Of a DNA stretch of 64,000 nt, positions 1 through 64,000 are shown one piece after another. Origin of the DNA: Ectocarpus siliculosus. Its lineage: Eukaryota > Sar > Phaeophyceae > Ectocarpales > Ectocarpaceae. The translations under genes and the position numbers were made by a program. The notes beneath the pieces are model-generated. The model had not been told where the DNA came from. It saw only the letters and a program-made list of their open reading frames with translations, and ran no database searches. Position 1 is the first letter of the stretch, and every line of letters begins with the position of its first letter. The DNA is taken from positions 655,510 to 719,509 of the forward strand of contig FN649739.1 in the NCBI GenBank assembly GCA_000310025.1. Direction: 5' to 3'.

Positions 1-897
1 ACCCGAGTGAAATGCGTACTGTGCCGGATCCTTCCCTGCACAAGCAACCATCCTCCTCAGCGCGACTACAGCTTCCCCGCGAGTAACCACCTTCCACCCG
101 TATGCACCCATCCTCGTCATCAAAGGGGCACGTCCGGGAAGGCTCGGGTGTACGTTCAGGAGCTCCACGATCGCTTCGAAGGCTCCGAAAGGCGCCCTAC
201 CAGATTCCTCCGATCTCGGGCTGCGGGTGCGTGTGATCGTGCATCCCTCTCGATTCTGATCTGCTTTTGACGCCACGAAATGAATCCTGACTGAATCCGC
301 GCGCGCTCTATCTTCACTCTCCACTTGAATGTCTCCTTGAAAAAACCTCAAGCAGTCACGCGTCAAACAGGAATCTGGATGGACGAGGCCGTTCGCGTAC
401 GCGAACAATTCTGAAGCTCGGCACAAGAGAAAATACGACAGCGTCAGTCCTAACCAGAAAACTTTTCCTCCATCCGGAGCGCTCGCAACCGTATGGTAGC
501 CTTGCGACAACATCGACCACGTGAGGGGCAGCCTCACTTGCGCTTGCTTGCCCGTCATCCCTCGAATGCGATCAATCCCTTTCCCCGCCGCCGTAACCAT
601 ACAGTGCGACGTGGGAGGCTCCCACCCCGTACATAGCTTATGGTAAAACTTGATGGCCGCGAGGTATCCCCGAACTGTGGACTGCTGGTTGTTGAACGAA
701 AACAAACGACACGTCATAAATTCGAGGAGGAGCGCGATGATCTCGGGCTCGTCCATCGAGTTCAACCACGGTTCTTTACCCTTGTGTTTCATGAAATCCA
801 ACAATGTCTTCCACTTCGCGGCATACACCTTGTGCGTGCTTCCCCCGATCGACGCGCTCACTAAAGTATCCACCAACCGCGCGACTTCCGTGCTCAT
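1..897 (-). CDS. Tyrosine recombinase (integrase) of the DIRS-like element, partial
   Basis: The frame opens at an ATG at 897 on the minus strand and stays open for 299 codons to the window edge. It begins MSTEVARLVDTL. The first ~110 residues look like the helical N-terminal SAM-like domain of phage-type integrases (STHKVYAAKWKTLLDF, then QSTVRGYLAAIKFYHKL). The catalytic half follows, with the box-A arginine in LLCRASELFAY near position 419. The last visible residues, FHSG, fit the start of the box-B HxxR motif, so the second arginine and nucleophilic tyrosine would lie left of the window. An in-frame stop at 964-966 separates it from the RT frame, although both share the same reading frame. 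It would catalyse insertion of the circular cDNA. I am confident of the family, not of the exact start. Confidence 0.85.
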   Translation of the reverse strand, partial: MSTEVARLVDTLVSASIGGSTHKVYAAKWKTLLDFMKHKGKEPWLNSMDEPEIIALLLEFMTCRLFSFNNQQSTVRGYLAAIKFYHKLCTGWEPPTSHCMVTAAGKGIDRIRGMTGKQAQVRLPLTWSMLSQGYHTVASAPDGGKVFWLGLTLSYFLLCRASELFAYANGLVHPDSCLTRDCLRFFQGDIQVESEDRARADSVRIHFVASKADQNREGCTITRTRSPRSEESGRAPFGAFEAIVELLNVHPSLPGRAPLMTRMGAYGWKVVTRGEAVVALRRMVACAGKDPAQYAFHSG

Positions 898-990
898 CCC
901 CCCTCCTTCCCGCCCTGTTCCTGAAGCGTCCGTAAGCGGAGGGTTCGAGGATAACGTTGGAGGTCACGGGGGTTGTTTTGTCGATGATTT

Positions 991-3900
991 TTAGTGATGT
1001 GTCATCATGAGATTCCATAACGTTCGATCGTGACGGGGTTGTAGGTTCTTTTTCTGGAGCACGAAGGAACACACTTTTTCTCCGCGTGAACCGAGTGGTA
1101 TCTCACGCCAATCGTTTGTGTTGGTGAATCTTCGGACCCTATCGGCTAGTTCCGACCTCGGCCATCGAGAAATCCCGTCCGCGAGCGTGTTTTGTACGCC
1201 CGGGATGTGTTTTGCCTCGTAACTCCATTCTCCCGAAATCTCGAGTCGTCCTAGCATTCTCATCATCAAACACGCGCGTTTGTCTCTGGCCCCGCCGCAC
1301 CGGTTTGACCATGTGACGGCCGCCATGTTGTCACCGCGCATCAAGACGGGGTCGTTGTTATTTTTCGGGCGATCCCCTACGAGACTGTGCATTACCCAGG
1401 CGGTCATGACCATGCCCACGAGTTCGAGTAGATTGATCGTGACGCTGCAGGTCTCCCGACGCGCGGCCTTTTGTTTCAATTCGGTTGCGAAGCCCAAGGG
1501 CGAGTCGTATCTCCAATACACCCTTTTCTCTGGACAGAAGCCGCCAATGGCGTCGAAACTAGCGTCTGATAGATAACGTCGTTTTGGCTGGCGTTTTACG
1601 ACACCGTAGCACGGGGCGTTCAGCGACTCTCCAGCTGTGAGCAATTCGTGTTCGATTGCCCACCTGAAAAAATCCAGGTCGTCGTGGAACTCTCTCCCTA
1701 GTTCTACAACGTGGCTACAGTTTCTCGTGTGTTTTCTGTGGAGTCCTGTGAGTCTCAACAACCTCCAGACGAAGTACTTTCCGGCCCGAACCACGTACGT
1801 GAGGTTCCACAGCTTCCCGGCTATGCTAAACACTTCTTGCGCTGTCGCTTCACGCTTGTGGCGCGGCCAGTCGATTTCTAAGGCTGTTTTTAACACCTCT
1901 GATTTCTTCGTCGTCAAAGAGATTTTTAGCTCGTGCGAGTCGATGACGAACCCTAAGAATTCAAGCTGCGTGTCCCAATCCGAACTCTTCTTCGGCGCGA
2001 GTATAGGAGTCTCCCCCGGTTCTCCCGGGCCGAACAAGCGAACGTAGTCTGATGCTAAAGACGCGGACACGGTCAGCGCTGACAAGTCGTCGGCCGATTG
2101 CTGGGTTCTCAGGAGGCCGTGATCATCTACGTAAACGACCGACATGAAATTGCTCGACCGATCGCCTCCTTTTGTGGCGTGAACTGTGGCGTCATCCGGC
2201 ACGGGCGTAGGGTCGCCTTCCTCCCACGGTTCGACGATTTTTACGTGCTTCATCATGTTTACTCCTTCGGGCAGCAATTGCACGCTGTCGAGATTGGTAT
2301 TACAGTGCGAGTGTTCAGCCGCGGACGCCATAACTCCGAAATGTCCCGGCGAGCCGGTCCAACCGAAAGTCAGGCGGAAATCGATGACGACGAGGTCGTC
2401 GACTACGTAGCTGAAGTTGTGTGCTTGCTCAGGTTCTACTCGAACGTTGCGATAGGCGTCGTTGACGTCCGTCGTTGACATGAGGATGCGGAGCTTCGGG
2501 TTTTTGGCTCGAAGGCTAACTAGCTCCGACAGGAATTTTGGCAGGGCTTCGGCGCAGAGGCTAGGGGGTACACTGTCGACGTCTGTGTCAGCGTTGAGAC
2601 CTCCTTTTACTCCTTTGTTGTCAGCGTCGAAAGACAAGTCGTTGACTATCCTAACCTTGTGGGTAACGACCGCTCCCAGCGGCGACACGCGGAGGTTTGG
2701 GATTTCATACGCCGCCGATTTTTGAATAACGAGGCATCTCTCTCTTCGTACATCCTCTGCGAGTTTCTTCCAAATGAGTGGTAGGTGCTCGTCAGCCGAC
2801 CGGTGGTTTCCGTAGTTCAGTGCGCTTGCAAGGTCCGCTTTAGACGGGGGGGCACTCACTGGTACCCCTCCAGTAACGATTGTCATCAGTTCTTCGATCT
2901 GTGGAAAACCTTTTAGGTCCCCAAAATATTGTCTGACGTGGTTCGTGTCTACCGGTGGTGTGACCAGGGTTCCGCCGAGCGACCGTGCTACCTTCCCTAC
3001 CGAACCACGGTTGTCTCGCATCATTTGTGTGCAAACCTCTGCTAGTTGATACAGAATTCGTTCTCTCTCTGGTTGTTCGAGGTTTGTTTTTCCGAGTGTT
3101 GCTCTGTCCTCGTGCCACCTCGCCACGTGTTTTCGCTGTGTTTCACTGCGCCCTTGGCCATTGGGAATCGGTGATGACCCGACGTGGGGAGGGCTACGAT
3201 GACGCAAGACTCGTTGTTCCGTGCTGTAGGTCGAGCGCAGTCCTACAGGAGGTTGTATACTGCGCTGGAGCTGCTGCGTGGGGGTAAAGTGTGCGTGGTG
3301 CGTGAGAGACGGTTGTCGTCGTAGTGCCGACCCTTGGACCTTTGCTGGCAGGGTGGGACTTCGAGGACAGGTCGTGTCTGACGCGCCAGGCGCGGTGACC
3401 GAAGTTAGAAGCGTCGATCGTGCCTCGTCTGGTACACGTGCCTCGTGGGATTGTGTGCGAGACGGGTGTTGCGCCGCCGCTGACGCGTTCAAGGCTGCTG
3501 GCGGCGGTGGAGACGTTGGCTGCCGCGCGTCTGACACTGAATGCCCCGGGGGGCGTGTGAGAGGCGAGGCGAGCCCCGTGTCCGAATCGCCGACTTCTAC
3601 GGGTTGTGGGAGAGACGAAAGTCTCCCTGTGTCCGACACAGCTACTTCTGCGGCTTGTGTGGGAGACAGGTGACCTGACATGTCTACCATTCTGGTAAGC
3701 GGTGATGCCTGTCGGCCTGCTTCGCGTGTTCGTGGCGGGATCTCGTCAATTCGTGTAGGGAACGGTGGTTGTGTCGACATTTCGAGGGCGCTGGGCCTGG
3801 AGTGTGGGGACAACCTACTATCCGATCGTAAAAGTGGGCGAGATTCGGCTACGTCGAGGTTGGTGGAGCTATCAGACGGGTGCGTGTGGTTGGTCCACCT

Positions 3901-4683
3901 ATACCTTGCTGCGCGACCGCTATTGCTCAACGTGAGTTGTGTATTGCGCTGGAGCTGCTGTGTAGGGGTGAAGTGTGCGTGGTGCGTGAGAGACGGTTGC
4001 CGTCGTAGTGCCGACCCTTGGACCTTTTCTGGTAGGGTGGGACTTCGAGGACAGGTCGTGTCTGACGCGCCAGGCGCGGTGACCGAAGTGAGAAGCGTCG
4101 ATCGTGCCTCGTCTGGTACACGTGCCTCGTGGGGCTGTGTGCGAGACGGGCGATGCGTCGCCGCTGACGCGTTCAAGGCTGCTAGCGGCGTTGGAGACGT
4201 TGGCTGCCGCGCGTCTGACACGGAGTACCCCGGGGGGCGTGTGAGAGGCGAGGCGAGCCCCGTGTCCGAAACGCCGACTTCTACGCGTTGTGCGAGAGAT
4301 GAAAGTCTCCCTGTGTCCGACACAGCTACTTTTGCGGCTTGTGTGGGAGACAGGTGACATGACGTGTCTATCTTTGTGGTAAGCGGTGATACTCGTTGGT
4401 CTGCTTCGCGTGTTCGTGGCGGGATCTCGTCAATTCGTGTAAGAAACGGTGGTTGTGTCGACATTTCGAGGGTGCTGGCCCTGGAGTGTGGGGACAACCT
4501 ACTATCCGATCGTACAGGTGGGCGAGTCTCGGCTACGTCGAGGTTTGTGGAGCTACCAGACGGGTTCGTGTGGTTGGTCCACCTATACCTTGCTGCGCGA
4601 CCGCTATTGCTCAACATGAGTTGCTCACCGTGAAACAGGGCCGGCGAAACCGACCCCGGCGTGGGCGCGTCCCGAGGCCCCAC
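991..4683 (-). CDS. Reverse transcriptase / RNase H polyprotein of the DIRS-like element
   Basis: This 1230-residue frame has three parts. Residues ~1-500 are a low-complexity Ser/Thr/Pro/Arg-rich region containing two ~228-residue direct repeats. The reverse transcriptase follows, with the first catalytic aspartate in TDVNDAYRNV and the YVDD active site in SVVYVDDHGLL (about 2122-2133). The RNase H domain comes last, with its acidic residues in SDASFDAIGGF, NLLELVGM, RGDNMAAVTWS and LADGISRW. The frame stops at 991-993, 94 bp before the recombinase ATG. No protease or DDE integrase motif is present. The protein would copy element RNA into cDNA. The ATG at 4683 is the first in frame; the real start could be further downstream. 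Confidence 0.9.
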   Translation of the reverse strand: MGPRDAPTPGSVSPALFHGEQLMLSNSGRAARYRWTNHTNPSGSSTNLDVAETRPPVRSDSRLSPHSRASTLEMSTQPPFLTRIDEIPPRTREADQRVSPLTTKIDTSCHLSPTQAAKVAVSDTGRLSSLAQRVEVGVSDTGLASPLTRPPGYSVSDARQPTSPTPLAALNASAATHRPSRTQPHEARVPDEARSTLLTSVTAPGASDTTCPRSPTLPEKVQGSALRRQPSLTHHAHFTPTQQLQRNTQLTLSNSGRAARYRWTNHTHPSDSSTNLDVAESRPLLRSDSRLSPHSRPSALEMSTQPPFPTRIDEIPPRTREAGRQASPLTRMVDMSGHLSPTQAAEVAVSDTGRLSSLPQPVEVGDSDTGLASPLTRPPGHSVSDARQPTSPPPPAALNASAAAQHPSRTQSHEARVPDEARSTLLTSVTAPGASDTTCPRSPTLPAKVQGSALRRQPSLTHHAHFTPTQQLQRSIQPPVGLRSTYSTEQRVLRHRSPPHVGSSPIPNGQGRSETQRKHVARWHEDRATLGKTNLEQPERERILYQLAEVCTQMMRDNRGSVGKVARSLGGTLVTPPVDTNHVRQYFGDLKGFPQIEELMTIVTGGVPVSAPPSKADLASALNYGNHRSADEHLPLIWKKLAEDVRRERCLVIQKSAAYEIPNLRVSPLGAVVTHKVRIVNDLSFDADNKGVKGGLNADTDVDSVPPSLCAEALPKFLSELVSLRAKNPKLRILMSTTDVNDAYRNVRVEPEQAHNFSYVVDDLVVIDFRLTFGWTGSPGHFGVMASAAEHSHCNTNLDSVQLLPEGVNMMKHVKIVEPWEEGDPTPVPDDATVHATKGGDRSSNFMSVVYVDDHGLLRTQQSADDLSALTVSASLASDYVRLFGPGEPGETPILAPKKSSDWDTQLEFLGFVIDSHELKISLTTKKSEVLKTALEIDWPRHKREATAQEVFSIAGKLWNLTYVVRAGKYFVWRLLRLTGLHRKHTRNCSHVVELGREFHDDLDFFRWAIEHELLTAGESLNAPCYGVVKRQPKRRYLSDASFDAIGGFCPEKRVYWRYDSPLGFATELKQKAARRETCSVTINLLELVGMVMTAWVMHSLVGDRPKNNNDPVLMRGDNMAAVTWSNRCGGARDKRACLMMRMLGRLEISGEWSYEAKHIPGVQNTLADGISRWPRSELADRVRRFTNTNDWREIPLGSRGEKVCSFVLQKKNLQPRHDRTLWNLMMTHH
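3256..4624 (-). repeat. 684-bp direct tandem duplication inside the RT frame
   Basis: Two adjacent copies with a 684-bp period (for example TGCGCTGGAG at 3261 and again at 3945) cover about 3256-3940 and 3941-4624. The period is exactly 228 codons, so the frame is kept and the N-terminal low-complexity region of the RT protein is doubled. The copies differ by scattered substitutions, so this is an old duplication and unlikely to be an assembly artefact. Confidence 0.92.
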
Positions 4684-4776
4684 GGACCTGGCGACGTCGG
4701 CGAACCAGGTACCAGCGTGTCCTGACTCCCCTCCCGCACCTACTGTCGGCCCTGCCGTATGGCAGAGCCCAACCTG

Positions 4777-4895
4777 TCAGAAACCTCCCCTCCCCCCACC
4801 GCCCCTCCCTCCGGCGCCGCGCCCCTGGTTCCCTCCTCCACCGCCCCTGCCGCCGTTGACCGTCATGCTGAAGTTGCCCACGTTGGGCTGGCGGA

Positions 4896-4930
<35 letters not shown>

Positions 4931-5956
4931 GATGGTAGCGGCTGCGGCGCCGCTGCCTGCTGCGGCGGGGCCTGCGGGGGTGGCGGGACATGCGGGGGTG
5001 GGGAAGCGGCGGAGGTGGCGGGGGCGGGACCGGCGTGTACGCGGTGGAGTTGGCAGTCTGGAGTGCGGCACTGGCGGCTGAACCACCATCCCTTGCAAAA
5101 ACCGGGGGGGCACGTCGGGGTCGTGGTCGTGGTCCGCTGCCGCTTGGTTGTCGCTGTCTTGGCCCCGGCCGTTCCGCTATTTCCGCTTTGCACTCGTGGC
5201 GGGGGCGAGGGCGGCGGCCACGGTGGGGAGAGGCCATTGGGCTGCCTTTTCCGCGAGACTCTGGGTGTGATCTTCCTCGAGCAAGGTCTTAAGGAGCTTG
5301 AATCGCGGAAATGGGACGGCATCCGTGGCGTCCGCGGTGGGGGGGCCGTCCTGGTGCGTCCGGCGTAGGTCATATGCCATCTTGTGTAAAATGCGGAAAC
5401 CGTCTTCCAAGCCGCGGTTGATGGCATCCAGGAGGGCGTTGCGGACCCGGTTTTCATGGGGCTGAAGGCCTGTGTAGTGGAGGGTGAGGTACGTAGCCAG
5501 CTTCCTTGTAATCGATGCGAACTCCGCCCTCCAGGCCGCGACGCGAAGCTTGGCATTCTCCTCGGCCGTGTCCATGCCGTACTCGATCGTTTTGAACAGC
5601 ACGGTGATGAAGGTGTCGAAGTGGACCGTCACGGGCATGGCAGCGAGGGCGGCGTTGGCGGACTTGGGCGGGAAACAGTGCTCGATTTTTATGTCCGTCA
5701 GGCTGCACATCTGTTTCCCTCCCTGCTCTGTGATGTGTGAGTATTCGCCGGCGACCATTTTAACGAAGGGCACGTCGACCGGGGCGCGAGTGTCGAATCC
5801 GCCCCGCGCGAGGAGCCACAGGGGGCCCGTCGCTTTCCAATCCTCAGCCCTCAGCTTCAAAACGATCAAGGCCCTAACTTCCACGCTCCTTCCTCTTGCT
5901 TCCTCAGCTAGTTGTATGACTGCACTAGCGTTCTCTTCCCCGAGACGCGGGTGCAC
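4777..5956 (-). CDS. Gag-like ORF1 of the DIRS-like element, split over two frames
   Basis: An upstream frame of 259 residues (5956 to 5177) begins MHPRLGEENASAV and is mostly helical and non-repetitive. A second frame, open from 5556 to 4777, overlaps it for about 380 bp. It carries a cysteine cluster (CPPGFCKGWWFSRQC, then CRTPDC), a proline-rich stretch, a run of eleven glutamines encoded by the CTG/CAG repeat near 4896-4930, and a glycine/arginine-rich tail. Together they resemble a gag: an assembly domain plus an RNA-binding basic or zinc-knuckle-like tail. Whether they join by programmed frameshifting, splicing, or are separated by a disabling indel cannot be decided here. The function is inferred from position and composition. 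Confidence 0.6.
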
Positions 5957-6319
5957 AAGAAGACTGAAGACTTTGCACGCAGGGGACGCTCAGCACCCGT
6001 CCCCTGCTTTCTTTCGAATTCAACAAACGCCTTCCAGAAACAACGCTTTCCTTCTGAACGCTACATTTTTCAGAAAAAAAAAACGGCAAGTACCGCAAAA
6101 TGAAGGAGAGGAGAACATGGTCTCCCCGGTTTTCCTTCTTCTGACTCCGGCTGATGATGCGTGCAGAATAAAACGTACCAACAGGTTACGACAAACGCAA
6201 GTGCAGAATGAATGGGACGACACACGCACAGCACACGTGCACCCAGTGCACAAGTTTGAACAGCATGAGCGTAAACACGCGCACCCGGAGATATATTGTT
6301 CGCCACGCCCAATTTCACG
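5957..6319. other. Spacer between the DIRS-like and LTR elements
   Basis: No supported gene. The stretch contains a short A-run near 6076 and many TGTG/CACA-type words. Its left part may be the 5' untranslated region of the DIRS-like element, but no terminal repeat could be recognised. Confidence 0.4.
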
Positions 6320-6324
6320 CAGCA

Positions 6325-6624
6325 TGTTAGATATACTCGTAGCATAGTAAATGTGGTTGAATATGGGGCATGGATCTACGGAGATTGCAGTTGGTAGATT
6401 GCGGAGGAACAGGGAGTTTCTGCTTGGTTTCTTCGGAGATTCAATGAGTGATCTGAATTGCGTGACGGATAGGTGTGGTGACGCTCTCTTCGGTTGCTCA
6501 CTCTCTTTTGTTCTCTGCTGTTCCCTCTTCCCTCTAATACAAGACTTTCCCATCTCGGCCCTCACCGGCCGAGTAGCCTTTCTCCACAAACCTACAAGCT
6601 TCGGCCTACCCGGTTTATCCAACA
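6325..6624 (+). repeat. 5' LTR
   Basis: This 300-bp repeat has TGTT...AACA ends and is near-identical to 9173-9472. A pyrimidine-rich stretch (CTCTCTTTTGTTCTCTGCTG) lies in its middle. It would contain the element's promoter and polyadenylation signals. Confidence 0.93.
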
Positions 6625-6934
6625 CGCTAGCGTTAACGACTTTGTCGAGGGTGATTGGGTAGCACCGATGGGCAGCCGCATGCGCGGCTGACGACATCCA
6701 ACCAGACGAAGAGGCCAACAGCGGCGAGGGCCTGCACAGCAGCAGCACCCACAAGACCTACAGCAGCGCTCCCAAGACCTACAGCAGCGCCATCGTTAGC
6801 TGAAGCCCGCCGTCTACTGGGCTTGTAGGCATGAACAGGCACGTGATGACTTGTCAGTTTTCGACTGCTGTCGTTATGTGTACACACACCCATCCATGCG
6901 GTGATGCGGTACGCCTACCTACATAGTGCCGTCA

Positions 6935-7160
6935 GATTCTAAACGCGGTATTACGCCGTGCGGTACTGCCGTCAAACACCAACGCTTACTCCAACTCCAC
7001 CTCCACCCGGTACTGCCGTCAAACTCTCTCTCCAACTCTTTCTCTAGAATAATCGCGGCAACACGCTGCGCGGTAAAGCCGTCAAACACCAACAACACTT
7101 GCTCCATCAAAACGCGACAATACGTCGTGCGGTACAGCCGTCAAACTCCACCGCTCGGTC
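6935..7160 (+). repeat. Degenerate ~55-60-bp tandem repeats inside the LTR element
   Basis: The word GCCGTCAAAC recurs four times (near 6967, 7017, 7078 and 7138), each time preceded by a variant of CG(G/T)GCGGTA. The unit is degenerate, and neighbouring copies share only 20-30 clearly alignable bases. Confidence 0.65.
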
Positions 7161-8269
7161 AAAGGCCGACTACCTGTAGCAAATGGGTAGACACAATCCA
7201 GGTTACCAGTAATCCTCAAAAACTGATGCCAGTTTCTAAACTGATGATATTGTGTGTGCGTGTAGCATGGTATTAGAAATAGTATTGTGCGTAATGTAAT
7301 GCTGCAGTGATTGGCGAAGTTTTGTGCTTTGTCTTCCTGACAGCCGTGCTGAGACCAACTTTCTCTCGCCGGCAACAACGTGATCAACGTTTTATCTGGG
7401 CTCTTTTTGGTAGCTACTTTTTGAGCAACAGGTTTAGCCTGATCAAAAATTCGTGATCAACGTTTTATCTGGACTTTCTTTCGGTAGCAGGTTTAACCTG
7501 ATCAAAAACTTTTCATGTCTTGGTTGTGTTAGCGAGTACCACAGACGTGTGAAGTCTCAGCGACGTGCAACATTGATTGGTACATCCACCTTGTTGCAGA
7601 TTAAAAATCCACAATATTGACGAAATAAATGCTGATTTCCGAATATTGCTATACGTTGTCTTGAGGTTGCTATTTGTTATGAGATTGCGATTCCAAAGTT
7701 GTGAAAGTTTCGACTTAGGATTGATTACCCTTTGTTTGGAACAGGAGCAGCGGCTGAATTATGATTTTGTGATAGAGGACTAATCAACCTCCGTTTCAGG
7801 GTGATACTCAGGTATCTATGTATTGAATTGCAATGTCGCAGTGATCGGTAATTTCAGACAAACATTGCACAAGTAGGGTCCGACGACTTGAAAGTGTATT
7901 TCATTTATTTATTGTTTTTTCTGCTGCAGTCACTACTGTGCAGAACCGGGGGGAATGTTGGTAGTATGTGATTCTCTTCAGTAGTGCTGGTTTGTTCGGA
8001 ACTAATCTGCCGCCATCTTCCCCTCCAAACGCGCGACCTGCCCTGCACCACCGCCGAGTCAATCCTCCCGGGAGCGACAAATGTTCTTCCCCCACTTCAG
8101 GCGGACGCAAAGATCCAAGCTCGAGTCGCGGCCAGCCGGAAAAGATGAAAGACGGAAGGCGACCGCGGCGAAGGCGTGCGAAATATCCGCTGGGGGGAGA
8201 GAAACAATGGCTTGGGCAATGGGTTAGCGCTGGAGCTTGATGGGCCGGCAAATGTAGGAGTTTCGAGTG

Positions 8270-8400
8270 TTATTTGTTTTGGTATTGAATTGGAGGATTT
8301 TCGAGTGTTGATTGTTTTGGTATTGAATTGGAGGGTTTTCGAATGTTCTGTTTTGGTACTGGATTGGATTGTATGTTTTGGCATTGAATTTGATTTGGTT
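8270..8400 (+). repeat. ~33-bp TG-rich tandem repeats inside the LTR element
   Basis: The phrase TTTTGGTATTGAATTGGAGG occurs twice with a 33-bp period, and decayed versions (GGTACTGGATTGGATTG, GGCATTGAATTTGATTTGG) follow. It has no coding meaning. Confidence 0.65.
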
Positions 8401-9159
8401 TTGGTGTTCGTCGGGATTTATTTGCAGGAGGATTGTTTTTCTTGGGTTTCGACTGGATGAACATTAAATGTTGTTCTTTTGTTCTATGGTTCAGACTCCA
8501 ACCCCTTCTAAACTCACGGGGGCGAATCTCCCAGAGCAGGGGGGCGCGTTGTTCTTTCGGAAGGTATTTACCTGTAGGTGGTACTAGGTTTCTAGAGAGA
8601 CACAATAGGAATACTCACGTATTTTCTGCGCAAATGATCTTCACGCTGAACGAATGTTTGAGGATGGATGTTGTTTGATCGGACATGTGAGAGTAAAAAA
8701 GGATCCATACCATACCCAGCTGCGTTTTACCTGCAAATGGGCATGTTCATACTTACTTCTATTTTTGCGAAATTTGTGTTGTCTTTGTAGGATTTATTTG
8801 TAGACGGATGGATGGATGTACTGGAAGCACAACGAAGGCGAATTTCTACGAATTGATCCGTGTTTTCGAAAGTGGACGTAATGACGAGTGTCACAGATAG
8901 GTTTGGTTCGATGGATTGTTTAATGCTTCGGTTGTGCGGGGGATATTAGTACTTTGCGGGTGTCGTTGTACTGAGAAAGGATGGACCAGAAGAAGAGCGT
9001 TTTTCAGAGAAGGAATGAAGGCGATGAGACAAGACGTTGTGAGTTCAGGAAAATTTGCATCATCGAGTTCTTGGTTATTTGTGTGTCATGGAGGAGTAGG
9101 ACCTACATTTTGGGTCGTAGATGGAATTATATTGACTTGCCGTTTCATTACGATGCATA

Positions 9160-9172
9160 CGAGCAGGGGGGC
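9160..9172 (+). promoter_or_regulatory. Polypurine tract of the LTR element
   Basis: CGAGCAGGGGGGC abuts the 3' LTR, the expected place of the plus-strand primer in an LTR retrotransposon. Confidence 0.65.
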
Positions 9173-9472
9173 TGTTAGATATACTCGTAGCATAGTAAAT
9201 GTGGTTGAATATGGGGCATGGATCTACGGAGATTGCAGTTGGTAGATTGCGGAGGAACAGGGAGTTTCTGCTTGGTTTCTTCGGAGATTCGATGAGTGAT
9301 CTGAATTGCGTGACGGATAGGTGTGGTGACGCTCTCTTCGGTTGCTCACTCTCTTTTGTTCTCTGCTGTTCCCTCTTCCCTCTAATACAAGACTTTCCCA
9401 TCTCGGCCCTCACCGGCCGAGTAGCCTTTCTCCACAAACCTACAAGCTTCGGCCTACCCGGTTTATCCAACA
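9173..9472 (+). repeat. 3' LTR
   Basis: This is the second copy of the 300-bp LTR, followed at once by the right CAGCA target duplicate at 9473-9477. Confidence 0.93.
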
Positions 9473-10493
9473 CAGCAAATCCTTGCCTGACAAACACCAA
9501 GTTCGGAGCAACGGAGCGCTGGCGAGATGCGAGATGGACCGAAGAGTTTAAGAAGGCACGTCTGTTGGTTCTAATTTCTAATTTTTGGTTCTGGAAGCTG
9601 ATTGGGCGCAAGGGCTCCCTCTCTCACTCTGCTCGGGCGCATATCCCCGTCTCCCTCCTCTCTCCTTACCTCTTCTCCGTCTCCTCCCTCCCTTTCGCCG
9701 GTCACCAACAAAGTCGACTGCCCGTCCCGCGCCCAACACCCGATTACAACGTGAGTCCTGTTTCTCGCGTACTCGTGCCTCATCTACACATGTACTGCGA
9801 CAGCCGTCAATACCAACCCCGATGAACCGGCAGGCTCTGGCTAACCCTATCCAATTGCAGAGTTTCCTGCATCTTTGGTTCTGCCGATATCTACCGCCAC
9901 TGCGCTCCTTCCTGCTGTTACTCCCTGTGCTACTGCTGCTGCACTCTCATGTAGTGTTGCTGGAAAACGGGCCATGTACAGCAGCGACTCGGACACAACG
10001 AAAATTCAAACTTGTTAGATTGCTCCGGCGGATCATCAATCACCAGTTGTGGTTCAAATGAGGTTGCATGGCATCTTTCTGTCTGGCAGTAGTATGGACT
10101 TGTTTGCAGCATGTGGTGCTCCAGACGCTGTGTGTGCTATGCTCCAAACTCTCTGTGTGTTATCCTCTGAATGAAGTACGGGGTTGCACGTGTAGTCGAT
10201 AGCGGGAGAGCCAAAGCGACACGTGTTCGCGAAACCTTCCTTGCCAAAAAAACTCGCCAATTGTTCCACAAAAAGAAATCGGCAAAAGAAATCGGCACAG
10301 CAACGATACCCTTGAGTGGTGACTTCAGATTGTCCGCGTAGGCACCACGCAGCGATAGGGTATCTTGTCCAGAAACGCAGGCTGATCATTTCCTCCGACC
10401 TGCCGACGGAGGAATGCAAAGAGTTTCGCTGCTTTGTTACAAGTCTAAGCTGGCGTTTACCGTTGATCTCTCCATTTATTTCTCCTTCTTTCT

Positions 10494-10520
10494 TTATCTC
10501 TCTCTCTCTCTCTCTCTCTG
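10494..10520 (+). repeat. CT dinucleotide repeat
   Basis: An uninterrupted TCTCTC run. The corresponding place in copy B (50788-50915) is a longer, imperfect CT/CCCT-rich tract. Confidence 0.85.
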
Positions 10521-10796
10521 TGATACATTCACAAACGCATCAACTCCATCATCAATCATGTGCATTGCTGCTCCGCCCGACTATGATGTGGCCTCTGGAG
10601 GGGCGGAAGTGTACTCGTCCAGGACGAAGAGCGCCTCTGACCTGTTTGATGGATGTTTCCCACGATTGATCAGAAGGGGATCCTTCTCCTTGCCTTCGTC
10701 CAACACATTTTCAACAGATCGCACTGTCACCCGTTTTGCCCGCATTGCCGACTTTGTCGACGAGTTTAGAATTATTCTGAGCAACATCAGCACGGT

Positions 10797-10869
10797 CCTC
10801 TCCTGGAAACGGGAGAATGAGGGTGCTTGCCTGTGCTCTGGCAATCTGGGCGACTGGCGTAGCCAACGG
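10797..10869 (+). CDS. Possible early exon of the first LRR gene (cysteine-rich end)
   Basis: A frame reading NEGACLCSGNLGDWRSQ ends at a good donor (AACG|GTGAGC) in phase 2, the phase the downstream LRR exons need. The paralogous block has the matching YEGVCLCAGTLGDWRSE and the same donor at 51259/51260. The CxC pattern resembles the end of a small disulphide domain. The acceptor (CATCAG at 10796) is not conserved in the other copy, so the left border is uncertain. Confidence 0.28.
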
Positions 10870-11164
10870 TGAGCATTGGAAGACTAAGAGTGTACTTCGA
10901 GCATGAGCGTAAGACACGCCCAAACTGGGAACCGGGCCCAACCTAAATAAAACAATTTTTTGGTGCGACCGGAAGAATAATACACAAACCATACCCCGTA
11001 CCGCATTCCGACCAATCACATGTCGATTTTGGAGGACATCGTGTAGGACGGAGACAGATGATTGGCTGACGGTCACGCCGCCGAGGGGAAATCCCCCGAA
11101 AGACGTAGCACGCCAGCAGCACGTGCACATGTAGACAAAACACGAGACAACCAGCAGCAGCACA

Positions 11165-11745
11165 CGAGACTATTGTAGGCCAAGGGGAGCCAAAGAAATC
11201 ATAGGAGGGGTCGGGTGCGACCATCAGAGTCCGTTGCTTGCTGTCAGCAGCACAACAAGCGAGGGAGGCGACACAGGTTAATCTGCTGTTTGTCTCATCT
11301 ATCTGCAGGCCGATCTTTGAGCTTCCAACACAGATGCACCCCCAAAACAGAGACGAAAAGACATACACACTGCTGCAGGCCAAGGGCGGCCAAAGGAGCA
11401 CATCGCACGAGGCGTCGAGAGCGATTATTGAAGCCCGTTGCCTGCTGCTAGCAGCGTATTAGCGAGGGAAGCAAGTGCACACAAGTCATACAATTCGCGG
11501 TCTGTCTTCGTTGTCGGCATGTCGATCTTTTCCTCCACAACAAACGCACCCCAAAACAACTCAAAACAGAGAGACAATGAGACGTGCACACTGCTGTAGG
11601 CCAAGGGCGACCAAATACACACATCGTAGGAGATGTCGGGGGAGGTTTTTTAGCCCGTTGTCTGTTGTTACAAAATTGTAGGAACGTAAGCGAGGGAATA
11701 AAGTAGTGCACATCCACACAGCAGCAGAGCAGCGGCAGGAAGGAA
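11165..11745 (+). repeat. ~200-220-bp tandem repeats (three units)
   Basis: TGTAGGCCAAGGG(C/G)(A/G)(G/A)CCAAA or its variant occurs at about 11173, 11375 and 11595. Each is followed by a GGAGG(C/G)GTCG-like phrase, GCCCGTTG(C/T)CTG(C/T)TG and a GAGGGA(A/G)G motif. Two units of the same family are at 51587 and 51789 in copy B (202-bp period). Confidence 0.75.
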
Positions 11746-12060
11746 GCAACTGATTGATTGATGAGGGCTTCATTAACACCAAACAGCACTCTCACTCGTC
11801 CCCGCGCTGCTACACATCTTGCATATGCGTCTGACTGCTGGTGTTGGGTGATGCGTGAGCGTGTGCAGTGGCAGTGGTGGCCTCAGTGTGCTGGCGTAGG
11901 CTCCATCCATATGTATCTACACGCCTGTTTGCCTCTCTCTCTCCGCCCCTTCTTTTTCGCGCTTCGCGCGAAATACAATTTTTATTTTGGATACCTATGT
12001 ATGGGAGGTTATCCCAAAACCGTATACCCTGGGCTTGGCTGAAAAACCTAGGCAGGAAAC

Positions 12061-12640
12061 TACTCCGGTCCGGTGCGATAAATATCCAACTACTGTGCGG
12101 AACAAACGAATGTCCGTGTGCACCCTGTAACTATATTCAATATTTCATTATACTATCGGATTCTCCACTCGCCGCAGGCCTAGGCGCTCCTTGCATACAC
12201 ACGGTTTCCCCGGGATTTCGCGTTTCCCTTTTTTATCACTCGCGAAACTCATGACCTCCCTCTCCCATTCGACGTCCATGTTCCAAAAGGAATCAATTCG
12301 TGCCTGGACCCCCAACATGAAAGCTACCAGTGCGCGTCGGGCGCGACGTACATGTGAGCACAACAATGCACAGGCGAACCTTGGCGTTTCGGACCTCTGT
12401 ATAAAGAGGTACACATTTGTTGGTACGTCCCATGGAGCGAGAGAAGCATGTAACGAAGAGTGAGGAATAGCGCTCCAATTTCCACGTAGGCTGCACCTCT
12501 GATAGTGGAGGTGCCGACTTGTCTTTTCAACTGGGGTCAACCCCTGCTTCCCGACGTGTCCGTCGGACACGTTTTTCTCCACTCTGCCTTTTATTACATG
12601 GTTCACGTCACGTTCGTCCCACCACGGCCCGAGCGAACAG
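12061..12640 (+). other. Region between the 5' block and the first recognised exon
   Basis: No exon could be supported. At the equivalent place in the second array an F-type cap exon occurs (52365-52428), but no F-like sequence was found here. The stretch includes an imperfect inverted pair, GTGTCCGTCGGACAC, near 12558. Confidence 0.4.
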
Positions 12641-15600
12641 TACACTGACGGAAGACTCCTGTGGAGATGGGTTGACTGACTCGGACGTAGATGACGTGGC
12701 GGCGTGCTTCGACAACACAGGACGGACCTCGGTCACCAAGATGTGAGGAGCGTCTGGGATATGGCACACTCTTCACGTAAATAGCCATCTGTTGTAGGTG
12801 ACGTATTCTTCGTCGCGAGTCCCCGCAGGCAGAGTATGTCGATGCAGAAGGTTCGGTGCTAAGTTCAGGAATCAAGATGTCAGCGTAGGATATTTTCAAC
12901 TGCTCGGAACCAGCCCAGGGGTTTCAGGGCTTCAGACGTTTCCGGCGGCTGCTAGATATCCTGCACAAACTCATATTCCCGAGGGATTTTTTCACACACA
13001 GCACACACCTTACCCGCGCAGGACTTGCAGTCGAGTGGACAAGAAGAATGGTTGCAGTAGGCTAGTGGTTTGATCATCAAATACCCATTGTTGACACTTA
13101 CCCTCACTGCCAGCCCAACGAGGGCTACCGCAAACGGAAACGTATTCGCTAATGTGGAACTTGTGTTTTGTGATCGCTGACGGTACACGTGGTGTTCCGG
13201 TGTCGCAGGTGTCGCAAAATGACTTTGTAGGGTGCCTCTTCGTGACCAACCATATGTTGCCGTTGATTTCCACATTTCTTGGGATGCGCACCTTCATCAC
13301 TCCCCGATTCTCCGTCTGCTCTATGCGGTATTAATCAGCGATCTGAGTGGCAACCAGCTCGCTTCGCTTCCAGCGGGGCTTTTCAACGGTCTGGATGCAC
13401 TGCAAGAAATGTAAGCTGTGTACCGCCTCGTGTTCCTTGCTTTCTGTGCAAATCATTCACCTGAGCTACACAACTCGACCTGCTTGGTCGAGAGTACAAA
13501 GCTCCATCGGCGAGAGCACCAATAATTGTGGGTGGGGGGCACCCGTGCAGTGGGCTAATGGTATGACAGTCAAATGCACGTTCTTGTTTCACAAGCTCAT
13601 TCCCGGCACAACGGGAGCTACCCCAACGCGAAAGCTTTCGTTGATGTGAAAGGTGTGCGTAGTGTTCGCTGACAGTTCACGTACTCTTCTGATGTCGCAA
13701 TAGCTTGTTTGGGTGCCTCTTGGTGACAGACAATATCTTGCCGTTGATTACCACATGTTTTCTGGATGCTCACCGTCATCCCTCCCTGTTGTGCGTTTAC
13801 TGTGTGGTTCAAATCAGATATCTGAGTTCCAACCAGCTCGCCTCCCTTCCCGTGGGGCTTTTCAACGGTCTGGATGCGCTGCTATCAATGTGAGTTGTGT
13901 CACACCTTGGTTCCTTTCGGTGCAACTCATCTACCTGAACTACACAACGCAACCCGTTTGTTCTAGAGTATCGATCTCCATCCACCAGAGTCCCGCATCG
14001 TGTGGTCGAGAAGCACTCTTGCAGCAGGCTAGTGATCTGACCGTCAAACGTCCGTTGTTGTTTCCCACGCTCATTGCCCGCACGGCGGGAGCTACCGCAG
14101 CGCGAAAAGCTGAGTTGGCGATCGCTGACGGTTCTCGTGCTGTTCCGTTGTCGCACCAGCTTCGTAGGTTGCCTCATAGTGACAAAATATTGAAACCATC
14201 TTTTCTGAACACGCACCGTCGTCCTTCCCCCTTTTCCTTTGCTCTGGACCGCGCAAACCAGCCTTTTGCATGACAACCAGCTCGCTTCGCTCCCCGCGGG
14301 ACTTTTGGACGGTCTGGATTCGCTTGTATTTCTGTGAGTTGTGGTATGGCTTGTCTTCCTCTCGGTGCAACTCATCCACCTGAGGTACAGAACGCAAGCA
14401 ATGTTGTTCGACGGTGTTGAATTCCATCGGCGAGACCACTCAATAGTGCTGACGGCGAGAACACCTGAGGTAGGGTAGTCGTTGACTGTCAGATCCCGTC
14501 TGTGTAACCTACGCTCACCCTCCGCACATTCGGAGCTTCCGCAACGTGAAAGGCTTTTGCTGGCGTGTATCTTATATTTGGTGATCGCTGATGGTTCGCG
14601 CCCTGCTCACGCTTTTTGGGGCGACTCTTGGTGACACACGCACTGTGTTGCCGTTGATTCCCATCTATTCGTATCGCAAACCGTCGTCCCTCCCCGTCTT
14701 TTATCTGATTGGTGCGGCACAAATCAGCTCTCTGTATGGCAACCAGCTCACTTCGCTCCCGGCGGGACTTTTCAACGGGCCGGATGGACTGCAATCTCTG
14801 TGAGTTGTGTGGCGCTTCGTCTTCCTCTCGGTTCAACTCATCCACCCTAGCAACGTGTCCATCGGTGAGATCACCACATAGAGTGGACAAGAAGAGCGCC
14901 TGCGATTGGCTAGTGGTTGGTCGTCGACTATCCGTTTTTCCTACCGACGTCCACTCCCCGGACCACGGGATCTACCACAACGTGAAAACCGTTCGCTGAT
15001 GCAGGGCGTGTTTCGGGTGATCGCCATCGTTTTATATGGTGTTCTGATGTCGCATCAACTTTGAACAGTGCCTCTTGGTTATATGTTATGCTGTCTCCAC
15101 GGACTAACGTCTATTCTGAACGCGCACCATCACCCCTCCCCGATTAATCGTCTGATGCGTGCGGCACAATCAGCTATCTGAACGACAACCAGCTCGCTTC
15201 GCTCCCCGCGGGACTTTTCGACGGTCTGGATTCGCTCTCTATTCTGTGAGTTGTGTGGCGCCTTGTCTTCCCCTCGGTGCAACTCATCCACCTGGGCTGC
15301 AGAACCTGTTCGCTCGACGGTATCGAACTCCATGGCTCGAGAAACGCACCGAGGGGACGAGAAGAAGGCTTGCAGTAGGCTAGTGGGATCAACGTCAAAT
15401 TACCGCTCTTGATGGACCACGGGAGTTACCTCTTTGCCGAATGCTTTCGGTGATGCGGAATGCGTGTTTGGGGGTCGCTGACGGCTCACATGCTGTCCCC
15501 GTGTCGCACCAGCGTGGTAGGGCGCCTCGACTCTACAGTAGTGTATTAGCTGAAGAAAGACATTTCGACTGTCTGTGAACATGCAATGAGTACTCGTCTG

Positions 15601-16733
15601 CGATGAAATTTCGTTCGTCTTCTTCTGGCTCGGGCTCTTGCGATTGTCTACAGTAGAGCTGCGCTGGAACGTTCTTCATGCCTATTTCACCGCAACAAAA
15701 CAGTGTTGAAATACATCCCGCCAAGCCCCAGTCAGCGGGGAATGCATGCCCAGAGCGAATAAAGTTCACCTTATTGTCGAGCGTTCGCGTATCAGGCCTG
15801 TGATATGGGTTTACTTCTGAACGTACCACCCCAACGGTTGCTTGTAGCGAGAACAGCGCCTTCTTTCATGGAATAATATTATCACAGTCGTGGCGGCAAC
15901 TGAACGTGATGGGTGGCGAAACGAAGTAAAACACGTGTTAGGTCCCACTGGCTACACCTCTCCGGCATGAATCCCTTCATACCTGGGCGCTATAGTTGAT
16001 TTCATTGGGACTGGCACCTCGTGTCTCGGATTGTAATGTTTCCATATTGGGGCGGGACTGTTATTACGACACCCTCAATCTAACAGATTGAGGCATCATT
16101 TGGCAAGGTGAACCAACTCATTCGTGACGGTCGCGGTGTGTCGTGAATCGTTCGAGCATTGATTGCGTTTGTTGCCTCGCCCTCGCCCAATGTACCTGTC
16201 TCTGACGTTCGTTTGCTTCTCTTTGCTCCATACAGGAATTTGCGGGGGAACGACGGGTTACAGTGCCTACCCTCGTTGACCGGGTGAGCAACCGTCGGTG
16301 GTGCGGCGTCTTTTGAGAAGCTTTTCGTGGCACAAGTCACAGTAGAATATGATACCGTTGTTTCCGTAACGTCATCTGCATATTCATACGGCAACCATGG
16401 AGCGCATTCCTGAGGAGCTAAATGTTGCGCTGGCTACTTCCATGGCCGAGGGTCCGCGGCGCGCCTCGCATCTAGAGGGGCGCCCTCCTGTGTACGGAAT
16501 ATATTCTCCCCGAGGATATGATAGATTTCCGCAAGCGAAGCTGATGTCGGCTTGTAGTATTGAGTAAAGCTAGCAAGCTTTGTCTTGCGGACTTGCCATG
16601 GACAGGAGGTCAAACGTCCTCGCCTCACCTCAAGATGCCCTTCTCTCTTCGCTGCCTTCTCCATGTTTCAGATCACCTGGTCTCACGGACAAGCTGTACC
16701 TCCCAGATGGCTTTGAGGAAGGCGTCATTTGCT
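12641..16733 (+). CDS. Module 1: D cap, five one-LRR exons, C and B caps
   Basis: Exons: D 12641-12742; LRRs 13339-13410, 13818-13889, 14262-14333, 14728-14799, 15174-15245; C 16236-16283; B 16672-16733. LRR exons are exactly 72 bp, phase 2-2, with consensus LxxNQLxSLPAGLFxGLDxLxxL. D reads DSCGDGLTDSDVDDVAACF and then GRTSVTK. It is four residues longer than the other D exons and more diverged (102 versus 90 bp). C (NLRGNDGLQCLPSLTG) looks like a final half LRR entering a disulphide cap. B (SPGLTDKLYLPDGFEEG, then CC) is 62 bp, one codon shorter than its relatives. LRR exon spacing of 444-479 bp reflects duplication of whole exon-plus-intron cassettes. Confidence 0.8.
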
Positions 16734-19011
16734 GTGAGAAACGTCAAATAATATCCACTCTCTTACAGCTAGCTTCGGTTGGCAGAAACGTTGATGTTTG
16801 GTAGCAAGAGGTCAACTTACTCCTCTGTGAACACAATAGGTCAGAAATACATTTTGAATATTCCTTTATCTTCGGTTCCTTAGAGGAACATGGTTTGCAC
16901 GGTAACGCAGCGAGGGAGCACTGCCGAGTCCAGTCAGTACATCAGTTCGGCGTACGGGGCGCGGGAGGGTTGAACACGCAGTAGGGAGACCCGTAGGCCC
17001 GGCGTACGAAGCAAGCAGGCGGTTCTCGCCCACGACGTAGAGAAAACAAACCAAAGAAAACCATCATGTCACTAACCGTGCGCAACAAAGGCACTTCCAC
17101 CGGCCACTGTGAGCCACTCGCTGTGGGAACCTTGCGCTTCACGCATCCTTTGTCGGATAATATATTTCATACTCCGGAATGATCCCGCAGCTCCATCGAC
17201 GCCGCCTACCATTGCCCGTCGGTCCTGTATGGCACGGTGTGACCGACACCGCAGCATTCAACGGGCACGGCCGATTCCGGTACAAGTATGATTTTCCGCA
17301 TGGGTGGGTCACGATGAGTCGTTGCGCACTCCTGGGCACCGTACGTGATGTTTGAAATTGATCATGATACTGACTCTGTCGTTCCGCTCTCCTGCGTCTC
17401 CTTGACAAGATCCTCCTCTACTGCTGTTATTGCCTTTCACAGCCTGTCCTTCTCTAGGGGACGATGGGGCATGCGAATCTGACGAATCATGCACTCCTGG
17501 CACGGATGGCTACATCTGCAGCACCAGTAAGTGGGTAGCAATCCTGCAGATAGCAATGCCGGTTGAGGCGGGGAGTGTTGCGGAAAGCCTCTGCGCCATG
17601 ATGCACAAACCGACTGGGCGGGTTGTCCGGGACCGCTAATATCAACACCAATATCCCACTTTCGCTCGTACACACCCCTTTGGTTGACCTTTCAACAGGC
17701 ACTTCTAGGATCCATTCGTTTCATGAAATCGGAGCAACCGCAGCCTCGAGCTCGTCGTGTTGAACAACCTCAAGTTTCACTGACACGAGATAATTCCGTA
17801 TTCCTACCTCCCTCCACACCGCACGGTTGGTGTTGTCTTTGGTGGCGACGCCAGCAAGGAACTCGTGCTTCGACCCAGAGTATGACCTCTACGGATGCGA
17901 GCCTGGCAGCACCCAAATGTGAGATCACGGCATGATAGGTGCCCCATGAGCTTTTGTAGAGTCATGGAGAGGTTGATCCACAGCAGTCGAATGGGAAGGC
18001 CGTGTGTTGCAAAATACTGGTACAGGTGATTGGATATGTGGGAATGCATCAAAGTCGTGGTAACCACCACACACAAATCCGAAGGCAGGAACCTTCCCCT
18101 TCAGCACTTCCTGGTAGCATCATCGCTTGAAGTGATTACCGGCCATCTTCCCGATGCCAAAGCTTTGCAGTTAGTGAAACACTCATCCGGCCCTACATGA
18201 ATCGTGCGAGATATTCCGCTGAACTTCCGCTCTTCCACAGCGATCTCGATAACTGCGGAATCGGGGACGAAGATTTGGAGGACCTCCGGGAATGCTTCGA
18301 AAACGTCGGACGCGCATCGGTCACATACATGTAAGGCTTGGCGTGTTATAACTGTGATAACATCTTCCTCTACGAACCTAGCCTGGGGATGCTGTCCATC
18401 ACCGTCAAGGCGTAGCTATTCGGCGGCATGCACCACCACCTGAGTCGCTTTTCCGTTGGCGATCTCTCATCCGCTCTCCGCCCATACAGCGCAATGAATT
18501 CGAACAGTTTGACGGAGCTGCCGGGAGGTGAAAACGGGCTTTTCGCTGGGTTCGAGAGCCTAAAAACTTTGTAAGTGGCTGTTGCCCGGACTCGTCGAAT
18601 AGGTCGTCAGCGGGAGTGGCATGGTTTCCAGAAGGAACGCCGTCTTTGTTCCATCGCCCCCAGTACCCCGGCCTAGCAATGGCGACAACGGGATCGGTGG
18701 TATATTTGCCGCAATGCACGATCAATGGATCATCGAATCATCTTTCGATATTCGGTTGCCGAGAATTATGCTTTCTGCATTGTTTAGAGCTGTAAGTACT
18801 ACCAGCCCCGCAAGTCGATCGGACATCATCGCGGGTGGCATGAAATTGACATGCCAGTCAACACCTCCATTGTCGTTGTTGCGTGAAATATCTTGATCTA
18901 CGCCACGTGTGCTGTTCCACTGTTTTCAGAGGGCTCGTTCAAAATAACATCAAGACGCTGTATGCGGACAGCTTCGAAGGCCTGGGGGGGTCACTGACTT
19001 CGCTGTGAGTG

Positions 19012-19056
<45 letters not shown>

Positions 19057-22000
19057 CTTCACATTAAAAACCGTTCCGATCTCTCTCTACCCAGTACCTT
19101 CGTATGTCCGTACTGATCCAACACTCGACGCGGTCGATTCCCGTGGTCACAGGTTAACTTACCCTAAAAAGGTACACTCAAATAAACTGGCCCCGAGGGG
19201 TCCGCAAGTCAATAGAAATCAACGACAGATATTCTGGAATCCTCCACTCCCTCTTCGCGCTATGCGAGGTATCAACTGAGACTAGCAGTCACTATCTATC
19301 ATGGGCCGGAGAGAAAGAGGTACACCCTAGTGTATGAGAAGATAGAAATGGAAGTCCCATTCGTCGCGTGTATTTTGTGCTTTTGACTCCCCTTTGCTTG
19401 GGTTCGGTCCTACCATTGATGTCGACATCTACGCTTGCGTGAACGTGGTCAAGCTGTTACCTTGTGTCGGCGCATCGTATCAGTTTGTTGTTGCGGTCAG
19501 AAAGAGGACAGCGTATCCGTCGAACAGAGATAATAACCTGCGATTATTTGGTGTAACAGTTCGGATTTGTAGTTTCATTTGTTGTTCAGAAACTCGGGGT
19601 CACGAGGGGAAGAAATTACAACCTCTCATTTCATTGAGGAGAGAGCACGTAGTAGCCGTAGGAAGTTGAATAATGAGCGGAAGCAACGGAGGGTGCGAAG
19701 AGAAAGAGAGCCAGAAGTGGTCGCTCAACGTCGGTGGCTGCCGCCGTATTTGAACATGGGGAGAGAGGGGTATGTAGGGTTAACGTCGCGCCTCGCAGAC
19801 AATGCGGCTGGCAAGACGATGCGCGTTCCATGTGCCTCTCTTCCCAACATGTGGCGTAGGAACCGAATAAATAATGAAGCAATTCGACAGAAAACAATAA
19901 CTGGTCTAATTGCAACCAAACAGAACAATAGCCCCGCAAGCAAACGTCCGTCGCTGAGAAAAAGCACGATTTTGTGCTGAATGTCACAGCGAAAGAACAT
20001 AAAACAGTTTTTCAAACTTAATGAGCAATGATGATTGAGGCTCTCAGAAGCTCCCTCGGAAAGACCAAAGGATATGTTTCGGGTTCTCCACGAGAATCCG
20101 ATGCACTCCTAGCGTCATGTTTCGTCGTCTCTCGTGGAGAATCAACTTTGTATTGAAAAACGTAGGAGAAGATTTGTCGTCGTGCGATCCACCGGGGCAA
20201 CCCTGGAGCAAAATATGAACTTTTTCCCTATCGCGCTCAATCCACCCTTTCTTCCATTCCATGCGCGCGACATCCTGTGTGCGTTTTCCCATGCCATCTT
20301 GTGCGTTTTGACTTGTGGTGGTGGTGTGAACACCCAGCTATTTATATCAAAACCAATTGACGACGATCCCCGTGGGCTCCTTCGACAACCTCGCTGGGCT
20401 ATATCGGTTGTGAGTATCTCTCCTTTCGACATTGTTGCACCTGGGGGTTAGGACTGAGATACGTTGGTTTCGTGAGGGACGTTGTTGGCGATACTTGAGG
20501 CGCATGTCGTGCCAGACTGAGTGCAGGAGAGCAGCGCTATATCTCTAGCCGTAAACGACGCCTTTCGAATACGTCATGCGGGGGGCGCTCCGCACCCGAT
20601 CCCGGGCATTTGGCCAGTAGACTCAATCGGGCGCTAGTTTTAGCAGGACAGGTCGGGAGCGAGCAGAAACCTGTGTGTACAATTTATTCGGCTTACCTGC
20701 ACCCACCCCCGGCGCAGCGGGTGTCAGAACCCGTCGGGGCACCACCACCGGATGATGAAGATTCACTTTTGATACAATAATGGCATCGAATATCCTTGGG
20801 GTTGGGATGTCTGTCGAAATACCTCGCCTGCCCAGACGTTTGTCACAAACCCCTCGTAACTTCCTAAAGGGATGTACTGTATGTCGGAGTAGAATACCGA
20901 ATAATAATACGTTCGTGCGCTCTGTCCGTTTCTCTCCCATATACCATGCGTAGGCAGCGTATCTGTAGCGTATTGGAGAGGGCAGCATTTCTTGGGAGTC
21001 ACACACTTCTACAATAGTCGCCATTAAAGTCGTAGGCACACGGTTCACTACCTCACCAATACTCTCATGTGATCGAACGGTTTCCGCCCGTGGCTAACTT
21101 TTGTTGATTGTGATCCAAACTCAGGGCACTCTACGATAATGATTTGGCGTGGATACCTGCGGGGGTGTTTCGCGGCTTGGGGGAGCTCCGCCAGTTGTAA
21201 GCGCACCAAACCCTTCGACTCCGGGTGCATTTTCGGACGTACAATGTTCCAGTAGTGAAGCGTTGCACAAGGCCGTCCCAGTGGCGAGTAAGGAAGCATG
21301 TCGTAGACAAGACCAAAGCCCACAACTAAACTACATCATTGAGCGCTAGAATACGTGCCACAGAAAGTACAGCGGTCGAGAAACATTGGGAGGAAACTCA
21401 TTCGTACGGCACACATTTGTGACATTAGGTCGATGCTTTGTCGTCATCATGTGAGCGACTATTGTATATCTTCTTTCTTTACGAAATTCAGCTTGGACAT
21501 TCTTCAAACGATGGAAACTTCATGGTGAAGCGGCCTTCATTTCGCACTTGTGGCTGCACGATGATCACATGGGCGTCCCCTCACATCGTGGGGCTTGAGT
21601 GTATCCGGGCTGCAGGCGCCAAACCGCCTGCGAGCTAACTGTGGTAGACGAATCCACACTGTGTTTCTTGCGGTCTTGAGTGTTCAGCTCACGTGCCCCG
21701 CTCGGCTCATTGTTCTTTGCTATTCTCTGCCACGCTACAGATACTTATCTAATAATGCCCTCTCCACGCTCCCTGCCGGCCTCTTTGACGGATTGGGAGA
21801 ACTCACTTCTTCTCTGTGAGTATTGGATCTCACAATGTGCAACTCTCGGCGAACTCTTGTGGGGGTTGACTAACAACGCTCTTGGTCGGCGTAGTCTTCT
21901 GTTTCGATTCCTTCGCAAGGGTGACAATGCCGCATGTAGGTTCAAGTTTTCGTTCCGTGGAAGCTGGAAGCAATCGTAGACGTCCTGGCACTCTCTCTGC

Positions 22001-25000
22001 ACGTATGGATCGGAGAGCTACATGAACATTAAGTTGCTGTCTTCTCACCGTTGTTTTCAAACCGTTCCTTGTCCTGTTCACGGCAGCGATCTGAGCGACA
22101 ACGAAGACCTTCAGTGCGTACCGTCATTGGCTGGGTGAGCTACTGACCCGGTTTCCGCCATGAGTGATGCTTTAGACAGAGTTGTCCCAGCCGGTAGGCG
22201 CCAGTCGGAAAATACGTGTACCAACTCTGCGTGAAAGGAATACGGGACCTTGCTCTGTGGCTGCATTTGTTGGAGAATTGTCTAACAATAACACTCTATG
22301 TAAGTGTATATAATATTGACATGTACGCCCATCATTTTATGTATTCGTTGCGATGCGCACGCGACCCTCGCGGGAAGTGCCACAATCTGGAACAAGCCTC
22401 AACGCTCCGTGAAGGAGAGGAGTGGTCATAACGGGGAAGGAATACTTGCCCAACACACGTCGTTCATGTGCCTGCAGTATCGTGAACGTGTTACCAAATC
22501 TTGTAACGGGAAAGTATTGTACGGCAGTATATGGTGACCAGCTCCGTGGGTACCCGAGAATGCAGTAGAAGGCACGATAACATTTGTTTTACACCGCCGT
22601 GCTACTCTCCCGCTGTTCCAGGTCTCCCAATTATTCTGCGGAAGAATGGAACCTCCCGGAAGGATTTGGCGATGGCGGCACGTGTTGTGAGTAATGCGTT
22701 GCCTCGATCAGAGGCGAAGCTGTCTGGGGTGTAGGGCGAAAGGAGCATGGCGATGTCTCACCACATAAAAGATCATTCCAGATTGACCACCACTGCTTGA
22801 CCCTTTGACCGCCCGTACATATTCTTCTACTCTCCGTTGTTGCAACGATGGCAGCAGTCTACCAGTAGAGAACATTCGAAACCGAGGAAATCATTGCTCG
22901 AGGAGGCCTGTTGCCCGTAACGGTAGGTTGGCGCCAACCCGGTAACCCGCGTATGGCCTGAAGGGGCAACCACAGTATGTTGCTGATCTGGCCAACATGA
23001 AAATGAGGTGTACCGCTGGAGGTTGTATCTCTATCGGGGTCGATCTGGTAAACTAATCTCTGATATGATGAACAGCACCAGACGGTCGTAGCTGATGGCA
23101 GCCAAGACACGCCATGGTGAACAACGTTGCTGTCTCTTGACTCTTAAGTTCTGCAGCATTCTAATATCCCCAACCTGATAGCCTGCGATTGTCTAGCCGC
23201 CCGAAACCCCTGATTTACAAGTGCAATGTGCTGGTTAGGGATGTAGATGATGCTCGAGTGTGGGCGCTGTATATACAGTGAACTCTGCTGTATATAGGCC
23301 TCTGTATAATATCCGTAACGCAATTAATCAATTCGGAGAAGGTTGCCCGGGGTTCTTTAACACGCACGAGATTCACCTTCTAGGTCCGGCGTACAAAGCA
23401 AGCGGCTCTCGCCCACCACGTAGAGCAAACTAATCACAGAAAGCCGCCATGTCGCTAACCGTGCGCAACAAAGGCACTTCCATTAGCCACAGTGAATCAC
23501 ACATTGTGGGAAACTTGCGCATCACGCATCCTTTTTCGGACAATATTGTTTATTCTCCGGACTGGTCCCGCCGCTTCAACAATGCCGTCTATCAATGCTC
23601 GTCGGTACTGTAAGGTATGGTGTGATCGTCACGCGGCATTCAATGGACAGGGCCGATTCCGGTGCAAGTACTTTTGCCACATGGGCGGATCGCGATAAGT
23701 CGTTGCGCACTCCTGGACACCGTACGTCATGTTTGAAAGTTGGGCTTGAGTCTGGCCCTGTCGTCCCGTCCTCCTTCGTCCCCTTGACAAACCGCTCTTG
23801 AAACTACCCTGTTTATGTTTCCCTTCACAGCTTGTCCTTCTGCAGGGGACGACGGGGCATGCGCATCTAACGAGTCTTGTTCTCCTGGAACGGACGGCTA
23901 CATCTGCAGCATTGGTAAGTGGGTAGCAATCATGCACAAAGCAATGACGGTTGTGGCGGGGTGTGTCGCGGAAAGCCTCTACGGCATGATGCACAAATAG
24001 GCTGCGCGAGGAGATGACGAGCTTTGTCCGGAACCGCCAATATCAACACCAACATCCCACTATTCGCTCGCACGCAGCCCTTGGTTGACGTTTCGACAGC
24101 AAGACTTGTGCTCGGCGTGGCGCGATCGTACCGAGTAGGATATATTCCTTTCATGAAACTCCAAGAACCGCAGCATTGAGCTCGTATATCACAACCTCGA
24201 GCTTTCACCCACACGACCTCATTTAGGAACCCTTCTCTCCCCGCACCGTTTGGTTCGTGTTGCCTCCGGTGACGGCGCCAGTAAGGAACTCGTGCTTGGA
24301 CCCAGAGAATGACCTCTACGGATGCGAGGCTGGCAGCACCGAAATGTGAGGTCACCGCAACGTATGTGCTCCATGGAACATGTATTGTAGCCCGTGCAGA
24401 ATCATGAAGAGGAAAATCCACAGCAATCGAATGGGCAGGCCTTTCGCTGCACAAAACATCTTGGGAAACCATCAAGATCAATGGCGACCAACATCTACAG
24501 ATACCGTCGGAAGGCAGGAACATGAAGCCCTCCAGTACTCCCTGGCAGCATCATCGCTTGAAGTGGTCTTCGTTCATCTCCCCGATGCCCAAGCCTTCTC
24601 CGTTCTTGGTGACTCATGTGCATTGAATGGTGCCATATTCCCCTGAATCTCCACACTTGCACAGCAACCTCTCTAACTGCGGAATCGGGGACGAAGATCT
24701 GGAGGACCTGGTGGAATGTTTCGACAACGTTGGACGCGCATCGGTGACAGCCATGTAAGGCATGAAGATACAGACGGTTTAGTGCCAAGATCACGTTATA
24801 GGGGTGGGATATCCCCTACTACTCTTAAACCAGCCCAGACGCTCCGGGGATTCATACGATAGCCTGATCAAAACCACGTTTCCGTGAGGCACGTGTACTA
24901 CATAGCACCAGCCTTTGCCCGCGAAGGACTTGCCCCGTGCGTAGCATCGTTCACACCGTCCCGCAGATACCTCGAACGAGAACCCCCGGTACGCTACATT

Positions 25001-28000
25001 AGATCGTGAGCTCATCCGAACGATCAAAACCTGGTGTTGGATGGTCATCAACTGCGTACACCACTCGGTCCTTGCTGTTACAATGGTTCTCCCACCTTCT
25101 TTGTGTTTCGCAGCTGGCTGGGTTCGAACTCTTTCACTTCTCTCGCGGCTGGCCTGTTCGATGGCTTCGACAACATCAAGTCATTGTAAGTGTTGTGCGG
25201 TTTACCGGACCACTCAACATACGTTTGTCCGGGATTTTTTCTGATCCACAAGAAGAACGGCGCTGAAGGAGGGACAGACAAATTCAATCGTTTCGCTTGC
25301 TTCGCATGTCGTCTGTGTCGCTGTTGCTGTTCTGCTCACCACTCATTCAACCGATGAGGTGCACGAGCTTCTCCAGAGTCTCACATTGAAAAGATCGATA
25401 TCTCAGCCATTATTGGAGACTGACACAATAAAAACGTGCCACGCGATACGACATCCGATGCGCTAGATGAAGCGCAATTTGCATTCAAATTCAGGATTTA
25501 TGCTTCAATAGGATTTTTCGGCTGCTCATCTGAAAAAGTACCGCGAATACGACACGATGTCGGTCCATAAGCTGTTGTGCGACTCGTACGGTTGTATGAA
25601 CCGCTTGGTTACCTCGTTGTTGTTGTTTCTAGTGTTGGCTTCACCGTCTTGGTCTTGTCGTGGAGGTTTGTTGTTGGTGCGGGGTCTGATCCTCCCTACA
25701 TGGCATTTCCGAGCAACTGGTCGATTGGTCCTGCAGATAATATCTTCTCCTTGCCGACGTATCCGTCTCGCGGAGCGAGTTGTTGACCACCCGTAGCTTT
25801 TTGTTTGTGCAATGTTTGCAATGCCCTGGTCTGTTGATGTGACATTGCTCACCGTATTGGTCGTTTCAACGTGGTGTACCTTGACTGCCCCCGACGTGGT
25901 TTGCTTTCATCCCTCGACTTCAAGGTCTTTAGGCAACCTCCTCACCACCTTGCCGCTTGGACTCTTCGACGGTTTGGCCTCGCTCTCCTACCTGTGAGAA
26001 GCCTATGTACAAGCTGTAGGGTGTACACGGATCGACCGTTCCGCGTATGAAGGCATGCAAGCGTTGATAGCTTGGTGCCTTTGCCAAGGAAACCCTCAAC
26101 CAAACGGGGAATAAATTAGATTCTATGGCGACATGGAGCAAATGGTCCGTCCTCGCTTGCGAGGAGTACCGATGGTTCGACGTTTTCACGCATATATGTA
26201 TCGCATACCCGAATTTCGAAGACAACGCCAATCGTTCGACAACGACGGATAGTCCAGAGCCATCCCGAACTGAAACTTCGCGTGCCTCCAGTACGATCCA
26301 ACTGTGACGTGTTGTTATCCCTGTCGTCCGAGTTGAATGCAGCGTTGTTGGCCTAGAGGCGAACACGAACACGATGCGACGAACATCGCGCTCACTGCGC
26401 GCACATCGGGAGCCACTTCAGCACGAAAAGCTTTCGCCGATGTGGAGCGTGTGCTTGGTGATCTCTGACGGTCACGTGCTGTCCCTGTGTCGCACCAGCT
26501 TTGCATGGTACGTCTGGGTGACATATCACATGTTTTCGTTGATTACAATATCCTTTCCGAAACCGCACCTTCGTCACTCCCCTTACCGCGTCTGCTCTGT
26601 GGGGCACGAATCAGTTACCTGGGTGGCAACCAGTTCACTTCGCTCCCAGCGGGGGTCTTCGACGGTCTGGAATCTCTGCTCAAAATGTGAGTTGTGTGAC
26701 GCCTCGGCTTCCTCTCGGGGGCACTCATCCACCTGAGCTACGGTTTGCAATCTGATACATAGTTACACAGTATCGACTTCCATCGGCGACAGCACCGAAT
26801 AGAGTGGACAAGGAGAACGCTTGCAGTAGACTAGTGTAGTTCAACCATCAAACACTATTTCTTGATTCATCCACTCCCTTTCAGCACAACGGGGGAGCTA
26901 AAGCAACGCGCAAGGCTTTCGCTGATATAGAACGTGCCGCTCTGGTGTCGCTTGGTGACAAGCCATATGTGACCGTGGATTTCAATGATTTTTCTGGATG
27001 CACACTTTCATCACTCCCCGATTTTTGTCGGGTCTGTGCGGTACAAATCAGCTTTCTACAGGACAACCCGCTCACTTCGCTTCCCGCGGGGCTATTCAAC
27101 GGTCTGGATGCGCTGGAAGTTATGTGAGTTGTGTGACGCCTGGTACTCCTATCGGTGCAACCCATCCACCTGAACTTCATGGCGCGGCCGGTTTGGTCGA
27201 GAGTATCCACCTACATCGGCGATAGCACCGCATAGAGTGGACGAGGAGATGTTCTAATGGGTCTTGACCGCACAATACCCATTATTGTTTCCCAGGCGTA
27301 CTCCCATCACAACGGGATCTACCCCAACGTGAAAGCTTTGCTCACTTCAAATGTGTGTTTGGTGATCGCCAATGGTTACGTGCTGGCCCGGTGGCGCACT
27401 AGCGTAATAGAGCCTCTTGGAGACAAATCATACCCCGTTCACTTGCATTTTGTTGCTGAATGCGTACATTCCTCACTCACCGGTTCTTCGCCTGCTCCAT
27501 GCGCTACAAATCAGCTATCAACCGGACAACCAGCTCACTTCGCTTCCCGCGGGGATTTTTGGCGATCTGAAATCGCTGCAAGGCATGTAAGTGGCGTGAC
27601 GCGTTGTCTTCCTCTCGGTGCCACTCATCACCTGTACGTTCGAGAGTGTACAACAGATCGGCGAGAGCACCGCAAAGAGTAGACGAGGAGAACTCTTGCA
27701 GAAAATACCCCCTCTGGTTGCCCACCTTCACTCCCCGCAGAACGGGAGCTACCTCAACGCGAAAGCCATCCCTGACGAAAGAACGCATAGGTTGTGTTCG
27801 CCTTCCCTGACGAAGAGCGTGTAGTTTGTGATCACTGACGGTTCTGTTGGAAAGCTCACTGTCAAGTCGATAGTTTTGTACCAAGGTAAATCAACAAACA
27901 CGAATTGCCGGAGTAGTCTTCGGCATACATACCCACGGGTTAAACATTGAACCGTAGGAGTGTCGTACGCCGGGCCATTGCCCGCTAACATATTCGGAAT

Positions 28001-31000
28001 ATAGCCGTCTGTTACCGTGATCGGTGCAGTCGCCCGTGTATGTGCATCTTTCCGTGATAGGTTATAGGCTCGCCCACGCATTGCTCGCCCCCACACTCTA
28101 CCTCTGTCTCTGTCTCGTTCCTGTCTTCCCTACCTCTGTCAAGGCCGTTGGTCTCTTCACGGTCTTTCGTTACTTTTGCGAGTCGCAAGACCCTCCCTTT
28201 CTCATTATTGCCGTTCGGCTAACCAAGCGCCAATTCAAACTATTTTATCTGATCAATAAATATGCGTTCTGTGAGCCTCTGCACACTTGGTCCACAAGGT
28301 GGCCATTGCCAGGAGCACACCTGATACAGGGCTGATACCCCACCAGGTTCAGGTCGTATAACGGGGTCTCACCAGCGTGGTAGGGTATCTCGTGGCGAAA
28401 CAAATTTTGCCCTTGACTACCATGTTTTCGGAACGCACACCGTCGTCCCTCTCCCTTTCGTCTACCTTTTGCGGCAATAATCAGCTCTTTGCAAAACAAC
28501 CAGCTCGCTTCGCTCCCCGCGGGGCTTTTCGACGGTCTGGATGAACTGCAATATCTGTGAGTTGTTTGACGCCTCGTCGTCCTCTCGGAGTAACTCATCC
28601 CCCTGAGCTACATCACGCAACATGTTCGTTCGAGCTTATCGTTTTCCATCGGCGAGAACACCAAATTGTGTTGACGGAGAGAACCGTTACAGTAGGGTAG
28701 TGGTTCGACGTTCGAATTACTCTTACTCTTGCCACGCTCACCCCTCGCACAATGGGAGCAATCGCAAAGTGAAAAGTTTTCGCTGATGTGGAACGCGTGT
28801 TTGATGATTGCTGATGGCTCACGTGCTTTTCCTTTGTTCTTTTTGGCTGATTCCTGGGGAGAAAGCGTCTGTTGCAGTTGAATACTTGGTATCTGGTCGG
28901 ATCGCACGCCGTCGTCACTCCCTATTTCGTGTCTACTCTGTCCCATACATGTCAGCGCTCTGTATAGCAACCAGCTCGCTTCGCTCCCCGCCGGGCTTTT
29001 CGACGGTCTGGGAGCCCTGGAAACTCTGTGAGTTGTGTGACGCTTGGTCGTCCTCTCGGTGCGACTCATCCACCTGAGATACATAAAACCAACTGTTGGA
29101 GAGCATCAACGCCCATCGGCGAGAGCACCGAATGGAGTGGAGGAGGAGAGCGCTTGCTGTAGGCTAGTGGTTCGATCATCGAATACCCGATCTTGCTACC
29201 CGCGTTCACTCGCCAGACCACGGGAGCTACCACCGCGCGCCAATCGTCCGCTAACATTGGACGTTTGTTTGATGATGGCTGACGGCTACGCTGCTGCTCC
29301 GGTGTCGCACCAACTTCATAGATAGCCTCTTGGTCGCAAAGTAATGTTTGATCACTGATTTCCTTCTTAACGCGCTTCGTTGCCACTCCCCGATTTATCA
29401 TCTGATGTGTGCGGCACAAATCAGCTCTCTGAATGTCAACCAGCTCACTTCGCTTCCCGCTGGGATTTTCGAAGATCTGGATGCGCTCGAAAATCTGTGA
29501 GTTGTGTGGAGCCTTGCCTTCATTCGGTGCAGTTCATCCTCCTAAGCTACAGAACCTGTATGTTTGAGAATATCCAACTCCATCGGCGAGAGCACCGCAT
29601 TGAGTGGACGAGAAGAGCGCTTGCAGTAGGCGAGTGGTTTGGCCGTTCTTGATACCCGCTCACACCCCTCACAGAACGGGAGCCATCCCAACGCGAACCC
29701 ATCTCAAAACGAAAAGATTTCGCGGAGTCGGAACGTTTGTTTCGTGACTACTGACGGATACCCTGCTGCTACGGTGTCGCACGAGGTTTGTAGGGTGCAT
29801 CTTGGTGACGAAAATGTTTGCCTTTTGTTACCCTGTTTTCTAAAGGCGCAACATCGTCACTGCCCGTTCTCCTGTTCTATGTGGCACAAATCAGCAATCT
29901 GGGTGTCAACCAACTCGCTTCGCTCCCCGCGGGGCTGTTCGACGGTCTGCATGCGCTGCAATATCTGTGAGTACTGTGACGCCTTGTCGTTGTTTCGGTG
30001 TAATTCATCAACCTGACCTACAGCACACAACCTGTATTGGAAGGAGTATCGGGTGCGACCGGCGACAGCACTGCGTTGTGAAGACGAGTAGAACATTTGC
30101 AGAAGGCTAGTGGCTTGACCGACTTCATTTCGCAGTCGTGGCGGCAACTGAACATCTTGGTGTCGAAATCACAGGGAACGTATGTAGGTCCCACTGGCTA
30201 CAATCCTCCACACAGCATAAATTCCGTCATATCTGGGGGGTACAGTCGATTTCGTTGGGACTGGCAATTGTTGTCTAGGACTGTGATGTTTCCGCCTTGG
30301 AGTGTTCACATTGATAACTTTCCGCGACGCGTATGTACTCTAGAAGCAGATCGCCGCATGCAGTGGACCAGGTTAAACCATCTCATCCGTGACAGTCACA
30401 GTGTGCGGTGAATCATCCGCGCATTCATTTCGTTCGCTACCCTGGTCATTGTACCGGTCTCTGACGTTTACTTGCTCTTTCGCTCCATGCAGGAGTTTGC
30501 GGTGGAACGACGGGTTACAGTGCCTCCCCTCGTTGTTCGGGTGAGCAACTGTTGTTGGTTCGGCATCCTTTGGAAGACTTTCGTGCCAAACCTATAGGGT
30601 GCCGTTGTTTTCGTGACCCCGTGTGCGCTCCTTCACGCTTGAACCGTGGGCCGTGTTCCGACGAGGCTACCCCATGGCAAATCGTCCGAGGCATGCCTAG
30701 AAAGGTGCTCTGTCTACGGCATCTATTCTGCCCGAGAATATGATCATTGTCCGCGACCGAAGTTGATGTCGGCCAACGATCATGAGTGAATTTTGAATCC
30801 CCGTCCTGCAGACGTACCTTCGAACGATCATTACACCCTTCACCTCAACTCAAGACGCATTTACACTGTTTGATGCCTTGGTCCCGCGGCAGGTTGGGGT
30901 TAGTCAACGGCGCCGAACTGTTCCTCCCAGATGGCTTTGAGTCTGGCGGCGAATGCGGTGAGAGTGTCTAATCTATGCACTAGTTAGCCGTGGCACATGC

Positions 31001-34000
31001 ATTGATGTGCCGTTGTAGCACATGTAGATATCGCCGACTTTCCAAAGGGTCAATTGCAGTGTGCAACAAATGGTGTATTGTTTTCTTCCGAATTGCCTTG
31101 ATTTCTATTTATGTGGCCCACGGAGGGAGACTTCCCCTGTACCACACGTTCCACGCGGTACAAAGCCTCTGCGGTATCCTAACGTGTCTCTGCTACGAAA
31201 GCACAAAATCTCCCTCCGAATACTACCAGACGGGATGAAACCAATGCACAGTAGCAGTCTCGGACGATCGAGCCTCCCAATGGTACGCAATACCATTTGG
31301 AAAAAATCCCAATTCTACGCCATACTTCAACGGTTGCACCAACCCGAGTAACAGAAATATTAAGAGGCCTCTCCTAAGTGAGTCTTCACTCGAAACATCT
31401 CCTATTCCCCACCTTCAAAAGACAAAGAGCTGGGTGGGCGGGAGAAAAGCTACGAATTTCTGCTAGCTAGGCCCAAACTGCGATGTAGCTAGCTGCTGCC
31501 CTCCTTGCCGCGTGAACCCCGACGCGGGCTGCGTGGTACACACTGTGCATTCCTCAACACGTGGCCCTTTGGTCCATTTTACGCGCGTCGATCAAACTCT
31601 TGCTGCAGGAGCAGCGAGGCAGCAGAATGAGAACTCCGTGAGGCCTTTCCCAGGAAACCAAACCAAGACAACCCAACCAACACGACTCCAGGGCGGCACA
31701 ACAAGAACCCGAATTCTTCCGTGCACAATAAATTACAGTTTCTTCGGTCTTCGACAACAAACTTCTATTTTTATATCGCACTTTGAATGATCTTTCTTTT
31801 GCGTGTCTCAAGAGAGATATAGCTAACGACGTAACGCATTGAGTGGAGTGGCCACTGCGCGGGCAGTCAATACATCAATTCCGAGAAGGTGGTCCGGGGC
31901 GATTCAACACGCAGTAGGGCAACCTCTAGACCCGGCGTACCAAGAAAGCGGCTCTCACCCACCACGCAGAACACCGAAAACAACACTATAGGACCCGTTC
32001 GAAACAGTGGCACCCCAAGAGCCACAGTTTAGCAAGACAACATGAGGGAAGCTTTCGTTAGATCCATCCTGTTCCGGACGAAAAACAATTCCTCGCAAGT
32101 TGATTCCACCGCCTCATCTAAGCCACTTTCCAATCCTCGTCAGTTCGGTGAGGCACAGAGTGACCGACACCGTCGCATCCAATGGAGATGACGTTTCTGG
32201 TACAAAAAGGTTTTCGTGACCGAATCACGAAATGTCGTTCGGTACGCCAATAAATGAAACCGAACGTCTTCTCTATGCTACATTCACCCTGGTTCAGGTC
32301 ACCTCTTCTCGCGGACGACAAACTGTTCCTCCCAGATGGCTTCGAAGACGGCGGCACACGCTGTGAGAAGTGTCCACATAACAGCTCACAGCTAGCTTTG
32401 GGAGCCACAAGCCATGGTGTTCCGTACCAAAATAGGCATCGCCGACTCCGCAGGACGTTTAACTCTACTTACAATATTTATCATGTATTCCTCAGAGGAA
32501 AAATGTGCATTCCGCGGCGCATGGAGTAGCCGCTTCGGTGGGTAGCTATTAAACAAATCGGACAAGGTGGGCAGGGGCGATTGAACACGCCGTAGGGCAA
32601 AGTTCTAGGCCCGGCGGGCCAAACAGGGCTCCGCTTCTGTCGTCACCCGCTGCACAGAGCATGCAAAGCGAGCAATCCGCCATGTCGCCAAGCCGTTCGC
32701 AACAAAGGCAATCCAAGTGCCACAGTGGTCAAGGACGCCATACGTCTGCAGAATCTTGCGGTTCCTGCATCCTTTTCCTGGCGAAAAATGAATGATCGCC
32801 GCAAGTTGACTCCGCCCTGCCATCCAAGGTACCTTCCAATGTTCGCGCTACTGAACAGCACACAATGACCGATCCCGTACAAGTCAGTAGAGATGACGGT
32901 TCCGGAAAAAGTAATCGCGCACTCCCTGACACCGTACGTGGTGCTTGAAAGTTGAGCTTGAGGCTGACTCTGTCGTTCTGCCCCCTGCGTGTCCTTCTAC
33001 TCTGGTTGTTTCTTATCACAGCTTGTCCTTCTCTAGGGGACGATGGGGCATGCGACTCTGACGAATCTTGCACTCCTGGCACGGACGGCTACGTCTGCAG
33101 CGCTGGTAAGTAGGTAGCAATCATGCAGACAGCAGTGCCGGTTGTGGCGGGTAGTGTTGCGCAGAGCCTCTATGCCATGATGCACCAACAGGCAGCGCGA
33201 GGAGATGACGAACTTTGTCCGGGACCGCCAATGTCAAACCCAATTTCCCACTTTCGCTCGCACACACACCTTGGTTGACCTTTCAGTGGGCAGACTAATA
33301 GGATCCGTTCGTTTCTTCATGGAATCTCAGCAACCGCAGCCTCGAGTTCGTGTTGAACAAACCCGAGCTTTCACTGACACGAGATGATATCGTATCCCTG
33401 CCTCCCTTAACACCGCACGGTTGGTTTTGTCCTTGATGGCGACGCCAGTAAGGAACTCGTGCTTCGACCCAGACTATGACCTCTACGGATGCGAGCCTGG
33501 CAGCACCCTAATGTGAGATCACGGCACGATAGGTGCTCCGTGAAACATGCAGCCTGTGCAGCGTCATGAAAACGGGTGTCTAGCGCAATCGAACGGGCGG
33601 GCCGTGTGTTCAACGATCCAGACGAAGGGATACGTGGGAATGTATCAAAGTCAATGTGGTGACCAACGTTCACAGATACTCACCCACACACACCCGAAGT
33701 CGGGAACGTTCAAGCCCTTCGGCACTCCCTGGCAACACGACCGATTGAAGCGGTTGCCGGCCATCTCCCCGCTGCCATCGCTTATCTGTTCGTGATGCAT
33801 TCGTCCGGTCCTACGTGAATGGTACGATATTCCGCTGAATCTCTGCACTTCTTCAGCGATCTTGATAACTGCGGAATCGGGGACGAAGATTTGGGGGACC
33901 TCGAGGAATGCTTCAACAACGTTGGACGCGCATCGGTGACAACAATGTAAGGATTAGCGTGTTGAAGCTGTGATACGACCTCCCGCGACAAACGTGACCT

Positions 34001-37000
34001 CGGGATACTATCCATCACCGTCGTAAACGAGGTTGAGCTATTCGGCAATATGCACCACCACCTCAGTCGTTTTTCCGTTGGCGATCTCTCATCCGCTCTA
34101 CGCCCATACAGCTCGATGAACTATAACAGTTTGACGGAGCTGCCGGGGGGAGAAGACGGGATTTTCGCCGGGTTCGACAGCCTCAACACTTTGTAAGTGG
34201 CTATTGCGCGGACTCATCGAAAGGGTCGTCAGCGAAACGTGGCATGTTTTTCAGAAGAGACACATTCCTTATTCCGTTGCCTGCAGCACCCTAGCCTAGC
34301 ATTGGGGAAAAGGGAAACGGCTGTAGTTTCCGCAACAGATGCTCAAACGAGTATCGCTCATATTGTTGATGTTCGGTTGCCGAGAAATTTGCCTCCTACT
34401 TTGCTTAGAGTTGCAAATACACTCTTCCATCAAGGTGGCCTGCCGTGGTACCAGGCCCACAAGTCAATCGCATCTCATCGCGGTGGCACCAAATTTACCT
34501 AGCAGTCAACACCTCCACCGGAAATACCGCTTGTTGCTTGGAAATAACTTCATCTCCGCCATTGTGTGCTGTCTGGCTGTCTTCAGAATGCTCAATCAAA
34601 ATAACATCGAGACGCTGTATGCGGAAAGCTTCGAAGGCCTGGGGGGGGCGCTGACTTCGCTGTGAGTGGCTGGAGCGTACGCGAAGATAGAATTGGGAAG
34701 GCCCTAACCATTTCCTCCACCGTCTATGACCCATTATCCCCACATGCGTCTGTGCTGTTGACTACCCTTTACTCGGCTTCTGTGCTACCATTGACTTCGA
34801 CATCGATGCTTGCGCGAACGTGGTCAAGTTGTTAGCTTGTTCCAGTACATGGGATCAGTTCGTTGTTACGGTCAGGAAGTGGTCGCGCGGAACAATCAAA
34901 CCAAATACCCTCTCGTGCAAACATCCGTCGCTGAGAAAGAAGGCACGATTCTGTGTTGAATGTCACGAAGAAATAGAATTGAACAATCTTCCAACGTTAG
35001 TCAGCAATGATTGATTTGGCTCTCACAGCCCCCTCTGGAAGATTCATAGTCACTTTTTGGGTTCTTCACGAGTAACCGATGTATTCACTAGCATCATGCT
35101 CCACGAATAGTTATCTTGCATTTGGTAAGCAGACGAGAAGGTTGGTCGCCACACAATCACCGGCGCGCTCGGGAGCAAGGTGAACACTTTCCAAGTCGCG
35201 CTCAACCCATCATTTCTTCCATTCCATGTGCGCGCCATCCCGTGTGCACTTGATCGTGCCATCTACGGCGACAAAAAAACGATATTGCGGTGGTGAACAC
35301 ACCCACAGGAGCATCATTCAAAGCCGGTTAACCACGATCCCTGTGGGCTGCTTCGACAATCTCGTTGGGCTGCAGACGATGTGAGTGTATCTCGTTTTCG
35401 TATGGTAGCATCCGAGAGTTCGGGCTGAGATAGGTTGGTTTCCTACGGGACAACTTTGCCGATACTTCAGGCGCATACCGTGCCAACCTGACCGCAGGAG
35501 GGTCACATACAAGTATTGCGGATGTCTCACGCGGGTAGCGCCCGATCCCCAGGATTTGTCAACAGAATCACCCGCCCTGCCCAGTTGTTGGTCACACCTT
35601 GAAACTGCCTAAACGCGATGTACAGTACATCAGTGCACAATACCAGCGAAGGACATATTCGAGCGTTCTCTCCGCTTGTCTCCCATATGCTGCGTGTGTG
35701 GTAGCGTTTTGCAGCAACGGTGGATGCGTGGCTGACCACGTCAGGTCTCAACACCTTTTGAGAGTCAAACACATAGGCAATGCTCCTGGGCACACGGTTT
35801 GCACTACATACCTCGCTATCATGCCCATGTGATAGCGCGTTTTCCGCCCTATGACTGGCTTCTTTCTTCATTGTGCTACGAATTCAGGACGCTTTACGGG
35901 AACGACTTAGCGTGGCTACCTGTGGGAGCTTTCCGCGGCTTGGGGGAGCTCGGCACGTTGTAAGCGCGTCAAAGCCTTCTATGCGTACACTGGCTGCATT
36001 ATTGGACGTAAAACATTGTGAATCATTGACATGCCGTTCCAGTGGCGAGTAAGGAAGCATGTCGTAGAGGTAACCATAAAAAATACAGCTGTCGAGTTTA
36101 GAATATGTGCCACAGAATGTACATCAGTCGAGAAACTCTGGGGGGAAACTCCTTCCTGTACAGGCATCTGTGGCATTTGGTCGATGCTTTGTCATCGCCA
36201 TCTGCGCGACTTTGTCGTCATTGTTTACGAAATTCAACTTGAAAAACCCTTGGATGGTTGGCACCTTCATTGTGAAGCGACCTCGATTGAGTACTCGTAG
36301 CTGTACGGCGATCATATGGACGTCCCCTCACGTCGTGGAACTTGACTGTATCCGCATCACTCGGTCTGCCGGGTTAAACTGTCTAGACTAAGGCATTGCC
36401 ACATTGTCTCTTTTGGGGCCTTAACGTTCAGCTCACGGGTCCCGCTCGGCCGTACATTTTCTACTCTTTTCTGCCACGGCTGCAGATCATTGGCTGGAAA
36501 TGCCCTCTCCACGCTTCCTGCGGGCCTCTTCGATGGCATGGAAGGCCTTACTGTTCTGTGAGTGTTGGATCCTTACTAACGTGTGCAACTCCCGTCGACA
36601 TCTTGGGAGCGGCGAAGAAAACCGTTCTTCGTCGGCGTACTCTTCGTTTTCGATTCCTTCGTAAGGGTGTTGATGACGCAGCATGTAGGTTGAAGCTATT
36701 GTTCGGGGGAAACTGTACGAGTTCTGGCAGTCTGCGGCTGCTTGTGGTAAGAGCTCCATTGTCCGTTGTTCTTGCAGGTCAGGAAAACAAGAACCCCCAA
36801 CTACTTCTTACTGTATATTGGACGAAGAAGTAGCAGTTTGCCACCATAACGAAGTAGGTTATACGTCGGGACACCTGCACTCGGAGATAGGTGGGCAAGA
36901 TACTGTGTGTGCGTCCAAGCATGTTCCACAGTGCCAGTCAGAGGGGCACCACAATGTCAGACGAACGCTAAAGATTATGTTGCTCCTCGGCGAAACTATC

Positions 37001-40000
37001 CAGCGGAACCACCAATGTTGGCGATACGTTTTTCAAGCAGGACCTGCCAGCAGAATTAGCACCGCCAATTGCGATTGATCCTTGTACACACTGACAGCCA
37101 CATGAATTCAACCATGGCATATTTCTCACCTTTGTTGCCAAATCGTTCCTTCTAAACACTGCGCTGTCCTACGGCAGCAATCTGAGCGAAAACGAAGACC
37201 TTCAGTGCGTACCGTCAATGGAAGGGTGAGCTACTGACTCGGTTTTCGCCGTGAGTGAGGTTGTAGACAGAGTTTCCCGGCCGGTAGGCGTGAGTGGAAA
37301 CTACGTGGACCAACTCGGTGTGAAATGAAATGCCTGTGACTGAAGTCGTTGGAGACTTGTCTAACAAAAACACAATGAATATATGTAAAAATAGAAGTAA
37401 TTACCCGAGAATGCAAAAGAAAGGCACGCGAACCAAGTTGCCACCAGCATCGTGTTCCTCTCTCGCTGTCCCAGGTCCCCCAATTATTCTGCGTCTGAAT
37501 GGTCCCTCCCGGAAGGATTTGGCGATGGCGGCATGTGTTGTGAGTGCACCACTTCTTCTTCCATTATTCGGAGACGAAGCTGTTTGAGGTGTAGTGCTAC
37601 AGAAGGCAATGCCGCACGACGAAAAGATCAGTCAAGATTGGCCACCACTTTGCGACCGTTGAAATGCCCGTATTGATTCCACTACTCTCGTTGTTGTAGT
37701 TTGTGGCACATAGCGCAAATTCGAAACCGATAAAATCATCGCTCGAGGAGGCCGGTTTCCCGTACCGACGCGTTAGCGCCAACCTCCAGATCCGCGTACG
37801 GCCTGAAGGGCAACCGCTACATGTTTCTGATCTGCAAAACATGAAAATGAGGTATACCGCTGGAGATTGTATGTTCATCGGGTGCTATCCGGTACTATTC
37901 TCTGCAAAGATGAACAGTACCTGACCGTCGTAGCTGATCGTGGCAAAGACACTCCATGATGAACAACGTAGCCGTTCCTTGACTCTCACGTTCTGCAGCA
38001 TTCCGCATAGTATTCCCAGCCGGGTAACCTGCGATATGTTGCCGCCCGAAATCTCTGGTTTAGCAAGTGTGCGTGCTGTAGTGGCAGTCAATTCTGTCTG
38101 ATGTTTTGTGGCCTCTGGGGAATGCATCCGTAACGCATGGAGAAACCGCGGGCAGTCAATGCATGAATTTGGAGAAGGCCCCGGGCGTTTCAACACGCAG
38201 AAGAAAAACCTTCGACATATGAAGGACCGGCGTACAAACCAAGCGACTCTCGCCCACCACGCAGAGCAGAAAAATATAATAAATCGCCATCTCGCTGACC
38301 GCTCGCAACACAGGCACTCCAATCAGCCACATTCAGCAACACAATATGTGGCAAGCTTGCGCTGAACGCATCCCTTTCCGGACGAAAAATGAAACTATCG
38401 CAAGCTGGTTAATCCGCTTCGTCTAAGCCGCCTAACGATGCTTCCCGGTGCTGTAAGCATGGAGCTTCCGGCACGGTGGCATTCAACCGAGATGGCGATT
38501 CCGGTAACAAACTTACCGCCACATGAGCAGATCGCGAAAAGTCGATGCACTCTGACACCTTGCCTTACGAAACAACTATATGTATTGTAATTGGGCCTGG
38601 CCCTGTCGTTTCATCCTCCTGTTTCATCTGAAGAGCCTTTTCTGCTGTTGTTTCCTGTGACAGCTTGTCCTTCTTCTGGGGACCACGGGGCATGCGAATC
38701 AGACGAATCTTGCTCTCCGGGCATGGATGGCTACATCTGCAGTACCGGTAGGTTCGCGTTAGCTGCTTCAATACCCTCCTCATGCTGAGCTGGATCGTGC
38801 TCTACCCGCAGCAAAGCCTAGACTATGATAAAAAAACAATATGTCGATGTTTGCTACAGCACGGTGGTCGTTGTAGTCCCTCAACCAACTCACACTAATC
38901 AATCCGAAGTACGACGTAGCCCGAGACCCGGAAAACATACTCCGAAAGTATCAGTCCTTGAGGGGGTTAGAGTGTGCTGCGGGGATCGTAGACACACACT
39001 GCACACTCCCGCTGTTTGTACAACCGTACAGCCCGCACACCAGTGACGCAAGTACCTCCGGTGGTTGTGGCACTTCGGTTTCTTCTAGACCACCATATTC
39101 AGTTCGTGAGATCCGCGTCATCCGATGGTTGCCGGAGCAGGTCAGTCCGACATCCCGTCTTACCTCGGGTGCTTCTCGGACCCTTTCGACAATCGCGTCT
39201 TCGAGTGGAAGACTTCTACCGCTGCCATGACCGCAGAGGTGGGGATGACCGGTCGATGGCTGATAGTGTGTAGATATCGCTGGCTGCATACGATGTCAAC
39301 GCGTAGGTGTTGTGCGAGATGGTCTGTACTCTTCGTGTTCAAGATGCTGTGAGAGCGGTAGTTGTTGCGGATGTCGTTTGGTAGCCGCACAGGAGTCATC
39401 AACGGTTTGAAACTCGAGTTGTGACCCACGACACCCAGCCTCCCCGTTTGCACTGTCGGCGGACATGCCTGTCACTGCGCTCTTCGCCCCCTGATGCGGA
39501 TTACCGACCGCTTTGCTGGCATGCATACGACCGTTGAACCACAGGTCTGCTCCGAGCTCTGCTCCAACTCGGCCTTCTATGGCACCCAGTATTCGACAGA
39601 GGTAAGATGTCTTACATTTGAAAACGACGGATCCATTCATACCCCGATCAACATTGGAGGTGACGAACGAGATCGTGATACCAAATGGTGCCGGTATTTG
39701 GAATGGTTTTTGCAGGATTTCGTGAATAGTTTTATCCTTGGTCGTCGTGCCTCTCTGAATCTGCAAACGAAAGGCGGTTTTCAACTTTTCAACCGTGCAA
39801 CTTAGCCATCTTCAAGTCATTGAGGTTGCGCAATTCCCGCAATACAATAAAATTGCCCAGCTGGTTTACGGGGCCTCGGCAAGGAAAAAGGGTAGATTGC
39901 CATTTCTTGCTCTGGTCAGCTTGCCGTTGCTCGAAGAAAAACAAACATCCCCGAGGCAACCGGGAGGTTGGGATGGGTTATTCTTGGCTGGTTATTGACT

Positions 40001-43000
40001 CCTTGACAAAGTAACTTTGCGTTTGCCCTCTCATCGTTGGAGGTCCTATTCATCGTCGGAGGTCGACGCTTCCCTCTCCAGATTATAACGGACTGCATAG
40101 AAGAAAAAATACGCACGTTGGCACGGTTTCCTACCGGTCGGAGCGCGTCTTTCACGACTTCAGACCGCGTGTGCAGCCGTACACACCATGGTATCCTTTT
40201 TTTCTTTCTCGACTGTCGCTCGGTGGCGCCACCACTGCTATGCGTACAGCACCTTTCTCGTCTTGTGCTTGGTAGCGTACAACCCTTCACGCCGCGCGCG
40301 CAACCACGACACGCAAACCTTTATTCCCCCCTCACGCCGTCCTCTTGCCCCCGAATATTACAGTGCTGGTGTGGGGACAACGTCGGATACGCCGACAACG
40401 GCCCCGGCGTCTGCGATATGTCCTGCTCCGGCAACTCTGATGAGATCTGTGGCGGATCGTACGCGCTCTCCATTTACTCGAACGAACCCAATTACCTTGG
40501 ATGCTACTCCGACCCAGCCGACAACCGCATTTTCGAGCTGGTGTCTTCCTCCGTCGACATGACGGCCGAGGTGAGGGAGGAACAAAGCCAGATTCGATAC
40601 GTCTCGAGTCGTAGGTTGAGCTGTTGATGTGGGCTTGTGTCGATGTCACATGGCTTCAAGCTCTGCCTGGTACTGCTGTTGTCTGTTCGTGGTCTGTTTG
40701 TCCTTGCACAGCTGTTGTCACGCGCGTTGGAAATCATCGTTGGACCAATACGCCACCGCCCCCCAACAAAGTTCCACGCCGTTCCCTATTCGCTTGTCTC
40801 TCTTCCTTCGATCGACCATTGGCTTCCCTCAAACGTGACCAAACGGCCACAGGTCTGCTTGGCCCACTGCAGCATGCATCAATACTACGGAACTCAATAT
40901 TCGATAGAGGTGAGACTTCTAGCGTAGATGCGCGAAGAGAGGAAGCTTTTCGCGTGGTGTCAACTTTGTGCTACTGTAATTTGGTGTCGGAACTGCATGA
41001 TTGGCATTGAACAATCACGCCTATGGCCATGTTTTAGTGGGCTTTCCAAGTCACCGACGTGCCTTGGATCACGTTGGTCTCGTACGCTGTCTTTCGCGGC
41101 GCTGTGCGTCGGCTCGAGATATATATATGAGTTGTGGCTTGTGCGCAAGCCGTCTGCCACGCACATCGTAGTAAACATATGTACGTCCCGCATGACATGG
41201 CCGTCGCACGGTTCGGAGGCGACGAGCGGATGGGGGCCTTCCTCGACTACACTCGTGCTATGGAAAACGTTGCCTGCTCTCATGCACCAGCGATTGATCA
41301 TTCGAGTTGTTTAGTCCCGGTCAACCTCTCTCGCTGGCATCTTGATATTGTAGGAGACTCGTGCTTCCACCTACATGGTACGCACTACCCATTCCAGATA
41401 CCATCATCGCAGAACGGTCGTGTTTAGTGGTGGCTCGGCAATGCTTGAGAAAATGCCGTGGTCGCTCGGTAACGCAGATTGTCGGACCGACGTCCGTTGT
41501 TTCTCCAGAGCTCTGATCATCATTGGACCTGCTTGCTTTCACGCCAGATCTTCCAGTCTCTAGGCCTGCTGCTACAAGGATAGCCGTTCCCTGACGCCGC
41601 ATCACCATGGTATCTCCCCCCACCTTCCATTAATTACGGCGACGAAAACTGCGTAGCATCTCTAACCCTCTTGGCGACTGCACCCTCTCCCCCGCTTTTC
41701 GATACTGCCGAACGCAACAGTGCTGGTGCGGCGACAATGCCGACTACGACGCCAACGGTGCCGGCGATTGCGACAAGTCCTGCTCGGGCGACTCCAGCGA
41801 GGTTTGCGGAGGCTCCTACAGCATGAGCGTCTACAAGAACGTCGACGTGGATACTGCTGTGGAGTCCTACCACCTTGGCTGCTACTCCGACCCAGCAGAC
41901 AACCGCGTTTTCGTGCAGAACGAGTCCTCTGACGCCATGACCGCAGAGGTGAGCGGGAAAGCGACAGAGGCGTGGATGACTATAGTTTACTCGTTGACGT
42001 GTACTTCCAGAACACTGTCTGCATGTTGTTGAATAGTATGCATGAGGTTAAGTCGGTCTGGTGCACAAGTTTTCTAGTTGCCGGTGTCGATACCGTGATG
42101 TCATCCCCCGTGAACTGTCAGAGGTTCTCAAAATCAACGGGGGGCCAACTGTTGCTGGACACGGAGCCTCTAAACTGCTCTCCGGTGGTGTGCCCTAACC
42201 ACTCCTCCCCCCACTCGTCGTGATGATCGATGCTTGTGGAAACGCACAAATTCTCAACTGCTCACAGCTCTGCGCATCGCTATGTGCCGGGTCGGCCTTC
42301 TACGGAACGCAGTACTCTACGGAGGTGAGGACGTTGTGACAGTTTTTCTACTGTAGTCTCAGGACAATACCGTTCGGATGGATTCGGGTCTGTAGACCCC
42401 CCTCCACTACAATGCCTCCCATAAAAACCGCCGGTGAGACCTGAGACGTTTGGGAAGGCTCGGGACAATCTTCGGTCTTGCCTACCCACCTGTGACTTCG
42501 TCCTGGGGCGTTCCGTGTTGGCCGGGTGTACTTATCTGACCATGGGCATTGAAAGAAACGTAGTTCGGCAACATAGTTCATTTTTGGTGTTCGTTGTCGG
42601 TACTGCAGTTGTTGCTGTAGTCGTGCTACAGTAGCTTCTAACACCAAAAGCCAAAAGGGAGAGCGCCATCGGCGTTCCTGCGGAAATGAGTTCTAGTTGC
42701 TCTGTTTCCAAATTGCCGGTGTGAACCATCAAAAATTCGTCTTGTACGGCAAAGCGTTCAATATAATCAAGCAACATTACAACGCAACGAGCGACAAAAC
42801 CACCAAACCCGAGCCTCACGCATCAGCAGTAAGGGGACCTTTGCCCGGTTCCTCTTGTCTTGCTTTCACAGTTGTATTGGTTCCCTCAATGTGGCGCGTT
42901 CCAAAGCGAGAGGTCCGCGGTCAAGTACTGGTGTGTGCGGGGAGTACCCCGGCCAGACGGACAAAAGCAGAAACAATAGTTGGGGGGACGTTCTGCCCTC

Positions 43001-44754
43001 GGGATACATGCTCTATTTTCAGGCATGGCCTCATTACATGCCTCTGAGAACACGCCGGGGCGTTCGTCAGCACAACGAGGTTGCAGGCACCCCCAGTGGT
43101 GTTTTTTCTCTTGGCGACATCGCGGTGCTTGGATCGGAAGCGTGTTCTTCTCCTCGAGCCTATCGCCTGAGCTGTTAATGACGTTCTCGTGCTCCGTGAT
43201 ATGTCCTGACACCAACGCACCCATCAATACACCTCCCTCATTTCACCCAGCACTACACATTGTGCGAATATCCTTTGTACACCTTGACACGATGAAACCC
43301 GCTGTCCTCTCTGTTTGTGCCACCCTTTACACCTCACTGTACCATCCCTTCGAAACCAGTGCTGGTGCGGTGACATCAACGCCCCATACTCCGTCAACGG
43401 TGAAGGCGTTTGCGACATGACCTGCTCGGGCAACCCCGAAGAACCCTGCGGGGGGTCCTACAGCATGGATGTCTATGCCCACGACCCCTCGTACCTCGGG
43501 TGCTTCTCGGACCCCGCCGACGGCCGCGTTTTCGTTCGGGAGAGTTCTACCTCGGCTATGACGGTGAAGGTGTGCGAATCGCGACAACAAAACGTTGGTT
43601 GGCCGTTTCTAGGATGTTCACTGGTGAATATCAATACCGCGCATTCGTAAAAGTTGTGCTTTGGTTGTTGTACTTGTTTTCCCGAACATTGATATCGAAT
43701 GGTGTGCTTAACCAGGAAGCTTCACCCATGCTAGCCAATTCGTGACCCCGCTCCTCCACGGTCCTCCCTTTCGATTTGGTCCCGACGACTTCTCTCCTTG
43801 CCCACCCGGACACTGACCATTGCTCGTGCACGCACGTACCACATGTACATGACCCAACCACCAGGCCTGCGCCACGCTATGCACCGGCTCGGCCTACTAT
43901 GGAACCCAGTATTCTCAAGAGGTATGATTTCTTGTATAGAGTGCGTGTCGAAAGAGTGTCAATCGTGCGCTATCGGGCAGGTTTTGTACAAGGAGCGTGG
44001 TAATCGGATCGCGTCGAGCGTTTTCGGGGGCTCTGGGTGCCTACCGCCGTCCCCGTCAATATTGCAACGTCTCTTGCAAATGATTCAGTTTCCATAGTTT
44101 CTTGTCCGTCTTCGATGAATCTTAAAATGCCTCGTAAGCGTGCGGAGTCATGACTCATCTATTCTCTGGTGAATTATATATGTGGTGCTTTCACCCATCG
44201 TATATTTGCTTCTGGAAGCCAAAGAGGAACCTAGAAGTCTGATACTGGTGCCGTCTAGGTCTTCTGCTGCTGCCGTCTGTCCCTCACGAAGCCGGTGATA
44301 TGTATGCCACAGAATTGGAATGTGGCGTGTACAAACAACGTGAGTCGATTTTTTTCAACCAAAGGATGACGAATCGCACTAACGAAGCACAACCCCGAAG
44401 TGCGGCTTGATTTGATCCTCGCGTTGTCCGGAACCCGCTGACGGAAAAGCTACACCGAAAATGTAGCCACTAGGGTGTGTCTGTCACGTTCCTGTTGTCC
44501 TGATGCCGGCGCTGCAGCCGGCCTCCAACAAAACTCACCGGTTTTGTGGAACGTCGAACATTATGGTTGTCATCTTCACTACGATGACATCCATGCCGTC
44601 TCCACCCGTTCAATGCTGCATGAAACAGTGCTGGTGCGGCGACAACGCCGACTACGATGCCAGCGGGTTTGGCGTCTGCAACATGTCCTGCTCGGGAAAC
44701 TCCGACGAGATGTGCGGCGGCTCGTACACTATGTCGGTGTACCAAAACATCTAA
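12641..44754 (+). CDS. Multi-module leucine-rich-repeat / WSC-domain protein gene (5' exon not identified)
   Basis: The model joins 52 exons: module 1 (12641-16733), module 2 (17443-22686), module 3 (23831-30957 plus an alternative exon at 32298), module 4 (33022-37539), then an E cap exon and nine WSC exons ending in TAA at 44752-44754. Every exon has an AG acceptor and a GT donor, and adjacent phases match. The spliced sum is 4198 nt, giving a frame of ~1398 residues with no stop. Content is 24 LRRs in four blocks separated by cysteine-rich caps, then four WSC domains (putative glycan-binding, eight-cysteine pattern). No transmembrane or cytoplasmic domain is seen, so a secreted or wall-bound protein is likely. 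Brown algae are reported to evolve LRR receptor genes through one-repeat-per-exon shuffling; this locus fits that mode with a different partner domain. Splitting into two to four transcripts remains possible. The start codon lies upstream, perhaps in 9515-12060. Confidence 0.7.
17443..22686 (+). CDS. Module 2: E-F-D caps, five diverged LRR exons (G-K), C2 and B2 caps
   Basis: Exons: E 17443-17526, F 17855-17918, D 18241-18330, G 18490-18570, H 18930-19004, I 20338-20409, J 21125-21196, K 21741-21815, C2 22087-22134, B2 22622-22686. E (CPSLGDDGACESDESC, then DGYICSTS) has four cysteines. F is RNSCFDPEYDLYGCEPGST. D is LDNCGIGDEDLEDLRECF plus GRASVTY. G carries a three-residue insertion (LPGGENGLFAGF). 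H is SFEGLGGSLTSL, I LTTIPVGSFDNLAGL, J LAWIPAGVFRGLGEL, K LSTLPAGLFDGLGEL. C2/B2 (DLQCVPSLAG; WNLPEGFGDGGTCC) are a subtype distinct from module 1. The order and subtype of every exon recur in module 4. The H donor is followed 7 nt later by a SINE-like insertion. Confidence 0.8.
19012..19305 (-). mobile_element. SINE-like retroelement with (CAA)n tail, inserted next to a splice donor
   Basis: On the minus strand it starts CCCATGATAGATAGTGACT and ends GTGAAGACAACAACAACAA, the tail being ~14 triplets (a TTG run on the plus strand at 19012-19056). An opposite-orientation copy lies at 55651-55935 and a diverged one at 57990-58212. The paralogous intron at 34662 goes straight from GTGAGTGGC to GCGAAGATAGAA, so this is an insertion after the module duplication. 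The short length and simple-repeat tail suggest a SINE or the 3' end of a LINE. No convincing polymerase III box was found. Confidence 0.65.
23831..30957 (+). CDS. Module 3: E-F-D caps, nine LRR exons, C and B caps
   Basis: Exons: E 23831-23914, F 24282-24345, D 24665-24754; LRRs 25114-25185, 25925-25993 (69 bp), 26615-26686, 27052-27123, 27515-27586, 28485-28556, 28956-29027, 29425-29496, 29895-29966; C 30493-30540; B 30893-30957. The first two LRRs (FTSLAAGLFDGFDNI; LTTLPLGLFDGLASL) are diverged. The other seven match the module 1 type and sit at 437-471-bp spacing apart from one interval widened by a solo LTR. C (SLRWNDGLQCLPSLFG) and B (LFLPDGFESGGECG) are subtype 1, as in module 1. Phases agree throughout. 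This is the expanded counterpart of module 1: five LRR exons against nine. Confidence 0.8.
27845..28345 (+). mobile_element. Solo LTR with 5-bp target-site duplication inside an LRR intron
   Basis: A 501-bp insertion begins TGTTGGAAAG and ends ACCCCACCA, flanked by the direct pentamer GGTTC at 27840-27844 and 28346-28350. The neighbouring cassette introns lack it (for example CTGACGGTTCTCGTGCTG at 14124 and the matching place at 28790), so the empty site is visible within the same window. It contains ATCAATAAATATG, a possible polyadenylation signal region. No internal domain or second LTR is present, so the element has probably been reduced by LTR-LTR recombination. Confidence 0.82.
30893..32362 (+). 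CDS. Two tandem B-type cap exons, probably mutually exclusive
   Basis: B at 30893-30957 (LFLPDGFESGGECG) and a second B at 32298-32362 (LLADDKLFLPDGFEDGGTRC) are each 65 bp, entered in phase 2 and left in phase 1. Using both would add 130 nt and break the frame into the next E exon, so only one can serve in a productive transcript. The second is closer to the B exon of the other array (57784-57848). Both have normal acceptors and donors. Either this is mutually exclusive splicing, or one exon is left over from recombination. Confidence 0.6.
31380..33021 (+). repeat. Intron carrying a duplicated conserved block
   Basis: The block that precedes E-type exons elsewhere occurs twice here (about 31850-32110 and 32540-32940). 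Its recognition words are TTCAACACGCAGTAGGGCAA (31897) and TTGAACACGCCGTAGGGCAA (32581), followed by CTAGGCCCGGCG-like text. Single copies lie at 16905-17300, 23340-23690, 38140-38560 and 58400-58700. Apart from the second B exon no coding sequence is seen. Confidence 0.65.
33022..37539 (+). CDS. Module 4: E-F-D caps, LRR exons G-K, C2 and B2 caps
   Basis: Exons: E 33022-33105, F 33449-33512, D 33857-33946, G 34112-34192, H 34587-34661, I 35309-35380, J 35888-35959, K 36486-36557, C2 37178-37225, B2 37475-37539. Each matches its counterpart in module 2 in subtype and phase, and in length except K (72 against 75 bp), at an offset of about 15.1-15.7 kb. In exon I the usual LxxN asparagine is replaced by serine (IIQSRLTTIPVGCF) and a cysteine has appeared. 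G reads LPGGEDGIFAGFDSL. C2 is LSENEDLQCVPSMEG and B2 WSLPEGFGDGGMCC. Introns are alignable with module 2, confirming segmental duplication. Confidence 0.8.
38664..44754 (+). CDS. C-terminal part: E cap exon joined to four tandem WSC domains and stop
   Basis: Exons: E 38664-38747 (phase 1-1, donor GTAGGT); WSC exons 39141-39238, 39545-39601, 40364-40570, 40853-40909, 41721-41948, 42268-42324, 43360-43569, 43865-43921, 44629-44754 with TAA. The G|GT codon across E and the first WSC exon gives glycine. Three exon types rotate: YLGCFSDPADNRVF...AMTAE; a 57-bp exon ending YGTQYSTE; and CWCGDNADYDANG...SCSGNSDEVCGGSYSMSVY. The third type is fused to the start of the next domain in one exon of 207-228 bp. 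WSC domains are cysteine-rich modules (yeast wall sensors, fungal and algal extracellular enzymes) thought to bind glycans. The protein ends ten residues after the last CGGSY motif, with no hydrophobic tail. Confidence 0.9.
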
Positions 44755-45500
44755 ACTGCCCCCCCGCGTGCTTGCTTTATCAAGGTAAGCAGCCGCCACC
44801 ACGTTTCACTCGGAATTGAACAATACTTGCAAGAGTTTCTCATGCATAGTAGATGCCAGAGCCATACCGAGCACCCGCAGTTGTACGTAGAACGTTTCTC
44901 TCAAGCATGATATGTGGCCAGCTGCCCGTGCAGTTCGCGAAAGCAAGGCACTAGTACGTGCACCCTCCGCTAGCGTGCGTGGGTGCGCCAATGGGTACCA
45001 CGTAGAGCTGTTAGATAGTCAGACGTTGGGTAAGAGGCTAGAAATTGTTGAGGAATCGACGACTCCGCAAGGATCTAGTAAGGCTTCAGTGGCAATCTGG
45101 TTGGCTGAAGGACAAATAGCGATACTTTTCAAGTTCCTACCCTGGCGACGTCCCGTTGGCATTGCCCTAGGGGTAACGCCTCCGGTGCCATGAAGCTCTC
45201 CAACCACAGCCTGAAGAAACCGGCCGTGACGAGCCGTTCAACGCCCGGCACATAGTTCGCGTATTTGGCGTTACTGTAGTGGATACGACAACACTGGGAT
45301 GGGCTCTAAACATGTCCATTCTTCCTCGTTGCCGCCCTGGACAATCTCTCGTTCAGCAGACACGTCGCCGACCTGGGGGAGTTCCACTAAACTTGGTGTT
45401 CACACGAGCGAAGCGATAGCCAGTCGCGTTCCTTGACGCACGTGGCACAGTCCGGTCGCTGTAGGTCTACGTTTATCGAAATGATGGGTACTGAGTGCAC
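44755..45500 (+). other. 3' flank of the LRR-WSC gene
   Basis: Presumably the 3' untranslated region followed by intergenic DNA. No AATAAA-type signal, exon or repeat was recognised. Confidence 0.4.
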
Positions 45501-45524
45501 CTCACTAATAGAAGTTGAGTGACA

Positions 45525-46310
45525 GGTTTCCAAGACGTTTCTGGAACATACCGAAATCGTGCTTCGGCTTGCAAGAATATCGAAAGAAAATGCGGAGACT
45601 GTAAAATGATGGGTGTGTACATATTGCAGTGGTGATTGAATGTTGGGTGTTTGGGTGTTCTTGTGTAAATGGTGGGCTAGGGATGAGAAGGAAGGACAAG
45701 GTTTTAAAGTATTCAGAAGTAGGAAGCAACGTATAATACTGTGAGAGGGAGAATATATACCAGAAGGTAGTCACAACGTGAACGACTATTGAGTGGGCGG
45801 ATGCATGACAGAATCAGGGGTCATCAGCTTGTAGAAGTGTGGTACCAGAGATATGGACCGCGATCGGCGAGGATTGTTTTTTCCCCATCGCCACTTTACC
45901 TATTCGTGCCGGTCAGAGAAGTAGCAAGTGCCCAACAGGACTATCGCGCAATTGGCTGTGTTGGTTGTTGTTGAAACGTGTTGTTTTGTTGGTGTTAGCT
46001 TCAAAAGATATTTCCAAGACGTGTCCGGAATATCGAAAGCAAACGAGGAGGCGGGAATGATTGATGTGTAAGTATTCAACCGGTGAGATAAATGTTGGAT
46101 GTTTGGGTGTTTCTGTGTGTTGGGTGGGGTCATAGAGGGATGGAAAGGAAGGACAAGGTTCTAGGTGGACAGTGACAGAAGTGTAGAATGCAGCGCGTTG
46201 TACTGTGAGAGGGGCCAGCAGCGCGTAGAAACACCGGAGATATGGACCAAGATCGGGGGTGGCTTGTATTCCAATCGTCACTCCACCTATCCGTTCCGGT
46301 CAAGTTAGCA
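45525..46310 (+). repeat. Two diverged direct copies of a ~400-480-bp unit
   Basis: TTTCCAAGACGT(T/G)TC recurs at 45528 and 46009, followed in both by ATCGAAAG(A/C)AAA, GTTGGGTGTTTGGGTGTT or its variant, and GGAAGGACAAGGTT. Further right, GATATGGACC(G/A) recurs at 45851 and 46239 with similar text after it. No coding potential is seen. It is intergenic and may be an old transposon fragment. Confidence 0.6.
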
Positions 46311-46344
46311 ACCAAGAACCGCGCGGTGGGTTCGCCGGAAAATA

Positions 46345-46492
46345 CAGAAACCTGCCCGCGGGTGTGATAGCCCGCATCTGCGATGTTCCGGAGCGTGATA
46401 GCTCTGATGTGATGACGCTGGTGGTGTGATAGCTTTGTGATAGCGTGATAGCCTGGAGGTGTGATAGCCTGGCGCGGTGTGATGGCCGGGGA
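46345..46492 (+). repeat. GTGATAGC-based short tandem repeat
   Basis: The word GTGATAGC occurs six times within about 110 bp, alternating with CCTG-, GGTGG- and GATG-containing spacers. It is a degenerate minisatellite. Confidence 0.7.
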
Positions 46493-47795
46493 AACGCCTT
46501 GATTGGAAAGAGACGACGGGACAAGGACGACAAGTGGACCCACAAAGCACCAAAACCAACCTCTTGTACTGAAGATACACACACCCTACACCAAGAATTC
46601 CATAGTATGTGGCAAAGTTGGTACCGCCAAGCTCAATCCGTCTGTTGAACCCCCAAATTCTCCGTGCTCCACCTTCTGGGAACTGTATCTGCTTGCAGTA
46701 ATCCGTCAATGCTGAGTACATCCAACATAGATCCTCCCGATCATACATGCCACAGTGTGTTCCTCGGATTCGTGCAAACTCGGCGACTCGGCCTGCGCTG
46801 CACCCTTCAACTACCACTGCAATGATACCACCCTGACGCTCACGTTAGCGGTGATTTGTACCAGCTCTCCCTCCGTCGATTCATTGTAATGTTTAGTTTC
46901 TCATTGGCTGACCTGGCTGGCATTGTGTAATCGGCCAAACGCAGCCACACGCCACCAGAAGAACAAACGCGGCATTGTTAGGGTCGCGTGGTATGCCTGG
47001 AATGCATCGTGAATCGATGGTCGTTTCCGTGTTGATATGTCTTGTCTATCTGAGCGTCATTTTTGCTATCGAGAGGGGAGAAAGGGAACGTGAGCACGGA
47101 GTGGACCAAATTAACTAGAACTGCGCGCGCACAGAAGAGGGAGCAATTTATCTGGGAGACAGACCCCGTAAGGGAGAGTTCATCGTTAAAAAGAGAGAAG
47201 GTCGACGTGGGTGGAAGGGAACTGAAGAGATGATTCTTGTAAGAACGACGACAACCGGTGGGGGATATGCGCAGGAACTACGAAGACCGGCGGGGGGGAG
47301 CCCAACCTGGACCAGGAGTGGCTCGAAGATGATAGTATATACTGTGGGCTGTGACTGTTCTTGGGCACGTTGAGCGTCTCTTTTGACACGTTGTTGGTGT
47401 TTGCGTGGAACAGTCCCACAGACCATGGGCAACACCATCCTACAAGAAGAGTAAGTGATCAAACGCAGCGGATTACAGCAGTAGGACTAAAAGCACACAC
47501 TCGCGAACAAGCGAACAAGAAAACAAAATTCCCCCCACATAATATGTCTATGCAAATTCCAAGCAAATAAGTACGCAGGTTGCACGCGAACCGGCACTAC
47601 CGAACGTTACAACGACCAACCATGCGACCGCGATGGCACTTTTTGGACATGTATGTCCTGTTGCGTCGCCCCCGGGAACCTCGTAGTACATACCAAATGG
47701 AAAGCAGCACGCACCTGAGAGATTGGAATGGATACCGCCCTGTGTCAGAATCAGTAGTTTGGAACAGATCAGTACGGTCTCAAGAGCTATGTCCA
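46493..47795. other. Intergenic stretch with one doubtful exon-like segment
   Basis: At 46756-46890 a possible acceptor (CATGCCACAG) is followed by a frame with five cysteines (SSDSCKLGDSACAAPFNYHC) and a TAA at 46888. It has no recognised upstream partner and no match to the exon types of this locus. The rest shows nothing I can name. Confidence 0.25.
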
Positions 47796-48103
47796 TGTTG
47801 AGAAGCGCGATGACCACAAGACCACTAGTCAGTGCTGACTACATGTAGTGGTCTAGTGGTCATCGTGCTTCTCAACAAAGGTTAATGCCCGTGTCCGGTC
47901 TGGCTTTGCAGCCACGAGCATGTACCGATAGACTAGCGATCTCCGGGCGAAACAGCGAACATCACAGGGATGGACGTGTTCGTGGCTGCAAAAGCTAGAC
48001 CGGACACGGGCATTAATTGTTTTCGGAAGCATGATGACCACTACTAGACCACTACAATAGTTAGCGCGGACTAGTGGTCTAGTGGTCATCGTGCTTCTCA
48101 ACA
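47796..48103. mobile_element. MITE-like element made of nested palindromes
   Basis: The outer ends are inverted repeats: TGTTGAGAAGCGCGATGACC at 47796 and GGTCATCGTGCTTCTCAACA ending at 48103. Inside are three hairpins: 47796-47877; 47884-48015 (AATGCCCGTGTCCGGTCT near 47884 against its complement ending near 48015, with an inner GCCACGA stem); and about 48030-48103. No coding region is present. The size (~308 bp) and terminal inverted repeats fit a miniature or foldback DNA transposon. No clear target duplication was seen. Confidence 0.75.
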
Positions 48104-49214
48104 GTCTACAGTACGTTCACAACGGCTGGATCCGAAACGCCGGCCACTCCGCGAACCAAGAGAGGGGAAGGGGGCAGCAAAAACTCAATGACCGCTGTCT
48201 GCTCCTCGTGCCGCCTTTTTGCGAGAGGGCCGGTACGACTGTCTGTGTGCTACAGGCGCCATCCGCAGTTGATAGACATAGAATTTTTGCGGGGGGGGAT
48301 GTTGATGAACCATCCTCGGCTAAGGTCCGATTTTGTTTTGGTGTGTTCGTACAATAGTGTTCTATCCGACCGCCCCTAGACTAGATGTTTGTAGAAAAAA
48401 CTCGTAGCTATGTACAACAAGTACTCCACTAGGGTTTCAAAACCAGATTTGCTGTCTCCTCTAGGGAAAACTTTCGAAACACCAGAAAGCGGGGATGGCC
48501 CGAAAATATCCCCTCCCTCTTTACTAGCTCTGATTGGGCCGAAGATTTCAGCAAAGGGTAAACGAGGGTGAAGAATTGCGAATCCGTCGTCAGATATCCA
48601 AATTCATTCATCGATGGCATTGAGTTACAGCTATCCCAACGTGAAAAATGCGGGGATGGAAGGCTACCACCCCCTCCCCTCGAAACCTAAAAAAAACATT
48701 TCTAAGGGCTGTAAGTCTCAGCACAGGGTAATTTTGGGGTGGGGATAATGAATTTTGAATCAAAAAGGCCCACTTCGCTCTTGTCTCTGAGAAAAAGGCG
48801 CGGAAAATTGACGATTTCCTACAGTTGTTTGGACGTTCTTTTGGTGGTTCCGAAAGCCAAACAAAAACGGTTTTAGAAAATCTCATTTCTTCAGCTGAGC
48901 CGAACATATTTCTATCAACTGTGGATGACGCCTAGACAGTACATTTACGTGCGAAAGTCTTCGGTTCCAATTTACTACCATCAACAAGCGCGTGGGAAAC
49001 TTCCATGCGCCATCCGAACACGACGGGGTGAGACACTCAACAGTCCTATTCGGTGAGCGAGGTGGTCCCATTGATGATGATGGGGGTGTCTTGAGGTGTA
49101 GTAGCGGGAGGCCTGCGATTCCCTAAAAAATCACCATGGATGGCAAGGAATCGGTACCGGGGTTTTAGCGAATTGCACCGAACAGGCTGTTGCGATGTGC
49201 GTTTTTCTGTCCGG
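48104..49214. other. Intergenic stretch before copy B of the 5' block
   Basis: No supported gene. It contains several A- and G-runs (for example GCGGGGGGGGAT near 48290) and no repeat family recognised elsewhere in the window. Confidence 0.4.
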
Positions 49215-50451
49215 TGCGATGGCGAGATGTGAGATGACGAGATGACACCGAAACGTGCAGCCGAAGGGGCACATCTTTTTTTGTTCAATTTTTTGGTTCT
49301 GGACGCTGATTGGCTCACTCTGCTACGCGCATCTCCCCGCCTCCCTCCTTGCTCCATTTCCTCTTCTATGTCTGCTGCTTCCCTTTCATCGGCCACCGAC
49401 AAAGTCGACTGCCCGTCCCACCCCCATCACCCGATTACAACGTGAGTCCTGTTTCTCGCGCTTACCTCATCTAAAGGGGCAGCCATCATACATATGCATA
49501 TACCAACCTCGATCAACGTTGGCCTACAATCCAATTGCAAAGTTTCCTGCGTCTTTGGTTCTGCCACCACCTACCGCTTCTACGCTGCTCCCTGCTGTTA
49601 CTCCCTGTGCTACTGCTCCTGCACACCCATGTGGTATTGTTGTGAATTGTCGAAAACGGACCATGTACAGCAGCGACTCGGACACAACGGAAATGGCAAC
49701 TTGTTAGATTGCTGCGGCGGGTCATCATCCATCACCAGTGTCAAAGTTTCGGTTGGAGGTTGCAGTACAAGTAGGCCTCTTTCTGGCCGTAAGTATGAAC
49801 TTCTGTGCATGTGGTGCTCCAGACGATGTGTGTACCAATCTTCAGACTCTCTTTTTGTATCCTCTGAATGAAGGACGGGGTTGCACGCGTAGTCGATTTA
49901 GCGGGAGAGCCAAAGCGATACGGGTTCGCGGAACATTTAAAAAAAAAAACTCGCCCATGGTTCTTCGAAGAGAACTCGGGAACGCAACGACACTGTTGAG
50001 TTGTTGTGACTTCAGATTTTCAACGCCGCCTAGGCACCACGAAGCGACAGAGCATCCTGCCCAGAAACGCATGCCGGGGATTTCCTCCAAATACTCGTTC
50101 TACATACGCAAAGTAATTTATCTAGACTATCTGGTGTACAATTTTTGCACTACTGTAGCTCTCCTGCCCGAAATACTGTTGTAATCTCGGATTGGGAGAC
50201 GCATCTAGATTTCGGAACGAAATCGGGAAGAGTCAGATATTCCAGAAACGATGTTGGAAAATCACCCCACCTAGATTAGTCCCCTTTTTCCCTCCCGAAA
50301 TATGCCGGAGCAGAGAAGAAGGGATATATTTGAGAGAATCCCACCCGCCCTACACAACGCTTACTATATTCATGAACTTACTGACCATTCAAACACTTTG
50401 GGCCTGGGCACACCCAGCCCAAAGGATTACTTGTGGCGAGGCCCTCCTGCA

Positions 50452-50592
50452 GGCGCAGGAGGCCTCACTCAACCAAATTTAATACTTACATCGAATGATC
50501 TGGGTAAGGGATAAGAATACTGTATTTTTATCCCTTACCCAGATCATTCATTGTAAGTATTGGATTTGGTTGGGTGAGGCCTCCTGCGCCGG
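50452..50592. repeat. Long near-perfect hairpin (about 60-bp arms)
   Basis: The arms at 50452-50514 and 50529-50592 are inverted copies with very few mismatches (GATCTGGGTAAGGGATA against TATCCCTTACCCAGATC at the loop). The loop is about 14 bases. The hairpin lies inside the ~640-bp insertion unique to copy B and is probably the core of a foldback or MITE insertion. Confidence 0.85.
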
Positions 50593-51902
50593 CCTGTGGT
50601 CCCGCCCATTACTTTCTTATTGATTGTCCGATCTGCCACATCTTCGTTATTGACCACTCACGCCTCTAAGCTAGGTCTCGCCCACCCAAACATTCTTCTT
50701 TTTCCGCGGCGAGCATACCTAATACAATACTACCTCCGGAGGAATACAGAGTTCCGTTGCTTTTTTTTAAGTCCAGGCTGGCGATCCTCTCTCTTTTCTC
50801 TCTCCACCTCCCTCCCTCCCTCTCTCCCTCTCTCTCGCTCGCTCTCGCGCTCCGTCGCTCTCCCTCGCTGACTGACTGTCTGTCTATCTGTCTGTCCATT
50901 TTTCTCTCTCTCTCTGATACATTGACAAACGCATCAACTCCATCATTCATCTATCGGTTCAGCTGCTCGGCTCGTCTGTAACAGGCCTCCGAAGGGGCAG
51001 AAGTGTACTTGCCCGGGACGAAGAGTACCTTTTGACTTGTTTCAAGGTTGTTCTCAAGATTTCTCACAGGGGATCGTTCTCCATACCTTCGTCCAACACA
51101 TCTTCAACAGATCGCACTGTTACACCCGTTTTGCCCGTTTTGCCAATTCCGTCGACGGGAACAGAAATATTTGAAGCAACATCGGCGGTCCTCCCCTTTC
51201 AAATGGGAGTATGAGGGTGTTTGCCTCTGCGCTGGCACTCTGGGCGACTGGCGTAGCGAACGGTGAGCATTGGCACACAAGAGCGTACTCAACCATGAGC
51301 GTAAAACGCGCGCCGAAATACGTAGGGCGTTTTTCTTGTAGGACCGGCAGAACATATATTCTAACTTGGCATGTGTTTTAGAGGCAGAGCCGGGTCGATA
51401 CGCGTCCTACCAAAATCGCATGTCGATTTTGTACGACATTTTGTAGGATATTTTGAAAGACAGAGACAGATGATTGGCTGTTGGTCACGCCGTAGATGGG
51501 GAATCCCCCGAAAGACGTAGCGCAGCAGCAACATGCACAAACACGTAGGAAATACATGCGACAACCAGCACACCAGCACACGAGACTGCTGTAGGCCAAG
51601 GGCAGCCAAAGAACACATCATCGGAGGCGTCGGTTGCGACCGCCAGAACCCGTTGCCTCCTGTCGGTAGCACAAGCGAGAGAGGTGACACAGGTCAATCT
51701 GCTGTCTGTCGCATCTATCTACAGGCCGACCTTTGAGCTTCCAACACAGATTTACCCCCAAACTAGAGAGACGATGAGACGTACACCTTGCTGAAGGCCA
51801 AGAGCGACAAAGGAAAAAATCGTAGGAGGCGTCCTGGGCGGGTATTTGGGCCTGTTGCCTGCTGCTAGGAGCGCCAGCGAGGGAAACGTTGTGCACATCT
51901 AC

Positions 51903-51934
<32 letters not shown>

Positions 51935-51965
51935 GGGAGCAGCAGAGGCGTCAGCAGCAGCAAGC
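51903..51965 (+). repeat. CAG trinucleotide repeat
   Basis: About ten uninterrupted CAG units followed by broken ones (GAGGGAGCAGCAGAGG). Copy A has only a short CAGCAGAGCAGCGGCAG at the matching place (11720), so the tract expanded after duplication. Confidence 0.85.
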
Positions 51966-52364
51966 AAGTGGTTGATTGCTGAGGGCTTGTGCACACCACA
52001 CAACACTTTCACTCATCCCCGCGCTGCTACACAACAGAAGAAGTCCTACATATACATCCGATTGTTGGTGTTGGGTTAGGCATCAGCATGTGCAGTGACC
52101 ATGGCAGCCTCTGTGTGATGGCGTAGCCTCCATCCATATCTATCGTCGCCTGCTTGGCCTCCCTCTCTCCGCTCCTTCTTTTTCGCGCTTCGGGCGGATG
52201 TGTTTTTATATGTTTTTTCGGCACCTATGTGCCGGAGGTGAGCCCACAATCGTATGCCCTGGGCTCGGCTCGCGAACTTATTGAACAAGGTAAAAACTAA
52301 CTCCTTCAGTACCTTCCCGTCCCCTACACCGCACGTTTCCTATTGTTTCCGGTGGCGACGCCAG

Positions 52365-55300
52365 CGCGGAACTCGTGCTTGGACCCAGAGAATGATCTCT
52401 ACGGGTGCGAGGCCGGCAATACCCAAATGTGAGGTCACCGCACAACATGTGTTCGAAGAACCATCAAGCTTGTACAGAGTCCTAAGGAGGGCTATCAACA
52501 GGATTTGCACGGTTAGGCCGTATGCTACACAAACCATCTAAACCGCTATGTGCGAATGATGCAAGGTCGACGGCGACCAGCATTTCCAAATATTCACCCA
52601 CACACGTCCCAAGGCAGAAACATGGAGGGCCTTAGCACTCCCTGCAAGAATCGTTTGAAGTTGCTTCCCGCCATTTTCCCAATGCCAACGCTTTTCAGTT
52701 CTTGATACACTCTTTGGGTGTATGTATGTGAATGATGCGATATGGCTCTGAATCTCCACGCTTCCACAGCTATCTCGACAACTGCGGAATCGGGGGCGAA
52801 GATTTGGAGGACCTGGCGACATGCTTCGACAGCGCTGGACGCTCATCGGTCACAGTAATGTATTACAAATAATTATGGGCCATGACGACGCACAGAATTC
52901 GGTGCGAAAGTCACAGACCGCGATGTCAGGGTTGGATATGATCTTCTACTACTCTAAACTATCACCGCGGTTTCGGGAGTTCAAGCTTTCCCGGAGGCTG
53001 CTCAGTAGCCTGGTCAAAACGCGTGTCTGTGGGGAACTCCTTGTATACAGCACCCACCCTTGGTCGCGAAAGATCGTCCGACCTTGCAAAGCCTGGAATT
53101 TCCCGACCTTGCAAAGCCTGGTATTTGACAACTTTCATGTTCGTAAACCACTCGTTCATTGCTGTTACAACGGTTCCAACATCTCCACTTGCAAAACCCT
53201 CGTTCCAAGTTGAGTACGGCGTTGTGGGCCAGAGGTAAAAGACGAACACGATTCGGCGAATATGGCGCTCACTCCCCGCACGACGGGAACTACCCCACCA
53301 CGAAACTTTGTGGAACGTGTTTTTGGGGATCGTTGGCGGTTCTCGTGTTGCTGTGGTGTCGCACCAGCTTTCATTGTAGTGTGCCTCCGGGTGACAAAGG
53401 TTGTGTTGCCGTTGACTACAGTATTTTCTAAATTCGCCCCGTCGGTACTCCCGGTTTCGCGTCTGCTCTGCGCGGTGCAAATCAGCGAGGTGCACAACAA
53501 TGAGCTCACTTCGCTCCCCGTGGGGCTTTTCGATGGTCTGGATGAGCCTCCTGTGAGTTGTATGACGCCTCGACTTTTTCTCTGTGCAGCTCACCCCCCT
53601 GAGCTACCGAACGCACCCTGCTAGTTCGAGAGTATCGAACTCGATCGGTGCGAGCACGGCATGGACTGGACGAGGAGGACGCTCGCAGTAGACTCTTTAC
53701 GTCAAATGCCCGTTCTTGTAACCCACGCTTACCCCCCGCACAACGGGAGCTACCACAACGCGAAAAGCTTTCGCTGATGTTGAATGTGTGCTTGGTGATC
53801 GCTCAAGGTTACGCGTTTGCCGGTGTCGTCGCACCAGCCTTGTTCGGGTGCCTCTCGGCGACGTAAACTGATGTTGCCGTTGGTATCATCTGTTCTGAAC
53901 GCATACCGCCGTCATTCCTCGTTGGCGTCCGCTTTGTGCTGTACGTATCAGCTCTCTGCATGCCAACCAGTTCACTTCGCTCCCCGCGGAGCTTTTCGAT
54001 GGTCTGGATCAGCTGCAAATTCTGTGAGTTGTGTGATGCCTCGTCTTCCTCGTGCTGCAGCTCGTCCACCCGAGCTACAGAACGCAACCGGTTGCTCGAG
54101 AGTACTAGGGTATGATGGTTGCCCACCCCTGGGACGGGATGGCCACCGGGAAAAATATGCTTTCGGAAGGAAATGTGTCAAATTGTGTCATTGGACATTC
54201 CGAGTTCTATAGGTGAAATCCATTTGGAACTAGGTGCACTAGTTGGTGTGTGCTTTGGAAACCGTCTCTGCAGGAAGACGTTGTAGCACAAGTTGCAGGA
54301 GTTGTACAGGTATACTCCTTGCGATTTCGCTAGGATGAGTCCCAGACCACGAACGTTCAAATATTTTGTCCTGATTTGCGTGTCAAAGGCGCAGCGACGG
54401 GGTTTACACCCATCAGCAGCAGAACGAGTAGGCATCGCTCTTGACCCTGGCTGGCGTTGTTGTCGATAGCTTCTGTTGGAGAATAGGAGGATTTTTGGCT
54501 CAAAAGAATCGTGGCGAAGCTCTCGCGCGAATCAAGCGTCTTTGCAATTTTCGACGGAAAGTGATAGTCTCTTAGAGTACGGTCTTGCACGAAACTTCTG
54601 GATCCAGTAGATATCAGCGGTCCTGTTCTCCCTAGTGTCTATACACACCGAATTTCGTAACAGGGGCAGAGATGCCGCTCTTTGTTTTTTGAACGATAGT
54701 GAGAGCGTCGTTCGGTGGTTAGACGGTTGACATGCATTTGCCAGCAGGCGATGCCATCCTATGCAAGAGGTGATGGTATCCGATCCCCAACAACTTGGTA
54801 GCCATGTGTGGAGGATGAGGATGAATACCTCGTGCGTGTGGCTCGTGCGTGATTACAGACTTGGCATCAACCGCGCTAACCGGCTGACCAATGAAAATAC
54901 GTCAGGCTTATAAAGACCATGATCAGGGGGCTTGTGCGCTTGTGCGTGATCATACGTATGGCGGGTATGAGACAAAACAGGGTATAAAATAATCAGGGAA
55001 GGAAGGAGTTCAAAAATTCATGATTTGGGGAGAATACGGATGTGCACCACCGCCATCTCGTCAATATGCGCCACAATAACGTGCGCATTATGCTCCGCGG
55101 TCAATGTTCCCAGCATGTCTATAACATCCCCCGCCCAGAAGCTGTATTAGCAAGGTAGATGGAAAAACGTACAACGAGGTCTATTGTGAGCCGAAAACGT
55201 GCCAATACAAAACATGTCCAACATGTGTGTCTCAATATTGCGCTTCTTCGATAGAACATATCACGATACGTGCCGGATTGAATTCCTTTTAGCCAATCCC

Positions 55301-55901
55301 CCCCCCCCCAACGCTGCACCATTGCACCAACCCCCCAATAGTGATGACGTACCATTACAATGTATCGCTGGTTGTTGGCCGTGTTTGCATGTTTGCTTGT
55401 TCGTTAGTGGTCTCTCCACCGTGTGCCTGTTTCTGCCTCTTATTTCTTGTTATTTTCGGCCTGGTCCCTTTTTGTCCTCGCTCTTTTTCATTTTATTTTC
55501 ATTTTTATTTTCTCTTCTTCTTACTGTTTCCATTTTTTTTATTTTTTCTCTTTTTTCTCTTTTTCTCTATTTTTTTCTCTCTTTTTCTGTGCCAGATGGC
55601 CTTGTCTCTGCTTGCGTTGTTAAGTACCAAGATTGAACCAAGGGGGTCAACCCATGATAGATAGTGACTCCTAGTCTCAGTTGATACCTCGCATAGCGCG
55701 CAGAGGGAGTGGAGGATTCCAGAATATCTGTCGTTGATTTCTATTGACTTGCGGACCCCACGGGGCCAGTTTATTTGAGTGCACCTTTTTAGGGTAAGTT
55801 AACCTGTGACCACGGGAATCGACCGCGTCGAGTGTTGGATCAGTACGGACATACGAGGGTACTGGGCAGAGAGAGATCGGAACGAGGTTTTTAATGTGAA
55901 G

Positions 55902-55936
<35 letters not shown>

Positions 55937-57848
55937 TAAGAAACATTTGATCGCATTGCATCCGCGACAGCACCGCACTGAGTGGACGAAGAGAACGTTT
56001 ACGTCGACTGGCGGTATGGCGGGTTAACTCCCCTTTCTTGGTGCGCACGCTGTTCCGCTCTCGAACTCCTCAGGCACCTACTAGGGAACAGCTTGACGAC
56101 CCTTCCATCAGGCCTGTTCGATGGGCTACATGTTCTCAGAGTTCTATCTCTCAGCGAGAATGCCCTTGTAGCGCTTCCCGCTGGTATATTCAACGACCTC
56201 GGCGCCTTACAGGCCCTGTAAGTAGTAGGTCGGCCGTACGAAGACCTTGCGACTGCTTGTATGTGAACACGCAATGAGTTGTCGTCTGCAACGACCGGTG
56301 TTGGTGATATCTGTCCGGTGTTGAACTCTATGTAAGCTAAGATATAGCAGCGTGCCGGGACGTTCTTCATGCCTACTTCGCGGCAGCGAGGCAGTATGGA
56401 AATGCACGCCAGCACGTTCCACGGAGCAGTCACCTGATTGTGAAGTCATGTCTACAAATCGATTGTCCTATCGTGAAAATATTCGTGTTCTCCAGCCTTG
56501 TCAACTTGGCCATGCAGACAGTAGCACACGCAAACAGAGTAGACTAATACACAAGACACGATAGGTACTAGAAGCACAGGGGTGGTGCAGCGTTCGTTCC
56601 GGAACATTGCATGCAGCGAAATGAAACATGTCCGTAACGAAACGCACTCTCCCGCCGCGCTGCGCCGGTTTCTCTATACAACACTTTCAGGTACCTGCAT
56701 CAGAACTCGCTTTCCATGCTACGGGTTGGGGTATTCGACGACTTGGAGTCGCTTACGCAGCTGTGAGTGCACGGCCGAATGTTTGTGGCTATTGTCACGC
56801 TCAAACCTTCACCGCTCCACCCTCATCCATGGTATCTGAAAAATGAGCCCGACGCGGTTACTCGTACAGGTAGTGCTGCTTGAGGTGGAGTACTACATGA
56901 AAAATGGTTGCAGGTGTTGCGTACTAATCTCGGGCCTCCAATAGGCGTTCAGTTCTAACGTACCGCGGCTACGTTTGCTTGAAGCACAAACAATCCGTTA
57001 AATGCGGCAAAGTAGTTTTTGTGCGTCCCACAGTTGTGGCGGCCACTGGTGTCAAGATCAATTGGAAGACAGTGTCTTTCCCAGTTGTTTGAAACCCTCC
57101 AACACCTTATTGTCTTTCTTTCGATCTGGGCGACAATGTTGATTTCATTGGCACCTTCCACCTTGTGACGATTACTGTTTTTAGACATCGTACGCACTCT
57201 AGCAGATCGAGGCATATTTCTGACCAGGCTATAGCCAACTCATCCGATACCGTCGACATGTCGTTCCGTGAAATCGTTCGCGCATTCATGGAGTTCGCTA
57301 CCTGGTTTCTCACATGTTCTCGCTCTTTTGCTCTGTGCAGGAGGTTGGAAGATAACGACGACTTACAGTGCCTACCCTCGTTGACCGGGTGAGCAACCGC
57401 CGGTGGTGCGGCGTCCTTAAGATGATTTTCGCGCCACAAGCAACACGAGGATATATATATATATATATATATCGTTTTCGTGATCTGTGTGTTCCTCCAA
57501 GCACTGCTATAGCCGTGGAGCGCCTTCCGGGACATAGATGTTGCCCTAGCTTCTCCAGCTGAATATCCGCGGTGTACCTAGAAGGGTGATCCTTTCTACG
57601 CAATCTCTCCCCCCCGAGGATGCTTTGGAGTTCCCCGAGCGCAGTTGATATCGGCGATATTAATGAGTGAGATAAGAAGCTTCGTCCTGTGGAGTCGCCG
57701 CCGACAGGTGGTCGAACGATCGTTACACCCCTCTCTTCGCTGAAACCGAACGTTTTCTCGATGGTGCTTTCGCCCCGTTTCAGGTCACCTCTTCTCGCGG
57801 ACGACAAGCTGTTCCTCCCAGATGGCTTTGAAGATGACGGCATATGCT
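52365..57848 (+). CDS. Second array, module A
   Basis: Exons: F 52365-52428, D 52770-52859, LRR 53486-53552 (67 bp, frame-breaking), LRR 53952-54023, double LRR 56074-56217, LRR 56691-56762, C 57341-57388, B 57784-57848. F is RNSCLDPENDLYGCEAGNT. D is LDNCGIGGEDLEDLATCF. The 144-bp exon encodes two complete repeats without an intron (LTTLPSGLFDGLHVL and LVALPAGIFNDLGAL). The 56691 LRR is LSMLRVGVFDDLESL, lacking the usual proline. C (RLEDNDDLQCLPSLTG) and B (LLADDKLFLPDGFEDDG) are subtype 1. The 54023-56074 interval is enlarged by a SINE-like copy. Confidence 0.6.
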
Positions 57849-60800
57849 GTGAGAAGTGTCAATGACATTCACTCTCTCTTCCTTTTCTCTTCTTCGTTGT
57901 CTTTCGTTATTTCATCCCTCTGTGGCCGGGGTAGATCGTCTGTATCCCGGGTATTTGCCATTTTTCCCTGAGTTGTTTTCGTTTTTTCTCTTTGTTTGGG
58001 TAGTAGAAAACAAATCGCGCCTTGGAGGATTTTTCTGGTGGCCACTTTCATTTTGTTTTGAACGTGCACCCCCCCTTTGGGGGCAGTTGGCTTGTGACCA
58101 CGGAAGGCGTCCGCGTCAGTTGTACCGGTACGGACATTAGCAGGTGCTGAGCGGAGATCGAAACGGTTTTCAATGTGAAGACAACCACAACAACAACAAC
58201 AACAACAACAACTAACAGCCAACTTTGGGTGGCACATGCATTGGTGTTCCGTAGCAACAGGCCGATTCGCCAGAGGCCCAACCCTACTGTGCAGCGAGTG
58301 GTTACAACAAACACTACGAATTGACGTTTATCGTTTGTTCCTCAGAGGATAATTGTGCTTACCGTAACGCATGGATAGCCGCTCCTGTGGCAGTCATTAA
58401 AAACATTCGGACAAGGTGGCCAGAGGCGGCGCTTGAACACGCAGTAGTGAAACCTCTAGGCCCGGCATACCACGCAGAACACCGGAAACTTTCAATATAG
58501 GGCCATGCCATGAACTGTTTGAAGCAATGACACCCCAAGAGCCACAGTTAGCAAGACAACATGAGGGAAGCTTGCGCTGGACCCATCGTGTTCCAATGAT
58601 TTCTTCGCAAGTTGATTCGGCCGCCACATCTGCTGTAAGCCGCTTACCAATGCCCATCTACAGGAAGGATTGCCTCATGAACGAATCACGAGATGCCGTT
58701 CCGTACTCCCTACACCTCTGTGCTTGAGTCTGTCGTAACCGTCCTCCGACTTCGCCTTGACAAAACGCCTACAATAAACTGCTGTTGTTTCCATTCGTAT
58801 TTGTAGACTGCCCTTCTTCTGGGGACGCATGCGAATCAGGGGAATCCTGCTCTCCTGGCACCGATGGCTTCACCTGTACAGCTGGTAAGTCGGTAACAAT
58901 TTTGGAGAGAGCAATTACGAAGCCTCTGTGACGCGCAAATGGGCTAGGAGAACAGATGACGAGCTTTTGTCCGGGGCGGCCAAAATCGAAACAAGGTCCC
59001 ACTTTCGCCCACTCACAGGCCTTGGTTGACGTGTCGGGAGCAAGACTTGTTCTGGGGCCACGCTCAAGCCGAGTAGTATCCATTGGTTTCATGAAATCTC
59101 AGCGACCAAATTCTCGAGCTAAGGACATCCTCGAGCTCACACGCATACAAACTCACTCAGGAACCCTGTCGCCCCCAATACCGCTCGGCTCTTGATATTC
59201 CCGGTGGCAACGCCAGTACCGAACTCGTGCTTGGACCCAGAGAATGACCTCTACGGATGCGAGGCTGGCAATACCCAAATGTGAGATGACGGGTCGAAGA
59301 ATCATGCAGCCTGTGTAGAGTGTAAAGTATATCGAGTGATATCCACAGAAATTGCACGGGTAGGCCGTGTACTGCAAAACCATCTAAATCGATATTTGCG
59401 AATGCTTCAAGGTCAACGGCGACCAACATTAAATTGATAGATATTCACCCACACACATTCCTAGGCAGGAACATGGAGGCCCTTCAACACTCCCTGGCAG
59501 CATTGCCGTTTGAAGAGGCTGCCCACCAAAATACCAATGCGAACGCTTTTCCGTTCTTGAGACACTAGTGCATGTGAATGATGCGATATTGCTCTGGATC
59601 TTCACGCTTCCACAGCTATCTCGACAACTGCGAAATCGGGGACGAAGATTTGGAGGACCTCGCGAAATGTTTCGATAACGCTGGACGCTCATCGGTCACC
59701 GTCATGTAAGGCATTTAGATGAAGCACATTGCGATGCCGACGGTTTGGTGCCGAAGTCACGGACCACAATGTATGGGTAGGATATGATCCTCCACTACCC
59801 TGAACCATCTCAGCGGATTCGGTACTTCATGCTTTCCCGGGGGCTGCTCAGCAGCATGGTAAAAAACAACTGTGCAATGGGAATTCCTCGTATACCTTGC
59901 TCGCAAAAGACCGTCCGACCCTGCAAAGCCTGAAATTTAACAATGCACACCTGTGTAAAGCACTCGTTCATCGCTGTTAGAACGGTTCCAATCTGTCGGC
60001 TTGACCTGAAAAACATCGTTTTCGTAATCTCCGATGCGATCCAACGATATTCGCCTGCGTCTCGTTCCGAGGTGAGTATGGTATATGGCGTGTGGGCCTA
60101 GGGGTAAAAGACGAACACGATTCGGCGAAGATCGCGCTCACTCCCCGCACGACGGGAACTACCCCACCACGAAACTTTGTGGGACGTGTGTTTGGCGATC
60201 GTTGACGGTTCGCGTGTTGTTGTGGTGTCGCACCAGCAATGTAGGGTGTCTCTGGGTGACAAAGACTGTGTTGCCGTTGACTACTGTATTTTCTAAACTC
60301 GTACCGTCGGTACTCCCGGTTTCGCGTCTGCTCTGCGCGGTGCAAATCAGCGAGGTGCACAGCAACGAGCTCACGTCGCTCCCCGTGGGGCTTTTCGACG
60401 GTCTGGACACTCTTCAGCCTCCTGTGAGTTGTGTGACGCCTCGACTTTCTCTCTGCGCCACTCACCCCCCTGAGCTGCAGCACGCACCCTGTTAGTTCGA
60501 GAGTATCGGTGCGAGCACGGCATGGAGTGGACTAGGAGAACGAATACGTCAAATGCCCGTTCTTGTAACCCACGCTCATTTGCCACAACTCGAAAAGCTT
60601 TTGCTGATGTTGAATGTGTGTTTGGCGATCGCTCAAGGCTACGCACTGTTCCGGTGTCGCACCAGCCTTGTTCGGCCTCTCGGTGACCAAAACAAACATT
60701 GCCGTTGGTATCATCTTTTCTGAACGCGTACCCTCGTCATTCTCCGTTTGGCGTCTGCTCTGTGCGACACACATCAGCTCCCTTCATGCCAACCAGTTCA

Positions 60801-63781
60801 CTTCGCTCCCCGCGGAGCTTTTCGATGGTCTGGATCAGCTGCAAATTCTGTGAGTTGTGTGATGCCTCCTCTTCCTCGGTGCGCAAACCATTCACATGAG
60901 TTACAGAACGCAACCTGTTTGTCTGAGAGTACTCTCGTAGGGTATGGTGGTCGCCCGCTCCTGGGAAGGCACTGCCACCGGGGTTAATCCACTTTCGGAA
61001 GGAAACGCGTCAAGTGTGTCCATTGACGTTCCGAGTCCGTCAGGTGAAATCGTCTGGAACTTGATGCACTACATAGTTGGTGTGTGCTTTACCAACCCTC
61101 TGCATGAAAAGGTTGTCGAACAAGTTGGAAGAGTTGTGGTTCATAATTCTTGCGGTTTCGCTTGGTTGAGTCCCAGCCCACGAACGTTGAAGTATGTTCT
61201 CGTGATATGTGTGTCAATGGTGCAGCGACGGGTTTGGCGCCCATGAGCAGTAGAACGAGTAGACAAAGAGAGGATTCTTGGCTCAAAAGGGTTGTGGAGA
61301 AGCCCTCGATCGAAGCAAGCGTCTTCGAAGTTTTCGACTGAATGTGACAGTGTGCAAGAGTACGAGCTTGCGCGAAACTCCTAGGCAGCCTCCTCGTTCC
61401 AGTGGGTGCCAACGGTCACTTTTTCTTTCGCGTCTAGGCACTATGAATTTGTTAAGAGTGAACGAAAGAGGCCACTCTTGCAGTAGGCTGATGGCATGAC
61501 CGCCAATTTATTTCCTGTTGCCTTTCCGCTCTCGAACTCCTCAGGCACCTTCTAGGAAACAATTTGACGACCCTTCCATCAGGCCTGTTCGATGGACTAC
61601 ATGCTCTCAGTGTTCTATCGCTCAGCGAGAACGCCCTTGTGGCGCTTCCCGCTGGTATATTCGACGACCTGGGCTCCTTGCAGGCCCTGTAAGTGTAGTG
61701 TGTAGTTTGGTTGTAGGACGACATTGCGACTGCCTGTGTATGAATATGGAACGAGGTCTCGATTGCGACGGGAAATGGTGAAATTGTTCCTAGCTCGCAC
61801 TCTTTGCTATGCCATAGCACGTATGCCGGGACATGCACCATGCCTAGTTTGCGGCAGTGAGGCAGTATTGAAATTCACGCCGAAACGTTTCACGAAGCGG
61901 TCACCTGATTGTGACTGCAGGTCCGAGAGCGACGAATCAAGAAATCTACCCGAACAGTCGTCATTCACCAGCCTTTTTCAACTTCGCCAAGCAGTCAACA
62001 GCACACGCAAACAGAAGAAAATACGAGACGTGATATGTATTAGAAGCTCGGGGGTGGTGCAACGTTGTGTAGTTCCGGAACATTGTATGCAGCGAAAATG
62101 AAACGTGTCCGAAACAACAAGCACAACAAGCACTCCCCTTCGCTGCGCCGGCTCCTCTATGTAACACCTTCAGGTACCTGCAACATAACTCGCTTTCCAT
62201 GCTACGGGTTGGGCTATTCGACGACTTGGAGTCGCTTACGCAGTTGTGAGTGCACGGCCCAAATGGATGTCATCAAACGCCCTGTTGACAAGAGCCCGAC
62301 GATGGCTTTTCCAGGTAGCGCTGGTTGTTGTGGAGTACATGCAACAAGGTTCTAGGTGTTGTGTAGTCATCAAAGGCCTCAAATAGGGTTCAGTTCTAAC
62401 GAACCGCAAAGCTTGCTTGTAGCGCTAATCATTCTTTAAACCACGGCAAAGTTTGTTGTTTGTCTTACTGTGGTCGTGGCGGGACTGAGAATGATCTTGT
62501 GATCAAAAGCACATGTGGAAAACAGTGTAGTTCCCGTTGTTTTCATCTCTCCCAACAGCCTATAGTCTATTCTTTCGATCTGGGCGACAGCAGTGTTGAT
62601 TTCATCGGCACTGGCAGTTTGTGCCTCGGGTGGAGCTTCAACGTTGGGGCGATACGTTTTAGACGACGTACACGCAATCTCGCAGATCGAGGCATAACTT
62701 CGACCATGTTGTAGACAACTTATCCACGACCGTCCAGATTCCGTGAAAGCGTTTGCGTATTCATGGAGTTCGCTACCCGGTCTCTGGCATGTACTTGCTC
62801 TTCTGCTCCATGCAGGAGATTAGAAGATAACGACGATTTACAGGTCATAGTGTGTTCCACCGTGCGGCAAGAACACTCATCTCGATAATATCCACCTGGT
62901 ATTGGCAGAGTGCTCTGTACTTCGGAACGTCTGCACTCGAATGCAGCTGGGGCTAGCTGCTGTGTATGATGCAAACTATGTTCCACAGTGCCAGTCCGAG
63001 GGGCACCGCAAAGCCAGACGAACGAGACAGAGTGCTCCTGGAGCAACACTAGCGAGTGGAACCACCAATGTTGGCAATACGTTATGCAAGCAGGATTTGC
63101 CAGCAGAATTTGCAGAGCCTACAGATAGTAAGAACAAGCCGATGCTTCTGAACCTTGTCGACACGGAGAGCCACAGGAACTCAAGGTTGCTCTTTCTCCG
63201 CCGCTGTTGCCAAATCGTTCCTTCTAAACACTGCGCTGTCCACGGCAGCAATCTGAGCGAAAACGAAGACCTTCAATGCGTCCCGTCAATGGGTAAGCTA
63301 TGCTGACTCTGTGTTCACCGTGATTGACCCTAAATTAATAGTTTTCCCAGGCGGTAGGCGCCAGTGGAATCTACGTGTAACTACTCTGTGTGAAGTAGAA
63401 TGCGGCACTTGTTCCTCTGTGACCGTATTCTTTGAAGATATCGTATTCGTTGCGATACGCACACGACCCTCACACAAGTGTCACCAACCTGGAACAATCC
63501 TGAACGCTCGGTGAAGGAGAGGAAGAGTGGTCATACCTGCAAAAGCAAGCTGGCCTACCACGCATCTTTCACGGTCTGTTGACGTGAGGTTGTTTCAAAA
63601 TCATGTCGAGGCTATAATATGTACGCTAGTATCATGGTGCCCAGCTTCGTTGGTACCCGAGAATGCAATGGAAAGGCACGAGAGCAACTCGCCGAGCTAC
63701 TCTCTCGCTGTTCCAGGCCCTCCAATTATTTGGGGTCTGCATGGTCCCTCCCGGAAGGATTTGGCGATGGCGACACGTGTG
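52365..63781 (+). CDS. Second LRR exon array of the same family, partial; possibly a pseudogene
   Basis: Two tandem modules (52365-57848 and 58807-63781) follow copy B of the 5' block. They use the same exon types and mostly the same phases as the first gene. The array ends with a B2 exon at 63717-63781, so an E exon and more would be expected beyond the window. Coding integrity is doubtful: LRR exons at 53486 and 60351 carry a net +1 base relative to the family length, the D donor at 52860 is GTATTA rather than GTAAGG, and the last C exon is recombinant. Alternatives are a gene using only part of these exons, or a silent reservoir of exons. Confidence 0.5.
54180..54615 (+). repeat. Intron block shared by both modules of the second array (copy 1)
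   Basis: Aligns with 61010-61390: TTGGTGTGTGCTTT, GCGATTTCGCTAGGATGAG or its variant, CCACGAACGTT, GGCGCAGCGACGGG or its variant, AGCAGAACGAGTAG or its variant, and CGCGAAACT or its variant occur in the same order. It is intronic and marks the extent of the ~6.9-kb duplication. Confidence 0.7.
55290..55640 (+). repeat. Pyrimidine-rich low-complexity stretch
   Basis: A C10 run near 55300 is followed by T-rich text with CTCTTTTT phrases (55470-55590). It directly precedes the SINE-like copy; a similar T-rich run precedes the third copy at 57866-57995. It could be part of a longer element or an unrelated polypyrimidine tract. Confidence 0.5.
55651..55935 (+). mobile_element. SINE-like retroelement with (CAA)n tail, plus orientation
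   Basis: Matches the reverse complement of 19012-19305 over nearly its full length, from CCCATGATAGATAGTGACTC to GTGAAGACAACAACAACAA. It lies in the long intron between the second LRR and the double-LRR exon. The tail is ten or more triplets, followed by unrelated TTAAGAAACATTTG. Confidence 0.65.
57449..57472 (+). repeat. AT dinucleotide repeat
   Basis: An uninterrupted ATATAT run in the intron after the C exon. The equivalent intron of the first gene (16284-16671) lacks it. Confidence 0.85.
57990..58212 (+). mobile_element. Diverged SINE-like copy with (AAC)n tail
   Basis: Shares GTGACCACGG, TACGGACAT, GAGATCGAAACGG or its variant, and the ending CAATGTGAAGACAACCACAA with the copies at 19012 and 55651, but differs at many sites. 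It splits an otherwise alignable B-to-E intron: the phrase ACTTTGGGTGG resumes right after the tail, and the uninterrupted form is at 32395. Confidence 0.55.
58807..63781 (+). CDS. Second array, module B, with recombinant end
   Basis: Exons: E 58807-58884 (78 bp, two codons shorter than usual; CPSSGDACESGESCSPGT), F 59217-59280, D 59616-59705, LRR 60351-60423 (73 bp, frame-breaking), LRR 60778-60849, double LRR 61545-61688, LRR 62174-62245, truncated C 62816-62843, second C 63249-63292 (44 bp), B2 63717-63781. It repeats module A at about 6.85-kb offset over F, D and the first LRRs. The start of the C exon is subtype 1 but stops after LEDNDDLQ; the following sequence and the next C and B exons are subtype 2. 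Frame continuity from D to B2 is not achieved with the family exon borders. Confidence 0.55.
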
Positions 63782-64000
63782 GTGAGTGCCAAACTTCTTC
63801 CCTTATTCGAAGGCGAATCTGGGGTGTAGTGCTACAGAAGGCAATGCCGCACGACGAAACGATCAGTGAAGATTGACCAAGCACTGCGTGCCTCTACGAC
63901 CGCTCGAACATATCTACTCTCCGTTGTTGCAGCATGTGATATGTGATTATTGGAAACCGAGAAAATCATTTCGCGTGGAGGCTGGTTTCTCGCAACGTCG
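63782..64000 (+). other. Intron after the last B2 exon, running off the window
   Basis: Aligns with the introns after the other B2 exons (22687 and 37540): GCCGCACGACGAAA(C/A)GATCAG near 63845, CCGTTGTTGCAG near 63921 and GAAAATCATT near 63968. This implies that an E exon and further coding sequence follow beyond the right edge. Confidence 0.55.

What the first reader, a model, noticed from the sequence alone, without database searches (positions are those of the whole stretch)
12641..44754. A single frame-consistent LRR-WSC gene built from four interchangeable cap-LRR-cap modules
Fifty-two short exons read from the sequence have compatible phases from the first D cap exon to the stop at 44754, and their lengths sum to one open frame (4198 nt). 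The architecture is [cap-LRRs-cap] x4, then four WSC domains. It combines two extracellular recognition folds in one probable secreted protein. LRR exon shuffling in brown algae is known to me for intracellular ROCO and NB-ARC/TPR-type genes; an extracellular LRR-WSC version may be undescribed.
Basis: partly seen in the sequence, partly recalled or inferred. Interest (0 to 1): 0.9.

Follow-up and report, generated by a model that had tools for sequence, protein, structure and literature searches.

The report
Algal LRR-WSC gene fused in intron
A brown-alga-like genome carries one predicted 54-exon gene for a secreted protein that joins four leucine-rich-repeat recognition modules to four WSC wall-binding domains, and the intron where two gene families were joined can still be read in the DNA.

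Summary
I add a signal-peptide exon (10817-10868) and a cysteine-rich exon (12290-12353): 54 exons, 53 GT-AG introns, 4314 nt, 1437 aa. Pfam finds LRR_8 and four WSC stretches. The four modules alternate A-B-A-B; each is a class 1-1 cassette. The strongest evidence for one gene is the junction. Of 12 WSC paralogues examined, 11 have a signal-peptide exon, a phase-1 intron, then WSC. Here that exon is missing, yet the E4-to-WSC intron is the 3' part of that WSC intron (E=7.7e-42), and LRR-side homology stops at 38753. So the gene looks like a chimera made by recombination inside a phase-1 intron. Its tandem neighbour keeps another ending, a Ser/Thr/Pro-rich exon with a GPI-like tail. Concave sites of the 12 A-type repeats have dN/dS 2.57, other sites 0.34. 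No transcript was available. Extracellular LRR+WSC is known in animals (polycystin-1); in brown algae my paper searches found none.

The parts
10817..10868 (+). Signal-peptide exon (MRVLACALAIWATGVAN-G), phase 0 to 1; predicted start of the gene
   Evidence: Only exon passing the signal-peptide filter in 9500-12290; sister exon MRVFASALALWATGVAN at 51211-51262
12290..17526 (+). Module 1 (type A): H1 12290-12353, D1 12641-12742, LRR exons 13339-13410, 13818-13889, 14262-14333, 14728-14799, 15174-15245, C1 16236-16283, F1 16672-16733, E1 17443-17526
   Evidence: Exon phases and GT-AG; Pfam LRR_8
17855..23914 (+). Module 2 (type B): H2 17855-17918, D2 18241-18330, LRR 18490-18570, 18930-19004, 20338-20409, 21125-21196, 21741-21815, C2 22087-22134, F2 22622-22686, E2 23831-23914
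24282..33105 (+). Module 3 (type A): H3 24282-24345, D3 24665-24754, LRR 25114-25185, 25925-25993, 26615-26686, 27052-27123, 27515-27586, 28485-28556, 28956-29027, 29425-29496, 29895-29966, C3 30493-30540, F3a or F3b, E3 33022-33105
30893..30957 (+). F3a exon, phase 2 to 1, keeps the conserved Cys; cannot be used together with F3b
32298..32362 (+). F3b exon, phase 2 to 1, Arg in place of the conserved Cys; alternative to F3a or a relic
33449..38747 (+). Module 4 (type B): H4 33449-33512, D4 33857-33946, LRR 34112-34192, 34587-34661, 35309-35380, 35888-35959, 36486-36557, C4 37178-37225, F4 37475-37539, E4 38664-38747
38748..39140 (+). Junction intron, phase 1: LRR-family homology ends at 38753; from 38754 it is the 3' part of the first intron of WSC-family genes. 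Breakpoint at about 38753-38761
   Evidence: nhmmer E=7.7e-42 over 38754-39140; genome DNA search: matches of E1, E2, E3 end at 38753, WSC-side matches start at 38761 (one weak match, E=3e-5) or later
39141..40492 (+). WSC domain 1 (exons 39141-39238, 39545-39601, 40364-40570 first part)
   Evidence: Pfam PF01822
40493..41846 (+). WSC domain 2 (40364-40570 last part, 40853-40909, 41721-41948 first part)
41871..43488 (+). WSC domain 3 (41721-41948 last part, 42268-42324, 43360-43569 first part)
43492..44754 (+). WSC domain 4 (43360-43569 last part, 43865-43921, 44629-44754) and stop codon 44752-44754
51211..64000 (+). Tandem paralogue (related gene, not part of this one): signal-peptide exon 51211-51262, then modules A and B; runs past the window end to a Ser/Thr/Pro-rich exon with a GPI-like tail (L013 up to position 840)

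Best explanation
This is one gene for a predicted secreted, modular recognition protein. It arose by joining two gene families inside a phase-1 intron. The 5' part comes from a family built as signal peptide - (H-D-LRRs-C-F-E)n - Ser/Thr/Pro-rich stalk with GPI-like tail; the E exon of an internal-type module was joined to the middle of the first intron of a multi-WSC gene, leaving out that gene's own signal-peptide exon. Because signal-peptide, LRR-module and WSC cassettes meet at phase-1 introns, the join kept the frame. Inferred function: the LRR horseshoes, whose concave residues vary fastest, bind varied ligands, while the WSC domains hold the protein in the polysaccharide wall in place of a membrane anchor. 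Shown from sequence: exon chain, phases, domains, junction, other endings of paralogues, selection pattern. Inferred: splicing in vivo, secretion, wall binding, ligand recognition.
For: 54 exons, 53 GT-AG introns, one open frame. Pfam LRR_8 and 4 WSC stretches. Of 12 WSC paralogues examined, 11 have a signal-peptide exon (MHLLSLALPxLLLGVxI type) and 12 of 12 show no LRR or cap exon at E<0.02 upstream of their first WSC exon; our gene has no such signal exon in the 393-bp gap. Junction intron matches the WSC first intron, E=7.7e-42, next best in the window 5.5. The 300 bases after E1, E2, E3 are 80-85% alike, those after E4 38-45% like them. Of 41 matches to the 620-bp junction in the genome, only the locus itself spans both sides. 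E4 shares 20-23 of 27 residues with E1-E3 and 15 of 27 with each of three terminal E exons. Three paralogues have the GPI-like ending. L016 strings modules in one frame. Modules 2 v 4: dN 0.158, dS 0.410 (211 codons); WSC pairs dN/dS 0.16-0.45, 6 of 6. Concave sites of 12 A-type LRR exons dN/dS 2.57 (bootstrap 5-95% 1.3-6.25, 297 of 300 above 1), rest 0.34; top pN among all 33,649 five-site sets. WSC as a glycan binder: a fungal three-WSC protein binds beta-1,3-glucan (PMC7816849, passage).
Against: No transcript or protein evidence. The fusion was found once in this assembly, so it could be a private or dying gene. Exons are not always better conserved than introns (third LRR exon of modules 2 v 4: 68.1%, next intron 68.3%). 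F3b has lost a conserved Cys. Sugar binding was not tested and no solved structure matched the WSC query at E<=0.1. The selection figure rests on 12 of 24 LRR exons of one gene, which are related and may exchange sequence. In L016 the H and E parts score weakly (E 0.3-7) and no F was found. At least six further WSC first-exon places were not fetched.
Confidence: 0.78

Rival explanations
1. Two or more separate genes: LRR-module genes ending near 38747 and a WSC gene starting near 39141, read together only because phases happen to agree.
For: There is an in-frame ATG at 39125, 16 bases before the WSC exon; the WSC genes examined elsewhere stand alone.
Against: No signal-peptide exon found in the 393-bp gap; the ATG at 39125 starts no hydrophobic stretch (best 0.56); no GPI-like tail exon found for the LRR part in 38747-51200; the gaps after the four E exons are 328, 367, 343 and 393 bp; L016 strings modules in one frame.
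Confidence: 0.1
2. Assembly error: an LRR gene and a WSC gene wrongly joined.
For: The fusion is unique in the search; no reads were available.
Against: The window has no N; the junction keeps splice sites and phase and falls at the start of an intron; the WSC side is only 73-85% identical to the other copies over the matched parts, so it does not duplicate another locus found.
Confidence: 0.05
3. Pseudogene or exon reservoir: a non-expressed array that feeds LRR exons to other genes, as Teng et al. 2024 suggest for non-ROCO LRR arrays (PMC11378527, section 15).
For: Duplicate F exon, one with a conserved Cys lost; many near-repeats.
Against: No stop or splice-site loss in 54 exons; dN/dS below 1 for modules 2 v 4 and WSC pairs.
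Confidence: 0.12
4. The protein acts as a signalling receptor through a partner or a missed membrane segment rather than as a wall-held recognition or structural protein.
For: The tandem paralogue has a GPI-like tail; Ectocarpus is reported to have transmembrane WSC proteins (PMC6347293, passage); the highest 19-residue hydropathy is 1.62, about at the usual cut-off (cut-off recalled).
Against: That stretch (residues 104-123) is an ordinary LRR consensus; the last 60 residues reach only 0.09; no kinase or other signalling domain.
Confidence: 0.15

Closest known systems
Brown algal ROCO (LRR-ROC-COR) genes with shuffled LRR exons (Teng et al. 2024, PMC11378527: abstract, sections 11 and 15 seen; Zambounis et al. 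2012 not held, seen only as cited)
   Same: One LRR per exon, 72 nt (18 of 24 here), phase 2; concave sites with signs of diversifying selection.
   Different: Here a signal peptide, cysteine-rich caps on each module, no ROC-COR, and WSC domains at the C end.
Non-ROCO shuffled-LRR genes of Saccharina japonica (15 sequences, most with LRR only; PMC11378527 section 15)
   Same: Possibly the same kind of LRR array; sequences not seen.
   Different: Caps, WSC or secretion are not mentioned in the section read.
Brown algal LRR receptor kinases (PMC8307928, passages)
   Same: Extracellular LRRs in brown algae.
   Different: No kinase in our protein.
Multi-WSC secreted genes of the same genome
   Same: Same kind of WSC exon borders and first intron.
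   Different: Own signal peptide found in 11 of 12, no LRR modules in 12 of 12 examined.
Polycystin-1 (animal PKD1; PMC9672506 and PMC5318412, passages)
   Same: Extracellular LRR followed by WSC in one protein.
   Different: Short LRR block, one WSC, then lectin, PKD, REJ, PLAT and channel domains.
Amphioxus BbLcLRR (PMC8211107, one passage)
   Same: Capped LRRs plus WSC.
   Different: Has a transmembrane region; single LRR block.
   Same: WSC combined with another extracellular domain in brown algae.
   Different: CAP, not LRR.
Lamprey variable lymphocyte receptors (plan recalled; LRR matches to VLR chains)
   Same: The tandem paralogue's capped LRRs, stalk and GPI-like tail look alike.
   Different: No evidence here of somatic assembly; our gene lacks the tail.

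Membership tests
Pfam WSC (PF01822) | Profile match over cut-off | tested here: met
   E=1.7e-61, 204.9 bits against cut-off 27.8, 4 stretches
LRR (LRR_8, PF13855) | Profile match over cut-off | tested here: met
   191.2, 169.5 and 80.3 bits against 27
Brown algal shuffled-LRR exon class | 72-nt phase-2 exons, one LRR each | tested here: met
   18 of 24 LRR exons are 72 nt, the other six 69, 75 or 81; phase 2-2 in 24 of 24
ROCO | ROC-COR GTPase domain | tested here: not met
   No such Pfam match in the spliced protein at E<=0.001
LRR receptor kinase | Kinase domain | tested here: not met
   No kinase match
LRR receptor kinase | Transmembrane segment | tested here: inconclusive
   Highest 19-residue hydropathy 1.62, inside an LRR; no dedicated predictor was available
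Polycystin-1 | PKD, REJ, PLAT, channel domains | tested here: not met
   Only LRR and WSC families matched
GPI-tailed capped-LRR family of this genome | Same caps and module order | tested here: met
   H, D, LRR, C, F, E exons in the same order in the tandem gene
GPI-tailed capped-LRR family of this genome | Ser/Thr/Pro-rich, GPI-like last exon | tested here: not met
   None found in 38747-51200; genome search lists the tail at 3 places, none in this gene
Wall-binding WSC protein | Binds wall polysaccharide | not testable with these tools
   needs a binding assay

The most novel reading that the evidence does not exclude
Brown algae have an extracellular, capped-LRR recognition family that diversifies by exon and module duplication and by swapping the anchor (GPI-like stalk or WSC wall-binding array) at phase-1 introns; alternative use of the 24 frame-neutral LRR exons and of F3a/F3b would give one locus many wall-held binding specificities, an extracellular counterpart of the ROCO and NB-ARC-TPR systems.
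Probability: 0.3. Interest if true: 0.85.

Novelty: new variant of a known kind. Interest (0 to 1): 0.62.

Why it matters
The brown algal candidate immune receptors described with shuffled repeat exons (ROCO and NB-ARC-TPR) are intracellular types (recalled). A secreted version that links variable LRR faces to WSC domains would give these algae a wall-held recognition layer. The locus is also an unusually clear record of exon shuffling: relatives of both parent families, the intron and the breakpoint (about 38753-38761) can be seen in one genome, and the same capped module occurs with at least two endings. It would be a separate, algal case of the LRR plus WSC pairing known in animals.

Tried and rejected
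LRR regular expressions on unspliced frames found none of this gene's exons; the strict one found two LRRs of the downstream gene. Homology and phase were used instead. A bacterial promoter/terminator scan of 38600-39200 gave 0 promoter-like and 1 terminator-like site (mean 0.3 in shuffles) and does not apply to a eukaryote. No solved structure matched the WSC query at E<=0.1. Structure prediction was not run: by its stated rule the spliced protein is not letter for letter from the window. Relatives outside this genome were not searched: I ran no scan of viral, prokaryote, phage or plasmid collections. Four equal modules were rejected for A-B-A-B: C+F exons of modules 2 v 4 are 89% identical, 1 v 3 71% (F3a) or 81% (F3b), across types 51-60%. 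For the selection test I used 12 of the 24 LRR exons (five of module 1, L3.3-L3.9 of module 3); dropped: L3.1, L3.2 and all ten of modules 2 and 4. YN00 failed, so only NG86-type values are given. The signal-peptide filter passed 10 of 12 paralogues; the exon in L010 was found by similarity; in L011, at a contig end, none was found. Of the WSC first-exon places, 12 were fetched; others listed (C10:4194230, C4:2655457, C41:210425 and 215308, C30:409971, C21:2675443) were not. My notebook gives 0.18-0.45 for WSC dN/dS; the values make it 0.16-0.45. On rechecking I withdrew the claim that L016 shows an F part.

Full report
Setting. The window is C14:655510-719509 of a 189-Mb, 492-contig genome. 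It is brown-alga-like: 150 EsV-1-7 (PF19114) matches, a lower bound because 150 of 880 candidates were scored, with 0 of 14 control genomes matching; and 102 WSC matches, 150 of 244 candidates scored, again 0 of 14 controls. That EsV-1-7 domains mark brown algae is recalled.

Observation. I rebuilt the exon chain from the sequence. Upstream I add a signal-peptide exon (10817-10868) and an H exon (12290-12353) in matching phase. The full model is 54 exons, 4314 nt, 1437 aa; 53 of 53 introns are GT-AG, median 398 bp. Pfam confirms LRR and four WSC stretches.

Module anatomy. Each module is H (phase 1 to 2), D (2-2), LRR exons (2-2), C (2-2), F (2 to 1), E (1-1), so a whole module is a class 1-1 cassette that can be inserted or lost without shifting the frame. 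LRR exon numbers are 5, 5, 9, 5; 18 of 24 are 72 nt. Modules alternate A-B-A-B: C+F exons of modules 2 and 4 are 89% identical, 1 and 3 71-81%, across types 51-60%. In the A modules, 12 LRR exons sit in repeats that include intron sequence, 9 of 11 start-to-start spacings being 437-479 bp, so repeats grew by tandem duplication of exon plus intron. Module 1 has divergent H and D exons (52-63% against the others, which share 84-95%). The next gene downstream (signal peptide at 51211) is an A-B version of the same plan.

The junction. Twelve WSC-family first exons elsewhere in the genome were fetched with about 3.1-3.9 kb upstream; at least six more places exist that I did not fetch. None of the 12 shows an LRR or cap exon there at E<0.02. 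Eleven of 12 have a signal-peptide exon, phase 0-1 (10, one more); in the ten measured, the intron to the first WSC exon is 539-944 bp. In our gene the intron between E4 and the first WSC exon is 393 bp and no such exon was found in it. A profile made from those ten introns hits the 64-kb window at 38754-39140, E=7.7e-42; the only other hit at E<=10 has E=5.5. On the other side, homology to earlier modules runs to 38753, six bases into the intron, and the 300 bases after E4 are unlike those after E1-E3. In a genome search with 38640-39259, matches from E1, E2 and E3 end at 38753; WSC-side matches begin at 38761 in one weak case (E=3e-5) and otherwise near the end of the intron or in the exon; of 41 matches only the locus itself spans both sides. 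The cap exons found (36 matches) outside C14 lie on C16, C25, C4 and C33, none beside a WSC match listed (150 of 169 matches or so are shown there, so this is not exhaustive). I read this as recombination inside a phase-1 intron, with the breakpoint placed to within about ten bases.

What the fusion replaced. Three paralogous loci carry, after an E exon, a Ser/Thr/Pro-rich exon that ends in a hydrophobic GPI-like tail; a genome search with that tail lists these three places and no other at E<=0.1. None was found in 38747-51200. E4 is of the internal type. So the ancestor probably ended in a surface anchor, and this gene carries WSC domains instead. GPI anchoring is inferred from sequence shape only.

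One protein. L016 on C16 has LRR-C, then H-D-LRR-C, then H-D-LRR-C in one 575-aa frame without an intron. D, LRR and C are clear (best E 1.1e-8, 1.2e-7, 0.0022); H and E are weak (0.3-7) and F was not found by profile, though the H-D part matches our H4-D4 at E=1.6e-7 in the genome search. An in-frame ATG at 39125 exists in our gene but starts no hydrophobic stretch.

Selection. Modules 2 v 4: dN 0.158, dS 0.410. WSC pairs 0.16-0.45. In the 12 A-type LRR exons the five concave positions have dN/dS 2.57, other positions 0.34, and no other five-position set of 33,649 has a pN as high. The positions were chosen from LRR geometry (recalled). Teng et al. 2024 report positively selected concave sites in ROCO LRR exons.

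Function. A fungal protein of three WSC domains binds long beta-1,3-glucans (PMC7816849, passage), and yeast Wsc1 binds wall polysaccharide (PMC11333212, passage). This supports, but does not show, wall binding here. LRR relatives among solved structures are animal ectodomains such as LRRC15, LGR5 and variable lymphocyte receptors.

Literature. Searches that would show LRR with WSC in brown algae listed no such protein; I looked at passages of seven listed papers and sections of one, the rest only as listings. The library lacks most subscription papers, so this is weak evidence of novelty. WSC joined to PR-1 domains in brown algae is described, so WSC is already known as a combined domain there. 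Animal LRR-WSC proteins exist.

Verdict. The best account is a real chimeric gene, formed in a phase-1 intron, for a secreted, wall-held LRR recognition protein. Structure and origin are well supported; splicing, location and function are inferred.

Noticed in passing
51211-64000 and L013 1-840: Tandem paralogue: signal peptide, modules A and B, Ser/Thr/Pro-rich exon with GPI-like tail; two stretches seem to hold two LRRs in one exon (56074-56217, 61545-61688), as if an intron was lost.
   Followed up: partly
30893-30957 and 32298-32362: Two F exons in module 3 that cannot both be used by phase; candidate mutually exclusive exons or one relic.
   Followed up: partly
6325-6624 and 9173-9472: Identical 300-bp direct repeats 2848 bp apart upstream of the gene, possibly the two ends of a recent mobile element.
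   Followed up: no
3252-3551 and 3936-4235: 300-bp direct repeat, 94% identical, spacing 684.
   Followed up: no
L016 4769-6496: Intron-poor paralogue of the capped LRR modules with Pro/Thr-rich linkers between modules in one 575-aa frame.
   Followed up: partly
L020 8588-9091 (coordinates on the reverse complement): A capped-LRR paralogue followed by a different Cys-rich frame with a hydrophobic tail: perhaps a third kind of ending.
   Followed up: no
L018 around 8255: E exon without a clear donor after it; perhaps a decayed member.
   Followed up: no
genome C10:4.17-4.24 Mb, C21:2.54-2.68 and 3.53-3.57 Mb, C139, C244: Clusters of multi-WSC genes.
   Followed up: partly
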